A stretch of 61,075 bases of DNA from NCBI GenBank assembly GCA_017474045.1, contig JAFUHX010000004.1:1-61075 (forward strand), given 5' to 3'. The stretch is from Clostridia bacterium. Lineage in GTDB: Bacteria; Bacillota; Clostridia; Oscillospirales; Acutalibacteraceae. The notes under the pieces were generated by a model, which did not search any database, was not told the DNA's origin, and was given only the letters and a program-made list of their open reading frames with translations. A program made the translations under genes and the position numbers. Below are positions 1-61,075 of the stretch, one piece after another (position 1 is the stretch's first letter; the number at the start of each line of letters is the position of its first letter).

Positions 1-55
1 TCAGTTTTACAATTTCTTGTTCATACTCTTTTATGTGTCTGTAGCTTCTGGGCAT
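1..55 (-). CDS. IS3-family transposase OrfA, N-terminal fragment cut by the window edge
   Basis: Only the first 18 codons are visible. They translate to MPRSYRHIKEYEQEIVKL, which resembles the start of the small OrfA protein of many Firmicutes IS3-family elements, where a helix-turn-helix follows. The ATG (55-53) has a GGAGG ribosome site 7 nt upstream. That site lies inside a perfect 13-bp hairpin (63-99). The rest of the gene lies outside the window, so whether the element is intact cannot be judged. The family call rests on a short match and on the IS-end-like sequence just upstream. Confidence 0.6.
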   Translation of the reverse strand, partial: MPRSYRHIKEYEQEIVKL

Positions 56-62
56 AAAAATT

Positions 63-110
63 CCTCCTATGGTAGTTTCTTTAATTCTACCATAGGAGGC
101 TCTTTTTTTC
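63..110. promoter_or_regulatory. Perfect 13-bp hairpin covering the transposase ribosome site; T-tract on the plus side
   Basis: CCTCCTATGGTAG (63-75) pairs perfectly with 87-99 across an 11-nt loop. Read on the minus strand, the 3' arm contains the GGAGG ribosome site of the transposase gene, so the fold would hide it. On the plus strand the stem is followed by CTCTTTTTTTC, a terminator-like tract. Insertion sequences commonly use this design to stop read-through transcription from making transposase. Confidence 0.7.
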
Positions 111-113
111 TAT

Positions 114-138
114 TGTCCGTTTTTACTGGACTTGTTCA
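114..138 (-). repeat. Probable left terminal repeat of the IS3-like element
   Basis: Read on the minus strand, this stretch begins TGAACAAGTCC and ends AACGGACA. That layout, with a TG start and a GACA end about 60 nt ahead of orfA, is like IS150-group IS3 ends. The other end of the element is not in the window, so the match cannot be confirmed here. The region 139-460 beyond it shows no gene. Confidence 0.4.
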
Positions 139-460
139 TAATTCCGTCGGCTTTTTTGTTGGTTTGTGAAATTTAAAGTGGTCGGCAAAATGTTAAATTT
201 CGACCAAAATATGTATGCAAAAATGTGGGACACATCTTTTGGAACAAATGGTGTTATTACAGAGAGACTGAAGCAAACTTAAATCACTTGCTCAAAGCGA
301 GAGATGTTTCACGAATATAATAATATTTATCGATGATGTCAATTATATTATAATAGTCTTTTCAACTGCTAACGATTTGCATAAGAATATTTTTCTGTCG
401 ATAAACCGGTAAAAATATGATATATTTTTAGCAAAATAAATTTGTGTTTGTTCGGATAAT

Positions 461-532
461 ATGATGAAAATGAATCTAAAAAAGATTACAGGAGTTCCCC
501 AAAACTCTACCTATCTCAGAGGTAATTTGTAA
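461..532 (+). CDS. Short ORF (23 codons) overlapping the DUF3791 start
   Basis: ATG ATG AAA ATG opens a 23-codon frame ending in TAA at 530-532, and the A of that stop is the A of the next gene's ATG (TAATG). Such an overlap allows translational coupling. The ribosome site is weak. The peptide includes KKITGVPQNSTYLRGNL and is not recognised. It could be a leader peptide or the tail of a gene whose front has been lost. Confidence 0.3.
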   Translation: MMKMNLKKITGVPQNSTYLRGNL

Positions 533-732
533 TGAGCAGAGAAATGCAGTTTTTTATGTACTTAATAGAACGTTATGCCGGATATAAAAATTCCACAGCC
601 GGTGATGTGCTCACTGAATGGGACGAGCTTGGTGTCAAAAATAAAATTTATGATATGTACGAGCTCTATCATACTGAAGCTAATGAAAATGCTTTTGCTG
701 ATATTGACAGATTAATGGCAGAAGCTCAGTAG
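532..732 (+). CDS. DUF3791 domain-containing protein
   Basis: This 66-aa protein matches the DUF3791 pattern over its whole length: an MQFFMYLIERYA opening, a central WDELG, and IYDMYELYH toward the end. The family is small, mostly alpha-helical and of unknown function. It is often encoded beside DUF3990 or other small accessory genes in gut Firmicutes, and some authors suspect toxin-antitoxin roles. No DUF3990 partner is visible here. The start is preceded by AGAGGTAAT and overlaps the stop of a 23-codon ORF. The family call is fairly firm; a function cannot be given. Confidence 0.75.
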   Translation: MSREMQFFMYLIERYAGYKNSTAGDVLTEWDELGVKNKIYDMYELYHTEANENAFADIDRLMAEAQ

Positions 733-927
733 GAACTGGCATCATGTTTATTAGTTGAATAATTTTCAAAGTAAAACTTTACAAATTTACCCACACCCCA
801 AAAACTTTACAAAACTTTACAAAACTTTACAACAGCAGAAAACACCGGGGAACAATAGGTACTATTTATGGGTATTTTCAGGCATAAAGCCTGTCAAAAT
901 CACACTGAAAAACAACCCATAAATTAA
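733..927. other. Gene-free stretch with a short tandem repeat
   Basis: No coding region is supported. At 801-830 the 10-mer AAAACTTTAC occurs three times in tandem, with degenerate relatives just before it. The sequence then leads into the decayed 3' coding end at 928. Confidence 0.5.
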
Positions 928-993
928 GGTAACAACCCCATGGTTGGTATGACCGTTGCATGTGCAGTTGCTATTGAAGAGGCTTCAAAATAA
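928..993 (+). pseudogene. Decayed 3' end of an unidentified gene (copy 1)
   Basis: An open stretch reading GNNPMVGMTVACAVAIEEASK runs to a TAA and is followed 25 nt later by a clean terminator, as the end of a gene would be. There is no start or upstream coding sequence. A second, more damaged copy with the same last codons lies at 2150-2211, on the other side of the ATPase gene. The parent protein is not recognised. Confidence 0.4.
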
Positions 994-1017
994 TTTTCAT
1001 TTGTTAAAATTTTCATA

Positions 1018-1055
1018 AAAAGGCTCCCGACATAACAGTTGGGAGCCTTTTCTGT
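1018..1055 (+). terminator. Rho-independent terminator
   Basis: AAAAGGCTCCC (1018-1028) pairs with 1041-1051 around a 12-nt loop, and the 3' arm runs into TTTTCTGTTTT. Confidence 0.75.
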
Positions 1056-1314
1056 TTTCAAAACCGTAAAAATCAAAAACGCTTTCCTCCTCCCCCATAA
1101 GTTACTATGTCCCCCTATTTTTCAGATAATTCTGCGGTATTATAATATGCGTATAAACCGACGGTTAAACTTTTTTTTGAAAAGGAGACGGCAGTTATGA
1201 TTATTAAGAAGACATGAAAATCCGTACCCCGAAGAAGCATTTCCACAACATTTCCACTTGAAAAAAATCCACTTCAATTTTATAATGAAGCAAAGCATAC
1301 GGAGGAATTTTAAT

Positions 1315-2073
1315 ATGACAGTTAGTGAAATCAAAAGAAAAATTGATAATTTATTGTTTGCAAAAGAAGAAGATGAGGATCTTGATTGCTTTGATGATGA
1401 TCTTGATTATGAACCCGTTGAAAATCCTTTTTCTCACCTTTATTTCAGAAACAATATTATTAAAATAGTTCTTACAGGCGGTCCATGCTCAGGTAAAAGT
1501 GAATTTGTAAAGCTTGCGTCTGATGAACTCAAAAAGCGAAACATCCCCGTTTTCGTTGTAAATGAAACCGCTACGGAACTGCTTAAAGGAAATCTTGTTT
1601 TTGACGACGATCCCGTTGCTTTCCAGAAAGCAGTATGTTTCCTTCAGCTTCAGAAAGAAAAAGCAATTGAGAATTACACTCTGGATTACCTCAGAAAAAA
1701 GAACCTTACAAATGCAGTAATAATCTATGACCGTTCTGCATGGGACGGACGTGCTTATCTTGATGACGATGTATGGATACAAAATGTAGGCCGTAAATAT
1801 GATGTTTACAACAATTTAGGAAACCGTTTTGTAATTCATCTCGAAAGTGCCGCATCAATAGGTAAATTCTCAAAGGATAACAACGAAGAAAGATATGAAA
1901 CAGAAGAGTGTGCCGCAAGAATTGATAAACGTCTTTTCGATATCTACCGTTCTCATCCGTATTTTGCACACATACCTGCCAGAGAAGACTATGAACAGAA
2001 AAAGGCTGAATTTCTGAAGCTGTTTATGGCGCATGTTGAAAGCAAACTCATATCTGAAAAGGAGGATGACTGA
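1315..2073 (+). CDS. P-loop ATPase, AAA_28 / NadR-like kinase family
   Basis: A 252-aa cytoplasmic protein. An acidic N-terminal tail of about 45 residues leads into a P-loop, GGPCSGKS, near residue 58. An IIYDRSAWDG segment follows in the Walker B/lid position. The order matches AAA_28-type ATP-binding proteins related to the kinase domain of NadR. Family members phosphorylate small molecules or nucleosides, but the substrate here is unknown. I chose the ATG at 1315 because GGAGG sits 9 nt before it; an in-frame ATG-less extension back to 1258 lacks a ribosome site. The gene stands alone between two decayed direct repeats, which suggests it was moved or duplicated as a cassette. Confidence 0.65.
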   Translation: MTVSEIKRKIDNLLFAKEEDEDLDCFDDDLDYEPVENPFSHLYFRNNIIKIVLTGGPCSGKSEFVKLASDELKKRNIPVFVVNETATELLKGNLVFDDDPVAFQKAVCFLQLQKEKAIENYTLDYLRKKNLTNAVIIYDRSAWDGRAYLDDDVWIQNVGRKYDVYNNLGNRFVIHLESAASIGKFSKDNNEERYETEECAARIDKRLFDIYRSHPYFAHIPAREDYEQKKAEFLKLFMAHVESKLISEKEDD

Positions 2074-2149
2074 AAATTTCAGGGGGACTTATAAATCTTT
2101 TTCTTGACTATATTTGGTTATCCGTATGGGTACGGGTACAGGCGGCGCA

Positions 2150-2211
2150 GGTAACAACCCCGTCTTTCACGACCGCCTATGTTCAGCCCTATTGAAGAGG
2201 CTTCAAAGTAA
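2150..2211 (+). pseudogene. Decayed 3' end of an unidentified gene (copy 2)
   Basis: This repeats the 12-mer GGTAACAACCCC and the 19-mer CTATTGAAGAGGCTTCAAA of the copy at 928-993, but the middle is shortened and out of frame. Upstream (2130-2150) the reading frame is glycine-rich. The block is a fossil, not a gene. Confidence 0.4.
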
Positions 2212-2300
2212 TCCTTTATTTATAAGAGTTTTTGAGACTTTTTAAGACTTCTGAAGTTCTTGATAAATTCTCGTCACGTGAAAATTAAACATTAAAAACT

Positions 2301-2349
2301 TAGACACATCATTTTGGAGTTTTCCACGATGATGTGTCTATATTTTTTT
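2301..2349 (+). terminator. Rho-independent terminator
   Basis: A perfect 12-bp stem, TAGACACATCAT (2301-2312) with 2329-2340, is followed by TATTTTTTT. It closes the ATPase region. Confidence 0.85.
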
Positions 2350-2391
2350 GTAAAAAATACCAAGCAAAGATGCATTAAATTGAACAAACTA

Positions 2392-2420
2392 TTGATTTTT
2401 CCGTTGTAATGTGGTAAATT
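2392..2420 (+). promoter_or_regulatory. Promoter of the leucine-rich repeat protein gene
   Basis: TTGATT (2392-2397), a 17-nt spacer, and TAAATT (2415-2420). The predicted transcription start, about 2427, falls at the first helix of the structured leader downstream. Confidence 0.5.
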
Positions 2421-2424
2421 ATTC

Positions 2425-2590
2425 TTGCGACTCAATTTCATAATTTTTATCCAATCGGTAGAGAATAAACTTGGTAAAAGTGTATTCTCTTATTTAACCA
2501 TATCTACTGATTGGAGTTAAAGAAATTGTGTCGCAACAAATGAGATACATTTTTGCAGTGCGTCTCATTTGAGGCGCACTTTTTATATTT
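2425..2590 (+). ncRNA. Structured 5' leader with alternative hairpins, attenuator-like
   Basis: Nested pairings are visible. TTGCGAC (2425-2431) pairs with 2530-2536 and encloses CCAATCGGT (2451-2459) with 2506-2514, which encloses AGAGAATA (2460-2467) with 2483-2490. Next come two competing hairpins. AAATGAGA (2538-2545) can pair with TCTCATTT (2563-2570). Alternatively 2557-2565 pairs with 2572-2580, followed by TTTTTATATTT, as a terminator just before the ribosome site of the next gene. The second stem uses bases of the first, so both cannot form together. I do not recognise a known riboswitch class. Confidence 0.55.
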
Positions 2591-2607
2591 AAGGAGGAAA
2601 AAGAAAA

Positions 2608-4608
2608 ATGAAGAAATTGGGTTTGTTGTTTGCAACGGTGCTTATGATTATGATGTTTGCATTTTCAGCAAGTGCATTAGAACCAACGGGTCAGTGCGGC
2701 GAAAATGTTTATTGGAGTTTTGACGAAAGCACAGGTGAGCTTGTTATCAGTGGTGAGGGAAATATTTGGGACTATGAGTGTTATCTTTCTCCCTTTACCC
2801 GTGAAAATTTCGAAACTGTTGTTATTAAAAACGGTGTGACCAGCATAGGTGAGTATGTTTTCTATATGTCAAGTATGTCAGACATAACTATACCTGACAG
2901 TGTAACGACTATCGGTGAACTTGCTTTCTATTTCTGCACTAAACTTGCAAATATAGACATTCCCGATAGTGTAACAACTATCGGTGATTATAATTTCAAT
3001 TTATGCTCATCTATTACGCATGTTAACTTGGGAAGTGGGGTAACAACTATCGGTGAATCTGTTTTTAGTAATTGTTCAAAGCTTACAAGTATAATTGTAG
3101 ATGCAGACAATAAATTTTATTCAAATGATGACAAAGGAGTTCTTTTTAACAAGGACAAAAGTGTTCTTGTTAAGTATCCCGAAGGAAATGCTGATACATC
3201 TTACATTATCCCGAATAGTGTAACATCTGTTGAAGATTATGCTTTGTACAATTGCTATAGCCTTACAAGTATAACCATACCTGACGGTTTAACAACTATT
3301 GGTGAATCTGTTTTTAGTAATTGTTCAAAGCTTACAAGTATAAATATACCCTCCAGTGTAACAACCATCGGTGAATCTGTTTTTAGCGGGTGTTCAAAGC
3401 TTACAAGTATAATTGTAGATGCAGACAATAAATTTTATTCAAATGATGATAAAGGAGTTCTTTTTAACAAGGACAAAAGCGTTCTTGTTAAGTATCCCGA
3501 AGGAAATGCTGATACGTCTTACACAATCCCGAACAGCGTAACAACTATCGGAAACACCGCCTTTTCTTCAAATAACTTAACTAACATAAACATACCTAAC
3601 AGCGTAACTACAATAGGAAACAGTGCTTTCTCTTTTAACAATAACTTAACTAACATAAACATACCTGACAGCGTAACCACAATAGGAAACGGCGCCTTCT
3701 ATAACTCTCACGCGCTTACAAATATAGACATACCTGACAGTGTAATAACTATTGGTGCCTCCGCTTTTGATAACTGTTATAAATTAACGAATGTAACTAT
3801 AGGAAGCGGTGTTACAACTATTGGTAATGATGCTTTCCGCTGCGGCGATGCCCTTACAAATATAACTGTTGATGCGGATAACACAGCATATTCAAGTGAT
3901 AGCAGAGGTGTTCTTTTCAACAAGAATAAAACTGTTCTTATTCAGTATCCTATGGGTAATATTGAAACATCCTATACTATTCCTAACAGTGTAATAACTA
4001 TCAATGACTTTGCTTTCCCGGGATGTACAAATCTTGTTGCCGTAACTATTCCCGGCAGTGTAAAAACTCTCGGTAACGGAGCATTCTTTTATTGCACTAA
4101 TCTTGCAGATATATATTATATGGGCACGAAGGATACGTGGAAAGAAGTATATATTTATCCCCTTAACAATGATCACTTTTTAGATGCAACCATCCATTTT
4201 ATACACGATAAACACTCCTATTCTTCTCAAGTTACAAAACAACCGACTCATCTTGAACAGGGCGAGAAGCTTTTTACTTGCGCTTGTGGTGACACTTACA
4301 CAGAGCCCATTGCAAAACTTACAAAACACAGCTATACATCAACAATCATAAAGAATCCTACTTGTTCAGAAAAAGGCGTAGAGCAACTTTTTTGTGAATG
4401 CGGTTACTCTTACAATAGGGATATCAAAACAACAGAACACAACTATGTTGATGATGTGTGTATAGAATGTGGCAAAAGCAAAGTTGACAACTGCTCCTGC
4501 AACTGCCACAAATCAGGATTTATGGGCTTTATTTGGAAGATTATTCTCTTCTTCAACAAGCTCTTTAAAACCAACAAAACTTGTGCTTGTGGCGTAGCTC
4601 ATTATTAA
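2608..4608 (+). CDS. BspA-like leucine-rich repeat surface protein with Cys-rich C-terminal tail
   Basis: A 666-aa secreted protein. Residues 1-24 are a signal peptide ending ASA. Residues about 60-520 are LRR_5 (BspA/TpLRR-type) repeats built on the phrase IPDSVTTIG, the fold used by surface adhesins of gut and oral anaerobes. Two linker segments read NKFYSNDDKGVLFNKDKS and are near-identical at the DNA level (about 3057-3212 and 3371-3522), a recent internal duplication. The C-terminus has paired CxCG motifs, then CSCNCHKSG, a hydrophobic segment and CACGVAHY. I recall such tails on other clostridial surface proteins, and a cell-surface retention role is plausible. It stands alone between an attenuator-like leader and a terminator. 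The ATG has AAGGAGG upstream. Confidence 0.85.
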   Translation: MKKLGLLFATVLMIMMFAFSASALEPTGQCGENVYWSFDESTGELVISGEGNIWDYECYLSPFTRENFETVVIKNGVTSIGEYVFYMSSMSDITIPDSVTTIGELAFYFCTKLANIDIPDSVTTIGDYNFNLCSSITHVNLGSGVTTIGESVFSNCSKLTSIIVDADNKFYSNDDKGVLFNKDKSVLVKYPEGNADTSYIIPNSVTSVEDYALYNCYSLTSITIPDGLTTIGESVFSNCSKLTSINIPSSVTTIGESVFSGCSKLTSIIVDADNKFYSNDDKGVLFNKDKSVLVKYPEGNADTSYTIPNSVTTIGNTAFSSNNLTNINIPNSVTTIGNSAFSFNNNLTNINIPDSVTTIGNGAFYNSHALTNIDIPDSVITIGASAFDNCYKLTNVTIGSGVTTIGNDAFRCGDALTNITVDADNTAYSSDSRGVLFNKNKTVLIQYPMGNIETSYTIPNSVITINDFAFPGCTNLVAVTIPGSVKTLGNGAFFYCTNLADIYYMGTKDTWKEVYIYPLNNDHFLDATIHFIHDKHSYSSQVTKQPTHLEQGEKLFTCACGDTYTEPIAKLTKHSYTSTIIKNPTCSEKGVEQLFCECGYSYNRDIKTTEHNYVDDVCIECGKSKVDNCSCNCHKSGFMGFIWKIILFFNKLFKTNKTCACGVAHY

Positions 4609-4616
4609 ACACATAA

Positions 4617-4650
4617 AAGGGAACGGACCAAAACCGTTCCCTTAGTTTTT
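4617..4650 (+). terminator. Terminator of the leucine-rich repeat gene
   Basis: AAGGGAACGG (4617-4626) pairs with 4634-4643 around a 7-nt loop, with a T-rich tract after it. Confidence 0.85.
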
Positions 4651-4761
4651 TCCTTTTCAAAAGGCAAGAAGTATTATGTGAGAATCCGTGCGTATAAGAC
4701 TGTAAACAAGAAACAGGTTTACGGTGCATGGAGTACTGTGAAGAGTATAAAGGTTAAATAA
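4651..4761 (+). pseudogene. 3' remnant of an Fn3-type surface protein gene
   Basis: An open frame directly after the terminator reads GKKYYVRIRAYKTVNKKQVY, then GAWSTVKSIKVK and a stop. This is the typical last strand pair of a fibronectin type III domain at the end of clostridial surface proteins. There is no start codon or upstream coding sequence, and a proper terminator follows. I infer that the front of the gene was lost by deletion, perhaps by recombination with the neighbouring surface protein. Confidence 0.6.
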
Positions 4762-4768
4762 CACAAAA

Positions 4769-4806
4769 ACAGCCATTGGATAACGTAATCCGGTGGCTGT
4801 TTTTTT
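4769..4806 (+). terminator. Terminator of the Fn3 remnant
   Basis: ACAGCCATTGGAT (4769-4781) pairs with 4788-4800 with two G-U pairs, followed by TTTTTT. Confidence 0.8.
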
Positions 4807-4996
4807 GTGGGGGTCATACTTTTTTTAGTAGCCTTATAAGACCGAAAAATTATATCTCAAAATTCGGTGGTCTATTAGGAGAGATAAAAGTTATTAAACA
4901 AAATCTTGTTTATGAAAAATTTCATCTTTTTCGTTGAAAAGCAACCATGTTGCCCTCATTGTGTTGTCAATTATACATTTTCAATATAAATATTGA

Positions 4997-5025
4997 TTGA
5001 CTTTGCCCAGCGACAAAAGTATAAT
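4997..5025 (+). promoter_or_regulatory. Promoter of the condensation-domain gene
   Basis: TTGACT, a 17-nt spacer and TATAAT, ending 28 nt before the gene's start codon. Confidence 0.7.
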
Positions 5026-5053
5026 TATAGTATTAAATTCGGAGGAAGTTCAA

Positions 5054-6454
5054 ATGAAAAAGAATACAACCGCCCTACCCTATAAATTATATGACATCAT
5101 TCCCTCTCAGGACGCTATGTACCTTATGTATAAATACGGAATACATAAGCAAATGGCTCAGATTCCCTCTTCTCTTACAATAAAAGATGAAATGGATTTT
5201 GACCTTCTTCGTGAAGCTTTTAATATTGCCATTACCCGCCATGATTGCCTGAGACTGAGATTTATTAAGGTCAACAAAGAAATCAAGCAATATTTCGGAC
5301 CGGAATATCGCTATGAACTTCCTGTTATGCACTTCAAAAGTCTTGAAGAACAAGAAGCCTTTTTTGAAAAAGACGCTGTAAAGCCCGTTAAGTTTGACAA
5401 AGGAGAGCTTTTCAGAGCCTATCTTTTCAGAACCGACGGAGCGCACATCGGAATTTATGTCAACTTTACCCATCTTATAACTGACGCCATGGGAATTTCG
5501 GTTTTCTTTCAGGATTATCTTGATATCTATAACGCCCTTCATGATAATACTCCCATGCCCGAAATGCCTGCAAGCTATGAAGAATATATTATTGAAGAAC
5601 TCAAGAGAGCCTCTGACACAAAAAAAATGGCTAAGCACGAAAAGTTTTATAAAGAGTATTTTCTCAAAGGCGGCGAGCCTTATTACGCAGGTGTTCACGG
5701 CGGAGAATTTCTTGATAAATACAGAAAAAAGAAAAAGGACCCTTCTATCCGTGTTCCTCTTGCCTATAACCCCCTTTATGACAAATGCGACATGATGACT
5801 AAGCATATTTCGCCTAAGGAAGCTCAGGTTATTGCTGAATACTGCCTTTCAAAGCAGATTGCTCCCGAAAGTATTTTTCAGTTTGGCCTTCGTTCCCATT
5901 GCAGTAAGGTCAACAGCCGTATCAACGACGTTTCCATGATGGCGGTCTGCAGCAAGAGAGCAACAAAAAAAGAAAAGAATATGACCGGCTGTTTGGCTCA
6001 GCCCATTCAGATCAGAACAATTCTTGACGAAAAGATGACCTTCAACGAAGCTATTAACGAAATGGTTGCCGTCAGAACCTCACTTTATCGCCATGTTGCC
6101 TATCCCTATACCAAAGCCCGTACAATGTCGCTTGAAATGTATGGCTTCAGCGCAATTCAAGGACCAAATTCATTGATGTTTTCCTGGATTCCCCTTCCTG
6201 TTAACGGTGAATTCGGCTTCGACTTCGAATTTAAAACCTATAACCTCGGAAGGTATTTCACTCCGCTTTACACAATAACCATGCCCGATCCCTCAGACAA
6301 GGGAATTAACATGTGTTATATGTATCGGACTAAGCTTTCAACAAAAGAACAGATTGAATTGCTTCACGAAAACACAGTTAAGGCAATTATGTTGGGAATT
6401 GAAAATCCGGAAATGACTGTTGGCGAAATTCTTGACGCACTTAAAGAGCAATAA
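5054..6454 (+). CDS. Stand-alone condensation-domain (acyltransferase-type) protein
   Basis: A 466-aa cytoplasmic protein with no carrier or adenylation domain. Near residue 150 it has NFTHLITDAMG, which fits the HxxxD core of the condensation/BAHD-like acyltransferase fold. The first His of the HHxxxDG motif of non-ribosomal synthetases is a Thr here. Free-standing members (PapA5 or alcohol O-acetyltransferase types) move an acyl group from CoA or a carrier to an alcohol or amine. The substrate cannot be inferred. GGAGG lies 8 nt before the chosen ATG; a possible extension to 4997 overlaps the promoter. A MATE exporter follows after a terminator, so a make-and-export pairing is possible but not shown. 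Confidence 0.7.
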   Translation: MKKNTTALPYKLYDIIPSQDAMYLMYKYGIHKQMAQIPSSLTIKDEMDFDLLREAFNIAITRHDCLRLRFIKVNKEIKQYFGPEYRYELPVMHFKSLEEQEAFFEKDAVKPVKFDKGELFRAYLFRTDGAHIGIYVNFTHLITDAMGISVFFQDYLDIYNALHDNTPMPEMPASYEEYIIEELKRASDTKKMAKHEKFYKEYFLKGGEPYYAGVHGGEFLDKYRKKKKDPSIRVPLAYNPLYDKCDMMTKHISPKEAQVIAEYCLSKQIAPESIFQFGLRSHCSKVNSRINDVSMMAVCSKRATKKEKNMTGCLAQPIQIRTILDEKMTFNEAINEMVAVRTSLYRHVAYPYTKARTMSLEMYGFSAIQGPNSLMFSWIPLPVNGEFGFDFEFKTYNLGRYFTPLYTITMPDPSDKGINMCYMYRTKLSTKEQIELLHENTVKAIMLGIENPEMTVGEILDALKEQ

Positions 6455-6469
6455 TAAAATATACCACAT

Positions 6470-6507
6470 AAAAACCGTTGTATTTTTCTTATATTACAAC
6501 GGTTTTT
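6470..6507 (+). terminator. Terminator of the condensation-domain gene
   Basis: AAAAACCGTTGTA (6470-6482) pairs with 6495-6507. The 3' arm ends in a T-tract. Confidence 0.85.
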
Positions 6508-6519
6508 GTTTTTCGCCCA

Positions 6520-6547
6520 TTGAAAAAAACTGAATTAAGGCTATAAT
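6520..6547 (+). promoter_or_regulatory. Promoter of the MATE gene
   Basis: TTGAAA, a 16-nt spacer and TATAAT. Confidence 0.6.
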
Positions 6548-6577
6548 TATATTAACATAAAAAACGAGGCGAAAAAA

Positions 6578-7939
6578 ATGAATGACTCTGAAAAGCAATT
6601 TAAAAAAATGACGGAAACTCCGATTTCATCGTTAATCATAAAGCTTGCCGTTCCCACAATTTTAAGCATGCTGATAACCAGCATATATAACCTGGCAGAC
6701 ACCTATTTTGTCGGCCAGCTCAGCACAAGCGCCAGCGGTGCAGTTGGCGTTGTTTCAAGCCTTATGGCAATTATTCAGGCCTTCGGCTTTATGTTTGGCC
6801 ATGGTTGCGGAAGTGTTGCCAGTCGTCTGCTGGGAAACAAAGACCAAAAAGGCGCAACCAAATTTCTTTCTTCAGCGTTTTTCCTTGCTCTTTTAGTGGG
6901 AACTTTAATTGCAGTTTTTGGCTTAGCCTTTCTTGAGCCCTTTATGAATTTTTTAGGAAGCACTCCCACCATTCTGCCACACGCCAAAGCCTATGCAAAA
7001 TATATTCTTCTCGCCGCACCCGTTATGATGTCCAGCGTTGTTTTAAACAATCTTCTTCGCTACGAAGGAAAAGCCGTTCTTTCAATGGTCGGACTGATTT
7101 CCGGCGGAATAATCAACATCGTTCTTGATGCGTGGCTTGTTCTCGGCGTTGGAATGGGTACTGCCGGTGCCGGACTTGCAACAGCAATTTCGCAGTTAAT
7201 CAGCTTTATTCTTTTGCTTTCGGTTTTTGTTATGGGTAAAACAACGAGCAAAATTTCAATCAGAGCTGTTTCACGAAGCTTTGGCGATTACTTAAAAATT
7301 TTCACCACCGGGATGCCGAGCTTCGGAAGGCAGGGCCTTGCCAGCATTGCAGGAATGCTTCTCAACATTGCCGCGAAAAACTGGGGTGACCCTTGTGTTG
7401 CCGCTATGAGCATTATCAGCCGAATTTTTCTTTTCCTTATGGCAATCATGCTTGGAATAGGTCAGGGCTTTCAGCCCGTTTCAGCCTTTAACTACGGCGC
7501 AAAAAAATTCGGAAGAGTCAGAAAAGCTGCCCTTTTCACAACCGCAGCAAGCTTTTTCAGCACTTGCTTTTTCATCGTTATCTGCTTGATTTTTGCCGAA
7601 AATTTCATCAAGCTTTTCAGAGACGACCCCTTGGTTACGGAAATTGCTCTTCCCGCTTTCAGATATCAGACGGTTGCAATGATTTTTCAATCAGTTATCG
7701 TTGTTTCAAATATGCTTTTTCAAAGCGTTGGAAAATCAGCAAGAGCCACCTTCCTTTCGCTTTGCAGACAAGGAATTTATTTCATTCCGCTAATTCTTTT
7801 TCTTCCCTCTGAAATGGGCATTTTCGGTCTTCAGCTTTGTCAACCTCTGGCTGACGCTCTGACCTTTTTAACCTGCCTTCCCTTTTATATTGCTTTTCTT
7901 CATGAGCTTAAAAAGAAAGAGCTTCAGCTTCATAAGTAA
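6578..7939 (+). CDS. MATE family efflux transporter
   Basis: A 453-aa integral membrane protein with about 12 hydrophobic segments in two similar halves. The opening (PISSLIIKLAVPTILSML) and AGAGLATAISQ in the first half are typical of DinF/NorM-like MATE proteins. These exchange Na+ or H+ for cationic drugs or metabolites across the cytoplasmic membrane. Length is normal for the family. The ATG follows ACGAGGCGAAAAAA, an adequate ribosome site. It has its own promoter and a shared terminator with the convergent minus-strand operon. The substrate is unknown; the neighbouring acyltransferase could supply one. Confidence 0.9.
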   Translation: MNDSEKQFKKMTETPISSLIIKLAVPTILSMLITSIYNLADTYFVGQLSTSASGAVGVVSSLMAIIQAFGFMFGHGCGSVASRLLGNKDQKGATKFLSSAFFLALLVGTLIAVFGLAFLEPFMNFLGSTPTILPHAKAYAKYILLAAPVMMSSVVLNNLLRYEGKAVLSMVGLISGGIINIVLDAWLVLGVGMGTAGAGLATAISQLISFILLLSVFVMGKTTSKISIRAVSRSFGDYLKIFTTGMPSFGRQGLASIAGMLLNIAAKNWGDPCVAAMSIISRIFLFLMAIMLGIGQGFQPVSAFNYGAKKFGRVRKAALFTTAASFFSTCFFIVICLIFAENFIKLFRDDPLVTEIALPAFRYQTVAMIFQSVIVVSNMLFQSVGKSARATFLSLCRQGIYFIPLILFLPSEMGIFGLQLCQPLADALTFLTCLPFYIAFLHELKKKELQLHK

Positions 7940-7972
7940 TAATAAATTTATTCTTAAAAATTCAGACATGTT

Positions 7973-8006
7973 AAACGGGCTGTAAAAACAAGTTTACAGC
8001 CCGTTT
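7973..8006. terminator. Bidirectional terminator between convergent genes
   Basis: A perfect 14-bp stem, AAACGGGCTGTAAA (7973-7986) with 7993-8006, and a 6-nt loop. It serves the MATE gene (plus) and the 8030-11908 operon (minus). Confidence 0.85.
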
Positions 8007-8029
8007 AGTTTATTTAGTTATGCACTTTT

Positions 8030-8950
8030 TTAATTATTATAGAAGCCATAAAGACCGTCTGTTGTTGTCTGAGTGTTGTCAACATACCAGCTCATGCCGA
8101 TTTTTACGGCTAAAACATCTGTTGCGGCAACAAGAGCTTCGTTTGAAAAAACCTGAACCTCAAACTCTTTAACCTCAGAAATATCGTCAATGCTCACTCC
8201 GTAGGTTTCAAAAAGCGCCTCGTTGCAGTTTTCTTTATAAAGAGCAACATCAAGAGCTGTTTCTGAATTGACTTTTACGGAAAGCTTATAGTCTTCACCA
8301 TAGGCTGTCTGATATTTTCCTGTTGATTTGAAAGAAGTCTGAATTCCCGTGTTTTCATCAAACTTATCTTCCGTTCCCGTCAGGGTTTCACCATAGGTTT
8401 TAACGTTAGCCTCAAGTGCAGTAAACATTACCTCGTCGCTTATATAGTCATCGCCGAAAATTACTTTTCTGACCTTCACAAGCTCTTCGAAATAGCTTTT
8501 AAAAACAAGGTCATAATCATCCCAACCGTTTTGGGTTATAAGTCTTTCATAAAAAGGATACATTGTTTCAATAAGCTTTCCCTGAAGCGAACCGTCGTCG
8601 TTCAAGGTCTTTTCGCCTTTAAAGGCTTCGTCATTATAGCCCTTGAGGCCATCTGTTCCTTTTTCGGCGCTGTAGTCAGCGTCACGATAAATTACGGGAT
8701 ACATATAATATTTTCTGATGTAATCGCCATATTTGCTGCTCTTGCTGACAATTGTGTTTTTATAGGCATTATAGCCGTCTCCGGTCTGAACGATTGTGTC
8801 AACATAGGTTTTTGCCACTTCTTCGGGATGAAAAGCTGTGTATTTTGATTTGAAGGTAGTAACAGAGATTGTTAAAAGAGCAGCAAGAACTGCAAAGAAA
8901 GCAATCACAGCATAAAGTTTTGTGTTAAATTCTTTTTGATTTTTTGCCAT
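8030..8950 (-). CDS. Membrane-anchored protein of unknown function
   Basis: A 306-aa protein. Residues about 13-33 form one hydrophobic segment (LYAVIAFFAVLAALLTISV), and the remainder is a soluble, acidic domain predicted to lie outside the cell. The fold is not recognised. The ATG at 8950 is chosen because GAGGAGG lies just upstream, right after the stop of the sugar symporter; a longer frame to 9076 would overlap that gene. It is the last gene of a three-gene minus-strand operon with two GPH symporters, which suggests a role with transport at the membrane, but nothing more specific can be said. Confidence 0.7.
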   Translation of the reverse strand: MAKNQKEFNTKLYAVIAFFAVLAALLTISVTTFKSKYTAFHPEEVAKTYVDTIVQTGDGYNAYKNTIVSKSSKYGDYIRKYYMYPVIYRDADYSAEKGTDGLKGYNDEAFKGEKTLNDDGSLQGKLIETMYPFYERLITQNGWDDYDLVFKSYFEELVKVRKVIFGDDYISDEVMFTALEANVKTYGETLTGTEDKFDENTGIQTSFKSTGKYQTAYGEDYKLSVKVNSETALDVALYKENCNEALFETYGVSIDDISEVKEFEVQVFSNEALVAATDVLAVKIGMSWYVDNTQTTTDGLYGFYNN

Positions 8951-8963
8951 CTTTCTGACCTCC

Positions 8964-10442
8964 TCAGCCTTCAGCCTTATTTGCTTTTTCACGGCGTTCC
9001 ATAAGGGCGGCTGTGATTTTTTCTTTCTTTTCTCCAACCATATCATAGAAGAAAATGGGAACCGCCTGAAGAACAACGAAAACTGCCGGAATAATTGTAT
9101 AAATCATAAGAAGCTTATTGAGAGTTCCGTCAGTCTGGGCTGCATAAGCAACATTGGTGTCGGTTGAAACCATATAGCCCGACCAGGTATAGAGAAGCCA
9201 GGGGCCGAGAGCCTTTGTGAAGGCAGAAGCAATTTTTGAAAAAAGTCCGTAGCCCGCATAGGCAAGACCCTCCTGACGCTTTCCTGTTTTATATTCAATT
9301 TCGTCAACGCAGTCAGCAATCATAATATTGGGTGTAACATTGGTGTTTCCGTGTTGGAGACCGCAGAAGAAGTTAAGAATAAGGAAGGGGATAATGAGCC
9401 CGTCGTTAAAGCCGATTCCTCTTGAAACAAGGAAGAGAATTGAAAGAGAAGAAGCTCCGTAAAGGCTGAAAAGAATGAAGGTTTGTTTGGTTGAAAACTT
9501 TTTAAGAACAATATTGACAAGAAGCGTTCCAACAGCCGTTCCTATTCCCATGGGAAGAAGAAGACCAAGCTTCAGATCCTTTGAGCCTAAAAGATAAATT
9601 GCAATATAAAGAGAAACTGTTCCGTAAACACCTCTTCCGAAGCCTGTGAGCTTCGTTAAAGAAACCATTAAAAGATTTTTGTGGGCAAAAACAACCTTAA
9701 CTGCGTCTTTAAGGCTGACCTTTTCCTGAGTGAAGGGAACGCGTTCTTTGTTATTTGTGAAGAAAATCATAACGAACAAAACAATTCCCAAAGCGCAGAC
9801 AGCTGTTGAAATAACAAGGTCAAGACCCTGTCCTTCAGCGTTTTTAAACTGCTGCTGACCCATAACGGCTTTCATAATAAGGCCAACGACAAGAATAACA
9901 ACCATTCCGCCTGACTGACCCACCGAGCGAAGGAAAGAAGCGATTGAAATTGCGCTTGAACGCTCAGAGGGGTTGGGCGAACAAAGAGAGCCAAAGCAGT
10001 TTGCCGGACTTTCAACAGCGCAGCAAAAGGCTGTGTAAAGAGAATAGATAACAAACATCCAGATTATTGCAACGGTCTGGTTATTTGTGTTGGGTGCGGC
10101 AAAAACAAGCATTGAAATAATTGAAAGAGGAATAACACCGAAGCCAACCCATGGCTTAACCTTGCCAAACTTGGTTCTTGTGTTATCAACAAGATAACCG
10201 ATTACAAGCTCGCAAACGGCACCGACAATTCCGGCAACGAGAAAGACCATTGAAATAACGTTAGACATTGTTTCGCTGTCGAAACCTTTGCCCTTGAACG
10301 CAAAGTCAGCGAAGTATGTTGCTGTGTAGTCAGGCATCCAGCCTGTAAGCAGTGCAACACCGAAAAGTCCGATTCCAAAGGTTATTATTTCAGACTTTTT
10401 CATGAATTTCTGCTGAGTTTTTTCTGTTATTTTTTCAGCCAT
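8964..10442 (-). CDS. GPH-family (MelB-like) sugar:cation symporter
   Basis: A 492-aa protein with about 12 membrane segments. It matches the glycoside-pentoside-hexuronide:cation symporter group of the major facilitator superfamily: an early aromatic/acidic helix (PDYTATYFADF), a GYLVDNTRTKFGKVKPW loop like the conserved loop 2-3 of MelB, and a long cytoplasmic tail. Such carriers import glycosides or uronides with Na+ or H+. It is the second gene of an operon, 11 nt after a homologous carrier. The two differ in sequence, so they may take different substrates or act as a pair. No glycosidase is nearby to hint at the sugar. Confidence 0.85.
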   Translation of the reverse strand: MAEKITEKTQQKFMKKSEIITFGIGLFGVALLTGWMPDYTATYFADFAFKGKGFDSETMSNVISMVFLVAGIVGAVCELVIGYLVDNTRTKFGKVKPWVGFGVIPLSIISMLVFAAPNTNNQTVAIIWMFVIYSLYTAFCCAVESPANCFGSLCSPNPSERSSAISIASFLRSVGQSGGMVVILVVGLIMKAVMGQQQFKNAEGQGLDLVISTAVCALGIVLFVMIFFTNNKERVPFTQEKVSLKDAVKVVFAHKNLLMVSLTKLTGFGRGVYGTVSLYIAIYLLGSKDLKLGLLLPMGIGTAVGTLLVNIVLKKFSTKQTFILFSLYGASSLSILFLVSRGIGFNDGLIIPFLILNFFCGLQHGNTNVTPNIMIADCVDEIEYKTGKRQEGLAYAGYGLFSKIASAFTKALGPWLLYTWSGYMVSTDTNVAYAAQTDGTLNKLLMIYTIIPAVFVVLQAVPIFFYDMVGEKKEKITAALMERREKANKAEG

Positions 10443-10453
10443 ATATAATCTCC

Positions 10454-11908
10454 TTAGCTGTATTTTCTCGAAAGAAGCTTTTCAGCCTCTTCTTTTGAAA
10501 TTTTTCCTGCGTTGCAGTCAGCCATAACCTGAACATCTTTATCCTTAAGCTTATAGAAGAGCCAGATTGCAAAGGCAATTGTAATTCCGAAAATGGGGAA
10601 CACATTGAAGGTGAACCAGATTCCGTCAAGAGCCTCAGGTGTCTGAGCTGCAGCTTCACCCAATGCTTCAAGAGCAGGGAAAGAATCGGCGTTTTCAATT
10701 GTTCTGTAGCCAAAGAAGCCAAGAAGAATGAGGCCGACTGATGTTGAAATTGCTGAAGAAAGCTTAACGATGAATGTTTGAATAGCAAAGGTAATTCCTT
10801 TGGCTTCTGTTCCTGTTGTAAACTGTCCGTATTCGGCGCAGTCGGGAGTAAAGGTGAAGGAAAGAACACCCATAATTCCCAAAGGAACAGCGCGAAGCAT
10901 ATACATAACGCAGAAAAGAATAAAGCTTGAACGTGTGAAACACATTATTACTGAAGTCACAATAGTAACAACAACAGAAATATGGAAAAGGGTCATCTTA
11001 TCCATCTTTTTGATCATTTTGGGAACAAGAAGTGACATAATAAGCTGAGGAATTGCCGCAACGGTTCCGGTTATGAGAGTGAGAGTTGCGTTACCATAGA
11101 TATAGAAAGCAAAAATATGCTGAAGCTGGTTATAGGTCTGAGCGCCGGAATAGAAGAGATAGCCGAGATAGAAAATGAGAAGATATTTGTTTTTAACAAT
11201 ATATTTAAGCATTCTCTTTATTGTGAATTGCTCTTCGTCAGTACCCTTGAAGCGTTCCTGGCAATGCTTGCAGACAGGGAACATTGTTGCAGCTGCAACA
11301 GAAGCAATAATAATGCTGATTATAGAATACTGAATTCCAAGGCTGCCGTTGAGAACAGTAACGAGAACAAAGGTGAGAGCTGAACCGATTCCGCCGGTTA
11401 TTGATTTATAGGAAAGAACGGTGTTTCTTTCTTCAACATTAGTTGTCATTGAGGTAATAATTCCGAAAGCAGGAACGTCGCAAAGCGTATAGGCAGTATC
11501 CCAGATAATATAGGCAATAGCAAACCAGATAAGCTTAACGTTTTCCAGCATTTCGTCGGGCATTTCTCCCATTTTAGCGGGAATTATGAAAATTGCAATT
11601 GTTGCAAGCGGTGTTAACGCGCAGGCAATTTTAAGCCAGGGAAGATATTTCTTTCCGCTTCTGAACTTAACCTTGTCAAATAAAACACCGAAAAGTGCAT
11701 CGTTAACAGCGTCCCATACTTTAACAACAAGCATTACGACACCTGATTTGACGGGGTCGATATTGATTAAAACAAGGAAGGTGGCAAGAAAGCCGTTAAC
11801 CATGTTATAAATCATGTTCTGACCGAAGAAATAGAAATAATAGCTTTTTCTTTCAGCCGAATTTGTTAACCATCCCGCAGGATTAGGTTTTTTCTGTTTT
11901 GTTTCCAC
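10454..11908 (-). CDS. GPH-family (MelB-like) sugar:cation symporter, GTG start
   Basis: A 484-aa, 12-segment carrier of the same family as the gene downstream. The early aromatic-rich helix (SYYFYFFGQNMIY) and the DKVKFRSGKKYLPW loop are typical. I place the start at the GTG at 11908 because GGAGG lies 8 nt before it; the longer frame to 12013 runs through the probable promoter, which has ATTATA (minus-strand TATAAT) at 11967-11972. A small hairpin (GAAGCC/GGCTTC) lies just upstream in the leader. It opens the operon 11908-8030. The substrate is unknown. Confidence 0.85.
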   Translation of the reverse strand: METKQKKPNPAGWLTNSAERKSYYFYFFGQNMIYNMVNGFLATFLVLINIDPVKSGVVMLVVKVWDAVNDALFGVLFDKVKFRSGKKYLPWLKIACALTPLATIAIFIIPAKMGEMPDEMLENVKLIWFAIAYIIWDTAYTLCDVPAFGIITSMTTNVEERNTVLSYKSITGGIGSALTFVLVTVLNGSLGIQYSIISIIIASVAAATMFPVCKHCQERFKGTDEEQFTIKRMLKYIVKNKYLLIFYLGYLFYSGAQTYNQLQHIFAFYIYGNATLTLITGTVAAIPQLIMSLLVPKMIKKMDKMTLFHISVVVTIVTSVIMCFTRSSFILFCVMYMLRAVPLGIMGVLSFTFTPDCAEYGQFTTGTEAKGITFAIQTFIVKLSSAISTSVGLILLGFFGYRTIENADSFPALEALGEAAAQTPEALDGIWFTFNVFPIFGITIAFAIWLFYKLKDKDVQVMADCNAGKISKEEAEKLLSRKYS

Positions 11909-12077
11909 TTTTAAAAGCCTCCGTTTCGAAGCCCTTTCAGGCTTCCTATTTTTTTTACATTTTAGTATTATATCATATTGCCTGGATTTTTTCATTATAA
12001 TTCCCGTTTTCAATATGTAAAATTTTATTGCTGTTTTTAATGCAAAATAACCATATTTCCATTAAAAAAGACAACTA

Positions 12078-12119
12078 AAAAGAAAATGACACCTTACACA
12101 AGGAAAGTGAAGGTGTCAT
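12078..12119 (-). terminator. Terminator of ackA
   Basis: ATGACACCTT (12086-12095) pairs with 12110-12119. On the minus strand the stem runs into TTTTCTTTTT. Confidence 0.8.
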
Positions 12120-12176
12120 AACAAATTAAACATTCATCTGAAGGTTATAATATTCGTTCCCTTAAGCAGTTTTTTC

Positions 12177-13436
12177 TTATTTCTGAGTTAAATCATAAGT
12201 ATCCTGAGCAATCATGAGCTCTTCATCGGTGGGAATAACGAGGAACTTAAGAGCTGAATCGTCGGTTGAAATTTCAATTTCTTTTCCGCGAAGAGCATTG
12301 GCTTCTTCGTTGATTTTTGTTCCGAGATATTCAAACTTTGCGCCGACTCTTGAACGGTAGTGGGGGTTGTTTTCTCCGATTCCGCCTGTGAAAACAACAG
12401 CGTCTGCGCCGCCCATTGCTGAAATAAAGCCGCCGATTAACTTTGTCAGCTGATGGCAGAACATTGCCTCAACAAGCATTGCTCTTTCATCGCCGTTTTT
12501 GGCTCTGTTTTCAATGGTTCTGTTGTCGCTGGTTGCTTCGTTTTTGGGGTCTGAATTGGTAAGACCCAACATTCCGGACTTTTTGTTAAGAATCGTGTCA
12601 ATATCTTTTGCGCTGAGATTTTCTTTTTCCATAAGGAAAGGAATAATCGCAGGGTCAATAGAGCCGCTTCTTGTTCCCATCATAATTCCTTCAAGAGGAG
12701 TCAGACCCATTGTTGTGTCAACACATTTTCCGCCGTTGATTGCTGAAAGTGAAGAACCGTTTCCGAGATGGCAGGTAATTATTCTCAGAGTTTCGGCATT
12801 ATATTTTCCCGGATACTTTTTGCAAAGGAAGTCAGCTGTTCTCTGAGCAACATATTTGTGTGAAGTTCCGTGGAAGCCGTAGCGGCGAATTCCGTATTTC
12901 TCATAGTATTCATAGGGAAGAGCATACATAAATGCTTCTTTTGAAATTGTCTGGTGGAAGGCTGTGTCAAAAGCGGCAACATTGGGAATTCCCTTCATAA
13001 CGCTTTCGCAAACTTCAATACCGGTAAGGTTTGCAGGATTATGAAGAGGTCCGAGAGGAATACATCTTCTGATTGCTTCTTTAACGTCTTCGTTAACAAC
13101 AACGCTGCCTGAAAATTCCTCGCCGCCGTGAACAACTCTGTGACCTACGGCTGCAATTTCATCCATTGACTTGAGAACACCGTATTCTTCACTTGTGAGA
13201 GTTTCAATAAGGATTTCAATGGCTTCTTTGTGTTCTGCACCGGCTTTAACGGGGGCATCGTCAATAACCTTAACAAGCTTTCCGCTTTCGTTGGGAAGCT
13301 TATGGGTGAAGGTGGGGGTTGCTGTGCAAAGCTGTTGGAAAATTCCGTTGCAGAGAACTTCTTTCTCGGGCATACTGTAAACAGTATATTTAAGAGAAGA
13401 GCTTCCTGCATTAACAATAAGTTCTTTAACGCTCAT
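12177..13436 (-). CDS. ackA: Acetate kinase
   Basis: A 419-aa cytoplasmic enzyme, slightly longer than the usual 400. It converts acetyl phosphate and ADP to acetate and ATP, the energy-yielding last step of acetate fermentation. All family motifs are present: NAGSSSLKY at the N-terminus, GHRVVHGGE, FDTAFHQT, YGFHGTSHKYV, HLGNGSS, TRSGSIDP and FTGGIGENN. The phosphotransacetylase partner (pta), often adjacent, is not in the window. GGAG lies before the ATG. A 19-bp palindrome follows the probable -10 box. It is transcribed divergently from the SdpR-like repressor gene. Confidence 0.97.
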   Translation of the reverse strand: MSVKELIVNAGSSSLKYTVYSMPEKEVLCNGIFQQLCTATPTFTHKLPNESGKLVKVIDDAPVKAGAEHKEAIEILIETLTSEEYGVLKSMDEIAAVGHRVVHGGEEFSGSVVVNEDVKEAIRRCIPLGPLHNPANLTGIEVCESVMKGIPNVAAFDTAFHQTISKEAFMYALPYEYYEKYGIRRYGFHGTSHKYVAQRTADFLCKKYPGKYNAETLRIITCHLGNGSSLSAINGGKCVDTTMGLTPLEGIMMGTRSGSIDPAIIPFLMEKENLSAKDIDTILNKKSGMLGLTNSDPKNEATSDNRTIENRAKNGDERAMLVEAMFCHQLTKLIGGFISAMGGADAVVFTGGIGENNPHYRSRVGAKFEYLGTKINEEANALRGKEIEISTDDSALKFLVIPTDEELMIAQDTYDLTQK

Positions 13437-13462
13437 GGGGTTTCAATCTCCTTTTTTTGAAT

Positions 13463-13499
13463 TGTCAGAAATTCTCTGACATTAACGCCAAATATTATA
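13463..13499 (-). promoter_or_regulatory. ackA promoter -10 box and downstream palindrome
   Basis: On the minus strand TATAAT (13499-13494) is followed by the 19-nt palindrome TGTCAGAAATTCTCTGACA (13463-13481) early in the leader. It could be an operator or a short hairpin. No clear -35 box is seen. Confidence 0.4.
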
Positions 13500-13534
13500 A
13501 CACATATTTTTTCTTTTTTCCACTATATCAGAGT

Positions 13535-13610
13535 ATTTAGAAAAATTTCTAAATAGCTGTTGACAAACTGTATTCCAAATGCTATAATCTATTTAGAAAT
13601 ATTTCTAAAT
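13535..13610 (+). promoter_or_regulatory. sdpR-type promoter flanked by two matching operators
   Basis: A consensus promoter, TTGACA (13560-13565), 17 nt, TATAAT (13583-13588), sits between two 20-bp palindromes, ATTTAGAAAAATTTCTAAAT (13535-13554) and ATTTAGAAATATTTCTAAAT (13591-13610). This is the expected layout for a dimeric ArsR-family repressor controlling its own operon. The left site could also touch the divergent ackA promoter. Confidence 0.8.
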
Positions 13611-13632
13611 ATCATAAAAGGATTTGATAAAA

Positions 13633-13908
13633 ATGAGTTTCGCAGAAACCTTCAGGGCGCTTTCTGACCCCGTCAGAAGAGAAATTCTCGTCATGCTCAA
13701 GGAAGGAAAAATGACCGCCGGTGAAATCGCTTCAAAATTTGATCTTACAGGCGCCACCGTTTCCTATCACCTTTCGGTTCTTAAAAAGGCCGACCTTCTT
13801 TTTGAAAACAAGGTTAAAAATTTTATTTATTATGAGGTCAATGTTTCGGTTTTTGAAGAAATCATGCTTTGGCTTTCTCAGTTCGGAGGTAATGAAAATG
13901 AAGATTAA
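13633..13908 (+). CDS. sdpR: ArsR/SdpR-family winged-helix autorepressor
   Basis: A 91-aa winged-helix DNA-binding protein. It has the ArsR opening (FRALSDPVRREILVML), a recognition helix around GATVSYHLSVLKKADL and a wing ending YYEVN. There are no ArsR-type Cys metal sites, which fits the SdpR subgroup. It probably represses its own promoter through two 20-bp palindromes. ATG 13633 is preferred over a TTG at 13624 because AAAGG lies about 11 nt before it. Its end overlaps the next gene by 11 nt, so the two are translated together. In Bacillus SdpR is relieved when SdpI detects the SdpC toxin; that link is by analogy only. Confidence 0.85.
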   Translation: MSFAETFRALSDPVRREILVMLKEGKMTAGEIASKFDLTGATVSYHLSVLKKADLLFENKVKNFIYYEVNVSVFEEIMLWLSQFGGNENED

Positions 13909-14530
13909 AAATAAAAAGAAAGTTTTTTGTGGAGCAGCTTTTTGCCTTCTCCCCATTCTCGTAGGACTTGTTTTGTGGAACAAGCTTCCCGATGAAATGC
14001 CTGTTCATTGGAATGCTAACGGTGTTGCCGACGGCTTTTCTTCAAAAGCATTTTCTGTTTTTGCCGTTCCCTCTTTCTTTGCCGGACTTCACCTTCTTTT
14101 GCATTTTGTTTCAGGCCTTGAAAAGCGAAGAAAAAACTATGCCAGAGCCCTTGACGCAATGACCTTTTGGCTTCTTCCCGTTTTTTCGGCAATATGTTGT
14201 TCAATAATGTATCTGACATCCATGGGAAAAACCGTCAGGGTTGAAATGGTTATTCCTGCCCTTGTTTGCGTTATGCTTATTTATATCGGCAACTTCCTTC
14301 CAAAATGCAAACAAAACAGCACTATGGGAATCAAGCTCCCCTGGACGCTGAAAAGCGAAGAAAACTGGAACAAAACTCACCGCTTCGGCGGCTGGATCTG
14401 GATTTTCTGCGGTCTTTCAGGCCTTGTTTCAGCTTTTTGCTTTAAGCCGGTTTTTCTTTTTGTATTAATAATTTTTGCAGTAGCTGCTCCAACGATTTAT
14501 TCTTTTGTGTTAAGCAGAAAAGGGATTTGA
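13898..14530 (+). CDS. sdpI: SdpI/YhfL-family membrane protein with DUF1648
   Basis: A 210-aa membrane protein with about six hydrophobic segments. Residues about 26-44 read NKLPDEMPVHWNANGVADG, the DUF1648 signature shared by SdpI proteins. In Bacillus, SdpI gives immunity to the SDP killing peptide and passes a signal to SdpR. No toxin precursor gene (sdpC) is in the window, so the ancestral pair may protect against neighbours or respond to membrane stress. I chose ATG 13898, 8 nt after GGAGG, over the ATG at 13892. It overlaps the repressor gene by 11 nt. Confidence 0.85.
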   Translation: MKIKNKKKVFCGAAFCLLPILVGLVLWNKLPDEMPVHWNANGVADGFSSKAFSVFAVPSFFAGLHLLLHFVSGLEKRRKNYARALDAMTFWLLPVFSAICCSIMYLTSMGKTVRVEMVIPALVCVMLIYIGNFLPKCKQNSTMGIKLPWTLKSEENWNKTHRFGGWIWIFCGLSGLVSAFCFKPVFLFVLIIFAVAAPTIYSFVLSRKGI

Positions 14531-14601
14531 TTTTTGAGTCAAAAAAATTTCTTTGTTAGATTTTGACAAAACTGAGCTTTTTTTCTTGTTGAATCATGCC
14601 A

Positions 14602-14649
14602 TTGATTTCATAAACAAAACTGTGTATAATTTCACTCGTTGTTTATGAA
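14602..14649 (+). promoter_or_regulatory. Promoter with inverted repeat, driving a short transcript
   Basis: TTGATT (14602-14607), 17 nt, TATAAT (14625-14630). An 11-bp inverted repeat, TTCATAAACAA (14607-14617) and TTGTTTATGAA (14639-14649), brackets the -10 box and the predicted start, as an operator would. Confidence 0.6.
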
Positions 14650-14738
14650 TCGTTCAGCTTTAATAAGATAAAGCTTTTAAATTGAGAAAATACAAAACGA
14701 AGAGTGACCTGCCTTCCGGCAGGTCATTTCTATTTTTT
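14637..14738 (+). ncRNA. Candidate small RNA, about 100 nt
   Basis: A near-consensus promoter predicts a start near 14637. A strong terminator, TGACCTGCC (14705-14713) paired with 14718-14726 and a TTTCTATTTTTT tract, ends the transcript about 100 nt later. A small internal hairpin (AGCTTT/AAAGCT) is visible. The only frame is 8 codons without a ribosome site. It could be an independent small RNA or a leader for the MarR operon, but that operon has its own promoter downstream. Confidence 0.5.
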
Positions 14739-14821
14739 CAGACAACTCAGACGATTAGAGAATTTAATTTTATATTTATATATATATTAATTATTTTTTA
14801 TAGTTATCAGCCATATTTCGA

Positions 14822-14888
14822 TTGACAATAACAAGCTTGTGTGCTATAGTTTATTAACGGTGTTAACTATTTTGGTTAACATCGTTAA
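14822..14888 (+). promoter_or_regulatory. MarR operon promoter and operator
   Basis: TTGACA (14822-14827), 17 nt, TATAGT (14845-14850). A 14-bp inverted repeat with one mismatch, 14854-14867 and 14875-14888, built on GTTAAC, covers the start region. It ends shortly before the gene of a MarR-type regulator, the usual design for autoregulation. Confidence 0.8.
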
Positions 14889-14915
14889 CTTTTTAGAAGG
14901 ATGATTATAAAACTG

Positions 14916-15326
14916 ATGAAAAAACAAGACTTAATTAATGAATTTGTCGATGTTTTCTCAAAAATCAATCGGGCAAAAACCTTTGTTGACTTTCAGTTTT
15001 ATCTTAAAGGCGAAAGCATTTTTCTTTCATACTTAGAGGAAACAGGCGGAAGTGCAGCTCCCAGCGAGTTAGCCAAAGAGCTTCAGATTTCTCCGGCAAG
15101 AGTTGCCGCCATAATAAAAAGCCTTGAGATAAAAAAGCTTGTTATCAGAAAGAGTTCTCCCGGAGACAAAAGGCGAAATCTTGTTGAAATTACAAAAAAA
15201 GGAAGCGAATGGGTAGAGATTACCAAAAACCGACTTTCCGAAAGCGCAGTTTTGCTTCTTGACAAATTAGGTGAAGAAGACACCGCCGAGCTTTTGAGAA
15301 TTCTCAACAAAATTTCAAAAATCTAA
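14916..15326 (+). CDS. MarR-family transcriptional regulator
   Basis: A 136-aa winged-helix protein. Helices around SELAKELQISPARVAAIIKS form the DNA-binding motif, and SPGDKRRNLVEITKKG is the wing with the DxR signature of MarR proteins. It likely dimerises on the GTTAAC inverted repeat just upstream and controls the secreted protein and ABC transporter genes after it. The start is uncertain. ATG 14901 directly abuts AGAAGG, which is too close, so I prefer ATG 14916, where AAGGATGAT can serve as the ribosome site. The inducing ligand is unknown. Confidence 0.85.
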   Translation: MKKQDLINEFVDVFSKINRAKTFVDFQFYLKGESIFLSYLEETGGSAAPSELAKELQISPARVAAIIKSLEIKKLVIRKSSPGDKRRNLVEITKKGSEWVEITKNRLSESAVLLLDKLGEEDTAELLRILNKISKI

Positions 15327-15418
15327 TAATTTTTGAAAAACATTGAATTTAATGTTAAATTTATCTTTCAACAATAACATAATAAAGATTAACAGATGAG
15401 GTGATTACTCTGAAGAAT

Positions 15419-18052
15419 ATGGTTAAAAAGCTTTTGTGTGTTTTAATGTGTTTTGCCGTTCTTTTCAGCAGCGTTATCTGCGCTTTCGCGGCAATAACCT
15501 ATCCCGAGGGCGTTACTGAAGAAAATGCACTTGAAGCCATTGAAAAAACAGATACCCTTGTTAAAAACGCTCTTAAAGAAACTGAAAACACAACTGTTTC
15601 TGAGCTGATTTATTCACTTTTGTTTTCCGACGACACTCTCAACTCTCTTCTTGTTGGGGTTTATTCTGAAATTGAAAAACAAAACATGGATCTTTCAAGC
15701 CTTAATATTGTTACCACGCCTGCCGAGGTTGCAAAATATTTAACAGCCTATCCCACGGTTGCTCTCAGTCTGGCAATGGCAACCTCATGGCAAGACATTA
15801 ATCTTGACCTTGCTGTGTGGGGCATTAAAGATAAGGCCGCCTTCAGCGCAGCGGTAGCTTCAATGTTTGGTCCTTTCAACAGTCTTCTTATGACGCTGCT
15901 TTGTTCAAAGAGCTATCCCATGGGGCTTGTTTCAATTCAGGGCGACGAAGGCTATCAGAACAGTATCGTTCCAATGCTTCAGTCTTTGGGCTGCACAGAT
16001 ATCAAGGCTGCCGACCGGTTTAAAGCTGAAGCCGAAGCCGACAACTACAGCATGGTTAAAAACATTGTTAATTCAATTTTTTCTCTTGTTGACGCCATCG
16101 CTCAATCTCCCGTTTCAACTCTTTCTGAAAGACTTCCCGGCCTTTCCTATTATCTTGTTAACGGTGGCTTTGAAGAGAGCATAAAAGCCCTCATCAGCCC
16201 TCTCAACGTTAAGGTTGCGGGCCTTGTTTCAATCATGAACGGCAACCAGATTCTCGAAATGGTTGAAGGCTCAACCGAAGCCCTCTCAAACCCAACAGAG
16301 AGCCTTAATGCAATGCTTTCAGAAAGCGGAATTACCATTGCTTCTCTTGACCTTCAGGCTCTTTCGAAATGCGGAACGGTTGAAAACTCAACCGTTAAAG
16401 CAAACAAGAGCGAAGCCTTCATTTTTATTCTCAGATGGCTTATTGAAACAATAAAGCTTAACAAAGATAACCTTCCTTCGCTTTTAGGTGAGGAAAACGC
16501 TGAAATGGGCGAAATGCTCAAATCCCTTGGTGGAATTTTTGAAAAAGACACAGATGAGCTTGTTTCTCTTTTTGTTAAGCTTCTGACAAAGCCTTTTTCT
16601 GCCGCAACCGAATATCAATGGCCAATTCCCACCTTTAGCGCCTCCTCAGTAAACTACACGCAAAATCTCAGCAAAGAAAAGTTTCAGCGCGTTGTTGAAG
16701 GCATAGATGAGCTTGTTGATCAGTTCGTTGCTGAATCAACAGAAGAGAAAAGTTTGAAAAATCTTCTGAAAAAAGAAATCTATTCACCAAAAACCCTTAG
16801 CGCACTTGTTATCGGTCTTTATAGTATGTTTGACAGCAAAGAGCTGGCTCAGGTTCTTCCCCTTCTGGAAATGGATCTTTCGCCAAAAGGTGTTGCTGCT
16901 CAGATTACTCAGCCTCAGTATTATAAGGCCTCAACAATAATTTCAGCGGCTAAAAAATGGAAAAGCCTTGAGGGAATCAATCTTAACTGGGGCTTTTCCG
17001 CAGGAAACTATGAAGCCTTCAGAAAAGCTCTGACCGCAGCCCTCAGACCTCTTTCCCCTGCCTTAAAGTTTATTCTGGCTGAAGGAAAAATTGAATTTTT
17101 TGACACCATTTCCATCGGCGGCGCAAAGGGATATAACGTTTCTGTTATTCCCATTCTTGAAGCGTTGGGCTGCCCTTCAAACAGAATTCTCAGCTATGAG
17201 GAATATAAAACTCTGGCAAACGCTTCTGCCGACGGCGCAATAAAAGGTCTTCTCGATCCGATTTTTTCTCTTATAAACACCGTTTTTGAAAAGCCAATAT
17301 ACACCTTGACACTGATTCTTCCAAACATAATCTTTTTCCTTGATAACGGAGGCCTTTCTCAGTGCATTAAAAATCTTGTTGATCCTTTTACTGCAATGCT
17401 TTCAGATTTAGGCTTTTCAGCTGAAGAAATGGGCGTTGATTTAAGTCAGTTAACAGAAACCGACATTATCAAAACCCTCGAAACCGAAGCAACAGGCCTG
17501 ATTGAAGACATTGTTCTTCCGCCCATGGATCTTTCTTCTCTCGGAACAATAGGTAAAATTGAGGTTGTTTCAAGCAAGGCAACCTATCATGGTGTTCAGA
17601 GTCAGACCTTCTATGTCAGAGCTGACCAGGAAGCCCTTATGGTAACAATTCTTCGCTTCGTTGTTGAAGTTATCAGAATGCCGGCAAACAGCTCGCTTCT
17701 GACCTCTTTTACAGGTGGCGGTGAAGAAGGCGGAAACCAGATGTTTGCTCAGTTTTCAACAGGAATCGGCGATGAAATGGCAAAAATGACTACCGACGAA
17801 ACGGTTGAATGGCTTTATAAGCTGTTTTTCCGCGAAAGAGCCATTGACCCTCAGCTTCTTGAAAGCGACTATGAGCCAAACATTATTTATAAACCAAAAA
17901 AACAGATTAACTACGGTTTTCTCGGTCCGCTGACAATAGTTCTTATTGTTGCAACAATTATGGCTGTTATCAACCGTTCAAAAATCACCGACTTCCTTGA
18001 AGAAAAAAAGAAGTCGAAGAAAAAAACAACAACTAAGTCACAGGAGGTGTAA
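15419..18052 (+). CDS. Secreted, C-terminally anchored protein with two tandem repeats
   Basis: An 877-aa protein with a signal peptide (about residues 1-25) and one C-terminal membrane segment (about 835-855) followed by a Lys-rich cytoplasmic tail. Two copies of a roughly 400-residue region are visible. One phrase is GYQNSIVPMLQSLGC in copy one and GYNVSVIPILEALGC in copy two; another is LVNGGF against LDNGGL. The domain is not recognised. ATG 15419 is chosen, about 10 nt after GAGGTGATT; the GTG at 15401 lies inside that ribosome site. Two nucleotides separate it from the ABC transporter gene, so it is probably an extracellular part of that export or sensing system. Confidence 0.75.
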   Translation: MVKKLLCVLMCFAVLFSSVICAFAAITYPEGVTEENALEAIEKTDTLVKNALKETENTTVSELIYSLLFSDDTLNSLLVGVYSEIEKQNMDLSSLNIVTTPAEVAKYLTAYPTVALSLAMATSWQDINLDLAVWGIKDKAAFSAAVASMFGPFNSLLMTLLCSKSYPMGLVSIQGDEGYQNSIVPMLQSLGCTDIKAADRFKAEAEADNYSMVKNIVNSIFSLVDAIAQSPVSTLSERLPGLSYYLVNGGFEESIKALISPLNVKVAGLVSIMNGNQILEMVEGSTEALSNPTESLNAMLSESGITIASLDLQALSKCGTVENSTVKANKSEAFIFILRWLIETIKLNKDNLPSLLGEENAEMGEMLKSLGGIFEKDTDELVSLFVKLLTKPFSAATEYQWPIPTFSASSVNYTQNLSKEKFQRVVEGIDELVDQFVAESTEEKSLKNLLKKEIYSPKTLSALVIGLYSMFDSKELAQVLPLLEMDLSPKGVAAQITQPQYYKASTIISAAKKWKSLEGINLNWGFSAGNYEAFRKALTAALRPLSPALKFILAEGKIEFFDTISIGGAKGYNVSVIPILEALGCPSNRILSYEEYKTLANASADGAIKGLLDPIFSLINTVFEKPIYTLTLILPNIIFFLDNGGLSQCIKNLVDPFTAMLSDLGFSAEEMGVDLSQLTETDIIKTLETEATGLIEDIVLPPMDLSSLGTIGKIEVVSSKATYHGVQSQTFYVRADQEALMVTILRFVVEVIRMPANSSLLTSFTGGGEEGGNQMFAQFSTGIGDEMAKMTTDETVEWLYKLFFRERAIDPQLLESDYEPNIIYKPKKQINYGFLGPLTIVLIVATIMAVINRSKITDFLEEKKKSKKKTTTKSQEV

Positions 18053-18054
18053 TT

Positions 18055-20796
18055 ATGCTGGTATTAAAAGATATAATCAAAGACTATGTTGCCGGCGACA
18101 CCAGCGTCAGAGCCCTTAAAAATGTCAGCATTAATTTCAGAGAAAGCGAATTTGTTGCCGTCCTCGGTCCGTCAGGCTGCGGAAAAACAACAATGCTTAA
18201 CTTAATAGGCGGCCTCGACAGATACACAAGCGGCGACCTCATCATAAACGGAAAATCAACAAAAACCTTTACCGATGATGATTGGGATACCTACAGAAAT
18301 CACTCCGTAGGCTTCGTTTTTCAAAGCTATAATCTCATTCCCCACCAGACCGTTCTTTCAAACGTTGAGCTCGCTCTCACTCTTTCAGGCGTTTCAAAAG
18401 CTGAGAGAAGAAGAAGAGCCATTGAAGCGCTTGAAAAGGTTGGCTTAGGTAATCAGATTGATAAAAAGCCTTCACAGATGTCTGGCGGTCAGATGCAACG
18501 AGTTGCCATTGCCAGAGCTTTAATCAACAATCCCGACATTATTCTCGCCGACGAACCCACCGGAGCTTTGGACAGCGAAACAAGTGTTCAGATTATGAAC
18601 ATTCTCAAAGAGATTTCAAAAGATAAGCTCATAATAATGGTTACTCACAACCCCGACCTTGCCAACGAATACGCTAACAGAATAATCGGCTGCCTCGACG
18701 GCGAAATCGTCAGCGATACTAACCCCTTTGAGCCTGAAACAGCTGATTTTGAAGCTGAAAAAATCAAGGTTGAAGCCGAAAAGAAAAAAGGCAAAAAGCC
18801 CTCTATGTCTATGAAAATGGCTTTTGACCTCAGCTTAAGAAATCTTCTTACAAAAAAAGCAAGAACCCTTTTAACTGTTTTTGCCGGAAGTATCGGTATT
18901 ATAGGAATTGCGTTGGTTCTTGCCCTTTCAAACGGAATTAACGGCTTCATTGCGAAGCTTGAAAGCGATGCCTTGCTTCTTTTTCCCATGTCAGTTGAAA
19001 AAGAAGCCGTTGACACCGACAGCATGCTTGAAACAGCCATGGGGCTTAATCCGCTTTTAGATGTTGACCACGACAGAGACGCCGTTTATGTCAACAGCTC
19101 TATGAGCACAATGCTCAACACCTTTATTCAGCAATCTTCTTCAAACAACCTCGGAAGCTTCAAAAAATATATTGACGACAACAAGAAGGTTTTTGAAGAA
19201 AACTGCAACGCGGTTCAATATAAATATTCATCACCTCTTAATATCTACAGAACCGATGTTGGCAACTCCATTGTTCAGGTCAGCCCCAACACAGTTCTTG
19301 ACGAAATGAGTCTTGACGCTCTTTCAGCCGTTGAAGGCTTCGTTGACCTTGAAAGCTATACTAACCTCTGGCAGCAGCTTATCGGAAACAACGAAACAAT
19401 TAAAGAGCATTACACCGTTGTTTACGGTCAGCTTCCTCAGAAATTTAACGAGGTTGTTCTCATTGTTGACGGAAACAACGAAATCACCGAGCTTATGCTC
19501 TATTCTTTGGGAATAAAAAACCAGAAGCAGTTTATGTCAAATGTTATGGGTGCTATTTCAGGCGGTCAGGAGGTTGACAACAGCGCTGTTTCAAAATATA
19601 CCTATGAAGAAATTCTCAAGCTTAAATATAAACTTGTTTTAAGCAGTGATTATATGGTTCAAAACAAGAAAACAGGCCTCTGGGAAGACAGACGAGACAA
19701 CAATTCTCACCTTAAAAAGATTATTAAAAACGGCGTTGACATTAAAATTGTTGGTGTTATCCGCCCCAACGACGATAATATTCTTGCCGTAGGAACCGGC
19801 TGCATCGGCTACAGCGCAGATCTTATGGAATACGTTATTAACGAAACAGCCAACTCAAAGGTTGTTAAGGCTCAGCTTTCCGACACCTCAAAAGATATTA
19901 TCACAGGCGAAAAATTTGTTAACATGACCGTTAACGATTTTGACCTTGTTGATATTGACCTTGAAAAAATCAATTTTGACTATCTCGACATCACACCGTT
20001 TCTTTCAATGGCTGCCGACATTGACCTTTCTCAGTTTGACATTATGGACCTTTCATCGATGTTTGACTTTAAAGACATGAGCGACCTTCAGAAAAAGCTT
20101 ATGGAAGGCTATCTCAATGACGAGCAGGTTCTTTCCTTCAAGCAGGCATATCTTGACACGATGAACGAAAAATGTTCACTTGAAAAAACCCTTGAAACAA
20201 TCGGTTACTGCGACAGAAACAACCCCACTTCCATAGCTCTTTATCCAAAGAATTTTGAGTCAAAGGCCATTGTTAACGATATGGTTGATTACTATAACCA
20301 AACCGTTACTGAAGACGGTCACGAAGAGCTTACCATCAGATGCACCGACTACATCGGAATAGTTATGGGTGTTGCAACTCAGGCAATTGATATCGTTACC
20401 TATACCCTTGTTATTTTCGTTGCAATTTCTCTTGTTGTTTCTTCAATTATGATTGGAATCATTACCTATGTTTCCGTTCTTGAAAGAACCAAAGAAATCG
20501 GTATTTTAAGAAGTATCGGAGCTTCAAAAAGAGATATTTCAAACGTATTCAACGCCGAAACAATTATTATCGGTCTGAGCGCCGGTCTTTTCGGAATTAT
20601 TTCAACGGTCTTGCTGTCGATTCCGATTTCGCTGATTCTTCAGCACCTGACCGGAACTTCAATTGCGGCTGTTCTTCACGTTTCAAACGCATCGATTCTT
20701 GTTGCAATCAGCGTTTTCCTGACCTTTATTGCAGGTTTGGTTCCCTCCTCTCTCGCAGCAAAGAAGGACCCCGTTGAAGCCTTAAGAAGCGAATAA
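18055..20796 (+). CDS. ABC transporter, fused ATPase and FtsX/MacB-type permease
   Basis: A 913-aa fusion. Residues 1-230 are an ATPase of the LolD/MacB class: GPSGCGKTT at 38-46, signature MSGGQMQRVA, Walker B IILADEPTGALD and THN switch. A membrane helix near residue 275 leads into a large extracellular domain (about 300-770). Three C-terminal helices with the FtsX phrase ERTKEIGILRSIGASKRDI end the chain. Such type VII ABC proteins do mechanical work on envelope substrates or expel antimicrobial peptides rather than pumping through the bilayer. It follows a secreted two-repeat protein and a MarR regulator in one operon. The substrate is unknown. Confidence 0.9.
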   Translation: MLVLKDIIKDYVAGDTSVRALKNVSINFRESEFVAVLGPSGCGKTTMLNLIGGLDRYTSGDLIINGKSTKTFTDDDWDTYRNHSVGFVFQSYNLIPHQTVLSNVELALTLSGVSKAERRRRAIEALEKVGLGNQIDKKPSQMSGGQMQRVAIARALINNPDIILADEPTGALDSETSVQIMNILKEISKDKLIIMVTHNPDLANEYANRIIGCLDGEIVSDTNPFEPETADFEAEKIKVEAEKKKGKKPSMSMKMAFDLSLRNLLTKKARTLLTVFAGSIGIIGIALVLALSNGINGFIAKLESDALLLFPMSVEKEAVDTDSMLETAMGLNPLLDVDHDRDAVYVNSSMSTMLNTFIQQSSSNNLGSFKKYIDDNKKVFEENCNAVQYKYSSPLNIYRTDVGNSIVQVSPNTVLDEMSLDALSAVEGFVDLESYTNLWQQLIGNNETIKEHYTVVYGQLPQKFNEVVLIVDGNNEITELMLYSLGIKNQKQFMSNVMGAISGGQEVDNSAVSKYTYEEILKLKYKLVLSSDYMVQNKKTGLWEDRRDNNSHLKKIIKNGVDIKIVGVIRPNDDNILAVGTGCIGYSADLMEYVINETANSKVVKAQLSDTSKDIITGEKFVNMTVNDFDLVDIDLEKINFDYLDITPFLSMAADIDLSQFDIMDLSSMFDFKDMSDLQKKLMEGYLNDEQVLSFKQAYLDTMNEKCSLEKTLETIGYCDRNNPTSIALYPKNFESKAIVNDMVDYYNQTVTEDGHEELTIRCTDYIGIVMGVATQAIDIVTYTLVIFVAISLVVSSIMIGIITYVSVLERTKEIGILRSIGASKRDISNVFNAETIIIGLSAGLFGIISTVLLSIPISLILQHLTGTSIAAVLHVSNASILVAISVFLTFIAGLVPSSLAAKKDPVEALRSE

Positions 20797-20814
20797 ATCA
20801 AAATGGTCTGCAAA

Positions 20815-20923
20815 AAATCGCGGACCGCATAAAACAAACAAAGGGTTTCTTTCGGTTAATGCCAAAGAAGCCCTTTAAAACTATAAAAACTACTGAAAGA
20901 AGATAAAGTATGCTATAAACAAA
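20815..20923 (+). repeat. Dispersed intergenic repeat, copy 1
   Basis: Two hairpins (GGTCTGC/GCGGACC, then AAAGGGTTTCTTT with AAAGAAGCCCTTT) separated by CCGCATAAA and followed by AAAACTATAAAAA and CTATAAACAAA. The same order occurs at 23419-23547 and 60887-61033. The second hairpin may act as the terminator of the ABC gene. Confidence 0.75.
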
Positions 20924-20937
20924 GCTTTTTTCAGGCA

Positions 20938-20966
20938 TTGAAAATTTCGTTTTCTTATGTTAAAAT
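20938..20966 (+). promoter_or_regulatory. Promoter of the yfbR-like gene
   Basis: TTGAAA, a 17-nt spacer and TAAAAT, 30 nt before the start codon. Confidence 0.55.
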
Positions 20967-20995
20967 CGAGGCATAATTATTCTAAGGAGAAAAAT

Positions 20996-21580
20996 ATGAA
21001 TCACCATTTTTTTGCCATGCATTCAAGAATGAAATATATTAACCGCTGGGCATTGATGAGAAACACCCTCAGCGAAAATATTTCAGAACACAGCAACGAC
21101 GTTGCAGCAATCGCTCACGCAATCGCCGTTATTAAAAACATCCGTTTCGGCGGAAATGTTAACGCCGAAAGAGCCGCAGTTCTCGGTCTCTACCACGACA
21201 TGCCCGAAATCATAACCGGAGACATGCCCACCCCGGTCAAATATCACAGCAAAACGCTTCACAGCGAGTTTCTTCAGCTTGAAACCATGGCTTGTGAAAG
21301 ACTTTTAAACATGCTGCCTGAAGACCTTAAAGAAACCTATAAAAGCTTCTTCTTTAAAAAAGAAGAAGACGAAGAGCTTTGGAAAATTGTTAAGGCGGCT
21401 GACAAAATCTCTGCCCTTATAAAATGTATTGAAGAAAAAAACGCCGGAAACAGCGAATTTTCCAGCGCACTTGATTCAACAAAAAAGGCTATTAAAAAAA
21501 TGAATATGCCCGAAGCTGAAGCTTTTGTTGAAGACTTTATTGAAAGCTATTATCTCAGCCTTGATGAACAGCAATCTTAA
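20996..21580 (+). CDS. yfbR: HD-domain 5'-deoxynucleotidase, YfbR family
   Basis: A 194-aa cytoplasmic HD hydrolase. The order HSRMKYINRW, ISEHSNDVAAIAHA, LYHDMPEIITGDMPTPVKY, KAADKISALIKC matches YfbR, which removes the 5' phosphate from deoxyribonucleoside monophosphates with a divalent metal. Metal ligands are the His in the SEHS segment, the HD pair in YHDMPE and the Asp in KAADK. Length is normal (about 190-200). The ATG at 20996 has AAGGAG 6 nt upstream. It has its own promoter, so it is probably a single-gene unit. Confidence 0.85.
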   Translation: MNHHFFAMHSRMKYINRWALMRNTLSENISEHSNDVAAIAHAIAVIKNIRFGGNVNAERAAVLGLYHDMPEIITGDMPTPVKYHSKTLHSEFLQLETMACERLLNMLPEDLKETYKSFFFKKEEDEELWKIVKAADKISALIKCIEEKNAGNSEFSSALDSTKKAIKKMNMPEAEAFVEDFIESYYLSLDEQQS

Positions 21581-21590
21581 TTTTTATATA

Positions 21591-21619
21591 TTGCTTTTTT
21601 CTCAAGTTAGCTGTATAAT
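21591..21619 (+). promoter_or_regulatory. Promoter of the 21650 gene
   Basis: TTGCTT, a 17-nt spacer and TATAAT. Confidence 0.6.
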
Positions 21620-21649
21620 TAAGTTTATTAAACCAAAGGAGATGTAGAT

Positions 21650-23413
21650 ATGGAACCTATTAAAGTTGACTTTGGCGGAAGCGACAATTCTTCCGGCAAA
21701 AAGACCGCTTTTTCCACCCCTGAAAAAAGCACCCTTAAAATCATCCTGAGCATTGTTGTTGCCATCGTTGCCGGTGCAGTTGCTTATTATTTCATGCTTC
21801 CTGCCCTTAACTTCAAAAGCACAGATCTTTATATGTTTCTTGGAATTATTCTTGCCGCTTTTGTTGTTTCCCTGGCTGTTCTTTCAGGCGCAATGCAATC
21901 ACCGGAATATCTTCCCTATGTTAAAAAGAAAGCCATTGTTCCCGTTGCAATCGGTGTTCTTCTTGCCGCTGTTGTGGGAATCGGAATGCTTGTTTCTTCT
22001 GTTTTTTTCAGAGCAGATTCATATTCTAAAATCATTACCATTGACGAAAGCAAAAGCTTCGCTACTGATATTGAAGAGGCTAACTTCCAGTCTGTTCCCG
22101 TTTTAGACGTTGATGCCTCAACTGCTCTTGCAACAAGAGCCCTCGGCGACCTTGCTTCAATCAACATGGTTTCTCAGTTTGAGGTTTCTTCTGATTCAAC
22201 CCAGATTAACTATAAGAATTCTCCCATAAGAGTCACAACTCTTGCCTATGGCGACATCTTCAAGTGGCTGAAAAACACTAAAAACGGCTTACCCGGCTAT
22301 ATTCTTGTTGACATGGTAACTCAGAAATCTGAGCTCGTTATGTTGGAGGAAGGAAATTATATTAAATATTCCACTCAGGAGCATTTCGGAAAATATCTTA
22401 TGCGCCATGTGAGATTTGAATATCCCACTTATATTTTTGATGCACCTCACTTTGAAATTGATGAAAGCGGACGCCCCTATTGGCTCTGCCCTGTTTTAGA
22501 CAAAACCATTGGCCTTTTCGGCGGAACAGATGTTATCGGTGTTGTTATTGTTGACGCAATAACCGGCGAATTCAAGGAATACACCATTGACGAAATCAAG
22601 GAAAACAAAGACATTCAGTGGATCGACGTTATTTATTCAACAGACCTTCTCGTTGAGCAATATAACTACTACGGTCAATACAGCGGCGGCTTCATCAATT
22701 CAATCATCGGTCAGGAAGGCGTTAAAATTGCAACAGAAGGCTCCAACTTCCTTGCAATGAATGACGACGTTTATATGTACACCGGTGTTACCTCCGCCGG
22801 AGGCGACCAGGCAATTATCGGCTTCGTTCTTGTTAACATGAGAACCAAAGACGCTAATTTCTATACCGTTTCAGGCGCTAAGGAATATTCAGCCAGAGAC
22901 TCAGCTCAGGGTGCTGTTCAGGACTATAAATATACCGCAACCTTCCCTATTCTTCTCAACATCAGCGGTGAACCCACATATTTCATGTCTCTTAAAGACT
23001 CAAGCAATCTTGTTAAGCGCTTTGCAATGGTAAACGTTCAGAACTATCAGGTTGTTGTTACCGGCGAAACCATTGCCCAATGCACAGAAGCTTATGTTAA
23101 GAGTCTTAAGCAAAACAATATTAACATCAAGGTTGATATTGATGAAATTGAAAACGCCACCCAGAACACAGAAAACGAAAACGAAACTCCCAAGACTGAA
23201 ACAAAAACAGTTAAAGGAAAAATTGCTGACATCAGAACAGCCGTTATGGGCGGTGAAAGCGTTTATTTCATTCGTCTTGAAAAAGGCAGCGCATACTACA
23301 CAATTTCGGCTTCAAACGCTCAGAATGTTGTTATTCTTAACATCGGCGACAGCATAAAAATTGAATTTGAAGAATCAGACGAAAAGATTATTGAAGCCAT
23401 CAGCATAAAATAA
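21650..23413 (+). CDS. Conserved membrane protein of unknown function
   Basis: A 587-aa protein. Three hydrophobic segments lie near residues 28-50, 58-80 and 95-118. They are followed by a large soluble domain of about 400 residues, probably outside the cell. The domain contains two similar halves, with phrases such as LPGYILVDMVTQKSELV and IIGFVLVNMRTKDANFY, which suggests a duplicated PepSY-like fold. The last about 65 residues form a small OB-like beta domain after a Thr/Glu-rich linker. I recall similar proteins as uncharacterised in clostridia, but cannot name a function. AAAGGAG precedes the ATG. It has its own promoter and is followed by a dispersed repeat. Confidence 0.7.
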   Translation: MEPIKVDFGGSDNSSGKKTAFSTPEKSTLKIILSIVVAIVAGAVAYYFMLPALNFKSTDLYMFLGIILAAFVVSLAVLSGAMQSPEYLPYVKKKAIVPVAIGVLLAAVVGIGMLVSSVFFRADSYSKIITIDESKSFATDIEEANFQSVPVLDVDASTALATRALGDLASINMVSQFEVSSDSTQINYKNSPIRVTTLAYGDIFKWLKNTKNGLPGYILVDMVTQKSELVMLEEGNYIKYSTQEHFGKYLMRHVRFEYPTYIFDAPHFEIDESGRPYWLCPVLDKTIGLFGGTDVIGVVIVDAITGEFKEYTIDEIKENKDIQWIDVIYSTDLLVEQYNYYGQYSGGFINSIIGQEGVKIATEGSNFLAMNDDVYMYTGVTSAGGDQAIIGFVLVNMRTKDANFYTVSGAKEYSARDSAQGAVQDYKYTATFPILLNISGEPTYFMSLKDSSNLVKRFAMVNVQNYQVVVTGETIAQCTEAYVKSLKQNNINIKVDIDEIENATQNTENENETPKTETKTVKGKIADIRTAVMGGESVYFIRLEKGSAYYTISASNAQNVVILNIGDSIKIEFEESDEKIIEAISIK

Positions 23414-23418
23414 AAAAC

Positions 23419-23547
23419 GATCTGTAAAAAAATACAGGCCGCATAAATCAACACAAATAAAGGGTTTCTTTTGGTAGCTTAAAAGCCAAAAGAAGCCCTT
23501 TAAAACTATAAAAATCAAAAAAAGAAGACAAGCTTTATTCTATAAAC
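23419..23547 (+). repeat. Dispersed intergenic repeat, copy 2
   Basis: Same order as copy 1: a GATCTGTA/TACAGG hairpin, CCGCATAAA, a long hairpin AAAGGGTTTCTTTTGG with CCAAAAGAAGCCCTTT, then AAAACTATAAAAA and CTATAAAC. It lies between convergent genes (21650 plus and sigF minus) and may end both transcripts. Confidence 0.75.
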
Positions 23548-23573
23548 ACCATTGTGTCAATTTAGCCGACCCT

Positions 23574-24242
23574 TTAAACCATCTTTTTTCTCATTTTTGT
23601 GAGAATAACCTTTTCGCGCCTTGAAACCTGAACCTGAGAAAGCCCCATTTTTTCAGCTGTTTTAACCTGAGTCAGACCTTTGAAATATCTCAGCTCAATA
23701 AGCTCTCTGTCTTCATCTTCAAGGTTTCTGATTACATCATAAAGCGCAAGACGGTCAGAAATTTCTTCCTCATGAGAGTTAATGGGAATGTCGAACTGAT
23801 GACTTTCGCTTTCGTCTTCGCCCATGGTCAGAGAAACGGTGGGCATTGAAACAGTAATCAGCTCCGCTGCCTCTGCCGCCTCAACTCCAAGAGCCTTTGC
23901 CAGTTCATTTACCGTTGGCTCGCGCTGAAGCTTTACCGAAAGCTCTTCTTTGACCTTCATGGCGTTTCTTGCTTTTTCTTTCAACGTTCTTCCGATTTTC
24001 ACCGGTCCGCCGTCTCTGAAAATCCGTTTGATTTCTCCCAGAATTACGGGAACAGCATAGGTTGAAAAAGCAAAGCCCCTGGTTTCATCAAAGTTGTCGG
24101 CAGCCTTGATAAGACCGATACAGCCCGCCTGAAACAAATCGTCATAGTCAACACCTCTTCCGCGGAATTTGTTTGCGCAGGCATGAACTAAACCGTAGTT
24201 GCTGTTTATAATCTCCTCTCTGTTTTCTTTTCGGAGAACCAA
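23574..24242 (-). CDS. sigF: Forespore sigma factor SigF, TTG start
   Basis: A 222-aa sigma-70 family factor. Region 2 contains DYDDLFQAGCIGLIKA and FSTYAVPVILGEIKR. Region 4 ends with a helix-turn-helix at GLTQVKTAEKMGLSQVQVSR. The position after spoIIAB identifies it as sigma F, which drives early forespore genes, rather than sigma G. It is shorter than the roughly 255 aa of Bacillus, mainly at the N-terminus. The start is TTG at 24242, with GGGAGG 8 nt upstream overlapping the end of spoIIAB; no ATG or GTG gives full region 2. It probably binds SpoIIAB until SpoIIAA releases it. Confidence 0.93.
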   Translation of the reverse strand: MVLRKENREEIINSNYGLVHACANKFRGRGVDYDDLFQAGCIGLIKAADNFDETRGFAFSTYAVPVILGEIKRIFRDGGPVKIGRTLKEKARNAMKVKEELSVKLQREPTVNELAKALGVEAAEAAELITVSMPTVSLTMGEDESESHQFDIPINSHEEEISDRLALYDVIRNLEDEDRELIELRYFKGLTQVKTAEKMGLSQVQVSRREKVILTKMRKKMV

Positions 24243-24248
24243 AAAAAA

Positions 24249-24680
24249 TTACCTCCCTATAAGCTGCTTGGTGAGAGTAACAGAAGTTCCCTTTCCGATT
24301 TTTGAGCTCACCTTCACCTTATCCATAAAACTTTCCATAACAGCAAAGCCCAGCCCGGCTCTTTCGTCCCCTGCCGTTGTGAAAAGCGGCTGCATTGCCT
24401 CAGAAATATTTTCAATTCCAACGCCCTTATCTCTGATTTTTATTTTGACTAAGCCCTTTTCAAAAATGCTGACTGTTATGTAAATTTTTCCCATTTTTTC
24501 TTTGTAGCCGTGAACGATACAGTTTGTTACTGCCTCGCTGACGGCTGTTTTTATGTCTGTCAGCTCCTCAACCGTTGGGTCAAGGCAGCTTATAAAAGAA
24601 GCAACAGCCACTCTTGAAAAGCCCTCGTTGATACTGCGGCTGTCAATTACCAATTTCATTTCGTTAACTGTTTTCATCAA
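24249..24680 (-). CDS. spoIIAB: Anti-sigma F factor and kinase SpoIIAB
   Basis: A 143-aa GHKL-type protein kinase. The N box is AVSEAVTNCIVHGY, the G1 box DKGVGI and the G2 box ERAGLGFAVM. It holds SigF inactive and phosphorylates SpoIIAA with ATP. It overlaps spoIIAA by 4 nt, and its last codons carry the ribosome site of sigF, so the three proteins are made in fixed proportion. Length is as in other spore formers. Confidence 0.96.
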   Translation of the reverse strand: MMKTVNEMKLVIDSRSINEGFSRVAVASFISCLDPTVEELTDIKTAVSEAVTNCIVHGYKEKMGKIYITVSIFEKGLVKIKIRDKGVGIENISEAMQPLFTTAGDERAGLGFAVMESFMDKVKVSSKIGKGTSVTLTKQLIGR

Positions 24681-24997
24681 ATAACCTCCCTTTGACTGAT
24701 TTCTCCAAGTTTTTCAAGACCTGCCAGTTTCATCACTCTATAGGCAGTGGGTGAAAGATTTGTTACTTTTATTGCACCGCCAACAGATTTCATGATTTTA
24801 TATCGACCCATAACCAGACCTATTCCCGAGCTGTCCATAAATGTAACCTTTTCAAAATCAAGAGTTAAAAGCTGCGGTCTTTTTGTCAGAACAACGTCGT
24901 CTATGCTCACTCTGATCATTCCGGCTGAATGGTGATCTATTTCACCGTCAAGATAAACAACAATCTCTTTTGCCCTACATTCTATTCTCGTAGCCAT
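24677..24997 (-). CDS. spoIIAA: Anti-anti-sigma factor SpoIIAA
   Basis: A 106-aa STAS-domain protein. VTFMDSSGIGLV at about 52-63 contains the serine phosphorylated by SpoIIAB. In the unphosphorylated form it captures SpoIIAB and frees SigF in the forespore. It is normally about 115 aa, so the length fits. No strong ribosome site is seen just before its ATG. A 17-codon ORF with a very strong site ends 10 nt upstream, so translation may be coupled to it. Confidence 0.95.
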   Translation of the reverse strand: MATRIECRAKEIVVYLDGEIDHHSAGMIRVSIDDVVLTKRPQLLTLDFEKVTFMDSSGIGLVMGRYKIMKSVGGAIKVTNLSPTAYRVMKLAGLEKLGEISQREVI

Positions 24998-25007
24998 AAC
25001 TGCACCC

Positions 25008-25061
25008 TCAGAAACAGCCCTTTTCGGCTGTTTTCTTTTTCCTTTCTTCTGATTTAAACAT
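25008..25061 (-). CDS. 17-codon ORF at the head of the spoIIA operon
   Basis: ATG at 25061 follows AGGAGG by 7 nt, the best ribosome site in the area. The peptide reads MFKSEERKKKTAEKGCF and stops 10 nt before spoIIAA. It is highly basic and soluble. It may be a leader that feeds ribosomes to spoIIAA, or a real small protein. Not recognised. Confidence 0.4.
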   Translation of the reverse strand: MFKSEERKKKTAEKGCF

Positions 25062-25073
25062 TTTAAAACCTCC

Positions 25074-25109
25074 TAAAAAAATAATCCTTTACCACAATAG
25101 TAAAGGATT
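25074..25109 (-). terminator. Terminator of folC, just ahead of spoIIA
   Basis: AATCCTTTAC (25083-25092) pairs with 25100-25109. On the minus strand the stem is followed by ATTTTTTT. The AGGAGG of the small ORF comes directly after the T-tract. Confidence 0.8.
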
Positions 25110-25135
25110 ATAAGTGTTATTTTTGGCGAATGAAG

Positions 25136-26434
25136 TCACACAAAAAAATTTTTGCGAATTTCGCTGACAAGATAGAATGAGCCGGCGCAAATAAGAACTC
25201 CGTCTTCACCGCAAAGCTTCATGGCTTTTTCAAAAGCCTCCTGCTGATTATTCAAAGCGAAAATATTCTGACACAAGCCTTCAGCGCTTTTTTTAAGCCT
25301 TTCAGCTGTTTCACCTCTTTCACCGTCAGCCTTGGTGAAAACAAGATTTTCAAAATCAGGAGCCACTATTTCAAGAGCAGCTTTATAATCTTTGTCTTTC
25401 ATAAAGCCCATTAGTGCAGTTATTTTTTTGTTTTTCAAATGAAAAGAAATCATTTTTGAAAGAGCCTTCATGCAGCCCTCGTTGTGTCCGCCGTCTATTA
25501 TAACAAGAGGTTTTTTTGAAACAATTTCCATCCTTGCCGGAAGAAAAGCTTTGGAAAGCCCAAGCTGAATATCTTCATCTCTTAGCTTCAGCTCGCTTTT
25601 CAGGTTTTCTGCAACAGTTATGGCTGTTATTGCATTGGCAATTTGGTGATCACCGAGAAAGTGGATTTCATAGGGCTTTTCTTTATATTTAAAGCTTGTT
25701 TTTTCAAGAGTTGAAACAACATCTTTAACCTTTTCAGTTTCAGGATAAAACACTCTGCTGCTTGATTTTTCAGCCGCCTTTTCAATTTCAGCGCAAACCT
25801 CCGGTCTTTGAGAAACAAAATCAAGCCCCCCGTTTTCCCTCGGGAAAGAAACAGCAATGCTACCTTTTTTTATTACCGCACTTTTCGCCGCCGCAATTTC
25901 TGAAAGCGTGTTGCCCAGAACGGCTGTGTGGTCAAATGAAACAGAAGTTACCACCGCCGCAAGAGGCGCAGGAATTATATTGGTGCTGTCTTCTTTTCCG
26001 CCGATTCCTGCCTCAATAACAGCAATTTCACAACCGTTTTCACAATAAAACAAAATTGCTGAGGCAAAAACTGTTTCAAAAAAAGTTGGAACAAGACCTT
26101 CTTTTTCTATTTCAAGGCAGGCAGCTCTGACCTTTTCAACAACCTTTGAAAATTCTTCTTTTTCAATGTATTTTCCGTCTAAAACAATTCTTTCACGAAA
26201 CTCCGTTACAAATGGAGATGTGAAAAGTCCGGTTTTAAAGCCACCCTCTTTTAAAATGTTGGCAAGCATTACAGAGGTTGAACCCTTTCCGTTAGTTCCC
26301 ACCACATGAATAAATTTCATTTTCGGTTCTGAGCAGTTCAGCTTTTTTAAAAGAGCTTCTATTCTTTCAAAGCCGCTGCTGTTGGCAAACATTTCCCGAG
26401 AATAAATAAAATCAACAGCCTCTTTATAGTTCAT
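25136..26434 (-). CDS. folC: Folylpolyglutamate synthase / dihydrofolate synthase
   Basis: A 432-aa Mur-ligase-like enzyme that adds glutamate to folates (and in many bacteria to dihydropteroate) using ATP. The P-loop is HVVGTNGKGSTS near residue 45, followed by GLFTSPFVTEFRERI. A central IAVIEAGIGGKEDSTN and SFDHTAVLGNTLSEIA mark the ATP-binding domain, and VIIDGGHNEGC the C-terminal domain. Length is normal. It follows the 26454 gene by 19 nt and ends at a terminator, so it is last in the mnmE-hypothetical-folC unit. Confidence 0.95.
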   Translation of the reverse strand: MNYKEAVDFIYSREMFANSSGFERIEALLKKLNCSEPKMKFIHVVGTNGKGSTSVMLANILKEGGFKTGLFTSPFVTEFRERIVLDGKYIEKEEFSKVVEKVRAACLEIEKEGLVPTFFETVFASAILFYCENGCEIAVIEAGIGGKEDSTNIIPAPLAAVVTSVSFDHTAVLGNTLSEIAAAKSAVIKKGSIAVSFPRENGGLDFVSQRPEVCAEIEKAAEKSSSRVFYPETEKVKDVVSTLEKTSFKYKEKPYEIHFLGDHQIANAITAITVAENLKSELKLRDEDIQLGLSKAFLPARMEIVSKKPLVIIDGGHNEGCMKALSKMISFHLKNKKITALMGFMKDKDYKAALEIVAPDFENLVFTKADGERGETAERLKKSAEGLCQNIFALNNQQEAFEKAMKLCGEDGVLICAGSFYLVSEIRKNFFV

Positions 26435-26453
26435 TTTCTTTTTCCTTCTTTAG

Positions 26454-27233
26454 TTAATCCTCTGAAACCGACATATCATTAAATCTGAGCTGTGAAAACT
26501 CTTTTGCGCCGCAAAGCTCATAGAGCGCACCGGCAAAATTAAGCTTATCGGCACCATTGGGCAAATATTTTTCAAATTTTTCAGGCAGAGTAATTTCTCT
26601 TGAAAACAGCACCGTAGCGTTCAAAAGTCTTTTTTTCTCGCAGGTAAAAACAATTCCTTTAAAAAGCGCAGGAACACCGCTGCAGTCAACAGAAACAATA
26701 TATGTGCTTTTCAAAACCTCGCTTGTGGGCTCACACATAATAACGGGAGAAACCCCGTATTTTTCAAACAGCTGTTTTCCAAGCTTTTCATAGACATCCA
26801 TGCAGGAGGTTATTATCTGAATATTGGCGCAAAGAAAAACAATCTCTTCAACAAGATCAGTAAGATATGCGTTTTCATCAAAAATTGCAATACAGCTTTT
26901 TACGCAGTCGGTTCTGAGCTTTTTTATAATATCTTTTGCACTGAGAAAAAGTGTTCTCAAGGGCAAAGCCTTGCTTTCATAGCGTTTTATTCCCGAAGTC
27001 TCATCTATTCTCAGCGTTTCTGAAAAAATACCTCTTCGACACAGCTTGTCGGCAACGAAGGCGATTTCCCTCCATGGAACCTTTCCTTTGTGGGTCTGAG
27101 CGTTAATCTGATAAAAAGGCAAACAGCCCTCGATGGAAATTTTTTCAGCATAAACCTCGGGACGTCGGAAACAATCACCCAGACAAGCTGAAAAGCTCTT
27201 TTTTCTCTCAGAAATATTTAATGTGAAAAACAC
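26454..27233 (-). CDS. Conserved hypothetical protein between mnmE and folC
   Basis: A 259-aa protein with no signal peptide or membrane segment and no motif I recognise. The middle (KSCIAIFDENAYLTDLV, then FLCANIQIITSC) has alternating beta/alpha character like a Rossmann-type domain. Position between mnmE and folC suggests a housekeeping role, but this is only context. It starts 60 nt after the mnmE stop. Confidence 0.6.
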   Translation of the reverse strand: MFFTLNISERKKSFSACLGDCFRRPEVYAEKISIEGCLPFYQINAQTHKGKVPWREIAFVADKLCRRGIFSETLRIDETSGIKRYESKALPLRTLFLSAKDIIKKLRTDCVKSCIAIFDENAYLTDLVEEIVFLCANIQIITSCMDVYEKLGKQLFEKYGVSPVIMCEPTSEVLKSTYIVSVDCSGVPALFKGIVFTCEKKRLLNATVLFSREITLPEKFEKYLPNGADKLNFAGALYELCGAKEFSQLRFNDMSVSED

Positions 27234-27293
27234 ATAGTTCCCTCACTTTTCATTTTTCTTTTATAAAGTTTATGAAAAGAGAAGAAAGAATAT

Positions 27294-28658
27294 TTATTTT
27301 CCGACGCAAAACTGAGAAAAAACCTGATTAACAACCGCTTCGGTTGCTTTTTCGCCCGTCATTTCAAGAAGAGAAGAAATTGCGCTGTCTATGCAAACAT
27401 TAACCGCATCCATGGTAACACCGAAATTAACGCAATCTATTGCTTCGCAAACAGCGTTATAGGCTTCAGTTGTGTTTTTTCTTTGCCTTTCGGTTGAAAG
27501 CATTGCAGCGCTTGTGTCAAGCTCGCTGACACAAAGAAGCTTTTCTGAAATTTCTTCAAGAGCTTTCAGTCCGTCTCCGCTGAGGGCACACAAATCAATG
27601 CTATAAGGAATTGCGGCCTTAATTTTTTCCAGATCGGCTTTACATTCAAGGTCGCTTTTGTTTATTACGGCAATAGCTCTTTTGTTCCGGCAAAGAGAAA
27701 GAATTTCTTCGTCTTCTTCAGAGAGCTCTTTTGAACGGTCAAAAACGGCAAGAATAAGCCCTGCACGCTCAATTTTTTCTTTTGCTCTTCCAACGCCGAT
27801 GCTTTCAACAACATCTTCTGTTTCGCGTATTCCCGCCGTGTCGGCAAGATGAAGAAGGAGACTTCCCAGATTGACCGTTTGCTCAACAACATCTCGGGTG
27901 GTTCCCTCAATATCAGTAACAATTGAACGGCTGAAGCCTGAAAGAAGATTCATAAGCGCCGATTTTCCAACATTCGGTTTTCCCACAATGGCGGTTTCAA
28001 CGCCCTTTGTTATGGCACTTCCGGCGTCAAAATTTGAAAGAAGAGAAGAAAGCTCATCTCTGACAAAGCAAAGGTCAGACAAAAGCTTTTCATCGCTGAG
28101 CTCTTCAATTTCGTCGTCAGGATAATCTACCCATGCAGACATATTAGCTGCGGCAGAAAGAAGAACAGCGTTAAGCGAAGCGATTTTTTTGCTCAGCGCG
28201 CCGTCAAGAGCCGTCAGGGCTGCTTTGGCTCCCTGTTCACCCTGAGCACCGATTATTCCCATAACAGCCTCAGCTTCTGTTAAATCAATTTTTCCGTTTA
28301 AAAACGCCCGTTTTGTAAATTCTCCGGCTTCGGCAGGAACAGCACCCGCTTCAAAAACAGCACGAAGAACCCTCCGAAGAACAAAAAGTCCGCCATGGCA
28401 TGAAAGCTCAACAACATTTTCGCCTGTGTAGCTTTTTGGTGCGCGGAAAACAAGGGCAACACATTCGTCAACCTTTTCGTTTTTATAATAAATATATCCG
28501 TGGGCAGCGCTGTAACCCTTTAATTGAGAAAGGTTCCTACTGCCTGTGGGAACAAAAATTTTATCGGCAATTTCAATTGCTTCTTCGCCTGAAATTCTGA
28601 TTATTCCGATTCCTCCGGTGTTCTGAGGCGTTGAAATTGCCGCAACTGTTTTAGCCAT
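27294..28658 (-). CDS. mnmE: tRNA modification GTPase MnmE
   Basis: A 454-aa GTPase. With MnmG it makes the 5-carboxymethylaminomethyl group on wobble uridine 34 of tRNAs. The N-terminal folate-binding domain starts MAKTVAAISTPQNTGGIGII. The G domain has GKPNVGKSAL (G1), DIEGTTRD (G2), DTAGIRE (G3) and NKSDL (G4). The C-terminus FCVGK matches the CIGK motif, with the Cys needed for activity kept. ATG 28658 follows GGAGG by 7 nt; the longer frame to 28697 has no such site. The usual partner mnmG is not in the window. Confidence 0.96.
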   Translation of the reverse strand: MAKTVAAISTPQNTGGIGIIRISGEEAIEIADKIFVPTGSRNLSQLKGYSAAHGYIYYKNEKVDECVALVFRAPKSYTGENVVELSCHGGLFVLRRVLRAVFEAGAVPAEAGEFTKRAFLNGKIDLTEAEAVMGIIGAQGEQGAKAALTALDGALSKKIASLNAVLLSAAANMSAWVDYPDDEIEELSDEKLLSDLCFVRDELSSLLSNFDAGSAITKGVETAIVGKPNVGKSALMNLLSGFSRSIVTDIEGTTRDVVEQTVNLGSLLLHLADTAGIRETEDVVESIGVGRAKEKIERAGLILAVFDRSKELSEEDEEILSLCRNKRAIAVINKSDLECKADLEKIKAAIPYSIDLCALSGDGLKALEEISEKLLCVSELDTSAAMLSTERQRKNTTEAYNAVCEAIDCVNFGVTMDAVNVCIDSAISSLLEMTGEKATEAVVNQVFSQFCVGK

Positions 28659-28740
28659 ACTTTTTCCTCCAAAGAAAACTTGGATTTTATTATACATATA
28701 TGATCAGAAAATTGCAAGAAATCCACAGATAAAAAGACAT

Positions 28741-28782
28741 GAAAAAAGGAACTGCAAAAACCGGGTTAGTTTCTACAGTTCC
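28741..28782 (-). terminator. Terminator of the 28799 gene
   Basis: A 14-bp imperfect stem, GGAACTG (28748-28754) with CAGTTCC (28776-28782) extended inward. On the minus strand TTTTTTC follows. Confidence 0.75.
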
Positions 28783-28798
28783 GATATGTTATTTTAAA

Positions 28799-29503
28799 TT
28801 ACATTCCCAAGCGACCGAAAATTTCAAGAACAACAAAACCGATAACAACTAAAAGAGATGAGGGAAATCTTGATTCGGTAACATCCATTTCTGCACCGCT
28901 TGCGGTGTTATAAATATCACTCACCAAAGGAATCCAGTCAATATCTTTAAAAGGAGCTGTCACCTGGAAAAGAAGCATGTGTAAATAAAGCTCACCGGCA
29001 AAACGGTTATAATCCATGAGGTCCAAGTTTTCTGCGTCTTCTTCAATAACCTCGCCCTGCTTATCAACGATTTTTACAACAGCGGCGCGGAAAACCTCTG
29101 AATCAAAAAGCTCGGGGTTTTCTTCAAGGTCAATAACGATATAAACCGATGTTTTTCCGTTATCGGTAACATAGGCTCTGTAGGAAGTGTTTTCAGCAAT
29201 TGATTCAGCAACAGCTTCAACATCTTCAACAGCACCATATTGAACAACAGCATATCCGCTGAGCTCTTTTGCAAGGGGATTATAGCCAATATAGCTCATT
29301 TCTTCTTTAAGAGCTTCAATGAAAGCGCCGTCAACATCAACATCGGTCTTTTCGCCGTTACCGATAAGAGTTCCGAGAAGAGACTCAACAACTGTTTCCA
29401 GCTTGCTTTCAAGCTTGCCGCTTAAAGAAACTGCGCTTGAGGGAATGACTGTTGCAGACAAAAGCATTACAACGGTGAGAACTAACGCCAAAAATTTTTT
29501 CAT
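28799..29503 (-). CDS. Secreted protein with C-terminal membrane anchor, unknown function
   Basis: A 234-aa protein. Residues 1-24 form a signal peptide ending SSAVS, and a hydrophobic stretch (LLVVIGFVVLEIFGRLGM) ends the chain. The region between is acidic and of unknown fold. It is a single-gene unit with a consensus promoter and a terminator. The ATG has AGGAGAGG upstream. No function can be assigned. Confidence 0.7.
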   Translation of the reverse strand: MKKFLALVLTVVMLLSATVIPSSAVSLSGKLESKLETVVESLLGTLIGNGEKTDVDVDGAFIEALKEEMSYIGYNPLAKELSGYAVVQYGAVEDVEAVAESIAENTSYRAYVTDNGKTSVYIVIDLEENPELFDSEVFRAAVVKIVDKQGEVIEEDAENLDLMDYNRFAGELYLHMLLFQVTAPFKDIDWIPLVSDIYNTASGAEMDVTESRFPSSLLVVIGFVVLEIFGRLGM

Positions 29504-29549
29504 TTTAATTACCTCTCCTTAATTGTTATTTTTCTAATTTAACATTTTT

Positions 29550-29578
29550 ATTTTACTTAATAAGAAATATGTTGTCAA
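29550..29578 (-). promoter_or_regulatory. Promoter of the 28799 gene
   Basis: On the minus strand TTGACA (29578-29573), 17 nt, TAAAAT (29555-29550). Confidence 0.7.
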
Positions 29579-29740
29579 TGAAAATAGTATAAATTTACCG
29601 TTTGTTAACAAAAACACACAATTTGTCTCCGAAATCAAACAAACATCGCTCAAATAAGCCTTAATCATTTTTCAGATTTTTTAAGTTCATTTAATGAAAT
29701 CTTTTATTTTGGTTTTAAGTTTTCAAAATATAATTTGGTT

Positions 29741-29862
29741 GTGCGATAGGGAAGCAGATGTGTTTTTTTCCGATTTTTCACGCTGCACCCTCCTCCCTGT
29801 CGCACTCCCCTCTCCTTTCAATAAAAAGATAAAAGCAGTCGGTTTATATCGGCTGTTTTTAT
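29741..29862 (+). ncRNA. Candidate small RNA with long hairpin and C-rich loops
   Basis: TATAAT at 29729-29734, with a weak TTTTGG -35, predicts a start near 29741. GTGCGATAGGGA (29741-29752) pairs with 29794-29805 with one G-U, and GCAG/CTGC can pair inside. Unpaired segments are pyrimidine-rich (ACCCTCCTCC and CTCCCCTCTCCTTTC), able to pair with GGAGG ribosome sites. A terminator hairpin (29831-29860) with a T-tract ends it. No ORF fits. It is not recognised as 6S RNA, SRP RNA or another standard class. Confidence 0.55.
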
Positions 29863-29964
29863 TGTTTAAATTAAGTTGATTTTATTGTTTATTTAAAGTT
29901 ACAAAACTAACATATTTTCAAGGTTAAAATTTTTAATTAAATATTAAAAATCTTTCATTTTCTA

Positions 29965-29993
29965 TTGCTGTTTTAAACAAAAACAGCTATAAT
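29965..29993 (+). promoter_or_regulatory. Promoter of the two-component/polyphosphate operon
   Basis: TTGCTG (29965-29970), 17 nt, TATAAT (29988-29993). The spacer holds an inverted repeat, GCTGTTTT (29967-29974) and AAAACAGC (29980-29987), a likely operator. Confidence 0.75.
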
Positions 29994-30024
29994 TAATATT
30001 CAGAAATAAAAGGAGGTTTTCAAT

Positions 30025-30702
30025 GTGAGACTTTTACTTGCCGAAGATGAAAAAGATCTTTCCAAGGCTCTTTGCGCCATTCTTAAACATAATAACTATT
30101 CCGTTGATCCGGTTTATAACGGCCAGGATGCTCTTGACTACGGTCTTTGTGAAAACTACGACGGAATAATTCTTGATTTGATGATGCCCTTAAAAAACGG
30201 AATTGAAGTTCTTAAAGAGCTGAGAGAAAAGGGCGTTTCAACTCCGGTTCTGATTCTTACTGCAAAATCAGACATTGAAGACCGAATCGTTGGCCTTGAC
30301 GCCGGGGCAGACGACTACCTGACAAAGCCCTTTGCCATGGGCGAGCTTCTGGCAAGAATCAGAGCTATGACACGAAGAAAAGCTGAGTTTTCACCAAACA
30401 TTCTTTCAATCGGTAATCTTTCTTTAAACAGAGAAACCTTTGAGCTTTTTACTGATTCAGGCTCTTTCAGACTTGGCAACAAAGAGTTTCAGATGATTGA
30501 AATGCTGATGAATAACCCCAACAGACTCATTTCAACCGAACAGTTTATGGAAAGAATCTGGGGCTATGAAACCGAGGCTGAAATTAATGTTGTTTGGGTT
30601 TATATTTCATATCTGAGAAAAAAGCTTGCAACAATCAACGCTGACCTTGAAATCAAGGCAACAAGAGGTGTTGGCTACACCCTTGAAGAAATTTCAAAAT
30701 AA
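30025..30702 (+). CDS. OmpR-family response regulator, GTG start
   Basis: A 225-aa regulator. The receiver domain (1-115) has acidic residues in LAEDEKDL, the phospho-acceptor Asp51 in IILDLMMP and the Lys in LTKPF. The C-terminal winged helix (about 130-225) ends in RGVGYTLEE, as in OmpR/PhoB proteins. GGAGG is followed by ATGTGA, so the in-frame start is GTG at 30025. It heads an operon with its sensor kinase and the VTC/DUF4956 genes, which are its likely targets. Confidence 0.95.
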   Translation: MRLLLAEDEKDLSKALCAILKHNNYSVDPVYNGQDALDYGLCENYDGIILDLMMPLKNGIEVLKELREKGVSTPVLILTAKSDIEDRIVGLDAGADDYLTKPFAMGELLARIRAMTRRKAEFSPNILSIGNLSLNRETFELFTDSGSFRLGNKEFQMIEMLMNNPNRLISTEQFMERIWGYETEAEINVVWVYISYLRKKLATINADLEIKATRGVGYTLEEISK

Positions 30703-30747
30703 CAAAAAAGAAAGGAAGGGCTGAGCCAAAGCCCGCAGACTGCAAAA

Positions 30748-32034
30748 ATGCTAAAAAAAGTTCAGAAGCGGTTCATGCGAATAGTTTTGCTTGCCCTGAT
30801 AATCATTGTTTTTTCTCAGGTTTTTGCAGTAAACGTTATGAACGTTTATCAGCGGGACACGGAAATTCGAAACATTCTTCATATAATTGCTGAAAACGGA
30901 GGAATGCTTCCCAGCTCTCACGAAAAAGCAGAAAACTATATTGATTTTTTCAATCCCTTCAAAAAAATTGAAATCACAAAAGATACTCCCTATTCCACAC
31001 GCTATTTCGTAGTGAACCTGAAAGGAAACTTTGTAACAAGCATTTCAATAAAAAATCTTCCCCTGATCAGCGAAAGCGAGGCTGTTGAATTTGCCTCACA
31101 GGTGGTTGTTAACCCAACAGGCTACGGCTTTGTTGGCGATTACCGCTATTATTATGTTTCAAATGAAAAAAACGGTTCAGCTATGGTAATTTGTCTTGAT
31201 TATTCAAAGGAACTGAGAGAAACCTTCAAGCTTGCCTCAATTTCCACCCTTTCCGGTCTTTTATGTATTCTCCTTTTAATTATTCCCATCAGGTTTTTTT
31301 CAAAAAAAGCCATGCTTCCCGTTGAAAACGCCATTAACAAACAGCGTCAGTTTATAACCGATGCCGGACATGAGCTGAAAACTCCGATTGCCATTATCTC
31401 AGCCGATGCAGATGTTCTTGAAATGTGTGAAGGTGAAAGCGAATGGATAGACAGCATTAAAAATCAGACGGCGCGCCTTGACCAGCTTGTTAAAAACCTT
31501 GTTACCCTTTCAAAGCTGGGTGAAGAAGAAAACAAGCCTCAGAAATACGCTCTTTTTAATTTCAGCAATTCCGTTAAAGAAATTTCTTCTTCCTTTGAAA
31601 CTCTCGCCAAAACAAACGGTCTTGAGTTTATCTATGATATTTCTCCTTCTGTTAATGTTTTCGGCAACGAAGACGAAATCAAACAGCTCGTTTCTATTCT
31701 TTGCGACAACGCTGTTAAATACACCACCAAAGGCGGAATTATTAAAGTTTCTGTTTACAGAAGCGGAAAAACCGTTTATTTTGATATGTATAACGATTGT
31801 GAAAACATTGACAGCGACAAGCTTGAAAAGCTTTTCGACCGTTTTTACAGGGCTGACAGCTCCCGTTCAAGAGAAACCGGCGGCTACGGAATCGGACTTT
31901 CCATTGCCCACGTTATTGTTCAAAGACACAAAGGAAAAATCAAGGCTGTTTGCACTAAGCCAAACTCCGTAACATTTAAAATAACGCTTACCTCAAAGCC
32001 GTTTAAACCCACCGATGTTAAGCGATTCTTATAA
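30748..32034 (+). CDS. Sensor histidine kinase
   Basis: A 428-aa membrane kinase. Two hydrophobic segments (about 10-30 and 160-180) flank an extracellular sensing domain of about 130 residues. The H box is FITDAGHELKTPI, the N box LCDNAVKYT, and G boxes follow at FYRADSSRSRETGGYGIGLS. It phosphorylates the upstream regulator. The ATG has no ribosome site within 20 nt: AAGGAAGGG lies about 27 nt upstream and two small hairpins (GGGCT/AGCCC and GCAG/CTGC) lie between. These could bring the site close when folded. The signal sensed is unknown. Confidence 0.93.
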   Translation: MLKKVQKRFMRIVLLALIIIVFSQVFAVNVMNVYQRDTEIRNILHIIAENGGMLPSSHEKAENYIDFFNPFKKIEITKDTPYSTRYFVVNLKGNFVTSISIKNLPLISESEAVEFASQVVVNPTGYGFVGDYRYYYVSNEKNGSAMVICLDYSKELRETFKLASISTLSGLLCILLLIIPIRFFSKKAMLPVENAINKQRQFITDAGHELKTPIAIISADADVLEMCEGESEWIDSIKNQTARLDQLVKNLVTLSKLGEEENKPQKYALFNFSNSVKEISSSFETLAKTNGLEFIYDISPSVNVFGNEDEIKQLVSILCDNAVKYTTKGGIIKVSVYRSGKTVYFDMYNDCENIDSDKLEKLFDRFYRADSSRSRETGGYGIGLSIAHVIVQRHKGKIKAVCTKPNSVTFKITLTSKPFKPTDVKRFL

Positions 32035-32048
32035 AGGAGAGGTAACAG

Positions 32049-32792
32049 TTGCCAAAAATTCAAACAATTTTTAAGCGATATGAAAAAAAATACATTGTGA
32101 CCCGAGAGCAGAAAGAAAATTTTCTTGAAGATATAAAAGACTATATCATGCCCGACAAATTCGGCGAAAGCACTCTTTGCAACATTTATTTTGACACGCC
32201 TGATTTCAGGCTTATCAGAAATTCCATTGAAAAGCCGATATATAAAGAAAAGCTTCGAATTCGCTCCTATGGCGTTCCGACAGCTCAAAGCGATGTTTTT
32301 GTTGAGCTGAAAAAGAAATATAAAGGCGTTGTTTATAAAAGAAGAATAAAAATGTCTTATCTTGACGCAGTCAACTATCTTTGCAGAGGACTTAAGCCTG
32401 AAACAAAAAATCAGCAGATTCTCAGCGAAATTGATTATTTTCTTCTTTTCTATCCTAAAATTCGTCCGGCGGCTTCTCTTTTTTATGACCGAACCGCCTA
32501 TTACAGCAAGGAAGACAGCGAACTTCGCCTGACCTTTGACACAAACATTCGCTTCCGTTTCAAAAATTTTGATCTTTCCAAAGGCTCTGAAGGTCATTAT
32601 CTTATGAAAGACGACAAAGCAATTCTTGAGCTTAAATGTGTCGGTTCAATGCCCTTGTGGCTGACCCATGCCCTTGATAAACACAAAATTTATCCTTCGT
32701 CCTTTTCAAAATACGGCGAAGCCTATAAACTTATTTTCAACGCGAAAATGAAAGCAAAAACAAAAAAGAATGATATAAAATCGGAGGAATAA
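32049..32792 (+). CDS. VTC-domain polyphosphate polymerase-like protein, TTG start
   Basis: A 247-aa cytoplasmic protein of the VTC/CYTH tunnel-fold family. It has the basic pattern of the catalytic domain of yeast Vtc4: FKRYEKKYIV, the RIRSYG strand, VFVELKKKYKGVVYKRR and AILELKC near the end. Vtc4 makes polyphosphate from ATP. Bacterial relatives are usually next to DUF4956 genes, as here. The start is TTG at 32049 after GGAGAGGTAA; no ATG gives the conserved N-terminus. Four bases separate it from the DUF4956 gene. Confidence 0.88.
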   Translation: MPKIQTIFKRYEKKYIVTREQKENFLEDIKDYIMPDKFGESTLCNIYFDTPDFRLIRNSIEKPIYKEKLRIRSYGVPTAQSDVFVELKKKYKGVVYKRRIKMSYLDAVNYLCRGLKPETKNQQILSEIDYFLLFYPKIRPAASLFYDRTAYYSKEDSELRLTFDTNIRFRFKNFDLSKGSEGHYLMKDDKAILELKCVGSMPLWLTHALDKHKIYPSSFSKYGEAYKLIFNAKMKAKTKKNDIKSEE

Positions 32793-32795
32793 ACC

Positions 32796-33470
32796 ATGTC
32801 AGTAATTTTTCAGTCAGTTCTCTCAGCAGCCATGAGTCCCCTTGCCTTCTTCGGCTGCCTTATTACATCAATCATTTTAGGCGCCGCTATTGCAGTTGTT
32901 TATATGTTAACAAGCAAAAAGCATTCATCAGGCTTTGTTGTTACACTTGCAATGGTTCCTGCCGTTGTTCAGATTATTATTATGATGGTTAACGGAAACT
33001 TAGGCGCGGGCGTTGCTGTTGCCGGTGCCTTCAGCCTTGTTCGTTTCAGAAGTATTCCCGGAACAGCAAAAGAAATCGGTGCAATTTTCATTGCTCTTTC
33101 CACCGGTCTTGCAACCGGAATGGGCTATATTACCTTCTCAGTTATTTATACTGCAATTATGCTTGCAGTTTTGTTCCTTTACAACAAAATCGGCTTCGGC
33201 AAGGCTAAAGAGAAAAAGCAGCTTATTATTACTATCCCCGAATCTCTTAACTACACCGATGCTTTTGAAGATATTTTCTCAAAATTAACCGATGAGCATG
33301 AGCTTATCAGCGTTAAAACAACAAACATGGGAAGCCTTTTCAAGCTCACTTTTGAAATCACTCTTAAAAAGCCTCAGCTTGAAAAAAAGCTTATTGATGC
33401 TCTCAGAACAAGGAACGGTAATCTTGAGATTTCTTGCATGAAAGCTTTTGAAAACTCGGAAATCTTATAA
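32796..33470 (+). CDS. DUF4956 membrane protein
   Basis: A 224-aa protein with about four membrane helices in the first 140 residues and a soluble C-terminal domain of about 80 residues. The segment GAGVAVAGAFSLVRFRS is the DUF4956 signature. Genes of this family are commonly paired with VTC-domain polymerases, and I infer a role in membrane placement or export of the polymer. CGGAGG precedes the ATG. Confidence 0.88.
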   Translation: MSVIFQSVLSAAMSPLAFFGCLITSIILGAAIAVVYMLTSKKHSSGFVVTLAMVPAVVQIIIMMVNGNLGAGVAVAGAFSLVRFRSIPGTAKEIGAIFIALSTGLATGMGYITFSVIYTAIMLAVLFLYNKIGFGKAKEKKQLIITIPESLNYTDAFEDIFSKLTDEHELISVKTTNMGSLFKLTFEITLKKPQLEKKLIDALRTRNGNLEISCMKAFENSEIL

Positions 33471-33484
33471 TTAGGAGCGTTTTT

Positions 33485-35401
33485 ATGAAAAAGATTTTTC
33501 TTTTTCTTTCGGCTGCCAGTTTTTTCTTTTTAACCCTCTGCGCTTGCGATAATAACGGTCAGCCCCCGGCAAATCTTCTTTCAACTTCTCAAACAGAAAA
33601 CACAGAAGCAACTCAGCCTTCAGAAAGTGTTGCCAACACAGAAAGCAGCGTCGGCTTTGACGAAGGTAAAATCGACACATATATTTATCTTAACGACCAT
33701 AACACCACCATAAGCGGTGAAGGTGTTACCTTTGAAAACAACACAGTTACAATTTCCAAAGGCGGAACCTTCAGTCTTTCCGGCAAGCTTTCTGACGGAA
33801 AAATCTATATTAACAGCAATGACGAAGAAAAAAAGGTTAAGCTTTATTTAGACGGAGTCGATATCTATTGCTCCGATGATGCACCCTTGTTTGTTGAATC
33901 ATCACCGCGGGAAACCATTCTTATTCTTGCCGACAAAACTGAAAATGTTTTTTCAGATAACCCCGACCGAAGCGTTCCGACGGAAGAAACAGACTATGCA
34001 AACGCTTCAATTTTCAGCCGCGACAATCTTCAGATTGAAGGAACCGGCTCTCTTACCGTTAAGGGTAACTTTGAAAAGGGAATCGTTTCTAAAGATGACC
34101 TTCAGATCAGAGGCGGAAGTATAACAGTAACAAGCAAAGACGATGCAATCAGAGGAAAAGACAGCGTTGAAATTTCAGAGGGAGTTCTCAACCTGACCTC
34201 TTCGGCAGACGGTATTTCAACAAGCAACGAAGAAGAGGAAAAAGGCTTTATTCTCATAAGTGGCGGAAATATCAACATAATCAGCGAGCTTGACGCGATT
34301 GACTGCGTCGGCGAAATGACCGTCAGCGGAGGAGTTATAACGGCTGTTACCTCAGGCGGAGCAAGCGAAGACATGGTTACTGCTCCTCAGGAGACAGGAA
34401 ACAGAGGCTTCTTTGGCGGAATGATGCCCGGCAAAGAAAACCAGAGCGTCAACGATTCAACACCCTCAACAAAAGCTTTAAAAGCCGGCTCTGACATTAA
34501 AATCAGCGGTGGAAAATTTAATCTTAACAGTGTTGACGATTCCATTCACAGCAACAAATCGGTCGAAATCAGCGGCGGTGAATTTTATATAAAGAGCAAT
34601 GACGACGCCATTCACAGCGAATATGAATTAAACATTTCCGGCGGCAAAATTGATATTGACCTTTCTTATGAGGGTCTTGAAAGTCAGGAAATCAACATCA
34701 GCGGCGGTAACATCAATCTCATTGCTTCAGACGACGCAGTTAACGCCTCAGCAGCTAAAGACCAGAGCGAAAATCCCGCTTTCAGCGGCGAAACAACAAC
34801 AAAAAGCGAAAATGCTGACCCGTGGCAGCCCGGTGGCTTTACAGACAACCGCGGTGGAAAAGGCGGAAGACCCGGCGGACCGGGTGGAATGGGTGATCCC
34901 ATGGGCGAATATGACAGTAACTGTTGCGTTAACATCAGCGGCGGAAATATTGTTCTCAACGCAAGCGGCGACGGACTTGACTCCAACGGCGATGTTACAA
35001 TAAACGGTGGTTTTACTGTTGTTTATGGTCCCACAAACAGCGGAAACGGCTCTCTTGACTACGCCGGCTCATGCACGGTTAACAAAGGAACCCTTTTAGC
35101 CGTCGGAAGCTCAGGAATGGCTCAGACCGCAAGCGACGGAGAAGCTCCTTCAATCAACTTTACCTGCGGCATTAATTCAAACACCCTTCTCACAGTCACC
35201 GACAGCAAAGGAACGGAAATTATTTCCTTCATTTCACCAAAGCAATATTCCTGCGTTGTTTTTTCAAGCGATCTTCTCACTAAAGGAGAAACCTATAAAA
35301 TATATAGCGGTGGCTCTCACTCCGGCGAGGCTGTTGACGGAATTTATTCAGCTTCAGGAGCAAGCGGTAACACCCTTCTCGGACAGCTTACTGCCGGCTG
35401 A
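33485..35401 (+). CDS. Cthe_2159-like carbohydrate-binding beta-helix lipoprotein
   Basis: A 638-aa lipoprotein. The signal peptide ends in a lipobox, TLCAC, with Cys at about 20. After a Ser/Thr/Glu-rich linker come many turns of a right-handed beta-helix marked by the repeated phrase ISGG, as in Cthe_2159, a polygalacturonate-binding protein of Clostridium thermocellum. A Gly/Pro-rich insert (GGKGGRPGGPGGMGD) interrupts it near residue 455. Genes of this family often travel with VTC and DUF4956 genes, and sometimes with CotH, which is absent here. It starts 14 nt after the DUF4956 gene and is the last gene of the operon. Confidence 0.88.
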   Translation: MKKIFLFLSAASFFFLTLCACDNNGQPPANLLSTSQTENTEATQPSESVANTESSVGFDEGKIDTYIYLNDHNTTISGEGVTFENNTVTISKGGTFSLSGKLSDGKIYINSNDEEKKVKLYLDGVDIYCSDDAPLFVESSPRETILILADKTENVFSDNPDRSVPTEETDYANASIFSRDNLQIEGTGSLTVKGNFEKGIVSKDDLQIRGGSITVTSKDDAIRGKDSVEISEGVLNLTSSADGISTSNEEEEKGFILISGGNINIISELDAIDCVGEMTVSGGVITAVTSGGASEDMVTAPQETGNRGFFGGMMPGKENQSVNDSTPSTKALKAGSDIKISGGKFNLNSVDDSIHSNKSVEISGGEFYIKSNDDAIHSEYELNISGGKIDIDLSYEGLESQEINISGGNINLIASDDAVNASAAKDQSENPAFSGETTTKSENADPWQPGGFTDNRGGKGGRPGGPGGMGDPMGEYDSNCCVNISGGNIVLNASGDGLDSNGDVTINGGFTVVYGPTNSGNGSLDYAGSCTVNKGTLLAVGSSGMAQTASDGEAPSINFTCGINSNTLLTVTDSKGTEIISFISPKQYSCVVFSSDLLTKGETYKIYSGGSHSGEAVDGIYSASGASGNTLLGQLTAG

Positions 35402-35405
35402 TATA

Positions 35406-35478
35406 TTGACAAAAACACTAAAAAGTGATAAAGTATTATATCGTAACATGAGCATTACCCTGTGTAATGCTCGTTGTT
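35406..35478 (+). promoter_or_regulatory. Promoter and leader hairpin of the 35512 gene
   Basis: TTGACA (35406-35411), 17 nt, TAAAGT (35429-35434). The leader folds into a strong hairpin, GAGCATTAC (35450-35458) with 35464-35472, extended by TAACA/TGTTA. No T-tract follows at once, so it is more likely a stability or attenuation element than a terminator. Confidence 0.6.
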
Positions 35479-35511
35479 ATGTTTGACCGATATTTTTCAG
35501 GAGGATTTATG

Positions 35512-35973
35512 ATGAAAAAATTTGTTTCTGTTTTTCTGTGTGCTGTGCTGATTCTCGGAATTTTTTCCGCTTGCGGAAAAAACAAGGTTTTTGATGGGGC
35601 TAACGAAACCTTCAGCTCCCTTCCCGCTTATTCAGAAGGCGAAATTATTTCAGCCAACTTTTCTTCAGCCTGCAGCATAAAAATTAAAGACAATAACTAC
35701 GAAAACTTTGCCGATTATGTTCAGACTCTTAAAAAAGCAGGCTTTGAATATCTCCCCTTCGGCTCTGCACCTGAAAACTATTCTCTTTCAAACGGTAGCG
35801 CTTTATGGCGTTGCTCAAATGAAGAAATCTGTCTTCAGATAATGTTTAACGAAGACGGCACACCGGGATATAAGGCTTTCGGTTGCAATATTCAGATTTT
35901 CGGCTACGACGAAATGCCTGATTCATGGGCAGAAAGCGCAGACAAAACTGAATCAACAGAGAAATCAAAATAA
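35512..35973 (+). CDS. Small lipoprotein of unknown function
   Basis: A 153-aa protein with a lipoprotein signal peptide ending LGIFSAC (Cys at about 23). The mature part is a single small domain of unknown fold, followed by a short charged tail. Two adjacent ATGs are possible; 35512 lies 7 nt after AGGAGG and is preferred over 35509. It has its own promoter and a hairpin in the leader. Nothing in the sequence names a role. Confidence 0.7.
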   Translation: MKKFVSVFLCAVLILGIFSACGKNKVFDGANETFSSLPAYSEGEIISANFSSACSIKIKDNNYENFADYVQTLKKAGFEYLPFGSAPENYSLSNGSALWRCSNEEICLQIMFNEDGTPGYKAFGCNIQIFGYDEMPDSWAESADKTESTEKSK

Positions 35974-36017
35974 ATTAAACAATAAAATTAAACTATAGAG
36001 AAAGATTGGTGTTTTTT

Positions 36018-36755
36018 ATGTCAGGACATTCAAAATGGAGTACCATCAAACGCAAAAAGGAAAAGACCGATAATGCCAGAGCCAAAATTTTTACCAAAAT
36101 AGGCAGAGAAATCGGCGTTGCTGTTCGTGAAGGCGGCCCCGACCCTTCTTCAAACACAAAGCTTAAAGATTGCATTGCCAAAGCAAAGGCAAACAATGTT
36201 CCCAACGACAACATTGAAAGAATCATTAAAAAAGCTTCAGGCGAAGGCGGCGGCGCAAACTATGAAACAATAATTTATGAAGGCTATGGCCCCTCAGGAA
36301 TTGCAGTTATTGTTGAAACTCTCACAGATAACCGCAACAGAACCGCCGCAGATATCCGTCACTTTTTTGACAAAAACAAGGGCAACATGGGAACCAGCGG
36401 CTGCGTTTCTTTCATGTTCTCACGCATGGGTACTATTGAAATTGAAGCTGAAGACATTGACGAAGAGAAGCTTATGGAGGCTGCTCTTGAAGCCGGCGCT
36501 TCAGATTTCATAAACGACGAAGATGTTTTTATAATCAGAACCGAGCCCAACGACCTTGGTGCAGTTCGTGATGATCTTGAAGAAAAGGGCTATAAATTTG
36601 TTTCAGCTGAAATTGAATATGTTCCCTCAAACTACACAAGACTCACCGACGAAGAAGACCTTAAAATGATGGGCAGACTTCTTGAAATGATGGAAGACAA
36701 CGACGACGTTCAGGGAGTCTGGCATAACCTTGAAAACGTTGAAGACCTTCCCTGA
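36018..36755 (+). CDS. yebC: YebC/PmpR/TACO1-family protein
   Basis: A 245-aa protein beginning MSGHSKWSTIKRKKEKTD, the family signature. Members were described as DNA-binding regulators. YebC-like proteins are also reported to help ribosomes through proline-rich stretches. The full length of three domains is present. ATG 36018 gives the conserved N-terminus, but the ribosome site (AGAAAG) is weak. A good terminator follows. It is present in nearly all bacteria and is a core gene. Confidence 0.95.
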   Translation: MSGHSKWSTIKRKKEKTDNARAKIFTKIGREIGVAVREGGPDPSSNTKLKDCIAKAKANNVPNDNIERIIKKASGEGGGANYETIIYEGYGPSGIAVIVETLTDNRNRTAADIRHFFDKNKGNMGTSGCVSFMFSRMGTIEIEAEDIDEEKLMEAALEAGASDFINDEDVFIIRTEPNDLGAVRDDLEEKGYKFVSAEIEYVPSNYTRLTDEEDLKMMGRLLEMMEDNDDVQGVWHNLENVEDLP

Positions 36756-36787
36756 TTGTTTTCTCAAGCCGGTTAAAACGAAAGCAC

Positions 36788-36826
36788 TTCACGCCTGCAA
36801 GCACACAAACGCAGGCGTGAATTTTT
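36788..36826 (+). terminator. Terminator of yebC
   Basis: TTCACGCCTGC (36788-36798) pairs perfectly with 36811-36821, then TTTTT. Confidence 0.9.
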
Positions 36827-36850
36827 AAATTAAATAATTTTGAAAATCAC

Positions 36851-36879
36851 TTGATTTTTGCCTAAAGGTTATGTATAAT
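36851..36879 (+). promoter_or_regulatory. Promoter of tRNA-Ser
   Basis: TTGATT, 17 nt, TATAAT, ending 20 nt before the mature tRNA. Confidence 0.8.
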
Positions 36880-36899
36880 AGCAAGGCAATTAAATAGAT

Positions 36900-36991
36900 G
36901 GAGAGTTGTCCGAGCTGGCCGAAGGAGCACGATTGGAAATCGTGTAACCGTCAAAAGCGGTTCGAGGGTTCGAATCCCTTGCTCTCCGCCA
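36900..36991 (+). tRNA. tRNA-Ser (anticodon GGA)
   Basis: A 92-nt class II tRNA with CCA encoded. The acceptor arm is GGAGAGT/GCTCTCC. The anticodon stem-loop CACGATTGGAAATCGTG carries GGA. A long variable arm (AACCG/CGGTT) is typical of serine tRNAs, and the T arm contains GGTTCGAATCC. The last 16 nt are repeated twice downstream. Confidence 0.97.
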
Positions 36992-36992
36992 T

Positions 36993-37035
36993 AAAAATAG
37001 AAGGTAGTATCGTAGGTGCTACCTTCTATTTTTTT
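36993..37035 (+). terminator. Terminator of tRNA-Ser
   Basis: AAAAATAGAAGGTAG (36993-37007) pairs with 37019-37033, ending in a T-tract. A copy of this hairpin recurs after the second tRNA fragment (37187-37228). Confidence 0.85.
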
Positions 37036-37051
37036 GTTGAAATAAAAGTAA

Positions 37052-37394
37052 GGGATTCGAACAAGGAGGGAGCATACGAAGTATGCGGAAGAAAACAGTC
37101 CGGTGGACTGTTTTCGCCGACGGGGCAACGAGCGAAGCGAGGCGATAGCGCGGCAGCGCGGGACAAAATCCCTTGCTCTCCGCCATAAAAATAGAAGGTA
37201 GTACCGTAGGTGCTACCTTTTATTCTTTTCGTTGAAATCAAGGCAAGGGATTCGAACCCTGAGAGGGTGAGGAGCGTGAAGAAAACAGTCCGGTGGACTG
37301 TTTTTAGCGACGAAGCGTGAGGCGGGTACTGTTGCGAAGCAACGGTCGCCGAGGGCGATGGATGCGAAGCAGACATATACCTTGCTCTCCGCCA
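37052..37394 (+). repeat. Repeated fragments of the tRNA-Ser 3' end with mini-hairpins
   Basis: The tRNA end CCCTTGCTCTCCGCCA (36976-36991) recurs at 37170-37185, and a 15-nt version at 37380-37394. The T-arm sequence is present inverted at 37243-37260 (perfect over 18 nt) and, more weakly, near 37050. The hairpin AAAACAGTCC-GGT-GGACTGTTTT occurs at 37092-37114 and 37282-37304. Between them are small hairpins with 3-nt loops, such as GCATAC-GAA-GTATGC and TTGC-GAA-GCAA. This is not coding. It may be the scar of repeated integration at the tRNA gene, or a mobile repeat. Confidence 0.7.
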
Positions 37395-37430
37395 AAAAAT
37401 CCGACAAGTTTCGACTTGTCGGATTTTTTT
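37395..37430 (+). terminator. Rho-independent terminator after the last tRNA fragment
   Basis: AAAAATCCGACAAG (37395-37408) pairs with 37415-37428 and ends in a T-run. Confidence 0.85.
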
Positions 37431-37432
37431 AT

Positions 37433-37562
37433 CCAAGCCGACAGGCTTGGTATATCATCACGCGTCAGCGTGTATATCATCAAAACGGCATAGCCGTGTT
37501 GTATCTCATCACACCGAAGGTGTGCATTCTGTCGGCTTGATGATATACAAGGCTTCGCCTTG
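37433..37562 (+). repeat. Array of mini-hairpins separated by TATATCATCA
   Basis: Five short perfect hairpins follow each other: CCAAGCC/GGCTTGG (37433-37450), CACGC/GCGTG (37459-37472), ACGGC/GCCGT (37485-37497), CACACC-GAA-GGTGTG (37510-37524) and CAAGGC-TTC-GCCTTG (37548-37562). Spacers are variants of TATATCATCA; the last is its reverse complement. AAGCCGACAG (37436-37445) is also inverted at 37529-37538, so the array is palindromic as a whole. Confidence 0.75.
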
Positions 37563-37608
37563 ATTTTTTAAGGTTAAGTTGATATAATGCTTTCAGAGGT
37601 GATTGCCA

Positions 37609-38157
37609 ATGGAAACAGTATTATATGAATACACTTTCAATTTTGCAAATATACTTTTGTGTTTTATACCTCTTGTAATAGGTGTCGTATTTTTAGCAAA
37701 CTCAATCAAACAAGTTCGACAAAAAGTGAAAAATAAAGGATGGAACGGACTTGTTGATTCGTTCTTTAAATATGCCGGTTTTGTTGTTGGAACATTATGC
37801 ATTTTTTTGTTTTTAACCATCTTTGTTGGAGTGTTGCTCGAACATAAGGATTATGTTGAGTTGATTGATAACAATGAGGTTTGTGTAATTGAGGGTTATG
37901 TTGAAGAATATCATCCAATGCCATACGAAGGTCATGATACAGAACATTTTGAAATTGGTGGAGTTTATTTCGAATTTTCTGATTATATTATGATAAACGG
38001 ATATAATATTTCTGCTTCACACGGAGGCGTTGTTACACATAATGGACAGCATTTAAGAATAAAATATATTCAAAATGAATATGATGGTGTAACTAATAAT
38101 GTAATTATATACATTGCCCAAATTGGAAATAAATCTGTAAATAATGATAGTTTGTAA
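37609..38157 (+). CDS. Small membrane protein of unknown function
   Basis: A 182-aa protein with two hydrophobic segments (about 13-33 and 59-83) and a soluble C-terminal domain of about 95 residues containing ISASHGGVVTHNGQHLRIKY. The fold is not recognised. Codons are more AT-rich than in neighbouring core genes, which fits acquired DNA. ATG 37609 follows GAGGTGATT by 5-6 nt; TTG 37603 would be inside that site. It stands alone just after the hairpin array. Confidence 0.65.
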   Translation: METVLYEYTFNFANILLCFIPLVIGVVFLANSIKQVRQKVKNKGWNGLVDSFFKYAGFVVGTLCIFLFLTIFVGVLLEHKDYVELIDNNEVCVIEGYVEEYHPMPYEGHDTEHFEIGGVYFEFSDYIMINGYNISASHGGVVTHNGQHLRIKYIQNEYDGVTNNVIIYIAQIGNKSVNNDSL

Positions 38158-38431
38158 AATGTTTATTGTTGCTATTTTGAGCTGTAAACACATAATCAAT
38201 ACCACTGTTGATACAATCGTACCGATGGTGGTATCGTTATTTTACAGCGGTTTTCTCTTGTATCATAAGGGGTTATAAAACAAAGCGTTGCAGTTGGGGT
38301 ATGGTGTGTACCTGCTGCAACGCTGTTTTTTATGTGTGCGGGGGTGTAATTGTGGTTTGTTATGGGTAGGTAATCGTTAAATTGTGGGGTATCGTTGAAA
38401 GGCTATGGTAACCGTTTGTTTTCTCTATAAA
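38158..38431. other. Gene-free stretch with two stem-loop structures
   Basis: GCTGTAAA (38181-38188) pairs with 38241-38248, enclosing ATACCAC/GTGGTAT; a T-rich tract follows. Further on is the GCGTTGCAG terminator at 38284. No ORF is supported. Confidence 0.5.
38284..38331 (+). terminator. Terminator with GCGTTGCAG stem
   Basis: AGCGTTGCAG (38284-38293) pairs with 38315-38324, with an inner GGTA/TACC stem, then TTTTTT. A sister structure lies at 39849-39903. Confidence 0.75.
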
Positions 38432-38728
38432 TTAATAAATTACTGTTACCTCAATATCTTTCTCAATTTCTAAAAACGATTTACCGTAAAAACATTTTTC
38501 TGAAAGCACAACATCAATAACGCTCTGTGGAATTTCACCTTCTGCATCAACATCGCATTTAGCGATGCATTTTTCTGCATTCGATGTGCAATCCCAAATT
38601 ACAAGGTAGGTCTTATTATCATTAACCTCTGGTTGTAACACATAAGTAGTTCCATCATACTCAAATTCTGCGTCATGATAGTGAGAGATTAACTCGTATA
38701 ATTCATTCATTGTAATTCCTTGCATCAT
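38432..38728 (-). CDS. Small acidic protein, partner of the HNH gene
   Basis: A 98-aa acidic, soluble protein. It begins MMQGITMNELYELISHYHDAEF... and has no motif I can name. It starts 35 nt after the HNH-like gene on the same strand, so the two are probably co-transcribed. Size, acidity and position fit an immunity or antitoxin protein, but this is inference from context. The start has AAGGGGG upstream; the third ATG (38710) also has AAGGA before it. Confidence 0.55.
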   Translation of the reverse strand: MMQGITMNELYELISHYHDAEFEYDGTTYVLQPEVNDNKTYLVIWDCTSNAEKCIAKCDVDAEGEIPQSVIDVVLSEKCFYGKSFLEIEKDIEVTVIY

Positions 38729-38763
38729 TTAACCCCCTTAAATAATCGTTTAAGTATTTATTT

Positions 38764-39570
38764 TTACTCATTTTTTGAAACGCACTGTACAATATCATCT
38801 TTAGAACGAAAATCTATAGGAAATTGAGTGTTAATGTCCAAATAGGGAACACCATTAAAACGAACTTCACATTTATCATCATAATTAAAGTTAGCAAAAC
38901 AGTCAACATTTAATCCAAAAGGTGTATATCCATTTGGCTTGTTAATATATAGAGCGAACCCAATTGGGTAAGCTGACATTTCAGAAACAAGAACGGGATT
39001 CTTTGGGTTATCGATATTTACAATAGCTGAAAGACCTCCCATTCGAACCGCTTGAGAAGATACCAAATGCATATATAGCGAATATTTGGAATTATTAATT
39101 TTATTACTATCCTTTGTCATTAGAAAATCTCTAAGCTCTGAATCACCAAAACAATTATTGTTTAAGTCACATATCATTGTCATCATCGCTTTGTAAATTC
39201 GTAAAGGATACAGATCTTTAATTGTAAAAGAATACGAGCAGCTCGGTTGCAAATTTTCACTTTGTATCATAAAATTTATTGTTTTTGCAAAATCAGTATA
39301 TGATCTCATATACCAATTTCCTGTGTTATTATTACAAGTCCTACAAAGACAGTATTTTTTATGTCCGCCTTGTTGCAATTTTCCTTTTAACCCTTGTATA
39401 TCCCAAGGCATTCTGTCATCAGTACTAGCTAGAGTTTTACAAACTTCTTCAATAGGTAAAAGAGTTATCGTAGATTTGTTAAATGCATTTTTAGGTGGTA
39501 TATGTTCTGGTGTTAAATCTTTGAATTCTCCACACAGCCTACAAATACCAGGGTGTTTCACTGCTTTCAT
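38764..39570 (-). CDS. HNH-type zinc-finger nuclease-like protein
   Basis: A 268-aa protein. CRLCGEFKDLTPEHIPPKNAF at 10-30, then CLCRTCNNNTG at about 74-84, is the CxxC...EH...CxxCN pattern of treble-clef HNH endonucleases. The His of TPEHIPP is the likely general base. The remaining 180 residues are not recognised. Such genes occur in defence islands and on mobile elements. It has its own promoter (39601-39629) and a co-transcribed small partner. The DNA is AT-rich and lies between tRNA-Ser and a recombinase remnant. Nuclease activity is a family inference. Confidence 0.7.
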   Translation of the reverse strand: MKAVKHPGICRLCGEFKDLTPEHIPPKNAFNKSTITLLPIEEVCKTLASTDDRMPWDIQGLKGKLQQGGHKKYCLCRTCNNNTGNWYMRSYTDFAKTINFMIQSENLQPSCSYSFTIKDLYPLRIYKAMMTMICDLNNNCFGDSELRDFLMTKDSNKINNSKYSLYMHLVSSQAVRMGGLSAIVNIDNPKNPVLVSEMSAYPIGFALYINKPNGYTPFGLNVDCFANFNYDDKCEVRFNGVPYLDINTQFPIDFRSKDDIVQCVSKNE

Positions 39571-39600
39571 ATCGAACCTGCCATTAAAATATTTTTATTT

Positions 39601-39629
39601 ATTATACCATCAATCGACACTTTTTTCAA
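39601..39629 (-). promoter_or_regulatory. Promoter of the HNH-like gene
   Basis: On the minus strand TTGAAA (39629-39624), 17 nt, TATAAT (39606-39601). Confidence 0.7.
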
Positions 39630-39639
39630 TTCATCATAT

Positions 39640-39669
39640 AACAAAAAAGAGCCGATATGTAATCGACTC
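39640..39669 (-). terminator. Terminator of the recombinase remnant
   Basis: On the minus strand GAGTCGAT (39669-39662) pairs with 39656-39649 with one T-G pair, then TTTTTT. Confidence 0.65.
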
Positions 39670-39686
39670 CAAAATATATATTTAAT

Positions 39687-39840
39687 TTATACTGTACCTA
39701 TTATCTCCACCCCATTCCTAAACCTCCACACCATCCTCCCATCCCCATACACCGTAACCATCTCAACGGTTGTTTCCACAGCACCTCGTTGAACTCAAGC
39801 TTCAACAAATCAAGCTCACGCACTGAGTTCGCTAACCTTA
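39687..39840 (-). pseudogene. Frameshifted C-terminal tail of a serine recombinase
   Basis: On the minus strand one frame reads RELDLLKLEFNEVLWK. A one-base shift continues as TTVEMVTVYGDGRMVW, then RFRNGVEI, to a TAA. This is the usual end of large serine recombinases of Firmicutes mobile elements (LW...TVE.VTVY.DGR...F..G). The rest of the gene, about 500 codons, is gone. Its terminator remains. Confidence 0.65.
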
Positions 39841-39844
39841 TTGT

Positions 39845-39903
39845 AAAAACAACAAAGCGTTGCAGTTTTGGTAGATGCACTACCGTCTGCAACGCTTTGT
39901 TGT
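39845..39903 (-). terminator. Terminator of aspA
   Basis: A 17-bp perfect stem (39849-39865 with 39887-39903) with an inner GGTAG/CTACC hairpin. On the minus strand TTTTT follows at 39849-39845. The core is shared with the terminator at 38284. Confidence 0.8.
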
Positions 39904-39928
39904 TTTCTGATGTTTAATATTTTGGAGC

Positions 39929-41326
39929 TTATTCTTCCAGCTTCTTGATTTCAGTCATGTTTTTGGGCTCAAGCACTTCTGCCAGCTGAGCTTCGTTCAT
40001 GAGTCCGTCTCTGATAACAATATCTTTAACAGACACGCCGGTTTTTAACGACTCCTTGGCAATTTCAGCAGATTTCTTATAACCGATATAAGGCTTGAGA
40101 GCAGTTGCAATTCCAACGCTTTTGTGAAGAAGCTCCAGGCAGCGCTCTTCATTAACAACAATACCTGAAATGCAGTTGTCAATAAGCGTTCCGATTGCAT
40201 TGGTCAAAGCCTGAATACCTTCAAAAAGGCTATAGAAAATAACCGGCTCAAAAGCGTTAAGCTCAAGTTGTCCTGCCTCAGCCGCCATGGTAACCGTCAT
40301 GTCGCTGCCGATAATTCTGTAGGCTACCTGAGAAACAACCTCGGGAATAACAGGATTAACCTTTCCGGGCATGATTGAGGACCCGTTCTGCTTCGCAGGA
40401 AGTGAGATTTCGGCAATTCCCGTTTTGGGTCCGCTTGAAAGAAGTCGAAGGTCATTACACATTTTTGAAAGATTAAGTGCGGCGGTTTTAAGAGTTGAAG
40501 AAACAGTAACATAAATATCAAGGTTTGAGGTTCCGTCGAAAAGATCTTCGCATTGTGAATAGTTGCCGTCAACAACCTTTGAAATATTGTCGCAAACATA
40601 TGTAAGATAATAAGGGTCGCTGTCAATAGCAGTTCCGATTGCCGTTGCACCCATATTCAACACGTGAAGTGCTTTTTCGGCAAAAACAAATCTTCCGATA
40701 TCACGCTTTACCGCCGAAGCATAGGCGTGGAATTCCTGACCCAGTCGCATGGGAACAGCATCCTGAAGCTGAGTTCTTCCCATTTTCAAAACGCCGTCAA
40801 ACTCCTCTGCTTTTTGCATGAGTACATCATAAAGACGCCTTTCAGCAGGAATGAGAACATTAAGCATTTGAACAATTGCTATTTTTCCTGCAGAGGGATA
40901 TACGTCGTTAGTTGACTGAGCCATGTTTACGTCGTCATTGGGGTGAACGATACTGTAATCACCCTTTTGTCCGCCGAGAATTTCAATGGCTCGGTTGGCA
41001 ATAACTTCGTTTGCATTCATGTTTGCCGATGTACCTGCACCGCCCTGAATAGCGTCAACAATAAATTGGTCATGCAGTTTGCCTTCAATAATTTCGTCGC
41101 AGGCCTGAATAATTGCTTCAGCCTTTTTTCCGTCGAGTCTTCCGGAATCGCGATTTGTCATCGCCGAAGCTCTTTTAAGCTGAGCAAGAGCCTTAATAAT
41201 TTCAAAATGCATGGGAATTCCGGTAATCGGAAAATTCTCTTTCGCTCTTAAGGACTGAACTCCGTAATAAGCATCGACACTTATTTCTTTTTCGCCGATT
41301 GAATCAGCTTCAATTCTTGTTTTCAT
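39929..41326 (-). CDS. aspA: Aspartate ammonia-lyase (aspartase)
   Basis: A 465-aa enzyme of the fumarase/aspartase superfamily that splits L-aspartate into fumarate and ammonia. The N-terminal RIEADSIGEKEISVDAYYGVQ is typical of aspartase rather than fumarase. GAGTSANMNANEV, HPNDDVNMAQSTND and the superfamily signature GSSIMPGKVNP are all present; the catalytic Ser is in GSS. Length matches the family. It is a single-gene unit with a promoter and terminator, and marks the right edge of the decayed element. Confidence 0.95.
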   Translation of the reverse strand: MKTRIEADSIGEKEISVDAYYGVQSLRAKENFPITGIPMHFEIIKALAQLKRASAMTNRDSGRLDGKKAEAIIQACDEIIEGKLHDQFIVDAIQGGAGTSANMNANEVIANRAIEILGGQKGDYSIVHPNDDVNMAQSTNDVYPSAGKIAIVQMLNVLIPAERRLYDVLMQKAEEFDGVLKMGRTQLQDAVPMRLGQEFHAYASAVKRDIGRFVFAEKALHVLNMGATAIGTAIDSDPYYLTYVCDNISKVVDGNYSQCEDLFDGTSNLDIYVTVSSTLKTAALNLSKMCNDLRLLSSGPKTGIAEISLPAKQNGSSIMPGKVNPVIPEVVSQVAYRIIGSDMTVTMAAEAGQLELNAFEPVIFYSLFEGIQALTNAIGTLIDNCISGIVVNEERCLELLHKSVGIATALKPYIGYKKSAEIAKESLKTGVSVKDIVIRDGLMNEAQLAEVLEPKNMTEIKKLEE

Positions 41327-41394
41327 TGCAGCAAATCCTTTCCTTTTTTTCTTAGTTTTTTCTCCGTTTGATAAAATTAAACTTTATCCTCGCA

Positions 41395-41422
41395 ATTATA
41401 GCATAACAACAATTTTTTTCAA
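41395..41422 (-). promoter_or_regulatory. Promoter of aspA
   Basis: On the minus strand TTGAAA (41422-41417), 16 nt, TATAAT (41400-41395). Confidence 0.65.
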
Positions 41423-41548
41423 CATATTTTTATTTATTTTTTTATGTTTTTCTGCGTTGTAAATAGCTGTGACCTGTTTTTGTAATAAAGTCAAAGTATA
41501 GTACAATGGTTTTCTCATGTTCAGATCTTTCCTATTCGTCAAAAACAC

Positions 41549-41577
41549 TTGATATTTTGGGTAGTCAGTAGTAAAAT
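41549..41577 (+). promoter_or_regulatory. Promoter of the first radical SAM operon
   Basis: TTGATA (41549-41554), 17 nt, TAAAAT (41572-41577), about 100 nt before the first gene. No cobalamin riboswitch is seen in 41327-41680. Confidence 0.5.
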
Positions 41578-41680
41578 GTAATTAACTGTTTTATTTTTCA
41601 GTCAGAATAAAAAGGTTAATAAATGTCTTTTTCAGCTCTCATTATTGATCTCATTTCTGACGGCAAAGCAAGGAGATAAA

Positions 41681-43606
41681 ATGAAAAAAAATATTTATTT
41701 AGCTCAGATAAATTATCTTCACGGCAAATCCACCTTTCTCCCCTACGCTGTGGGAACGCTTATTGCCTGCGCTGAAGAAAACAAAGAGCTTTCTGATTAT
41801 TATTGCTTTAAAGAGCCTTTTTTTATAAGAGAAAAAATTGATAGTATTCTTGAGCGAACAGATGAGCCTTTTCTTTTCGGCTTTTCAAACTATATCTGGA
41901 ACCATGAATTCAACAAGGCTCTGGCAAAAGAAATAAAAAAGACCTTTCCCGATTGCCTTATTCTCTTCGGCGGTCACCATATCTCTCCCGACACTTCCTT
42001 AATGGAAGAAGAGGATTATATTGACCTTATGTGTTTCGGCGAAGGCGAAGAAACCTTTTCTGCTCTCCTGCTTGCTTTGAAAAACAACATTCCTCTAAGC
42101 CGGGTTCCCAATATTGCCTTCAGAGAAAACGGAAAGCCTGTTTTTTCATTCAGCAAAAAAGCTGAGAGAATCGATTATCCCTCACCCTATCTCACAGGCG
42201 TTTTCGACTCTATTCTTGAAAAATATCCTCAGATTGATTTTCACGCCGTTATTGAAACCAATCGCGGCTGCCCCTATAACTGCGCCTATTGCGACTGGGG
42301 AAACCTTCAATGTAACATCAGGTTTTTCCCTGAAGAGAAGGTTATCAAAGAGCTCAACTGGCTTTCTGACCATAACATCAGCGGTTTCGGCTGCGCCGAC
42401 GCCAATTTCGGAATGTTTGAGCGCGACGAAAAATTTGTTGACGAAATGGTTCGCCTTCATAAAGAAAAAGGCGTTTTGTCGCGTTTTCAGGTGTCCAGCG
42501 CAAAAAACAGTAACGACCGCGTTTTCAGAATTTCTCAAAAGCTTAATGAATGTGGAATGGATAAAGGCGCAACTCTTTCTTTTCAGTCTTTAAGCCCCAC
42601 CGTTCTTGAAAACATCAAGCGAAAAAACATTCCTGTTGAAACCTTTACTTCTCTTTTAAATCGCTATAACGAAGCCGGAATTGCAACATATTCCGAGCTT
42701 ATTCTCGGTCTTCCGGGCGAAACCTTTCAAAGCTTTGTTGAAGGAATTGACATTTTGCTCAACGCAGGGCAACATAGCTCAATCTATATTCACGATTGTG
42801 AGTGGCTTCCCTGCTCCGCCATGGGAAACAAAGACTATACCCTTAAACACGCAATCAAATTTGTTCTCGTTCCCCTTAATGAACCGCATACACTTATTGA
42901 CAACAGCGAAGAAATTGGTGAATTCTCTCGCCTTATTGTTGAAACAAAAACAATGTCGCGGGAAGATTGGGTAAAAATGAACATTTATTCCGCTACAATT
43001 CAATGCTTCCACCACGAAGGTCTTCTGATGCTTTTTGCCCTTTATCTTCACCACGAAAAAGGTTTGAGCTATTCTGAGTTTTATATGGCCTTTATTGATT
43101 ATATGTTCTCTCAGAAAAACAGCGTTGGCGGAAAGGTTTTTGAAAAGCTTAAAAACCGTTTTGAAGAAGTTACAAAAGGCAACGCCGGAATTGTTTGGGA
43201 AGACAGACGCTTCGGCGATGTTGGCTGGCCATCAGAAGAATTTGCCTTTTTAAATGTTGCAATTGAAAAAGAAACATTTTATGAGGAAATTAAAGCTTTT
43301 CTGAAGCAATATTTTGAAGATGAGCTTCTTTTTGAAAATCTTTTCCTGTTTCAAAAAAGCGTTATAAAGCTCCCCTTCATTGAAAAAATTGATTTTGACT
43401 GTGAGTATGATTTCAAAAGCTATTTTTCAAATCTTTTATGCGGAAACACTGCTGTTCTTGAGAAAAAGAGCTGCCGCAACACTGTCCTCAAGCCAATCAG
43501 CTGTAACAGTTGGAAGGATTATGCTCGTTTTATTGTCTGGTATGGCAGAAAAGACAGCCGAAACATTTATATTGACGAAATAGACACGCAATTCAAGGAG
43601 GTTTAA
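41681..43606 (+). CDS. Cobalamin-binding-type radical SAM protein, 640-aa type (rSAM-1)
   Basis: A 641-aa cytoplasmic protein. Residues about 1-150 form a Rossmann-like domain resembling B12-binding domains (ILFGGHHI, FGEGEETF), without the DxHxxG His motif. The radical SAM core begins at C197-C201-C204 (CPYNCAYC, then DW) and includes LILGLPGETFQSF. Residues about 430-641 form an extra alpha-helical domain ending with IVWYGRK. Such enzymes usually methylate or rearrange unactivated carbons. ATG 41681 follows AAGGAG by 6 nt. It opens a four-gene operon, 2 nt before rSAM-2. The substrate is unknown. Confidence 0.85.
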   Translation: MKKNIYLAQINYLHGKSTFLPYAVGTLIACAEENKELSDYYCFKEPFFIREKIDSILERTDEPFLFGFSNYIWNHEFNKALAKEIKKTFPDCLILFGGHHISPDTSLMEEEDYIDLMCFGEGEETFSALLLALKNNIPLSRVPNIAFRENGKPVFSFSKKAERIDYPSPYLTGVFDSILEKYPQIDFHAVIETNRGCPYNCAYCDWGNLQCNIRFFPEEKVIKELNWLSDHNISGFGCADANFGMFERDEKFVDEMVRLHKEKGVLSRFQVSSAKNSNDRVFRISQKLNECGMDKGATLSFQSLSPTVLENIKRKNIPVETFTSLLNRYNEAGIATYSELILGLPGETFQSFVEGIDILLNAGQHSSIYIHDCEWLPCSAMGNKDYTLKHAIKFVLVPLNEPHTLIDNSEEIGEFSRLIVETKTMSREDWVKMNIYSATIQCFHHEGLLMLFALYLHHEKGLSYSEFYMAFIDYMFSQKNSVGGKVFEKLKNRFEEVTKGNAGIVWEDRRFGDVGWPSEEFAFLNVAIEKETFYEEIKAFLKQYFEDELLFENLFLFQKSVIKLPFIEKIDFDCEYDFKSYFSNLLCGNTAVLEKKSCRNTVLKPISCNSWKDYARFIVWYGRKDSRNIYIDEIDTQFKEV

Positions 43607-43608
43607 CT

Positions 43609-45093
43609 ATGAGAGTTTTACTTATCAATCCTGCTCCTGAGCATTATACAAGAGCACGCTGTGCACCCTTGGGTGTTCTTTCAATCGGCAGCTATCTTCA
43701 GTCAAAAGGGCACGATGTAAAGGTTCTCAACAGAGCTGTTGTTTCAACGGATATTGAAGCAGAGCTTGACTCCTTCAGACCCGATTTTATCGGCTGCTCT
43801 CTTTTGTCAGTTATGGCTGTCAAGGATTGCCTTATGATTTCAAAGGCGGCAAAGAAAAGAAACATCTGCGTCATCTGGGGCGGACCCTATGTCTCGGCTT
43901 CTCCCGAAATGACTCTTGAGCTCGGATACATTGATTTCATTTGTCTTGGTGAAGGCGAAGAAACCTGGCTTGAGGTTGTTGATACAGCCGAAAAGGGAGA
44001 AGATCTCTATTCAATAAAGGGTCTTGCCTATATAAAGAACGGAAAATTTGTCAGAAATGCTGACAGAGAATTTATGGATCTTACCCTTCTTCCGCCTATC
44101 GATTACAGTCTTATCGACATTCAGAAAACCTTTTATAAGAACTATGAATATGACGGAATAATGGGAATGTATATCTCAAAGGGCTGTAACGGACACTGCA
44201 CCTTCTGCTACAACCGCGACTTTTTCAGCAACTGCCGCCGCACAAGAGATGTGAAGCTTTTCATTGAAGAAGCCCGTCTTCTCAAGGAAAAATACGGTAT
44301 GAAGGCAATTGCTTTTACCGATGAGCTTTTCGGCTACAACAAGGAAACGCTTCACGAAATATGTAACGCTCTGATTGAAGCTGATCTCGGTCTTCATTGG
44401 GGTGGCATGACTAAAATTGGGCTGTTTGACAAGGAAGATTTCGAGCTCATGCATAAAGCAGGCTGCCGCTGGCTTGAATTCGGTGTTGAAAGCGGATCAA
44501 AAAACACCCTTAAAAGAATGAAAAAAGCCCTCAATCCTGAAATGGTTGAAAAGGACCTGAAAAACTGCCGCGATGTCGGAATTATTACGCTCAGCTATTT
44601 CATTGTCGGCTTCCCCGGTGAAACACCCGAGGATCTCAAGGCAACCTGCGAGCTTGTGAATAAAATCAGCTACACAAAATTCGTCTGTTCCTATTTCAGT
44701 CCCCTTCCCGGCTCTGAAATTTTTGATGAGGTTGTTTCGCAGGGAAAATACACTCCTCCCAAGTCAATAAAGGAATGTATGAAAACAAGAATTTTCTATT
44801 CTCCGAAGCCGAACCTTTCAAGCGTTAAATCGCTTGATCTCAAGGTTGTCAGATGCCACATCCTTTGGAGCAGCTTTACTAAAAAGAGCTTTATTGAAAA
44901 CGGAAAACTTGACTATTCCGTTGCAAAAAAAGATATTGTTGACGTACTGAAAAGTCTCAAAGGCCACGGCTTTAAGGAAGGAGTCATTCAATTTATAGCA
45001 AGCGCTTATGAATTCCTGGACATCTTCTTCTACGGAAACTTCTTCCCTCATATCGTCAAAAAATACGGCCTTGATTTAAAGGAGAAAAAATGA
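43609..45093 (+). CDS. B12-binding-type radical SAM protein, 490-aa type (rSAM-2)
   Basis: A 494-aa protein of BchE-like layout. The N-terminal domain opens MRVLLINPAPEHYTRARCAP with VIWGGPYVS and LGEGEETW, but has no DxHxxG motif. The radical SAM core has C193-C197-C200 (CNGHCTFC, then Y) and FIVGFPGETPEDL. The C-terminal 110 residues are specific to this subfamily. It has two close paralogues directly downstream, and its last four bases overlap the next start. The reaction is unknown; related proteins methylate or cyclise lipids, pigments and peptides. Confidence 0.87.
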   Translation: MRVLLINPAPEHYTRARCAPLGVLSIGSYLQSKGHDVKVLNRAVVSTDIEAELDSFRPDFIGCSLLSVMAVKDCLMISKAAKKRNICVIWGGPYVSASPEMTLELGYIDFICLGEGEETWLEVVDTAEKGEDLYSIKGLAYIKNGKFVRNADREFMDLTLLPPIDYSLIDIQKTFYKNYEYDGIMGMYISKGCNGHCTFCYNRDFFSNCRRTRDVKLFIEEARLLKEKYGMKAIAFTDELFGYNKETLHEICNALIEADLGLHWGGMTKIGLFDKEDFELMHKAGCRWLEFGVESGSKNTLKRMKKALNPEMVEKDLKNCRDVGIITLSYFIVGFPGETPEDLKATCELVNKISYTKFVCSYFSPLPGSEIFDEVVSQGKYTPPKSIKECMKTRIFYSPKPNLSSVKSLDLKVVRCHILWSSFTKKSFIENGKLDYSVAKKDIVDVLKSLKGHGFKEGVIQFIASAYEFLDIFFYGNFFPHIVKKYGLDLKEKK

Positions 45094-46565
45094 GAGTTCT
45101 GTTTATAAATCCTGCAATGGAAAGATATACCCGTCAGGTAAGTATGCCTTTGGGAATGATGTCTATTGCAACATATCTTCAGGCAAACGGACACACGGTT
45201 AAAATTATTGACCGAACAATTAAAACAACCAACATCAAAAAAGAGCTTGAAGCTTTTTCCCCTGATATTGTGGGCGTTTCGGTGTTTTCACTCAAATCCT
45301 TTACTGATGCAAGAAAGGTAAGTCTTGCAGCCAAGGCTTACGGCGCAAAGGTTGTTTGGGGCGGAATTTTTGTTTCTTTGGATACGGAATTCACCTTCAA
45401 CAACATTGACATTGACTTTATCTCTATCGGTGAAGGTGAAGCCACCTGGCTTGACCTTGCAGATACCCTTGAAGCAGGCGGCGACCCGACAACAGTGGCA
45501 GGTCTTGCTTATAAAAAAGACGGCAAGGTCATTTACACTGCTGAAAGAGAATTTATGGATCTTGCTCTTTTGCCGCCGATTGATTTCACCCTTGTCGATG
45601 TTGACAGATATCTCGGTGCAATGTATGGCTGCAAGAAAACAGCTCTTCTTTATATGTCAAAGGGCTGTTACGGTCAATGCACCTTCTGCTTCAACAAAAA
45701 GTTCCACCGTCAGTGCTACCGTGTGCGTCCTGTTGAAACTTTCCTTAAGGAAGTTGAATATCTGATGAAAAACCACGATGTTGACTGCATTTATTTTGCA
45801 GACGAGTTGTGGTGCAGAAACAAGGAAGAGCTGAAATATCAATGCAACGCCTTTATTGAATCCGGCTTAGGCTTCAAATGGTTCACGGAAACCCGTGCGG
45901 GCTATTTTGACAAGGAAGACTACGCTCTGATGAAAAAGGCAGGCTGCATTTGTGTTGCCTTCGGCATTGAAACCGGTTCCCGTTCAATGATGAAGAAAAT
46001 TAAAAAGAATCTTCCCTACGACAAAATTGCCGAAACCTTTGAAAACTGCAAAGCGGTTGACCTTGTTTCAATTGCCAATTTCATAATCGGCTTTCCCGAC
46101 GAAACAGAAGAGGAATTCAGAGATACTATTAACATGGCAATGAATATCGCTTCAACTCAGCGCACCTTCTTTTTCTTCATGCCCGGCCCGGGAAGTGAGC
46201 TTTATGAGGAGCTTGTTGAAAGCGGAAGATACACTCCGCCAAAAACCTTCAAGGACTACACAAACATTCGCTTTTTCTATTCGCCCAAGCCGAATTTTTC
46301 TCAGATTCCGTCAAGGGATCTGAAGGTCGTGAGATCATACTTTTTGTGGAAGGGTTTTTCAAGAAAATATTTTTCCGAAACCTCACGAAAATATGATATT
46401 GCAAAAAAAGATATTGTTGATATTCTCAAACAGTTTAAGGGACACGATCTCAGATTTGCAATTCAACTTATTCTCAGCTCAGCTTATGAATTTATTGACA
46501 TTTTTTCTTATGCACATTTCTTCCCGTCAATAGTAAAAAAATATAACCTTAAAATAGACGAATAA
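45090..46565 (+). CDS. B12-binding-type radical SAM protein, 490-aa type (rSAM-3)
   Basis: A 491-aa paralogue of rSAM-2. It keeps the same opening (MRVLFINPAMERYTRQ), the EGEATWLDL loop, C193-C197-C200 (CYGQCTFC, then F) at identical positions, and FIIGFPDETEEEF. The end (DIFSYAHFFPSIVKKYNL) matches the tails of rSAM-2 and rSAM-4. The 4-nt overlap with rSAM-2 (ATGA) indicates coupled translation. The cysteine-loop residue after the cluster differs (Phe instead of Tyr), so the three may act on successive positions or intermediates. Confidence 0.87.
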   Translation: MRVLFINPAMERYTRQVSMPLGMMSIATYLQANGHTVKIIDRTIKTTNIKKELEAFSPDIVGVSVFSLKSFTDARKVSLAAKAYGAKVVWGGIFVSLDTEFTFNNIDIDFISIGEGEATWLDLADTLEAGGDPTTVAGLAYKKDGKVIYTAEREFMDLALLPPIDFTLVDVDRYLGAMYGCKKTALLYMSKGCYGQCTFCFNKKFHRQCYRVRPVETFLKEVEYLMKNHDVDCIYFADELWCRNKEELKYQCNAFIESGLGFKWFTETRAGYFDKEDYALMKKAGCICVAFGIETGSRSMMKKIKKNLPYDKIAETFENCKAVDLVSIANFIIGFPDETEEEFRDTINMAMNIASTQRTFFFFMPGPGSELYEELVESGRYTPPKTFKDYTNIRFFYSPKPNFSQIPSRDLKVVRSYFLWKGFSRKYFSETSRKYDIAKKDIVDILKQFKGHDLRFAIQLILSSAYEFIDIFSYAHFFPSIVKKYNLKIDE

Positions 46566-46597
46566 CAAAATAAAATTTTAAAATAGAGGTGTAAAGC

Positions 46598-48070
46598 TTG
46601 AATGTTCTGTTTATAAATCCAACAACATCACGTTATACAAGATCCATCTCTGTTCCGCTGGGATTGCTTTCAATAGCATCTTATGTTGAAAGCAATGGAC
46701 ATAAGGTAAGAATTTACGACAGAACCGTGGAAAAGATCAAACTGCAGGAGGTCGTTTCCGAATTTGAACCCGAACTTGTCGGCATTTCTCTTGTTTCATA
46801 TAAATCTATAGGAGATACGCTTGACCTTGCCCGTACTCTGAAAGAGCATAGCATACCCGTTATTCTCGGCGGTCCTCTGCCCTCTGTTTTGACGGATATG
46901 ACTCTCGCTTATGACTTTATTGATGCTGTTTCAATTGGAGAAGGCGAGGAAACCTGGCTTGAGCTTACGGAGTTTTATCAAAACAGAAAGGGAAGCCTTA
47001 ACGAAATTGCAGGTCTAGCCTTCAAAGACGAAAATGGAAAAACTGTATATACTGCAATACGACCCTTTGTTGATCTTTCGAAGCTTCCGCCACTTAATTG
47101 GAGTCTCATAAACGTACCTAAGTATTTTCAGTCATCCTATGGCTGTAAAAAAATGCTCTATCTTTATTCGGCAAAGGGTTGCCCCTTCAGCTGCACCTTC
47201 TGCTACAATAAAGACTTTCACAGAAGCACTTATCGCAAGCGTCCTCTTGATGTACTTCTTGATGAAATTAAGTTTCTTGTCACAAACCACAACCTTGACG
47301 GCGTTTATTTTGCCGATGAAATGTGGTGCAGAAGTCGCGATGAAATGCATGAAATCTGCGACAGCCTGAAAAATCTTAAGCTTGATTTTGTATGGGGTTG
47401 TCAGACGAGAATAGGCATTTTTGATGAGGAAGACTTTGTTTATATGTATAATTCAGGTTGCCGCTGGATTTTCTTCGGCATCGAAAGCGGCTCTGAATGT
47501 ATGCTTGAAAGGATAAACAAGAAAATAAAATTTGATAAAATCGTAAAGAGCTTCAGCGATTGCAAGAAAGCAAATATCGCTTGTATCGGTTCTTTTATTG
47601 CAGGCTTTCCCGATGAGACCGTGGATGATTTGAAAAAGACCGTCAGCCTTATAAAACAACTTGACACCAGCCTCATAAATATGAATTATCTCGCTCTCAT
47701 TCCCGGTTCAGAGATTTATAAAAACCTTATTGAAAATGGGAAACACAAAGAGGTTGAAACCCTCGAAGAATTCGGCAAAAAGAATCCTCTTGACAAGATG
47801 GAATACAATTACAGCGACATTCCCGACATTGACATCAAGGTTGTAAGAGCTTATTATATGTGGCGCAGCTTCACCGCCAACGATGTTCCCGGAACAGAAA
47901 AGTTCGGCTTTGCAAAAAAGGTTATCACCGATGCTATCAAATCAGTTAAAACAGGAGATTTTGTAAGCTTCGTTTTTTCAACTGCCGTTGCAGGCATTGA
48001 GTTTTTGAAAGTCTTTTTTTACTCCCACTTTTTCCCGTCTGTCAAAAAGAAATACGATCTGAACAAATAA
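46598..48070 (+). CDS. B12-binding-type radical SAM protein, 490-aa type (rSAM-4), TTG start
   Basis: A 490-aa third member of the tandem set. It opens MNVLFINPTTSRYTRSISVP. The cluster is C195-C199-C202 (CPFSCTFC, then Y), followed by FIAGFPDETVDDL. It is more divergent than rSAM-2 and rSAM-3, and its codon use is somewhat different. The start is TTG at 46598 after GAGGTG; no ATG gives the conserved N-terminus. It starts 32 nt after rSAM-3 and ends at a terminator shared with the minus-strand operon. Confidence 0.85.
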   Translation: MNVLFINPTTSRYTRSISVPLGLLSIASYVESNGHKVRIYDRTVEKIKLQEVVSEFEPELVGISLVSYKSIGDTLDLARTLKEHSIPVILGGPLPSVLTDMTLAYDFIDAVSIGEGEETWLELTEFYQNRKGSLNEIAGLAFKDENGKTVYTAIRPFVDLSKLPPLNWSLINVPKYFQSSYGCKKMLYLYSAKGCPFSCTFCYNKDFHRSTYRKRPLDVLLDEIKFLVTNHNLDGVYFADEMWCRSRDEMHEICDSLKNLKLDFVWGCQTRIGIFDEEDFVYMYNSGCRWIFFGIESGSECMLERINKKIKFDKIVKSFSDCKKANIACIGSFIAGFPDETVDDLKKTVSLIKQLDTSLINMNYLALIPGSEIYKNLIENGKHKEVETLEEFGKKNPLDKMEYNYSDIPDIDIKVVRAYYMWRSFTANDVPGTEKFGFAKKVITDAIKSVKTGDFVSFVFSTAVAGIEFLKVFFYSHFFPSVKKKYDLNK

Positions 48071-48077
48071 AAAAAAT

Positions 48078-48118
48078 AACAGCACTTGAATCCGGATAAA
48101 CGGATAAGTGCTGTTTTC
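48078..48118. terminator. Bidirectional terminator between the two convergent radical SAM operons
   Basis: AACAGCACTT (48078-48087) pairs with 48106-48115, with an inner TCCG/CGGA stem. A-tracts and T-tracts lie on both sides. Confidence 0.8.
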
Positions 48119-48131
48119 TTTTATTATTTTT

Positions 48132-49946
48132 TTACAGCTTTCTCTTATACGTAAGCCTGTAGTCTCTGACATAATCTCTGCCGTAACGGACAAGATACAT
48201 AAGAATTGAATCGCTCTCTGTGAAAGAATGAGGAAACAGCCTGTCTGCCGTATCTTCAAGATATTTTCTTTCAAAGCTGTTTCTTCTTTCTTTAACCTCT
48301 TCCATGGTCTGAGTCAGGGAATGATATTTATAGGAAATATGAAGCTCTCCGTTTTCTGTAAAATCGGTTATTCCCACGGAAGAAGTGTTGTTTTTTAAAA
48401 TTGAATTTTTCTTCAGCGCAAAGTTTGAAGGAGTGCAGGTATTAACAAGCTCATGATCATAAATTACATCAATAGTTGATTGAAGCTCTTCCTGAGTTTC
48501 GGTGGGATAACCCAGAAGAAAAGTGCAAAGATTCCAAAGTCCTGCTTCGCGGGAGTCTTCAAGAATTTTTCGGCGGTAGCTTAAATCAATGCCTTTGTTC
48601 ATAAGCTTCATAATTCGCTCAGACTGTGACTCATAGCCCCACATGAAAAACCTTGCGCCTGATTCATAAAGATTTTTTAAAACTTCAGGAGTGAAGGTTT
48701 TTTCAAGTCTTGCAAAAGAATAATAATAAATTTCTAAATTGCGTTTTTTAACCTCTTTTGCAAATTCATTATAAAACTTCGGCGGAACAGCTTCATCAAC
48801 AAAGTTAAACAGCCTGCTGTTATATTTTTTTGAAAGATATTCAACCTCGTCAACAGCGCGCTTAACGCTCTTCATGTCAAATTTTTGCTGACCTGTGTAA
48901 AAATCACAAAAGCTACATTTTCCCCAATAGCAGCCCTTTCCCAGCTGAACGGGAATTACTGTTTCGGGAGAAAAATATTTTGAAAAATCATATCCTTCAA
49001 AATCAGGATAAGCCACCCTTTCAAGATTTAAAACAGGGGCTCTTGAATTTGTTTTAACAGACGAGCCTTCATCGGAATAAACCAGAGAATGAACGTCTTC
49101 AATTTTTCTTTTTCCGGCAATATATTCAGCAAGCTCAACTGTTGCTGTTTCGCCGTCGCCGATTGAAAGATAGTCGCAGTATTCCTCAAAAATCTGAGGA
49201 ATTTTTTTCAGGTCTTCTTCAATTTTATAAATATAGTTTCCGCCGATTGCAATTTTTGCCTTGGTATGTTTTTTGAGAAGTCTTGCCAGAGTAAGCCCCG
49301 GAACCAACTGGCTTAAATCCGTAACGGAAAGAGCAATAAGGTCATACTCTGAAAAATCTTTTTCAGAAAGCTTCTTTTCAAAATAGGGCAAAAACATATT
49401 AACGCTTTCATGTTTGCATTGATAATCAACATCTTTAAAGTCATAGGTAAAAATTGGATTAGCAATGAAATTGTCAAGCATTATTCTTGAAGGAACAAAA
49501 GGAAGTGAAGCAATATCTAACGCATCAGAGATTATGTCTTTGGCTCTGTAGAGCTTTTCAGGGTCATAAAAAAGCTCTTTTGTTTTAAAAACAGAAATTG
49601 CCCATTCAATTTCTTCAATTGTTTTTTCGGCGTTACCGTTATCAGCTTTAAAATAATCTTTTATTATGTTTTTTCTGATTTCAAAAGTGTTTCTCAGCTT
49701 GATTTTTATTCCTGCACCATAGCTTTCGTCAGCTTGAAAGGCTTCTTCCTCAGAAAGAAATTTTTTTGCTTTTTCAAGGCTTTTTTCAAGATAATCAACC
49801 GATAAAATATCGTTGAAAAACTCGATATTAAAATCATAGGTTTCTGCCTCGAAGCCTGAGTTTTTCAGTTGCCCTGCAAGTAATGCGCCTGCAAGATAGG
49901 GACTGACGGGATACCACTGAGGAACCGCCGCAAAAAGAAATTTCAT
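48132..49946 (-). CDS. B12-binding-type radical SAM protein with CX4CX2C cluster (rSAM-5)
   Basis: A 604-aa protein. It opens with PQWYPVSPYLAGALLAGQLK, a cobalamin-domain-like start, and has a long helical insert (about 50-190) before IAIGGNYIYKIEEDL and LSIGDGETATVEL. The radical SAM cysteines are C339-C344-C347 (CYWGKCSFC, then DF), spaced CX4CX2C instead of CX3CX2C. FLLGYPTETQEEL follows. The end, YLVRYGRDYVRDYR, recalls the [WY]-x-GR ending of the 640-aa type. It overlaps the glycosyltransferase gene by 4 nt and is the last gene of its operon. Confidence 0.85.
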   Translation of the reverse strand: MKFLFAAVPQWYPVSPYLAGALLAGQLKNSGFEAETYDFNIEFFNDILSVDYLEKSLEKAKKFLSEEEAFQADESYGAGIKIKLRNTFEIRKNIIKDYFKADNGNAEKTIEEIEWAISVFKTKELFYDPEKLYRAKDIISDALDIASLPFVPSRIMLDNFIANPIFTYDFKDVDYQCKHESVNMFLPYFEKKLSEKDFSEYDLIALSVTDLSQLVPGLTLARLLKKHTKAKIAIGGNYIYKIEEDLKKIPQIFEEYCDYLSIGDGETATVELAEYIAGKRKIEDVHSLVYSDEGSSVKTNSRAPVLNLERVAYPDFEGYDFSKYFSPETVIPVQLGKGCYWGKCSFCDFYTGQQKFDMKSVKRAVDEVEYLSKKYNSRLFNFVDEAVPPKFYNEFAKEVKKRNLEIYYYSFARLEKTFTPEVLKNLYESGARFFMWGYESQSERIMKLMNKGIDLSYRRKILEDSREAGLWNLCTFLLGYPTETQEELQSTIDVIYDHELVNTCTPSNFALKKNSILKNNTSSVGITDFTENGELHISYKYHSLTQTMEEVKERRNSFERKYLEDTADRLFPHSFTESDSILMYLVRYGRDYVRDYRLTYKRKL

Positions 49947-50680
49947 TGTTTTTGCTCCTTAATTAATTTTGACTTGGGCGTAAAGCGAATTCGCAAAGCA
50001 GTTTTCAGATAAAGCGCCGTTTGCTTTGCTGAGTTTCTTGAAAAGCCTTCTTTTCTGTTAAAGCACTTAACAGGAATTTCTTCGAATTGATAGCCGAGAC
50101 GAAGAGGAACAAGAACCATTTCCAAAAGAAAAGGAAAGTTAAGCTCCTGCCAGTTTGATTTTCTGTAGGCCTCAGCGGGCGCAGTCTGAACCGGACTTGT
50201 GAAATCGGTCAAATCAGCGCAATAAAGAACCTTGAGAAAAACCTGAGCCGTGCCGTTGAGCAGCTTTTTCATTCCGCCATAGTTATGAAAGCTGTTTTTC
50301 TTCAGCCATCTTGATGTTTTGGAAATTATTTCAGGGCTTTGTTTAACCCTTTCAATCATTTGAGAAACGCAGGAAAGATCAATTGCAAGATCTGAAGGCA
50401 AAAGCATTATGTGGGAAGACTCAGCGGCATCGAATCCGTCTCTTATGGCTCCGCCAACAAAAGCACGGCTCTGTTCAAGACCGAAAACCTTTCCTGAATA
50501 CTTTTTCTCCAACAGACCGATTGCAAAATTGCAACCGTCGGAGGCATCTTTTGATTTGACCAGAAGAATTTTTGAAATATCGCTACTGTTGCAGGTTTTC
50601 ATAATTTCATCAACAGTCTGAATCAACGATTCTTTTTCGTTTGTTGTTCCCACAATTATTGTTACTGATTCAAATTTCAC
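49943..50680 (-). CDS. Family 2 glycosyltransferase
   Basis: A 245-aa soluble GT-A protein of the DPM1/UgtP-like group. VTIIVGTTNEKESLIQTVDEI is the nucleotide-binding start, and LLPSDLAIDLSC takes the place of the DxD metal motif. There are no membrane helices. GT2 enzymes move a sugar from a nucleotide sugar to a lipid or other acceptor. It is the only transferase in the cluster, lies between two CX4CX2C radical SAM genes, and overlaps one of them. This is the best evidence that the pathway product is glycosylated. Donor and acceptor are unknown. Confidence 0.85.
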   Translation of the reverse strand: MKFESVTIIVGTTNEKESLIQTVDEIMKTCNSSDISKILLVKSKDASDGCNFAIGLLEKKYSGKVFGLEQSRAFVGGAIRDGFDAAESSHIMLLPSDLAIDLSCVSQMIERVKQSPEIISKTSRWLKKNSFHNYGGMKKLLNGTAQVFLKVLYCADLTDFTSPVQTAPAEAYRKSNWQELNFPFLLEMVLVPLRLGYQFEEIPVKCFNRKEGFSRNSAKQTALYLKTALRIRFTPKSKLIKEQKQ

Positions 50681-50689
50681 CTTTTTCGC

Positions 50690-52525
50690 CTACCTAAATT
50701 CAGGACAGATTCGTTTTTCAGAGCGATATGAGCTGACATAGTCGCAGCCATATTTTGACAGATATAAAAGAAGATGGTCAAAATCTGAAAAAACAACTGC
50801 CCACAAAGAATGAGCATTTTCATTAAGAAAATCAAATTGAAAATTTCTTCTCAGGCTTCGCCTTTCTGATTGAGAAATTCCGTCTATAACGTCTTTATAA
50901 ACAATATAGAACTCACCGGCAGAGGTATAGCCTTCAACGCCGTTATCGCCGATTTCGCTGATCAGACGGGAATTCTTTTTCAAAGAAAAATTAGAAAGAG
51001 TGCAGCTGGGAACAATGTTTCGGTTATTCCTGATGAAATCCATTGTTTCTTTGGTTTCTTCAAGCGTCTCGGTGGGATAGCCGAACATGAAAAGTCCGTT
51101 ATTCCAGATTCCCGCTTTTCTTGCCTCGGTTAAAATTTCAAGGCGCTTTTCAACGTTAATTCCTTTGTTCATAAGCTTCATTATCCTTGGGGAATGACAC
51201 TCGTAGCCCCAGAGAAAAAGACGGGCACCGGCTTTATAAAGATTAGAAAGAACCTCCGGCGTGTAGCCGGTTTCCAATCTGGCAAAGGAATAAAAATTAA
51301 TTTTCAGCTTTTCTTTGATTATGGCAAGTGCCAGCTGATTATAAAACTTAGGAGGAACAGCCTCGTCAACAAACATAAACTTTGAAGCACCGTAGGCTTC
51401 AACATAATGCTTGATTTCTTTGATTGCTCGCTCAATGGTTTTAGGGCTGTAGCCCTGCTGACCGTAGGGATAATCGCAAAAGCTGCATTTTCCCCAATAG
51501 CAGCCCTTGGAAAGCTGAATGGGAAAGGTTGGGTCAGGTGTAAAATATTGCTTTAAGTCGTAATCGCTGAAATCAGGATAAGCAAGACCGTCCATGTTGA
51601 TTTTTTCGCAGGAAAAGCCCGTTGAAACAACCTCTTGGTTCTCATCAAGATAAATTATATTGGGAACTTCATCAAGGCGGCAAGAGCCATCGAGAAATTG
51701 GCAAAGTCTTGTTAAAGCAATTTCGCCGTCACCGATTACAAGATAGTCAAGATAATCGGTAAAAATATCCGGATAGTTCATTATTCTGTCGTAAATCTGA
51801 GTTGAATAATTTCCTCCGACAACAATTTTAGCCTTGGTTTTTTTCTTGAGCATTTTTGAAAGAGTAAAAACAGAAATAAGCTGGCTTAAGTCTGTCATTG
51901 AAACAGAAATTATGTCATAATCCTGATTTATTTCCGAAGTAACCTTTTCAAAATAATCATAAAACATATTTATGCTCTTGTCTTCTGCCTGAAGCTTGAC
52001 ATTGCACCAATCAAGAGGAACAACCGGATTAGAATAGTAATTATCAAAATCAATTTCATTTGGTGCATAAGGCATTGAAACAAGTCTCAGAGCAAGCTTG
52101 ATTGCATGCTTAGCTTCAGCCAGCTTTTCGGGAACATAGAAATCCTTTTCGTTTTTTGTAACGCTGACTGCGCTTTCAATGTTATTTATTATATAAGGAA
52201 TTTCTTCAGCGTGGTCTTCATAAAACTTCTTTATGGTTAAAAATTTTAAATAAGCTGTTTTTTCTTCATAAGAGCCGTTTTTTTCAATTTCAGAAGCGTC
52301 TGAATTCTGAAATTTCTTTTCAAGCTCTGAAAGAAGCTCCCTTGCCCTTTTGTCGCAAAGCTGCGTCCATTCTTTTGTCAGCAAGAAATTATAAAACTTT
52401 ATGTTAAGGTCAAAAGAATTAACCTCAAAGCCGGCGTTTTTAAGCTGCCCTGCAAGAAGAGGAACAGCAAGATATGGTGAAACAGGATACCATTGCGGCG
52501 GCTGAATCAGAAGTATTTTTGACAT
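50690..52525 (-). CDS. B12-binding-type radical SAM protein with CX4CX2C cluster (rSAM-6)
   Basis: A 611-aa paralogue of rSAM-5. It opens IQPPQWYPVSPYLAVPLLAG and has the same helical insert and the phrases VSMTDLSQL and VIGDGEIAL. The cysteines are C342-C347-C350 (CYWGKCSFC, then DY). The loop GQQGYSP follows as GQQKFDM does in rSAM-5. The mid-core phrase FVDEAVPPKFYNQLA is identical in pattern to rSAM-5. Nine nucleotides separate it from the glycosyltransferase gene, and two from rSAM-7 upstream. The pair may carry out related steps before and after glycosylation. Confidence 0.85.
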   Translation of the reverse strand: MSKILLIQPPQWYPVSPYLAVPLLAGQLKNAGFEVNSFDLNIKFYNFLLTKEWTQLCDKRARELLSELEKKFQNSDASEIEKNGSYEEKTAYLKFLTIKKFYEDHAEEIPYIINNIESAVSVTKNEKDFYVPEKLAEAKHAIKLALRLVSMPYAPNEIDFDNYYSNPVVPLDWCNVKLQAEDKSINMFYDYFEKVTSEINQDYDIISVSMTDLSQLISVFTLSKMLKKKTKAKIVVGGNYSTQIYDRIMNYPDIFTDYLDYLVIGDGEIALTRLCQFLDGSCRLDEVPNIIYLDENQEVVSTGFSCEKINMDGLAYPDFSDYDLKQYFTPDPTFPIQLSKGCYWGKCSFCDYPYGQQGYSPKTIERAIKEIKHYVEAYGASKFMFVDEAVPPKFYNQLALAIIKEKLKINFYSFARLETGYTPEVLSNLYKAGARLFLWGYECHSPRIMKLMNKGINVEKRLEILTEARKAGIWNNGLFMFGYPTETLEETKETMDFIRNNRNIVPSCTLSNFSLKKNSRLISEIGDNGVEGYTSAGEFYIVYKDVIDGISQSERRSLRRNFQFDFLNENAHSLWAVVFSDFDHLLLYLSKYGCDYVSSYRSEKRICPEFR

Positions 52526-52527
52526 TC

Positions 52528-54447
52528 TTATTCCTCCGAATAGGTAATAATTTCTCTTGGATTAACCAGCAAGGTTGCGTTATAGCGCTTTCCGAACCAA
52601 ATTATTTCCCTTGCATACTCTTTCCAGTCTGAAATTATTTTTTGGGACTTGATATGAAGATTGCAATTAACCTTTTTTAAAACGGGCTTTGAGCTTTCTG
52701 AAGCCGCTTCAAAATATTTATAGAAATTATAGCCTGATTTAACTGTAACTTCATTTTTTCCGGGCAGTCTTATAAGGCTTTTCTGATAGCTCAGAAGCTC
52801 ACCAAACAAGGCCTCTTCTATTGAATATGACCTGAGGAAAGGCTCAATTTCTTTCCAGAAAGCTTCGCTGTGAAAAGCCATTTCAAGAAATGCACCCTCT
52901 TCAAAATACCAGCCGGTTTTTCCGAAAACATCGCGGCTATAGGTCCAATCGGCTTTTTCGGTGTCTGCCTTTCGTCTGTAAAGCTCTTTGAAAAAGCTGT
53001 TTAAAAAGCCTTTGTTTTCTTTATATATAAAATCATATAAGTCATTATAGAACTTATAGTAGGAAACACCTTTTTCAAGGTTGAGATAAATTGCAAAATA
53101 TCTAAGCAAACCAAGGTGGTGAAAGGTCTGAAGAATAACGGAAAACATGCATGCCTTGACCCAGTCGCTCTTTGGCATGGTTGCCGTTTCGGTTATAATA
53201 TCGAAATATTCCTCAACGCCGTTGAACTCGGGATTATAGTGAATTCCGAGCAAGGGAATTTTTGAGGTTTTTATTCCGTGTTTTTCTCTGTATTCGGCGT
53301 CACCCATTTTTGAATTGGGATAAACCTGACAGTCATAAACTGTCATCGACTTGTTCTGACCCGATTCAAGAAGGCGGCAGATTCCTTCGCAAAAGCTTTC
53401 ATAGGTTTCGCCGGGAAGACCCAGAATAAGCTCAGTATAGGTGGGAATTCCGGCTTCGGTGTAGCGAGAATCAAGCTCAGCAAAATGCTCGAGGGTCAGA
53501 TTTTTTCTTCCGATATTTTCAAGAGTTTTTGCGTTCAGAGACTGATAGGCAAGAGTTACACCCTTGTCAATCTGATTTTTATTTAAAATATAGCCCGCTT
53601 CAAAAACGGTTTCGTTGCTTTCTTTGGCGTAGCAAGGCTTAAAAACATCGGGATAGCCATATTTTTCTTTTTGCTCCACAACATAGCGGGCAATTTCAAC
53701 ATCACGGCTGAGTATTCCGAAATTAGCGTCAGCACAATAGCAATATTTAATTTTGTTTTTCGCTATCCATTCAATTTCTTTTTTGATTTTATCCATTGGA
53801 AAAGGTCTGACCTTGCGGGTAAAACACCATTCGCAATATGTGCAGCCATAAGGGCAACCTCTGTTGGTTTCCAAAGTGGCATGAAACTCAATTTCAGGGT
53901 TTTGTTTAATAATATTATCAAAAACACCGCTGAGATAAGGTGAAGGATAGTCTGAAAGGTCGCATGGATGATAAAACTCTGTGGTTACAGTTTTTCCCTC
54001 TTGTCTGAAAGACAAATTGGGAACAGAAGACAAATCTGAACCTTCTTTTTCACATTTGAGGAAAAGCGCCGTTGTTTCTTCGCCCTCATTATGCATGAGA
54101 TAATCTATAAAGGGATATTCATTTAAAAAAGAGGCATCTCCCGGAACGCTGTGACCGCCGAAAATGATTTTTACATCAGGATAGATTTCTTTCAGCCGCA
54201 TGGCAAGAAGCTTGTTATATTCAATATTCCACGTGTAGCAGGAAAAAGCCACATAAGACGGATTATCGAAGCGTTTGATTACGTCTGAAATTTTTTCCCT
54301 CATAACAACAATGTCGGGAATTTCATAATAATCGGCTATTTCTTTGTTGCTTTTCAGGTAGGCAGCAATGCAACCGACAGAATAAGGCAAAAAGCAAGGA
54401 GAGGAATATGACACACCTATTTGAACCAAATAAAATCTTTTTTTCAC
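52528..54447 (-). CDS. Cobalamin-binding-type radical SAM protein, 640-aa type (rSAM-7)
   Basis: A 639-aa protein closely following the 640-aa layout. The N-terminal domain has SCYTWNIEYNKLLA and IIFGGHSVPGDASF, the core C198-C202-C205 (CPYGCTYC, then EW) and LILGLPGETYESF. The C-terminal domain has FHHLGLLRYFAIYL and ends IIWFGKRYNAT. An extra Cys follows the EW pair (EWC), shared only with rSAM-10. It is separated from rSAM-6 by 2 nt and lies 39 nt after rSAM-8. Confidence 0.86.
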   Translation of the reverse strand: MKKRFYLVQIGVSYSSPCFLPYSVGCIAAYLKSNKEIADYYEIPDIVVMREKISDVIKRFDNPSYVAFSCYTWNIEYNKLLAMRLKEIYPDVKIIFGGHSVPGDASFLNEYPFIDYLMHNEGEETTALFLKCEKEGSDLSSVPNLSFRQEGKTVTTEFYHPCDLSDYPSPYLSGVFDNIIKQNPEIEFHATLETNRGCPYGCTYCEWCFTRKVRPFPMDKIKKEIEWIAKNKIKYCYCADANFGILSRDVEIARYVVEQKEKYGYPDVFKPCYAKESNETVFEAGYILNKNQIDKGVTLAYQSLNAKTLENIGRKNLTLEHFAELDSRYTEAGIPTYTELILGLPGETYESFCEGICRLLESGQNKSMTVYDCQVYPNSKMGDAEYREKHGIKTSKIPLLGIHYNPEFNGVEEYFDIITETATMPKSDWVKACMFSVILQTFHHLGLLRYFAIYLNLEKGVSYYKFYNDLYDFIYKENKGFLNSFFKELYRRKADTEKADWTYSRDVFGKTGWYFEEGAFLEMAFHSEAFWKEIEPFLRSYSIEEALFGELLSYQKSLIRLPGKNEVTVKSGYNFYKYFEAASESSKPVLKKVNCNLHIKSQKIISDWKEYAREIIWFGKRYNATLLVNPREIITYSEE

Positions 54448-54486
54448 TTGGAAATTCTCCTTTCTTTTTAATCTTTTGGGCTGAAC

Positions 54487-56406
54487 TTATTTTTCTGTTA
54501 CATCGTCTTTATATGATGACCAGCCCATTCTTCCGTACCAGATTACGAACTTTCCGAAATCTTCCCAATTTTTCATAACGTTACTGTCACGCATTACAAG
54601 CGTATGTTCTTTTTCTTTTAAGGGCTGAACATCGTTAACATAAACATTCTTAAGATAGTTATGAATATCATATTTCAAAGAAACTGTTTTTTCTTCGTCA
54701 TAAGGCTTTCTCATAATGTTTTTCTGATAGCTGAGAAGGTCGCTGAAAACATCTTCAGCAATATCATAGCTTTTTAAATAGGGAACAATTTCGTCATAAA
54801 ATTTTTCAAGCTGCGACAAAACGTGAAGCACCACATATTCGTGGTCATCCCAGACTATTTCGCCGCAAGGGCTGAACATGAGCTTTTTGTTTATTATTCC
54901 TTTAGAAAGCTCATCTGACTTTTCTTTAATATCAAAATAAAGCTTTGAAATAAAAAGCTCAGGGTTGCTTTCAAAATAATTCAAAGCACCATCGTAAAAC
55001 TTTTCATAAGGAACCTTTTTTTCGTTGAAAAGATAAATTGCAAAAGCTCTTAAAAGTCCGTTTCCGTGAAGCGCCTTGACCATATAGTAATAGGCAGTTG
55101 CTCTGACCCACATTTCGCGGCTCATTGTGTTGGTTTCAACAATAATTGTGTTATATTCAGGAACGCTGAAGGCGTCGTTATTGAAATGAGGTCTGATTAT
55201 TTCAGAGCGAACCGTTTTGATTTTGAATTTTTCAATATAATCCTTCTGCCCCATAACAGCGTTAGGCAACAAAATGCAGCCATAAACCTCGAAAACAAAA
55301 TGCTGACCGATTTCAAAAAGCTTTCCTATTCCGTCAATAAAGCTTTCATAGGTTTCGCCGGGAAGACCCAAAATAAGCTCAGAATAAGTCTTCATGTTTT
55401 CTTTGTTATATTCAGTCAACAGGCTCTTATAAAAATCCAGAGAGGAGTTTGTTCTTCCGATGTTTTCCAGAACAGTCGGCGACAAGCTCTGAAAAGAAAG
55501 AGTTGCACCTATTCTGTCAAATTCACATTCCTTAAACTTTTTAACAATTGAAAAAACATTTTTATAGTTGTTCTTTGCGTAATTCATTCTCATTCGTTCA
55601 GGATAGCCGGTTGCCTTTTTTGCCTTAACAAGCTCATCAGCAATTTCCAGGTCTCTTTTGAACATTCCGAAGTTCGCGTCAGCACCCCAGACAAAAGCAA
55701 TTTTGTGTTCAGACATCCAGCGGATTTCTTCTTTTACTCTTTCAAAGGGAAAAAGACGGGTTTTTGCCTGAAGAAGACCCCAATCGCAATAAGCGCATTT
55801 ATTGGGACAGCCGCGGCTTGTTTCCAGAATTGCATTAAAGGTAATTTCAGGGTGCTTTTCAACAATTTCATCAAACCAGCCTTCAAGATATGGTGAAGGG
55901 TAATCAAGATTTGACTGAAGAACCGTGGGAGTTCGAACAAAACCGCCCTCTGAAGTTCTGAAGGAAATGTTATTTACGCCCTCGAAGCTCTTATTTAAAC
56001 AAAAGCTTTCCAACAAGGCTTTTATTGTTTCTTCGCCTTCGCCGTGACAAAGAACATCAATGAACCAATAATCCTCAAGCATTTGAAAATTATCGGGAAT
56101 ATCGTGTCCTCCGAAAACAATTAAACATTGAGGAAATTTTTCTTTTATGGCTTTTGCAAGAAGCTTGTTGTATTCCGTGCTCCAGCAATAGCTTGAAAAG
56201 CCAACAAAGGCAGGCTCTTCCATTCGCGAAACAACCTTTTCAACGTCTTCACGCAGAAAAATAAACTCTTTAAATAAGCAGTCAGCCTTCACCGTTTCAC
56301 TTTGAAAGGCGGAGGCAACAAGTATTCCGGCCGTATATGGCAAATAGGCATTTTGAGTCCCGGAGCTTGCCGAAACATCAACCTGAACAAAATAAATATT
56401 TTTCAT
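54487..56406 (-). CDS. Cobalamin-binding-type radical SAM protein, 640-aa type (rSAM-8)
   Basis: A 639-aa protein, first gene of the minus-strand operon. The N-terminal domain has SSYCWSTEYNKLLA and IVFGGHDIPDNFQ, the core C200-C204-C207 (CPNKCAYC, then DW) and LILGLPGETYESF. The C-terminal domain ends VIWYGRMGW. It is driven by a consensus promoter (56474-56445) placed back-to-back with the promoter of the plus-strand cupin operon. The ribosome site is weak (GAGGCTTTTA). Confidence 0.86.
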   Translation of the reverse strand: MKNIYFVQVDVSASSGTQNAYLPYTAGILVASAFQSETVKADCLFKEFIFLREDVEKVVSRMEEPAFVGFSSYCWSTEYNKLLAKAIKEKFPQCLIVFGGHDIPDNFQMLEDYWFIDVLCHGEGEETIKALLESFCLNKSFEGVNNISFRTSEGGFVRTPTVLQSNLDYPSPYLEGWFDEIVEKHPEITFNAILETSRGCPNKCAYCDWGLLQAKTRLFPFERVKEEIRWMSEHKIAFVWGADANFGMFKRDLEIADELVKAKKATGYPERMRMNYAKNNYKNVFSIVKKFKECEFDRIGATLSFQSLSPTVLENIGRTNSSLDFYKSLLTEYNKENMKTYSELILGLPGETYESFIDGIGKLFEIGQHFVFEVYGCILLPNAVMGQKDYIEKFKIKTVRSEIIRPHFNNDAFSVPEYNTIIVETNTMSREMWVRATAYYYMVKALHGNGLLRAFAIYLFNEKKVPYEKFYDGALNYFESNPELFISKLYFDIKEKSDELSKGIINKKLMFSPCGEIVWDDHEYVVLHVLSQLEKFYDEIVPYLKSYDIAEDVFSDLLSYQKNIMRKPYDEEKTVSLKYDIHNYLKNVYVNDVQPLKEKEHTLVMRDSNVMKNWEDFGKFVIWYGRMGWSSYKDDVTEK

Positions 56407-56444
56407 ATTAAAAGCCTCTCAATTTGTATGCATCAAACTGATTA

Positions 56445-56474
56445 ATTATATCACTTCTTCAGTCTTGTTGTCAA
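56445..56474 (-). promoter_or_regulatory. Promoter of the minus-strand radical SAM operon
   Basis: On the minus strand TTGACA (56474-56469), 18 nt, TATAAT (56450-56445). Confidence 0.75.
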
Positions 56475-56539
56475 CAACAGCCCCTTTAAACAAAGTCGTT
56501 TTCAAGAAAGAAGCAGCCTTTTTGCCACTTCGCTTTCGG

Positions 56540-56568
56540 TTGACATTCGGTTATTACTATGTTAAAAT
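56540..56568 (+). promoter_or_regulatory. Promoter of the cupin and rSAM-9/10 operon
   Basis: TTGACA (56540-56545), 17 nt, TAAAAT (56563-56568). It lies 65 nt from the divergent promoter, so one regulator could control both. Confidence 0.75.
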
Positions 56569-56605
56569 TATATGATTAAATATATTTTTGAAAAGTGTGG
56601 TTTTA

Positions 56606-56974
56606 ATGAAGCTTTTAGAAATTTTAGCGCCCGATTTTGTTTTTGAAGATGAACGAGGCTGTCTTTCACAAATTACCCATGAGCCATTCGCTCAGGTGAA
56701 TTCAGTTTTTACAAAAAAAGGCGCCGTCAGAGGCAATTATCACTACCACAAAACAACCAAAGAAGCTTTTTTTGTTTTTTCAGGAGAAATTAAAGTTTCG
56801 CTTTATTTAAACGAGCAAAAGGAAGAATATTTTTTTAAAACCGGCGATATGTTTTTAATTCATGAAAATGTCAGACACCGTTTTGAATTTCTGGAAGACA
56901 CCCGACTTGTTGTCTTTTATACATCACGGGTTGAGCTTGAAGACGGAACAAAAGATATTATAAACGATGAATGA
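56606..56974 (+). CDS. Sugar epimerase/isomerase-like cupin
   Basis: A 122-aa single-domain cupin. GNYHYHKTTKEAFFVFSG holds the His/His/Glu metal-type motif, and GDMFLIHENVRHRFEF the second cupin motif. The start (DERGCLSQI) resembles FdtA/WxcM-like proteins, which act on dTDP-sugars, and similar cupins in polysaccharide clusters. It may shape the sugar used by the family 2 transferase; that is inference. I prefer ATG 56606, though the ribosome site is weak; TTG 56588 is possible. The next gene starts 52 nt later. Confidence 0.7.
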   Translation: MKLLEILAPDFVFEDERGCLSQITHEPFAQVNSVFTKKGAVRGNYHYHKTTKEAFFVFSGEIKVSLYLNEQKEEYFFKTGDMFLIHENVRHRFEFLEDTRLVVFYTSRVELEDGTKDIINDE

Positions 56975-57026
56975 TTTTTAATTTTAAGCTTTTTTAGTTG
57001 TATTGTTAAAACAAGGTGTATTAATT

Positions 57027-58955
57027 ATGAAAAATGTTTATTTTGTTCAGGCTAACGATGTTTACGGAACCGAAAAGAAATCAACCTATATTCCCTATGC
57101 CACCGGTTGCATTGAAGCTTATTGTTTGAAAAACGAAGTTATTAAAAATAACTACAGCTTCGGAAAAATTATTTATTCAAGAATTCCGGTTGAAAAGGTT
57201 ATTAAGCAAATTGAAAATCCCTTTATGGTTTTGTTTTCATGCAGCGTATGGAATATGGAATATAACAAGGCTGTTGCCGAAAAAATAAAGAGTGTTTTCC
57301 CTGAATGTTTTATTGTTTTCGGCGGACATAATATTTCAGCAAACGAAGAAGACCTGAATAAATATTGGTTTGTTGATTTTTTAACTCACCGCTTCGGCGA
57401 AGAACCCACAGAAGCCCTTCTGGAAGGTCTTGCCCTCAACAAAGACCTTAAAGAAATTTCAAACATTTCTCTTCGCGATGAAAACGGCAAGGCGATTACC
57501 ACAAAATATGCTCCACAAACTGAAACCGATTATCCCTCCCCTTATCTCGAAGGAATTTTTGACGACATTTTAAACGACGACATTAATTTTTCCTGTCTTT
57601 TTGAATCAAACAGAGGCTGTCCTAATTCCTGCTCATTTTGTGACTGGAGCTCATTGAAATCAAAGGTCAGACTTTTTCCGATGGAGAGAGTTATTGCTGA
57701 AATTGACTGGTTTGTTAAAAATAAAATTGAATATATCTATTGCACAGACGGAAACTTCTGTTTGTTCGACCGCGACGCAGAAATTGCAGACTACGTTGTT
57801 TCATGCAAAGAAAAATTCGGTTATCCTCAGATTTTCAAGGTGTTTTTTACCAAAAACAGATTTAACTTTGTTTTCGATATAAGCACAAAGTTTTTCAACA
57901 GCGGCCTTGACAAAGCCAAAACCATTTCTTTTCAAAGCATGAATCCCGAGGTTCTGAAAAACGTGGGACGAAAAAATATTTCAACAGAAATGTTCCGAGA
58001 CCTGATGAAAAAATATAATGAACTGAACATTTCAACCTTTTCAGAGCTTATTCTCGGTCTTCCGGGAGAAACCTTTGAATCTTTTTGCAGCGGCGTTAAC
58101 TCTTTGATTGAAAACGGTCAGCATTATGCAATAAACATTTATCCCTGCGAAGTTCTGCCTAACGCCGAAATGGGACAGAAGGAATATCAGGAAAAATTCA
58201 AGATTAAATTCACCCGCGTTCCGTTTAACCTTATTCACTCAAACAGCGAAAAAAATGAAACTGATGTGGTTGAATATTCTGAATATATTACCTCAACTTT
58301 TTCAATGAATGAAGAGCAGTGGAAACGTTCTTTGATTTTTGCCTCTTATGTTCAAGGGCTTCACAATCTGGGGCTTCTTCGCGCCGTTGCCATTTATTTC
58401 AGGCATGAGCACGGCCTCAGCTATGACGAGTTTTACAACCAATTAATCGACTTTTCAAAAGGCAAAGAGAACTCTTTAATTCAAAAAGTATATAAAAAAA
58501 TCAGCTGTCTTTGCAGCGGAATAATAAACGGAAGCAACGGTCTTGTTACCACCTGCTCAGGCCTTGGAAATATGTGGTGGGGCTTTGATGAGTTTATTTT
58601 TCTGGAATTTTATAAAAGCCTCAAAGCCTTCTATCAGGAGGTTAAAGAGTGCTTCACCTCAAAATTCGGCCAAAGCGAAGAAATCGATGCTTTGTTTAAA
58701 TATCAGCTTGATATTATTAAAAAAATCAATCAGCCACGCGTTTCAATCTCCTCAGAATATGACTTCTATTCTTATTATAACAATATCTATTCAGACAGCT
58801 ATGAAAAGCTTCAGAAGAAGAAAGTCACTCTTTTGATTGAAGACACTTCAGTGGTAAAAACCTTTGCTGATTTTGCAAGAGAGGTTGTCTGGTATGGCCG
58901 CAACAGGCGGGCAACCGACTACACAAGCACCAATTATTCAGCAAAAATTATTTAA
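57027..58955 (+). CDS. Cobalamin-binding-type radical SAM protein, 640-aa type (rSAM-9)
   Basis: A 642-aa protein. The N-terminal domain has SCSVWNMEYNKAVA and IVFGGHNISANEED. Unlike the others its nucleotide-loop region reads HRFGEEPTEALL. The core is C198-C202-C205 (CPNSCSFC, then DW), with LILGLPGETFESF. The ADANFG phrase of its relatives is TDGNFC here. The C-terminal domain ends VVWYGRNRRAT. ATG 57027 follows AAGGTGTA; an extension to 57003 has no site. It is most similar to rSAM-10, 21 nt downstream. Confidence 0.86.
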   Translation: MKNVYFVQANDVYGTEKKSTYIPYATGCIEAYCLKNEVIKNNYSFGKIIYSRIPVEKVIKQIENPFMVLFSCSVWNMEYNKAVAEKIKSVFPECFIVFGGHNISANEEDLNKYWFVDFLTHRFGEEPTEALLEGLALNKDLKEISNISLRDENGKAITTKYAPQTETDYPSPYLEGIFDDILNDDINFSCLFESNRGCPNSCSFCDWSSLKSKVRLFPMERVIAEIDWFVKNKIEYIYCTDGNFCLFDRDAEIADYVVSCKEKFGYPQIFKVFFTKNRFNFVFDISTKFFNSGLDKAKTISFQSMNPEVLKNVGRKNISTEMFRDLMKKYNELNISTFSELILGLPGETFESFCSGVNSLIENGQHYAINIYPCEVLPNAEMGQKEYQEKFKIKFTRVPFNLIHSNSEKNETDVVEYSEYITSTFSMNEEQWKRSLIFASYVQGLHNLGLLRAVAIYFRHEHGLSYDEFYNQLIDFSKGKENSLIQKVYKKISCLCSGIINGSNGLVTTCSGLGNMWWGFDEFIFLEFYKSLKAFYQEVKECFTSKFGQSEEIDALFKYQLDIIKKINQPRVSISSEYDFYSYYNNIYSDSYEKLQKKKVTLLIEDTSVVKTFADFAREVVWYGRNRRATDYTSTNYSAKII

Positions 58956-58976
58956 CTTAATTTTCGGAGACAACAG

Positions 58977-60878
58977 ATGAAAAACATTTATTTTGTTCAG
59001 GTAGGATTTGAATTTGACGGCTCGGTTTATTTACCCTACGCCGTCGGAACAATAATTGCCTACTGCCAAAATGACCCAAAAATTAAAAATAAATATGCTT
59101 TTCCCAACATTATTTTCAAAAGAGAAAAGCTTTCGTTTGCCATGGAAAAAATTGTTGACCCATATATCGTTGCTTTTTCCTGCAGCGTTTGGAACATGGA
59201 ATACAACAAAGCTCTGGCGAAAAAAATCAAGGAAAAATTTCCTGATTGTCTTGTTGTTTTCGGCGGTCACAGCGTAAATGAAGATGCAAGCCTTCTGAAA
59301 GAAGAAAAAAATGTTGACATCTTAATGTTTGGCGAAGGCGAAAAAACCTTTTCCTCTCTTCTTTCTGACCTTTCCTCTTCTTCCCTTGAAAAAACCGAAA
59401 ACATCGCCTTCAGAAAAGGCGATGAAATAATCAGAACCGAAAGAAGCTATTGCGAAAGTCTTGAAGACCTTCCCTCACCCTATCTCAGCGGTGTTTTTGA
59501 AAAAATTATTGAAGAAAACAAGGGAATTGAATTTCTTTCAGTTCTTGAAACAAACAGAGGCTGCCCGTATTCCTGCGCCTATTGCGATTGGTGCGCTGGA
59601 AAGAAGATGAGATTTTTTCCAATGGAAAAAATCATGGCTGAAATCAAGTGGCTTTCTGAAAATAAAATTACCTATTGTTTTTGCGCCGATTCAAACTTCG
59701 GAATGTTTGAAAGAGACCTCAGCATTGCTGAAGCACTTATCAGCGCAAAAAGGAAAAACGGTTACCCCGAGGTTTTCAGACCCTGCTATGAAAAAAACAG
59801 CGATGAGCGTGTTTTTAAAATCTGCAGCGCATTAAACAGCGAAGGAATGGATAAGGGCGCAACCATGGCCTATCAGACCCTTTCTGACGAAGCGCTTTTC
59901 AATATCGGAAGAAAAAATCTTACCATGGAGCATTTTTCTTCTCTTATGAAAAAATATAACGAAGCCGGAATTCCGACTTATTCAGAGCTGATTCTGGGAC
60001 TTCCCGGAGAAACAAAAGAAAGCTTCTGCAAGGGAATTTGTCGCCTTCTTGAAAACGGTCAGCATAATTCCCTGAGTGTTTATCATTGCGAGGCTCTTCC
60101 AAATTCTGACCTGACAAGACCGGAATACATTAAAAAACATCAGATTGAAATTATTAAAGTTGCCTTTAACCACATTCACAGCGCACCAAAAAAAGACGAA
60201 GAGGTTAAAGAATTTTCCTATCTCGTTCGCTCAACGGCAACGCTCAGTCGGGAAGACTGGGTTTATTCAAACCTTTTTTCAGTTTGCGTTCAATGCTTCC
60301 ACAGTCTCGGTATTCTAAGATTTTTTGCCATATATCTCTATTTTGAAAAAAATGTTTCATATTTTGATTTCTATTCTTCTTTGCTCCGATATATTTTTGA
60401 AAGCGAAGGAAGACTCAATAAGCTCTGGCAAGACTTTAAAGAAAAATATGAAAGCTCCCTTGCAGGTGACTGGAACTATTATAATGAAAGCTTCGGCAAT
60501 GTAACCTGGTTCTTTGAGGAAGGCGCTTTTATTGAAATCGTTTCTGATTACCCTTCTTTCATGAAAGAGCTTTTTCCCTTCCTTGAAAAATTCAACATTG
60601 AAAAAGAGCTTTTGACTGAGCTTTATCTTTATCAGGAGCTTCTTATCAGAAAGCCTTTTGAAAGAGAAAAGAAAGCCGCTTTCAGCTATGATTTCCACAG
60701 CTTTTTTGAAAACGCAACCAAAGGCAAGCCTTCAGCTCTTAAAAAGAAAGAGCTTGTTTTAAATGTTGTTCCGAAAAAAGAATATAAGCTTCTTTCAGAA
60801 TACTCAAAAGAAACTGTCTGGTTCGGAAGAAGAAGAGGCGCAACTATATATTCCGGTAATGAAATTATTTTTGACTGA
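58977..60878 (+). CDS. Cobalamin-binding-type radical SAM protein, 640-aa type (rSAM-10)
   Basis: A 633-aa protein, last of the cluster in the window. It has SCSVWNMEYNKALAKKIKE and VVFGGHSVNEDASL, then C196-C200-C203 (CPYSCAYC, then DWC), ADSNFGMF and LILGLPGETKESF. The C-terminal domain has FHSLGILRFFAIYL and ends TVWFGRRRGAT, the clearest copy of this end motif. GGAG lies upstream of the ATG. A dispersed repeat follows as the probable terminator. Whether more cluster genes lie beyond the window cannot be seen. Confidence 0.87.
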   Translation: MKNIYFVQVGFEFDGSVYLPYAVGTIIAYCQNDPKIKNKYAFPNIIFKREKLSFAMEKIVDPYIVAFSCSVWNMEYNKALAKKIKEKFPDCLVVFGGHSVNEDASLLKEEKNVDILMFGEGEKTFSSLLSDLSSSSLEKTENIAFRKGDEIIRTERSYCESLEDLPSPYLSGVFEKIIEENKGIEFLSVLETNRGCPYSCAYCDWCAGKKMRFFPMEKIMAEIKWLSENKITYCFCADSNFGMFERDLSIAEALISAKRKNGYPEVFRPCYEKNSDERVFKICSALNSEGMDKGATMAYQTLSDEALFNIGRKNLTMEHFSSLMKKYNEAGIPTYSELILGLPGETKESFCKGICRLLENGQHNSLSVYHCEALPNSDLTRPEYIKKHQIEIIKVAFNHIHSAPKKDEEVKEFSYLVRSTATLSREDWVYSNLFSVCVQCFHSLGILRFFAIYLYFEKNVSYFDFYSSLLRYIFESEGRLNKLWQDFKEKYESSLAGDWNYYNESFGNVTWFFEEGAFIEIVSDYPSFMKELFPFLEKFNIEKELLTELYLYQELLIRKPFEREKKAAFSYDFHSFFENATKGKPSALKKKELVLNVVPKKEYKLLSEYSKETVWFGRRRGATIYSGNEIIFD

Positions 60879-60886
60879 TAAGAAAA

Positions 60887-61033
60887 GGGGCTGTAAAAAA
60901 AGTGCAGACCGCATAAAACAAGATAACTAAAGGTTTTTTTTCGGTATTGAACTACCAAAGAAACCCTTTAAAACTGTAAAAATCAGCAAAAGCAGGCAAA
61001 AACAAGGTTTTTGCGTTTTATGCTATAAACAAA
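60887..61033 (+). repeat. Dispersed intergenic repeat, copy 3
   Basis: Same order as the copies at 20815 and 23419: CTGTAAAAAA with GCAGACC, CCGCATAAAACAA, a long hairpin (AAAGGTTTTTTTT with AAAGAAACCCTTT), AAAACTGTAAAAATC, and TGCTATAAACAAA. It contains an extra hairpin (AAAACAAGGTTTTTGCGTTTT region) before the tail. The last 40 bases of the window show no gene. Confidence 0.75.
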
Positions 61034-61075
61034 CCTCGCCCTCGGAGTACCTTTGTACGCCGTCGGGTAAACCAA

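Follow-up and report, generated by a model that had tools for sequence, protein, structure and literature searches.

Ten full-length B12/radical SAM genes, together with one family 2 glycosyltransferase (GT2) gene and one cupin gene, form a compact array at positions 41681–60878 of the window, the 61,075-nucleotide stretch of Clostridia bacterium DNA analyzed here, which is an entire contig (C55). Its probable product is a branched, carbon-methylated surface sugar, because relatives interleave the same kinds of genes with genes for making heptose. With a probability of roughly 55%, the array belongs to a surface-glycan pathway whose B12 radical enzymes add methyl groups to carbons of a GDP-linked or lipid-linked heptose.

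Organization of the array

The features of the array are as follows.

41681..43606, + strand: A-a, TokK/CysS-like B12 radical SAM protein, 641 aa (Pfam B12-binding and Radical_SAM; invariant Trp equivalent to TokK Trp76)
43609..45093, + strand: B1, B12 radical SAM protein, 494 aa, HpnJ/BchE/PhpK-like (profiles; below the curated cut-offs of the named families)
45090..46565, + strand: B2, B12 radical SAM protein, 491 aa (profile matches and motifs)
46598..48070, + strand: B3, B12 radical SAM protein, 490 aa (profile matches and motifs)
48132..49946, − strand: C2, OxsB/RiPP-methyltransferase-like radical SAM protein, 604 aa, CX4CX2C (profiles; group distinct from C1)
49943..50680, − strand: GT2, soluble family 2 glycosyltransferase, 245 aa, dolichyl-phosphate-mannose-synthase-like fold (Pfam, 27.5 bits)
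50690..52525, − strand: C1, OxsB-like B12 radical SAM protein, 611 aa, CX4CX2C (profiles and structure model)
52528..54447, − strand: A-d, TokK/CysS-like B12 radical SAM protein, 639 aa (profile matches; orthologs in G138 and G087)
54487..56406, − strand: A-c, TokK/CysS-like B12 radical SAM protein, 639 aa (profile matches; groups with genes of G138, G087, G073, G098 and G133)
56588..56974, + strand: cupin, 128 aa (Pfam Cupin_2 and Polysacc_synt_C)
57027..58955, + strand: A-b, TokK/CysS-like B12 radical SAM protein, 642 aa (profile matches and motifs)
58977..60878, + strand: A-e, TokK/CysS-like B12 radical SAM protein, 633 aa, heptose-locus member (phmmer and loci of relatives)
60880..61075, no strand: interspersed repeat and contig break (also present, nearly identical, at many contig ends and at some internal genome sites)

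All ten radical SAM proteins exceed the Pfam Radical_SAM cut-off, which upholds the original prediction of ten such proteins with a single GT2 and a single cupin as the only other genes. The Pfam B12-binding cut-off is exceeded by six (genes starting at 41681, 43609, 45090, 46598, 52528 and 58977) and approached by significant matches in three (50690, 54487 and 57027), whereas the product of 48132 (C2) has no match and is assigned as B12-type because it is 45% identical to that of 50690 (C1). The ten proteins fall into three paralog families, A (five members), B (three) and C (two), with a CX3CX2C cysteine motif in every A and B protein and CX4CX2C in both C proteins. The LPGET-type core motif that had been ascribed to the whole set is found unaltered in all A proteins but reads FPGET or FPDET in B and YPTET in C. 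Three tight units are indeed present, although the 2–4 nt spacing first given for them is only partly right, with gaps running from −4 to 52 nt: unit 1 spans 41681–48070 (+ strand; gaps of 2, −4 and 32 nt), unit 2 runs from 56406 down to 48132 (− strand; 39, 2, 9 and −4 nt), and unit 3 spans 56588–60878 (+ strand; 52 and 21 nt).

A PF02310 search of the organism's own 2.5 Mb genome detected nine of the ten array genes and two other places, a B12/radical SAM-like gene broken across two frames (contig C16) and an 813-aa frame on contig C8 that, judged by its size, is probably methionine synthase; with only these two places elsewhere, the array is not a chance grouping. The contig ends inside the repeat just past A-e, and since this repeat is common to many contig ends, the right edge of the array is an assembly edge, where the array may be cut off. 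Base composition gives no signal of a foreign island (G+C 38.7% in the array, 39.5% in window positions 1–41326), and Rfam at the gathering score matched no B12 riboswitch in the window or in loci L100, L114 and L135.

The A family

In profile searches, the A proteins match TokK at 2.6e-133 over positions 4–574 (the enzyme core) and CysS at 2.5e-74; for A-e, the phmmer values are 1.1e-84 and 1.2e-52, respectively. Three of the five window A proteins exceed the Pfam B12 cut-off and two match significantly below it. Across 145 A sequences, the strict CX3CX2C motif is kept in 141 and the residue aligned to TokK Trp76 is tryptophan in 142 (two gapped, one Tyr). A review (PMC13331322) terms TokK a methyltransferase and positions Trp76 beneath the cobalt. 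From these similarities, the A proteins are predicted to be TokK/CysS-like C-methyltransferases that would transfer a methyl group to an sp3 carbon. The nearest NCBIfam model for proteins of TokK/ThnK/CysS type is NF033712 (KedN5); the window A proteins score 215–256 bits (228 for A-a) against its cut-off of 700, and are therefore regarded as homologs rather than subfamily members. A TokK-like gene is also present in a glycan-type cluster of Azospirillum.

The individual A paralogs have recognizable counterparts elsewhere. The top matches of A-d, at 66–67%, are in L114, L123 and L135, and the nearest relative of A-b immediately precedes that of A-e in L106, L110, L114, L119, L122, L123 and L135.

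The B and C families

The B family is BchE/HpnJ-like overall, and B3 is the top window match for the B genes of six loci that contain heptose genes (L111, L112, L116, L119, L120 and L149). The C1 model (pLDDT 79.5) has OxsB as its top PDB match (1.2e-13, TMq 0.47). In fold and profile, the C pair resembles OxsB and the RiPP C-methyltransferases (TIGR03975), but differs in its TIGR03975 scores (136–141 of 281.85 bits), its CX4CX2C motif and the array's lack of a precursor peptide. A RiPP pathway was rejected on a scan of the gaps within the array and of its left flank: neither contains a precursor-sized gene, the widest gap being 181 nt with no ORF longer than 36 aa, and the flank at 41327–41680 having no ORF longer than 50 aa. 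The curated cut-offs of named radical SAM families are missed by A, B and C proteins alike. For the HpnJ, HpnR and TIGR04072 equivalogs, the best scores among eight of the ten proteins are 149 bits (cut-off 577.6), 90 bits (650) and 121 bits (360), respectively, and the remaining two proteins score lower where listed.

By profile or fold, the B and C proteins are nearest to a mixed set consisting of OxsB, MgmA, AprD4 and TsrM. This favors a reading in which the same glycan is made with no methylation, the enzymes instead epimerizing, dehydrating or rearranging sugars in the manner of AprD4 and OxsB. According to its PDB entry title, the diol dehydratase AprD4 was solved with the aminosugar paromamine. 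We consider this reading unlikely: over the enzyme core, each of the five A proteins comes closest to the methyltransferases TokK and CysS, and the tryptophan under the cobalt is kept.

The glycosyltransferase and the cupin

The GT2 matches dolichyl-phosphate mannose synthase (DPMS) profiles at 1.3e-18, and its model (pLDDT 95) has 5mlz as the top PDB match (TMq 0.80). It shares the GT-A fold of DPMS type with 5mlz, a GDP-mannose enzyme, but has no membrane domain, hydropathy analysis giving no membrane segment. In an alignment of 31 sequences, the second Asp of the DXD motif is present in all, and the first, unlike in 5mlz, is replaced in 28, including the window protein, being kept only in L132, L145 and L146. 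Related GT2 genes are found close to A, B or C genes in 13 genomes, including the organism's own.

The cupin has weak matches to oxalate decarboxylase and Cap5F and could be assigned to no specific family. In heptose loci, its relatives are found ahead of A or GT2 genes, and it is possibly a sugar epimerase.

Gene neighborhoods in related genomes

Among 29 loci with A-e relatives of at least 57% identity, 27 hold heptose genes, a count in which L117 and L118 are one sequence and in which L113, L116, L119 and L124 match by construction, the gene models having been built in part from them. The order cupin, A genes, RmlD-like gene is found in 16 of the 29. The contents of these GDP-heptose-type loci are a Cj1427-like C4-dehydrogenase, the cupin, A genes, GT2, an RmlD-like reductase, an HddA-like kinase and a nucleotidyltransferase/GmhB-like fusion. 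In L114, for example, the order is cupin, A-b, A-e, RmlD-like, HddA-like, A-a, C2, GT2, C1 and A-d, with similar arrangements in L123 and L135. Heptose genes are present in only 5 of the 26 loci whose A genes are more distant, and 17 of 54 loci show just a single A gene, some of these loci being truncated at a contig end. One relative has 17 B12 radical SAM genes of this kind within 43 kb; in G138, the A genes are spread over three contigs. The neighborhood search suggested with the original prediction largely bears it out: A, B, C, GT2 and cupin genes recur together in several genomes, but not as a single fixed set.

At the cut-off used, A genes occur in 15 of 150 genomes of the family (B in nine, C in seven) and in 7 of 34 genomes of the genus. 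The HddA-like kinase is found in 10 of the 15 family genomes with A genes versus 2 of the other 135 (Fisher 1.6e-10, kinship ignored), leaving five A-bearing genomes without it at the cut-off used. A phylum-wide system was rejected, with A genes in only 1 of 398 phylum genomes (the organism's own) and 2 of 394 order genomes (its own and G098, of the same family); the family, genus, order and phylum draws overlap, and the order and phylum draws scored at most three candidates per genome. The arrays are patchy and, within the genomes sampled, confined to one family of gut Clostridia. A plasmid-borne origin was also rejected, the 14 plasmid records matched having 26.7–33.7% identity and all being from Pseudomonadota or Actinomycetota, as was simple recent tandem amplification, since the paralogs sort into groups common to several genera.

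The wider TokK/CysS family acts in antibiotic pathways. TokK and CysS themselves are placed there by PMC8992657, and other TokK-like genes, on plasmids, adjoin adenylation-domain genes; the array could on this basis serve a specialized, antibiotic-like small molecule and share sugar genes by happenstance. We regard this as quite improbable: none of the twelve array genes is of NRPS, PKS, carrier or resistance type, and they leave no space for a precursor peptide. In a scan of 40 proteins of relatives, out of 326 counted within 8 kb, sugar kinases, nucleotidyltransferases, SDRs, GT2 and an aminotransferase are among the neighbors that gave matches, as are ordinary genes (a tRNA synthetase, an ABC protein), and 12 of the 13 neighbor proteins in a hydropathy test have at least seven membrane spans. 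Still less probable is lipid tailoring, in which acyl or polyprenyl chains would be methylated or joined. It draws on the scores of B proteins with HpnJ and ladderane models, a FAD desaturase-like and a 2Fe-2S protein adjoining C genes in two genomes, and two scanned neighbors, one with a PI-PLC-type domain and another with a sub-cut-off prenyltransferase-like match; however, the curated cut-offs of the HpnJ, HpnR and ladderane families are missed by far, and the recurrent neighbor families scanned include no lipid-synthesis family. That unrelated neighbors were merely brought together by duplication in a repeat-rich genome is very hard to credit, for although array members separate in relatives and a repeat flanks the array, the same paralog groups and gene order recur across several genera.

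Heptose-type genes in the organism's own genome

The genes for the dehydrogenase (Epim), the RmlD-like protein, the HddA-like kinase and the nucleotidyltransferase/HAD fusion are present in the organism's own genome on contig C57, beside housekeeping genes. Since they are on C57 and not on C55, the adjacency of array and heptose-type genes is taken from relatives, and for the same reason the GDP-heptose link could not be seen from the window. The first proposal, that a glycosylated molecule undergoes radical tailoring in several steps, is still the best reading, and the GDP-heptose-type genes of relatives refine it.

Epim, the Cj1427-like C4-dehydrogenase, matches PDB entry 6vo6 at 2.2e-104 over 308 residues; we take 6vo6 to be Cj1427, the literature searched having no printed statement to that effect. 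The kinase matches solved heptose kinases at 2e-37 or better, and HddA is its best model (160 of 600 bits). The HAD part of the fusion scores 174.3 of 178 and 146.6 of 149.6 bits with two GmhB models and 116 of 250 with a third. Its nucleotidyltransferase part is below cut-off for mannose-1-phosphate guanylyltransferase (124 of 440 bits), MurU (122 of 250) and HddC (98 of 300), and the RmlD-like protein matches no family at its cut-off. For GmhA (sedoheptulose-7-phosphate isomerase), the sole match found is on C49 and below cut-off (106.8 of 209.45 bits); a clearer relative, at 152.1 of 209.45 bits, adjoins the G073 array.

Proposed pathway

The heptose-methylation reading draws on the enzyme families as assigned by sequence, the cross-genus paralog groups, the order of array and heptose-type genes in relatives, their co-occurrence and the four genes in the organism's own genome; the reaction, substrate, product, step order and surface location set out here are predictions. 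GDP-heptose would be made by an isomerase together with the HddA-like kinase and the nucleotidyltransferase/GmhB-like fusion. The Cj1427-like dehydrogenase would oxidize C4, after which the cupin would epimerize the sugar and the RmlD-like protein reduce it. The five A enzymes would transfer methyl groups from methylcobalamin to unactivated heptose carbons, with a separate position or stage for every enzyme, and the B and C enzymes may make further radical changes on the same heptose or on a second residue. The DPMS-like GT2 would then pass the modified sugar to polyprenyl phosphate or another acceptor, and membrane proteins would assemble the glycan.

A bolder extension, which we offer tentatively, is that surface glycans of gut Clostridia contain heptoses with several alkyl branches, each set by one dedicated B12 radical methyltransferase, with five to seventeen enzymes per repeat. 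The sugars would then have a combinatorial alkyl decoration, and the paralog set would vary from species to species like a serotype.

Comparison with known systems

In Campylobacter jejuni, GDP-heptose is modified for the capsule by Cj1427, Cj1430 and Cj1428, according to the available portions of two papers (PMC10680097, PMC7949155). The loci of relatives resemble this pathway in holding a C4-dehydrogenase, a cupin, a C4-reductase-like protein and putative GDP-heptose supply genes. Unlike the array, the C. jejuni pathway as given in those portions has no radical SAM enzyme, the words "radical" and "C-methyl" being absent from that of PMC7949155 and "methyl" from that of PMC10680097.

As first surmised, no described pathway of this composition appears among the literature matches listed, from a search that left out most subscription journals, nor do those matches describe C-methylated sugar chemistry for such surface coatings. 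If the heptose-methylation reading is correct, B12-dependent radical C-methylation would extend from single antibiotic tailoring steps to a multi-enzyme envelope system of gut bacteria, and a limiting gut vitamin would be linked to surface chemistry.

The A proteins share the CX3CX2C motif, the B12-binding domain and the tryptophan at TokK position 76 with TokK, ThnK and CysS, but occur as five paralogs together, and their neighbors in relatives are sugar-nucleotide genes rather than antibiotic genes. MoeK5 and GenK/GenD1 act on sugar units. PMC8992657 names them as methylases of the radical SAM type from the moenomycin and gentamicin pathways. The reaction proposed here, B12 radical methylation at a sugar carbon, is of the same kind, whereas MoeK5 and GenK/GenD1 differ from the array in being single steps in antibiotic pathways.

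Organization of the array

The genome that contains the window spans 2.5 Mb in 105 contigs, one of which (C55) the window represents in its entirety. Ten full-length radical SAM genes, one family 2 glycosyltransferase (GT2) gene and one cupin gene are found between positions 41681 and 60878, in agreement with the original prediction.

The array and its borders
39929–41326, fumarase/aspartase-type lyase, left neighbour of the array
41681–48070, + strand, unit 1
56406–48132, − strand, unit 2
56588–60878, + strand, unit 3
60880–61075, interspersed repeat of ~195 bp, right edge of the window

The tight packing into three units also holds, but the predicted 2–4 nt spacing is not a general rule, as the intergenic gaps range from −4 to 61 nt, with the exception of the divergent region (181 nt). 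The right-edge repeat has many copies at 95–99% identity genome-wide, plus more diverged ones, often at contig ends; because this edge is shared with many contig ends, the array may extend past position 60878. By eye, the repeat holds an inverted GCATAAAAC/GTTTTATGC pair. Elsewhere in the window (30748–35401), consecutive genes for a histidine kinase, a VTC-domain protein, a DUF4956 protein and a Cthe_2159-type protein form a polyphosphate-polymerase-like operon.

Radical SAM enzyme families

The ten proteins belong to three families, A, B and C, and none reaches the curated cut-offs of named radical SAM families. The A members (A-a, 41681; A-d, 52528; A-c, 54487; A-b, 57027; A-e, 58977) are 37–42% identical to A-a. 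The A profile matches TokK (2.6e-133) and CysS (2.5e-74), and A-e as a single sequence matches TokK with 1.1e-84. Trp73 of A-a, invariant among these five, aligns with TokK position 76, as counted by hand on the profile alignment; the equivalent column contains Trp in 142, a gap in two and Tyr in one of 145 A sequences from the window and other loci (one locus counted twice). According to a review (PMC13331322), Trp76 of TokK sits below the cobalt, and CysS and ThnK are probably similar. TokK and CysS each methylate a single substrate several times (PMC8992657).

Family B (43609, 45090 and 46598) is of a mixed BchE/HpnJ/PhpK-like type, with MgmA, AprD4, OxsB and TsrM as solved relatives. The nearest matches of family C (48132–49946 and 50690–52525) are OxsB and the RiPP methyltransferase model TIGR03975; a structure model of the protein at 50690, with a pLDDT of only 79.5, has a TMq of 0.47 to OxsB. 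In place of CX3CX2C, the radical SAM motif of this family is CX4CX2C; of 14 C sequences, 11 have the strict form and none has CX3CX2C. FAD amine-oxidase/desaturase-like and 2Fe-2S proteins adjoin C genes in two genomes (locus L045, 15906–18475; locus L074, contig C222 of G060), and are possible redox partners. Another B12/radical SAM-like gene of the same genome as the window, detected with PF02310 (contig C16, locus L016, 1166–2910), is broken over two frames.

Association with GDP-heptose-type genes

The relatives share neighbours that include a GHMP kinase, SDRs of RmlD-like and epimerase type, a fused nucleotidyltransferase/HAD protein and membrane proteins with multiple spans; a SIS isomerase is also present beside the genes in sampled genome G073. 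Models of four heptose genes (Cj1427-like C4-dehydrogenase, RmlD-like, HddA-like kinase and nucleotidyltransferase/HAD fusion) were built from contig C57 of the window's own genome and from genomes G073, G043, G138 and G015, and mapped onto 55 loci. The loci come from a scan with two A-e peptide patterns, and the set therefore leans towards A-e relatives. At least nine of their contigs belong, judging by length, to sampled genomes (e.g. L113/G043, L116/G015, L119/G073, L124/G138 and L133/G102), and L113, L116, L119 and L124 match by construction, because the models drew on their genomes.

Among the 29 loci with at least 57% best-segment identity to A-e, 27 contain at least one heptose gene and 25 at least two, with the cupin in 21 and the GT2 in 17. 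L117 and L118 are identical in sequence, giving 26 of 28 distinct loci with at least one heptose gene; L121 and L151 have none. The more distant loci (<57%) contain heptose genes in 5 of 26 cases. In 16 of the 29, the cupin comes first, followed by A genes, often accompanied by the GT2, and then by the RmlD-like gene. Within a single stretch, locus L114 combines most of the window's set with two heptose genes (cupin, A-b, A-e, RmlD-like, HddA-like, A-a, then inverted C2, GT2, C1 and A-d, C2 and C1 being the C genes at 48132 and 50690), and L123 and L135 resemble it. The window's own genome has the dehydrogenase, RmlD-like and HddA-like genes co-directional on contig C57 (L100, 7397–11622), with the nucleotidyltransferase/HAD gene divergent and no A genes among them; no overlap was found between C57 and the window end. 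Across 150 family genomes, the same ones being searched for A genes and kinase, the HddA-like kinase occurs in 10 of 15 A-bearing and 2 of 135 A-free genomes (Fisher 1.6e-10, or 1.2e-8 without G000, G138 and G003, relatedness of genomes being ignored). The conserved embedding of B12 radical enzymes in GDP-heptose-type loci is the new element here.

The dehydrogenase matches PDB entries 6vo6/6vo8, which we take to be Cj1427, with 2.2e-104 across 308 residues. The kinase has its best match in a solved 'putative sugar kinase' (4usm, 8.2e-45), followed by two heptose kinases (2.3e-38 and 2e-37), and scores far under the HddA cut-off. The HAD part falls 3–4 bits below two GmhB cut-offs and far below a third; mannose-1-phosphate guanylyltransferase and MurU models outscore HddC for the nucleotidyltransferase part, all under cut-off. 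The RmlD-like protein reaches no family-model cut-off, and the search of the window's own genome gave a single GmhA-like gene, a weak match. By these matches and missed cut-offs, the case for a heptose function is strong where the dehydrogenase is concerned, but no more than fair for the remaining sugar genes. Campylobacter jejuni GDP-heptose modification proteins are described as cupin and SDR proteins in PMC7949155.

The GT2 (49943–50680, − strand) has no membrane segment by hydropathy count. Its structure model (pLDDT 95) is closest to dolichyl-phosphate-mannose synthase (TMq 0.80; profile 1.3e-18), a GDP-sugar enzyme that it resembles in predicted fold. The first Asp of the DXD motif is kept in 3 of 31 aligned GT2 sequences, the window's GT2 not among them, and the second in all 31; this altered motif, with the first Asp mostly replaced, counts against the likeness.

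Age, number and distribution of the paralogues

Trees were calculated for 59 A proteins, and smaller ones for 12 C and 14 GT2 proteins. Most window A paralogues fall in supported groups with members of other genera, A-a being the least well placed; their lineages therefore predate the genus and do not stem from recent copying. Array size differs between genomes. G102 contains 17 B12/radical SAM genes, 7 of family A and 10 of family B, within 43 kb (contig C83, 20692–63575; L048, L049 and L068), an extra radical SAM gene in which the Pfam B12-binding domain was not found, and, in or near this stretch, GHMP kinase, nucleotidyltransferase, aminotransferase and membrane genes. G073 carries one array of 5 A, 1 B and 2 C and another of 5 A; in G087, 2 A, 1 B and 2 C share a single contig.

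With a family search cut-off of 1e-60 and a capped number of candidates scored in each genome, which makes copy numbers lower bounds, A was found in 15, B in 9 and C in 7 of the 150 family genomes (own genome counted). Within the genus, A is present in 7 of 34 genomes (4 of 15 among the better ones). The order and phylum draws gave 2 of 394 and 1 of 398 positive genomes, own-family genomes only, where scoring took in no more than three candidates from each genome. By these counts, the array is, within the sampled genomes, an accessory trait with a patchy distribution in a single family. The 55 loci are from MAGs titled Clostridia, Clostridiales, Clostridiaceae, Ruminococcaceae, Oscillospiraceae or Bacillota, and the gut of ruminants and other herbivores is the source of many of them.

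Proposed function and relation to known systems

The A enzymes would methylate heptose carbons, the sugar being GDP- or lipid-linked at that stage. Different radical chemistry on the same sugar, set beside the TokK and CysS matches of family A, is an unlikely alternative. A hint from outside the family is a TokK-like gene (29% identity) on plasmid p2 of Azospirillum sp. TSA2s, in a glycan-type cluster (L163, 5636–16965) that also encodes a GDP-mannose 4,6-dehydratase, an epimerase, a transketolase and glycosyltransferases, possibly a branched-sugar pathway. Streptomyces and Sinorhizobium relatives adjoin adenylation-domain genes, and thus the TokK-like family overall is not tied to glycans; for the array itself, a small-molecule pathway is improbable. 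A lipid as the substrate itself, rather than as carrier of the sugar, is more improbable still.

Methylation of a heptose would agree in outline with the original prediction of multi-step radical tailoring of a glycosylated molecule, to which the GDP-heptose-type context is now added. That prediction's view that no pathway of such composition had been described agrees with the literature searched, which covered few subscription journals and showed, among the matches listed, no description of B12 radical methyltransferases combined with GDP-heptose genes. The array joins two known kinds of system, B12 radical methyltransferases and GDP-heptose capsule-type pathways, and its novelty lies in their combination.
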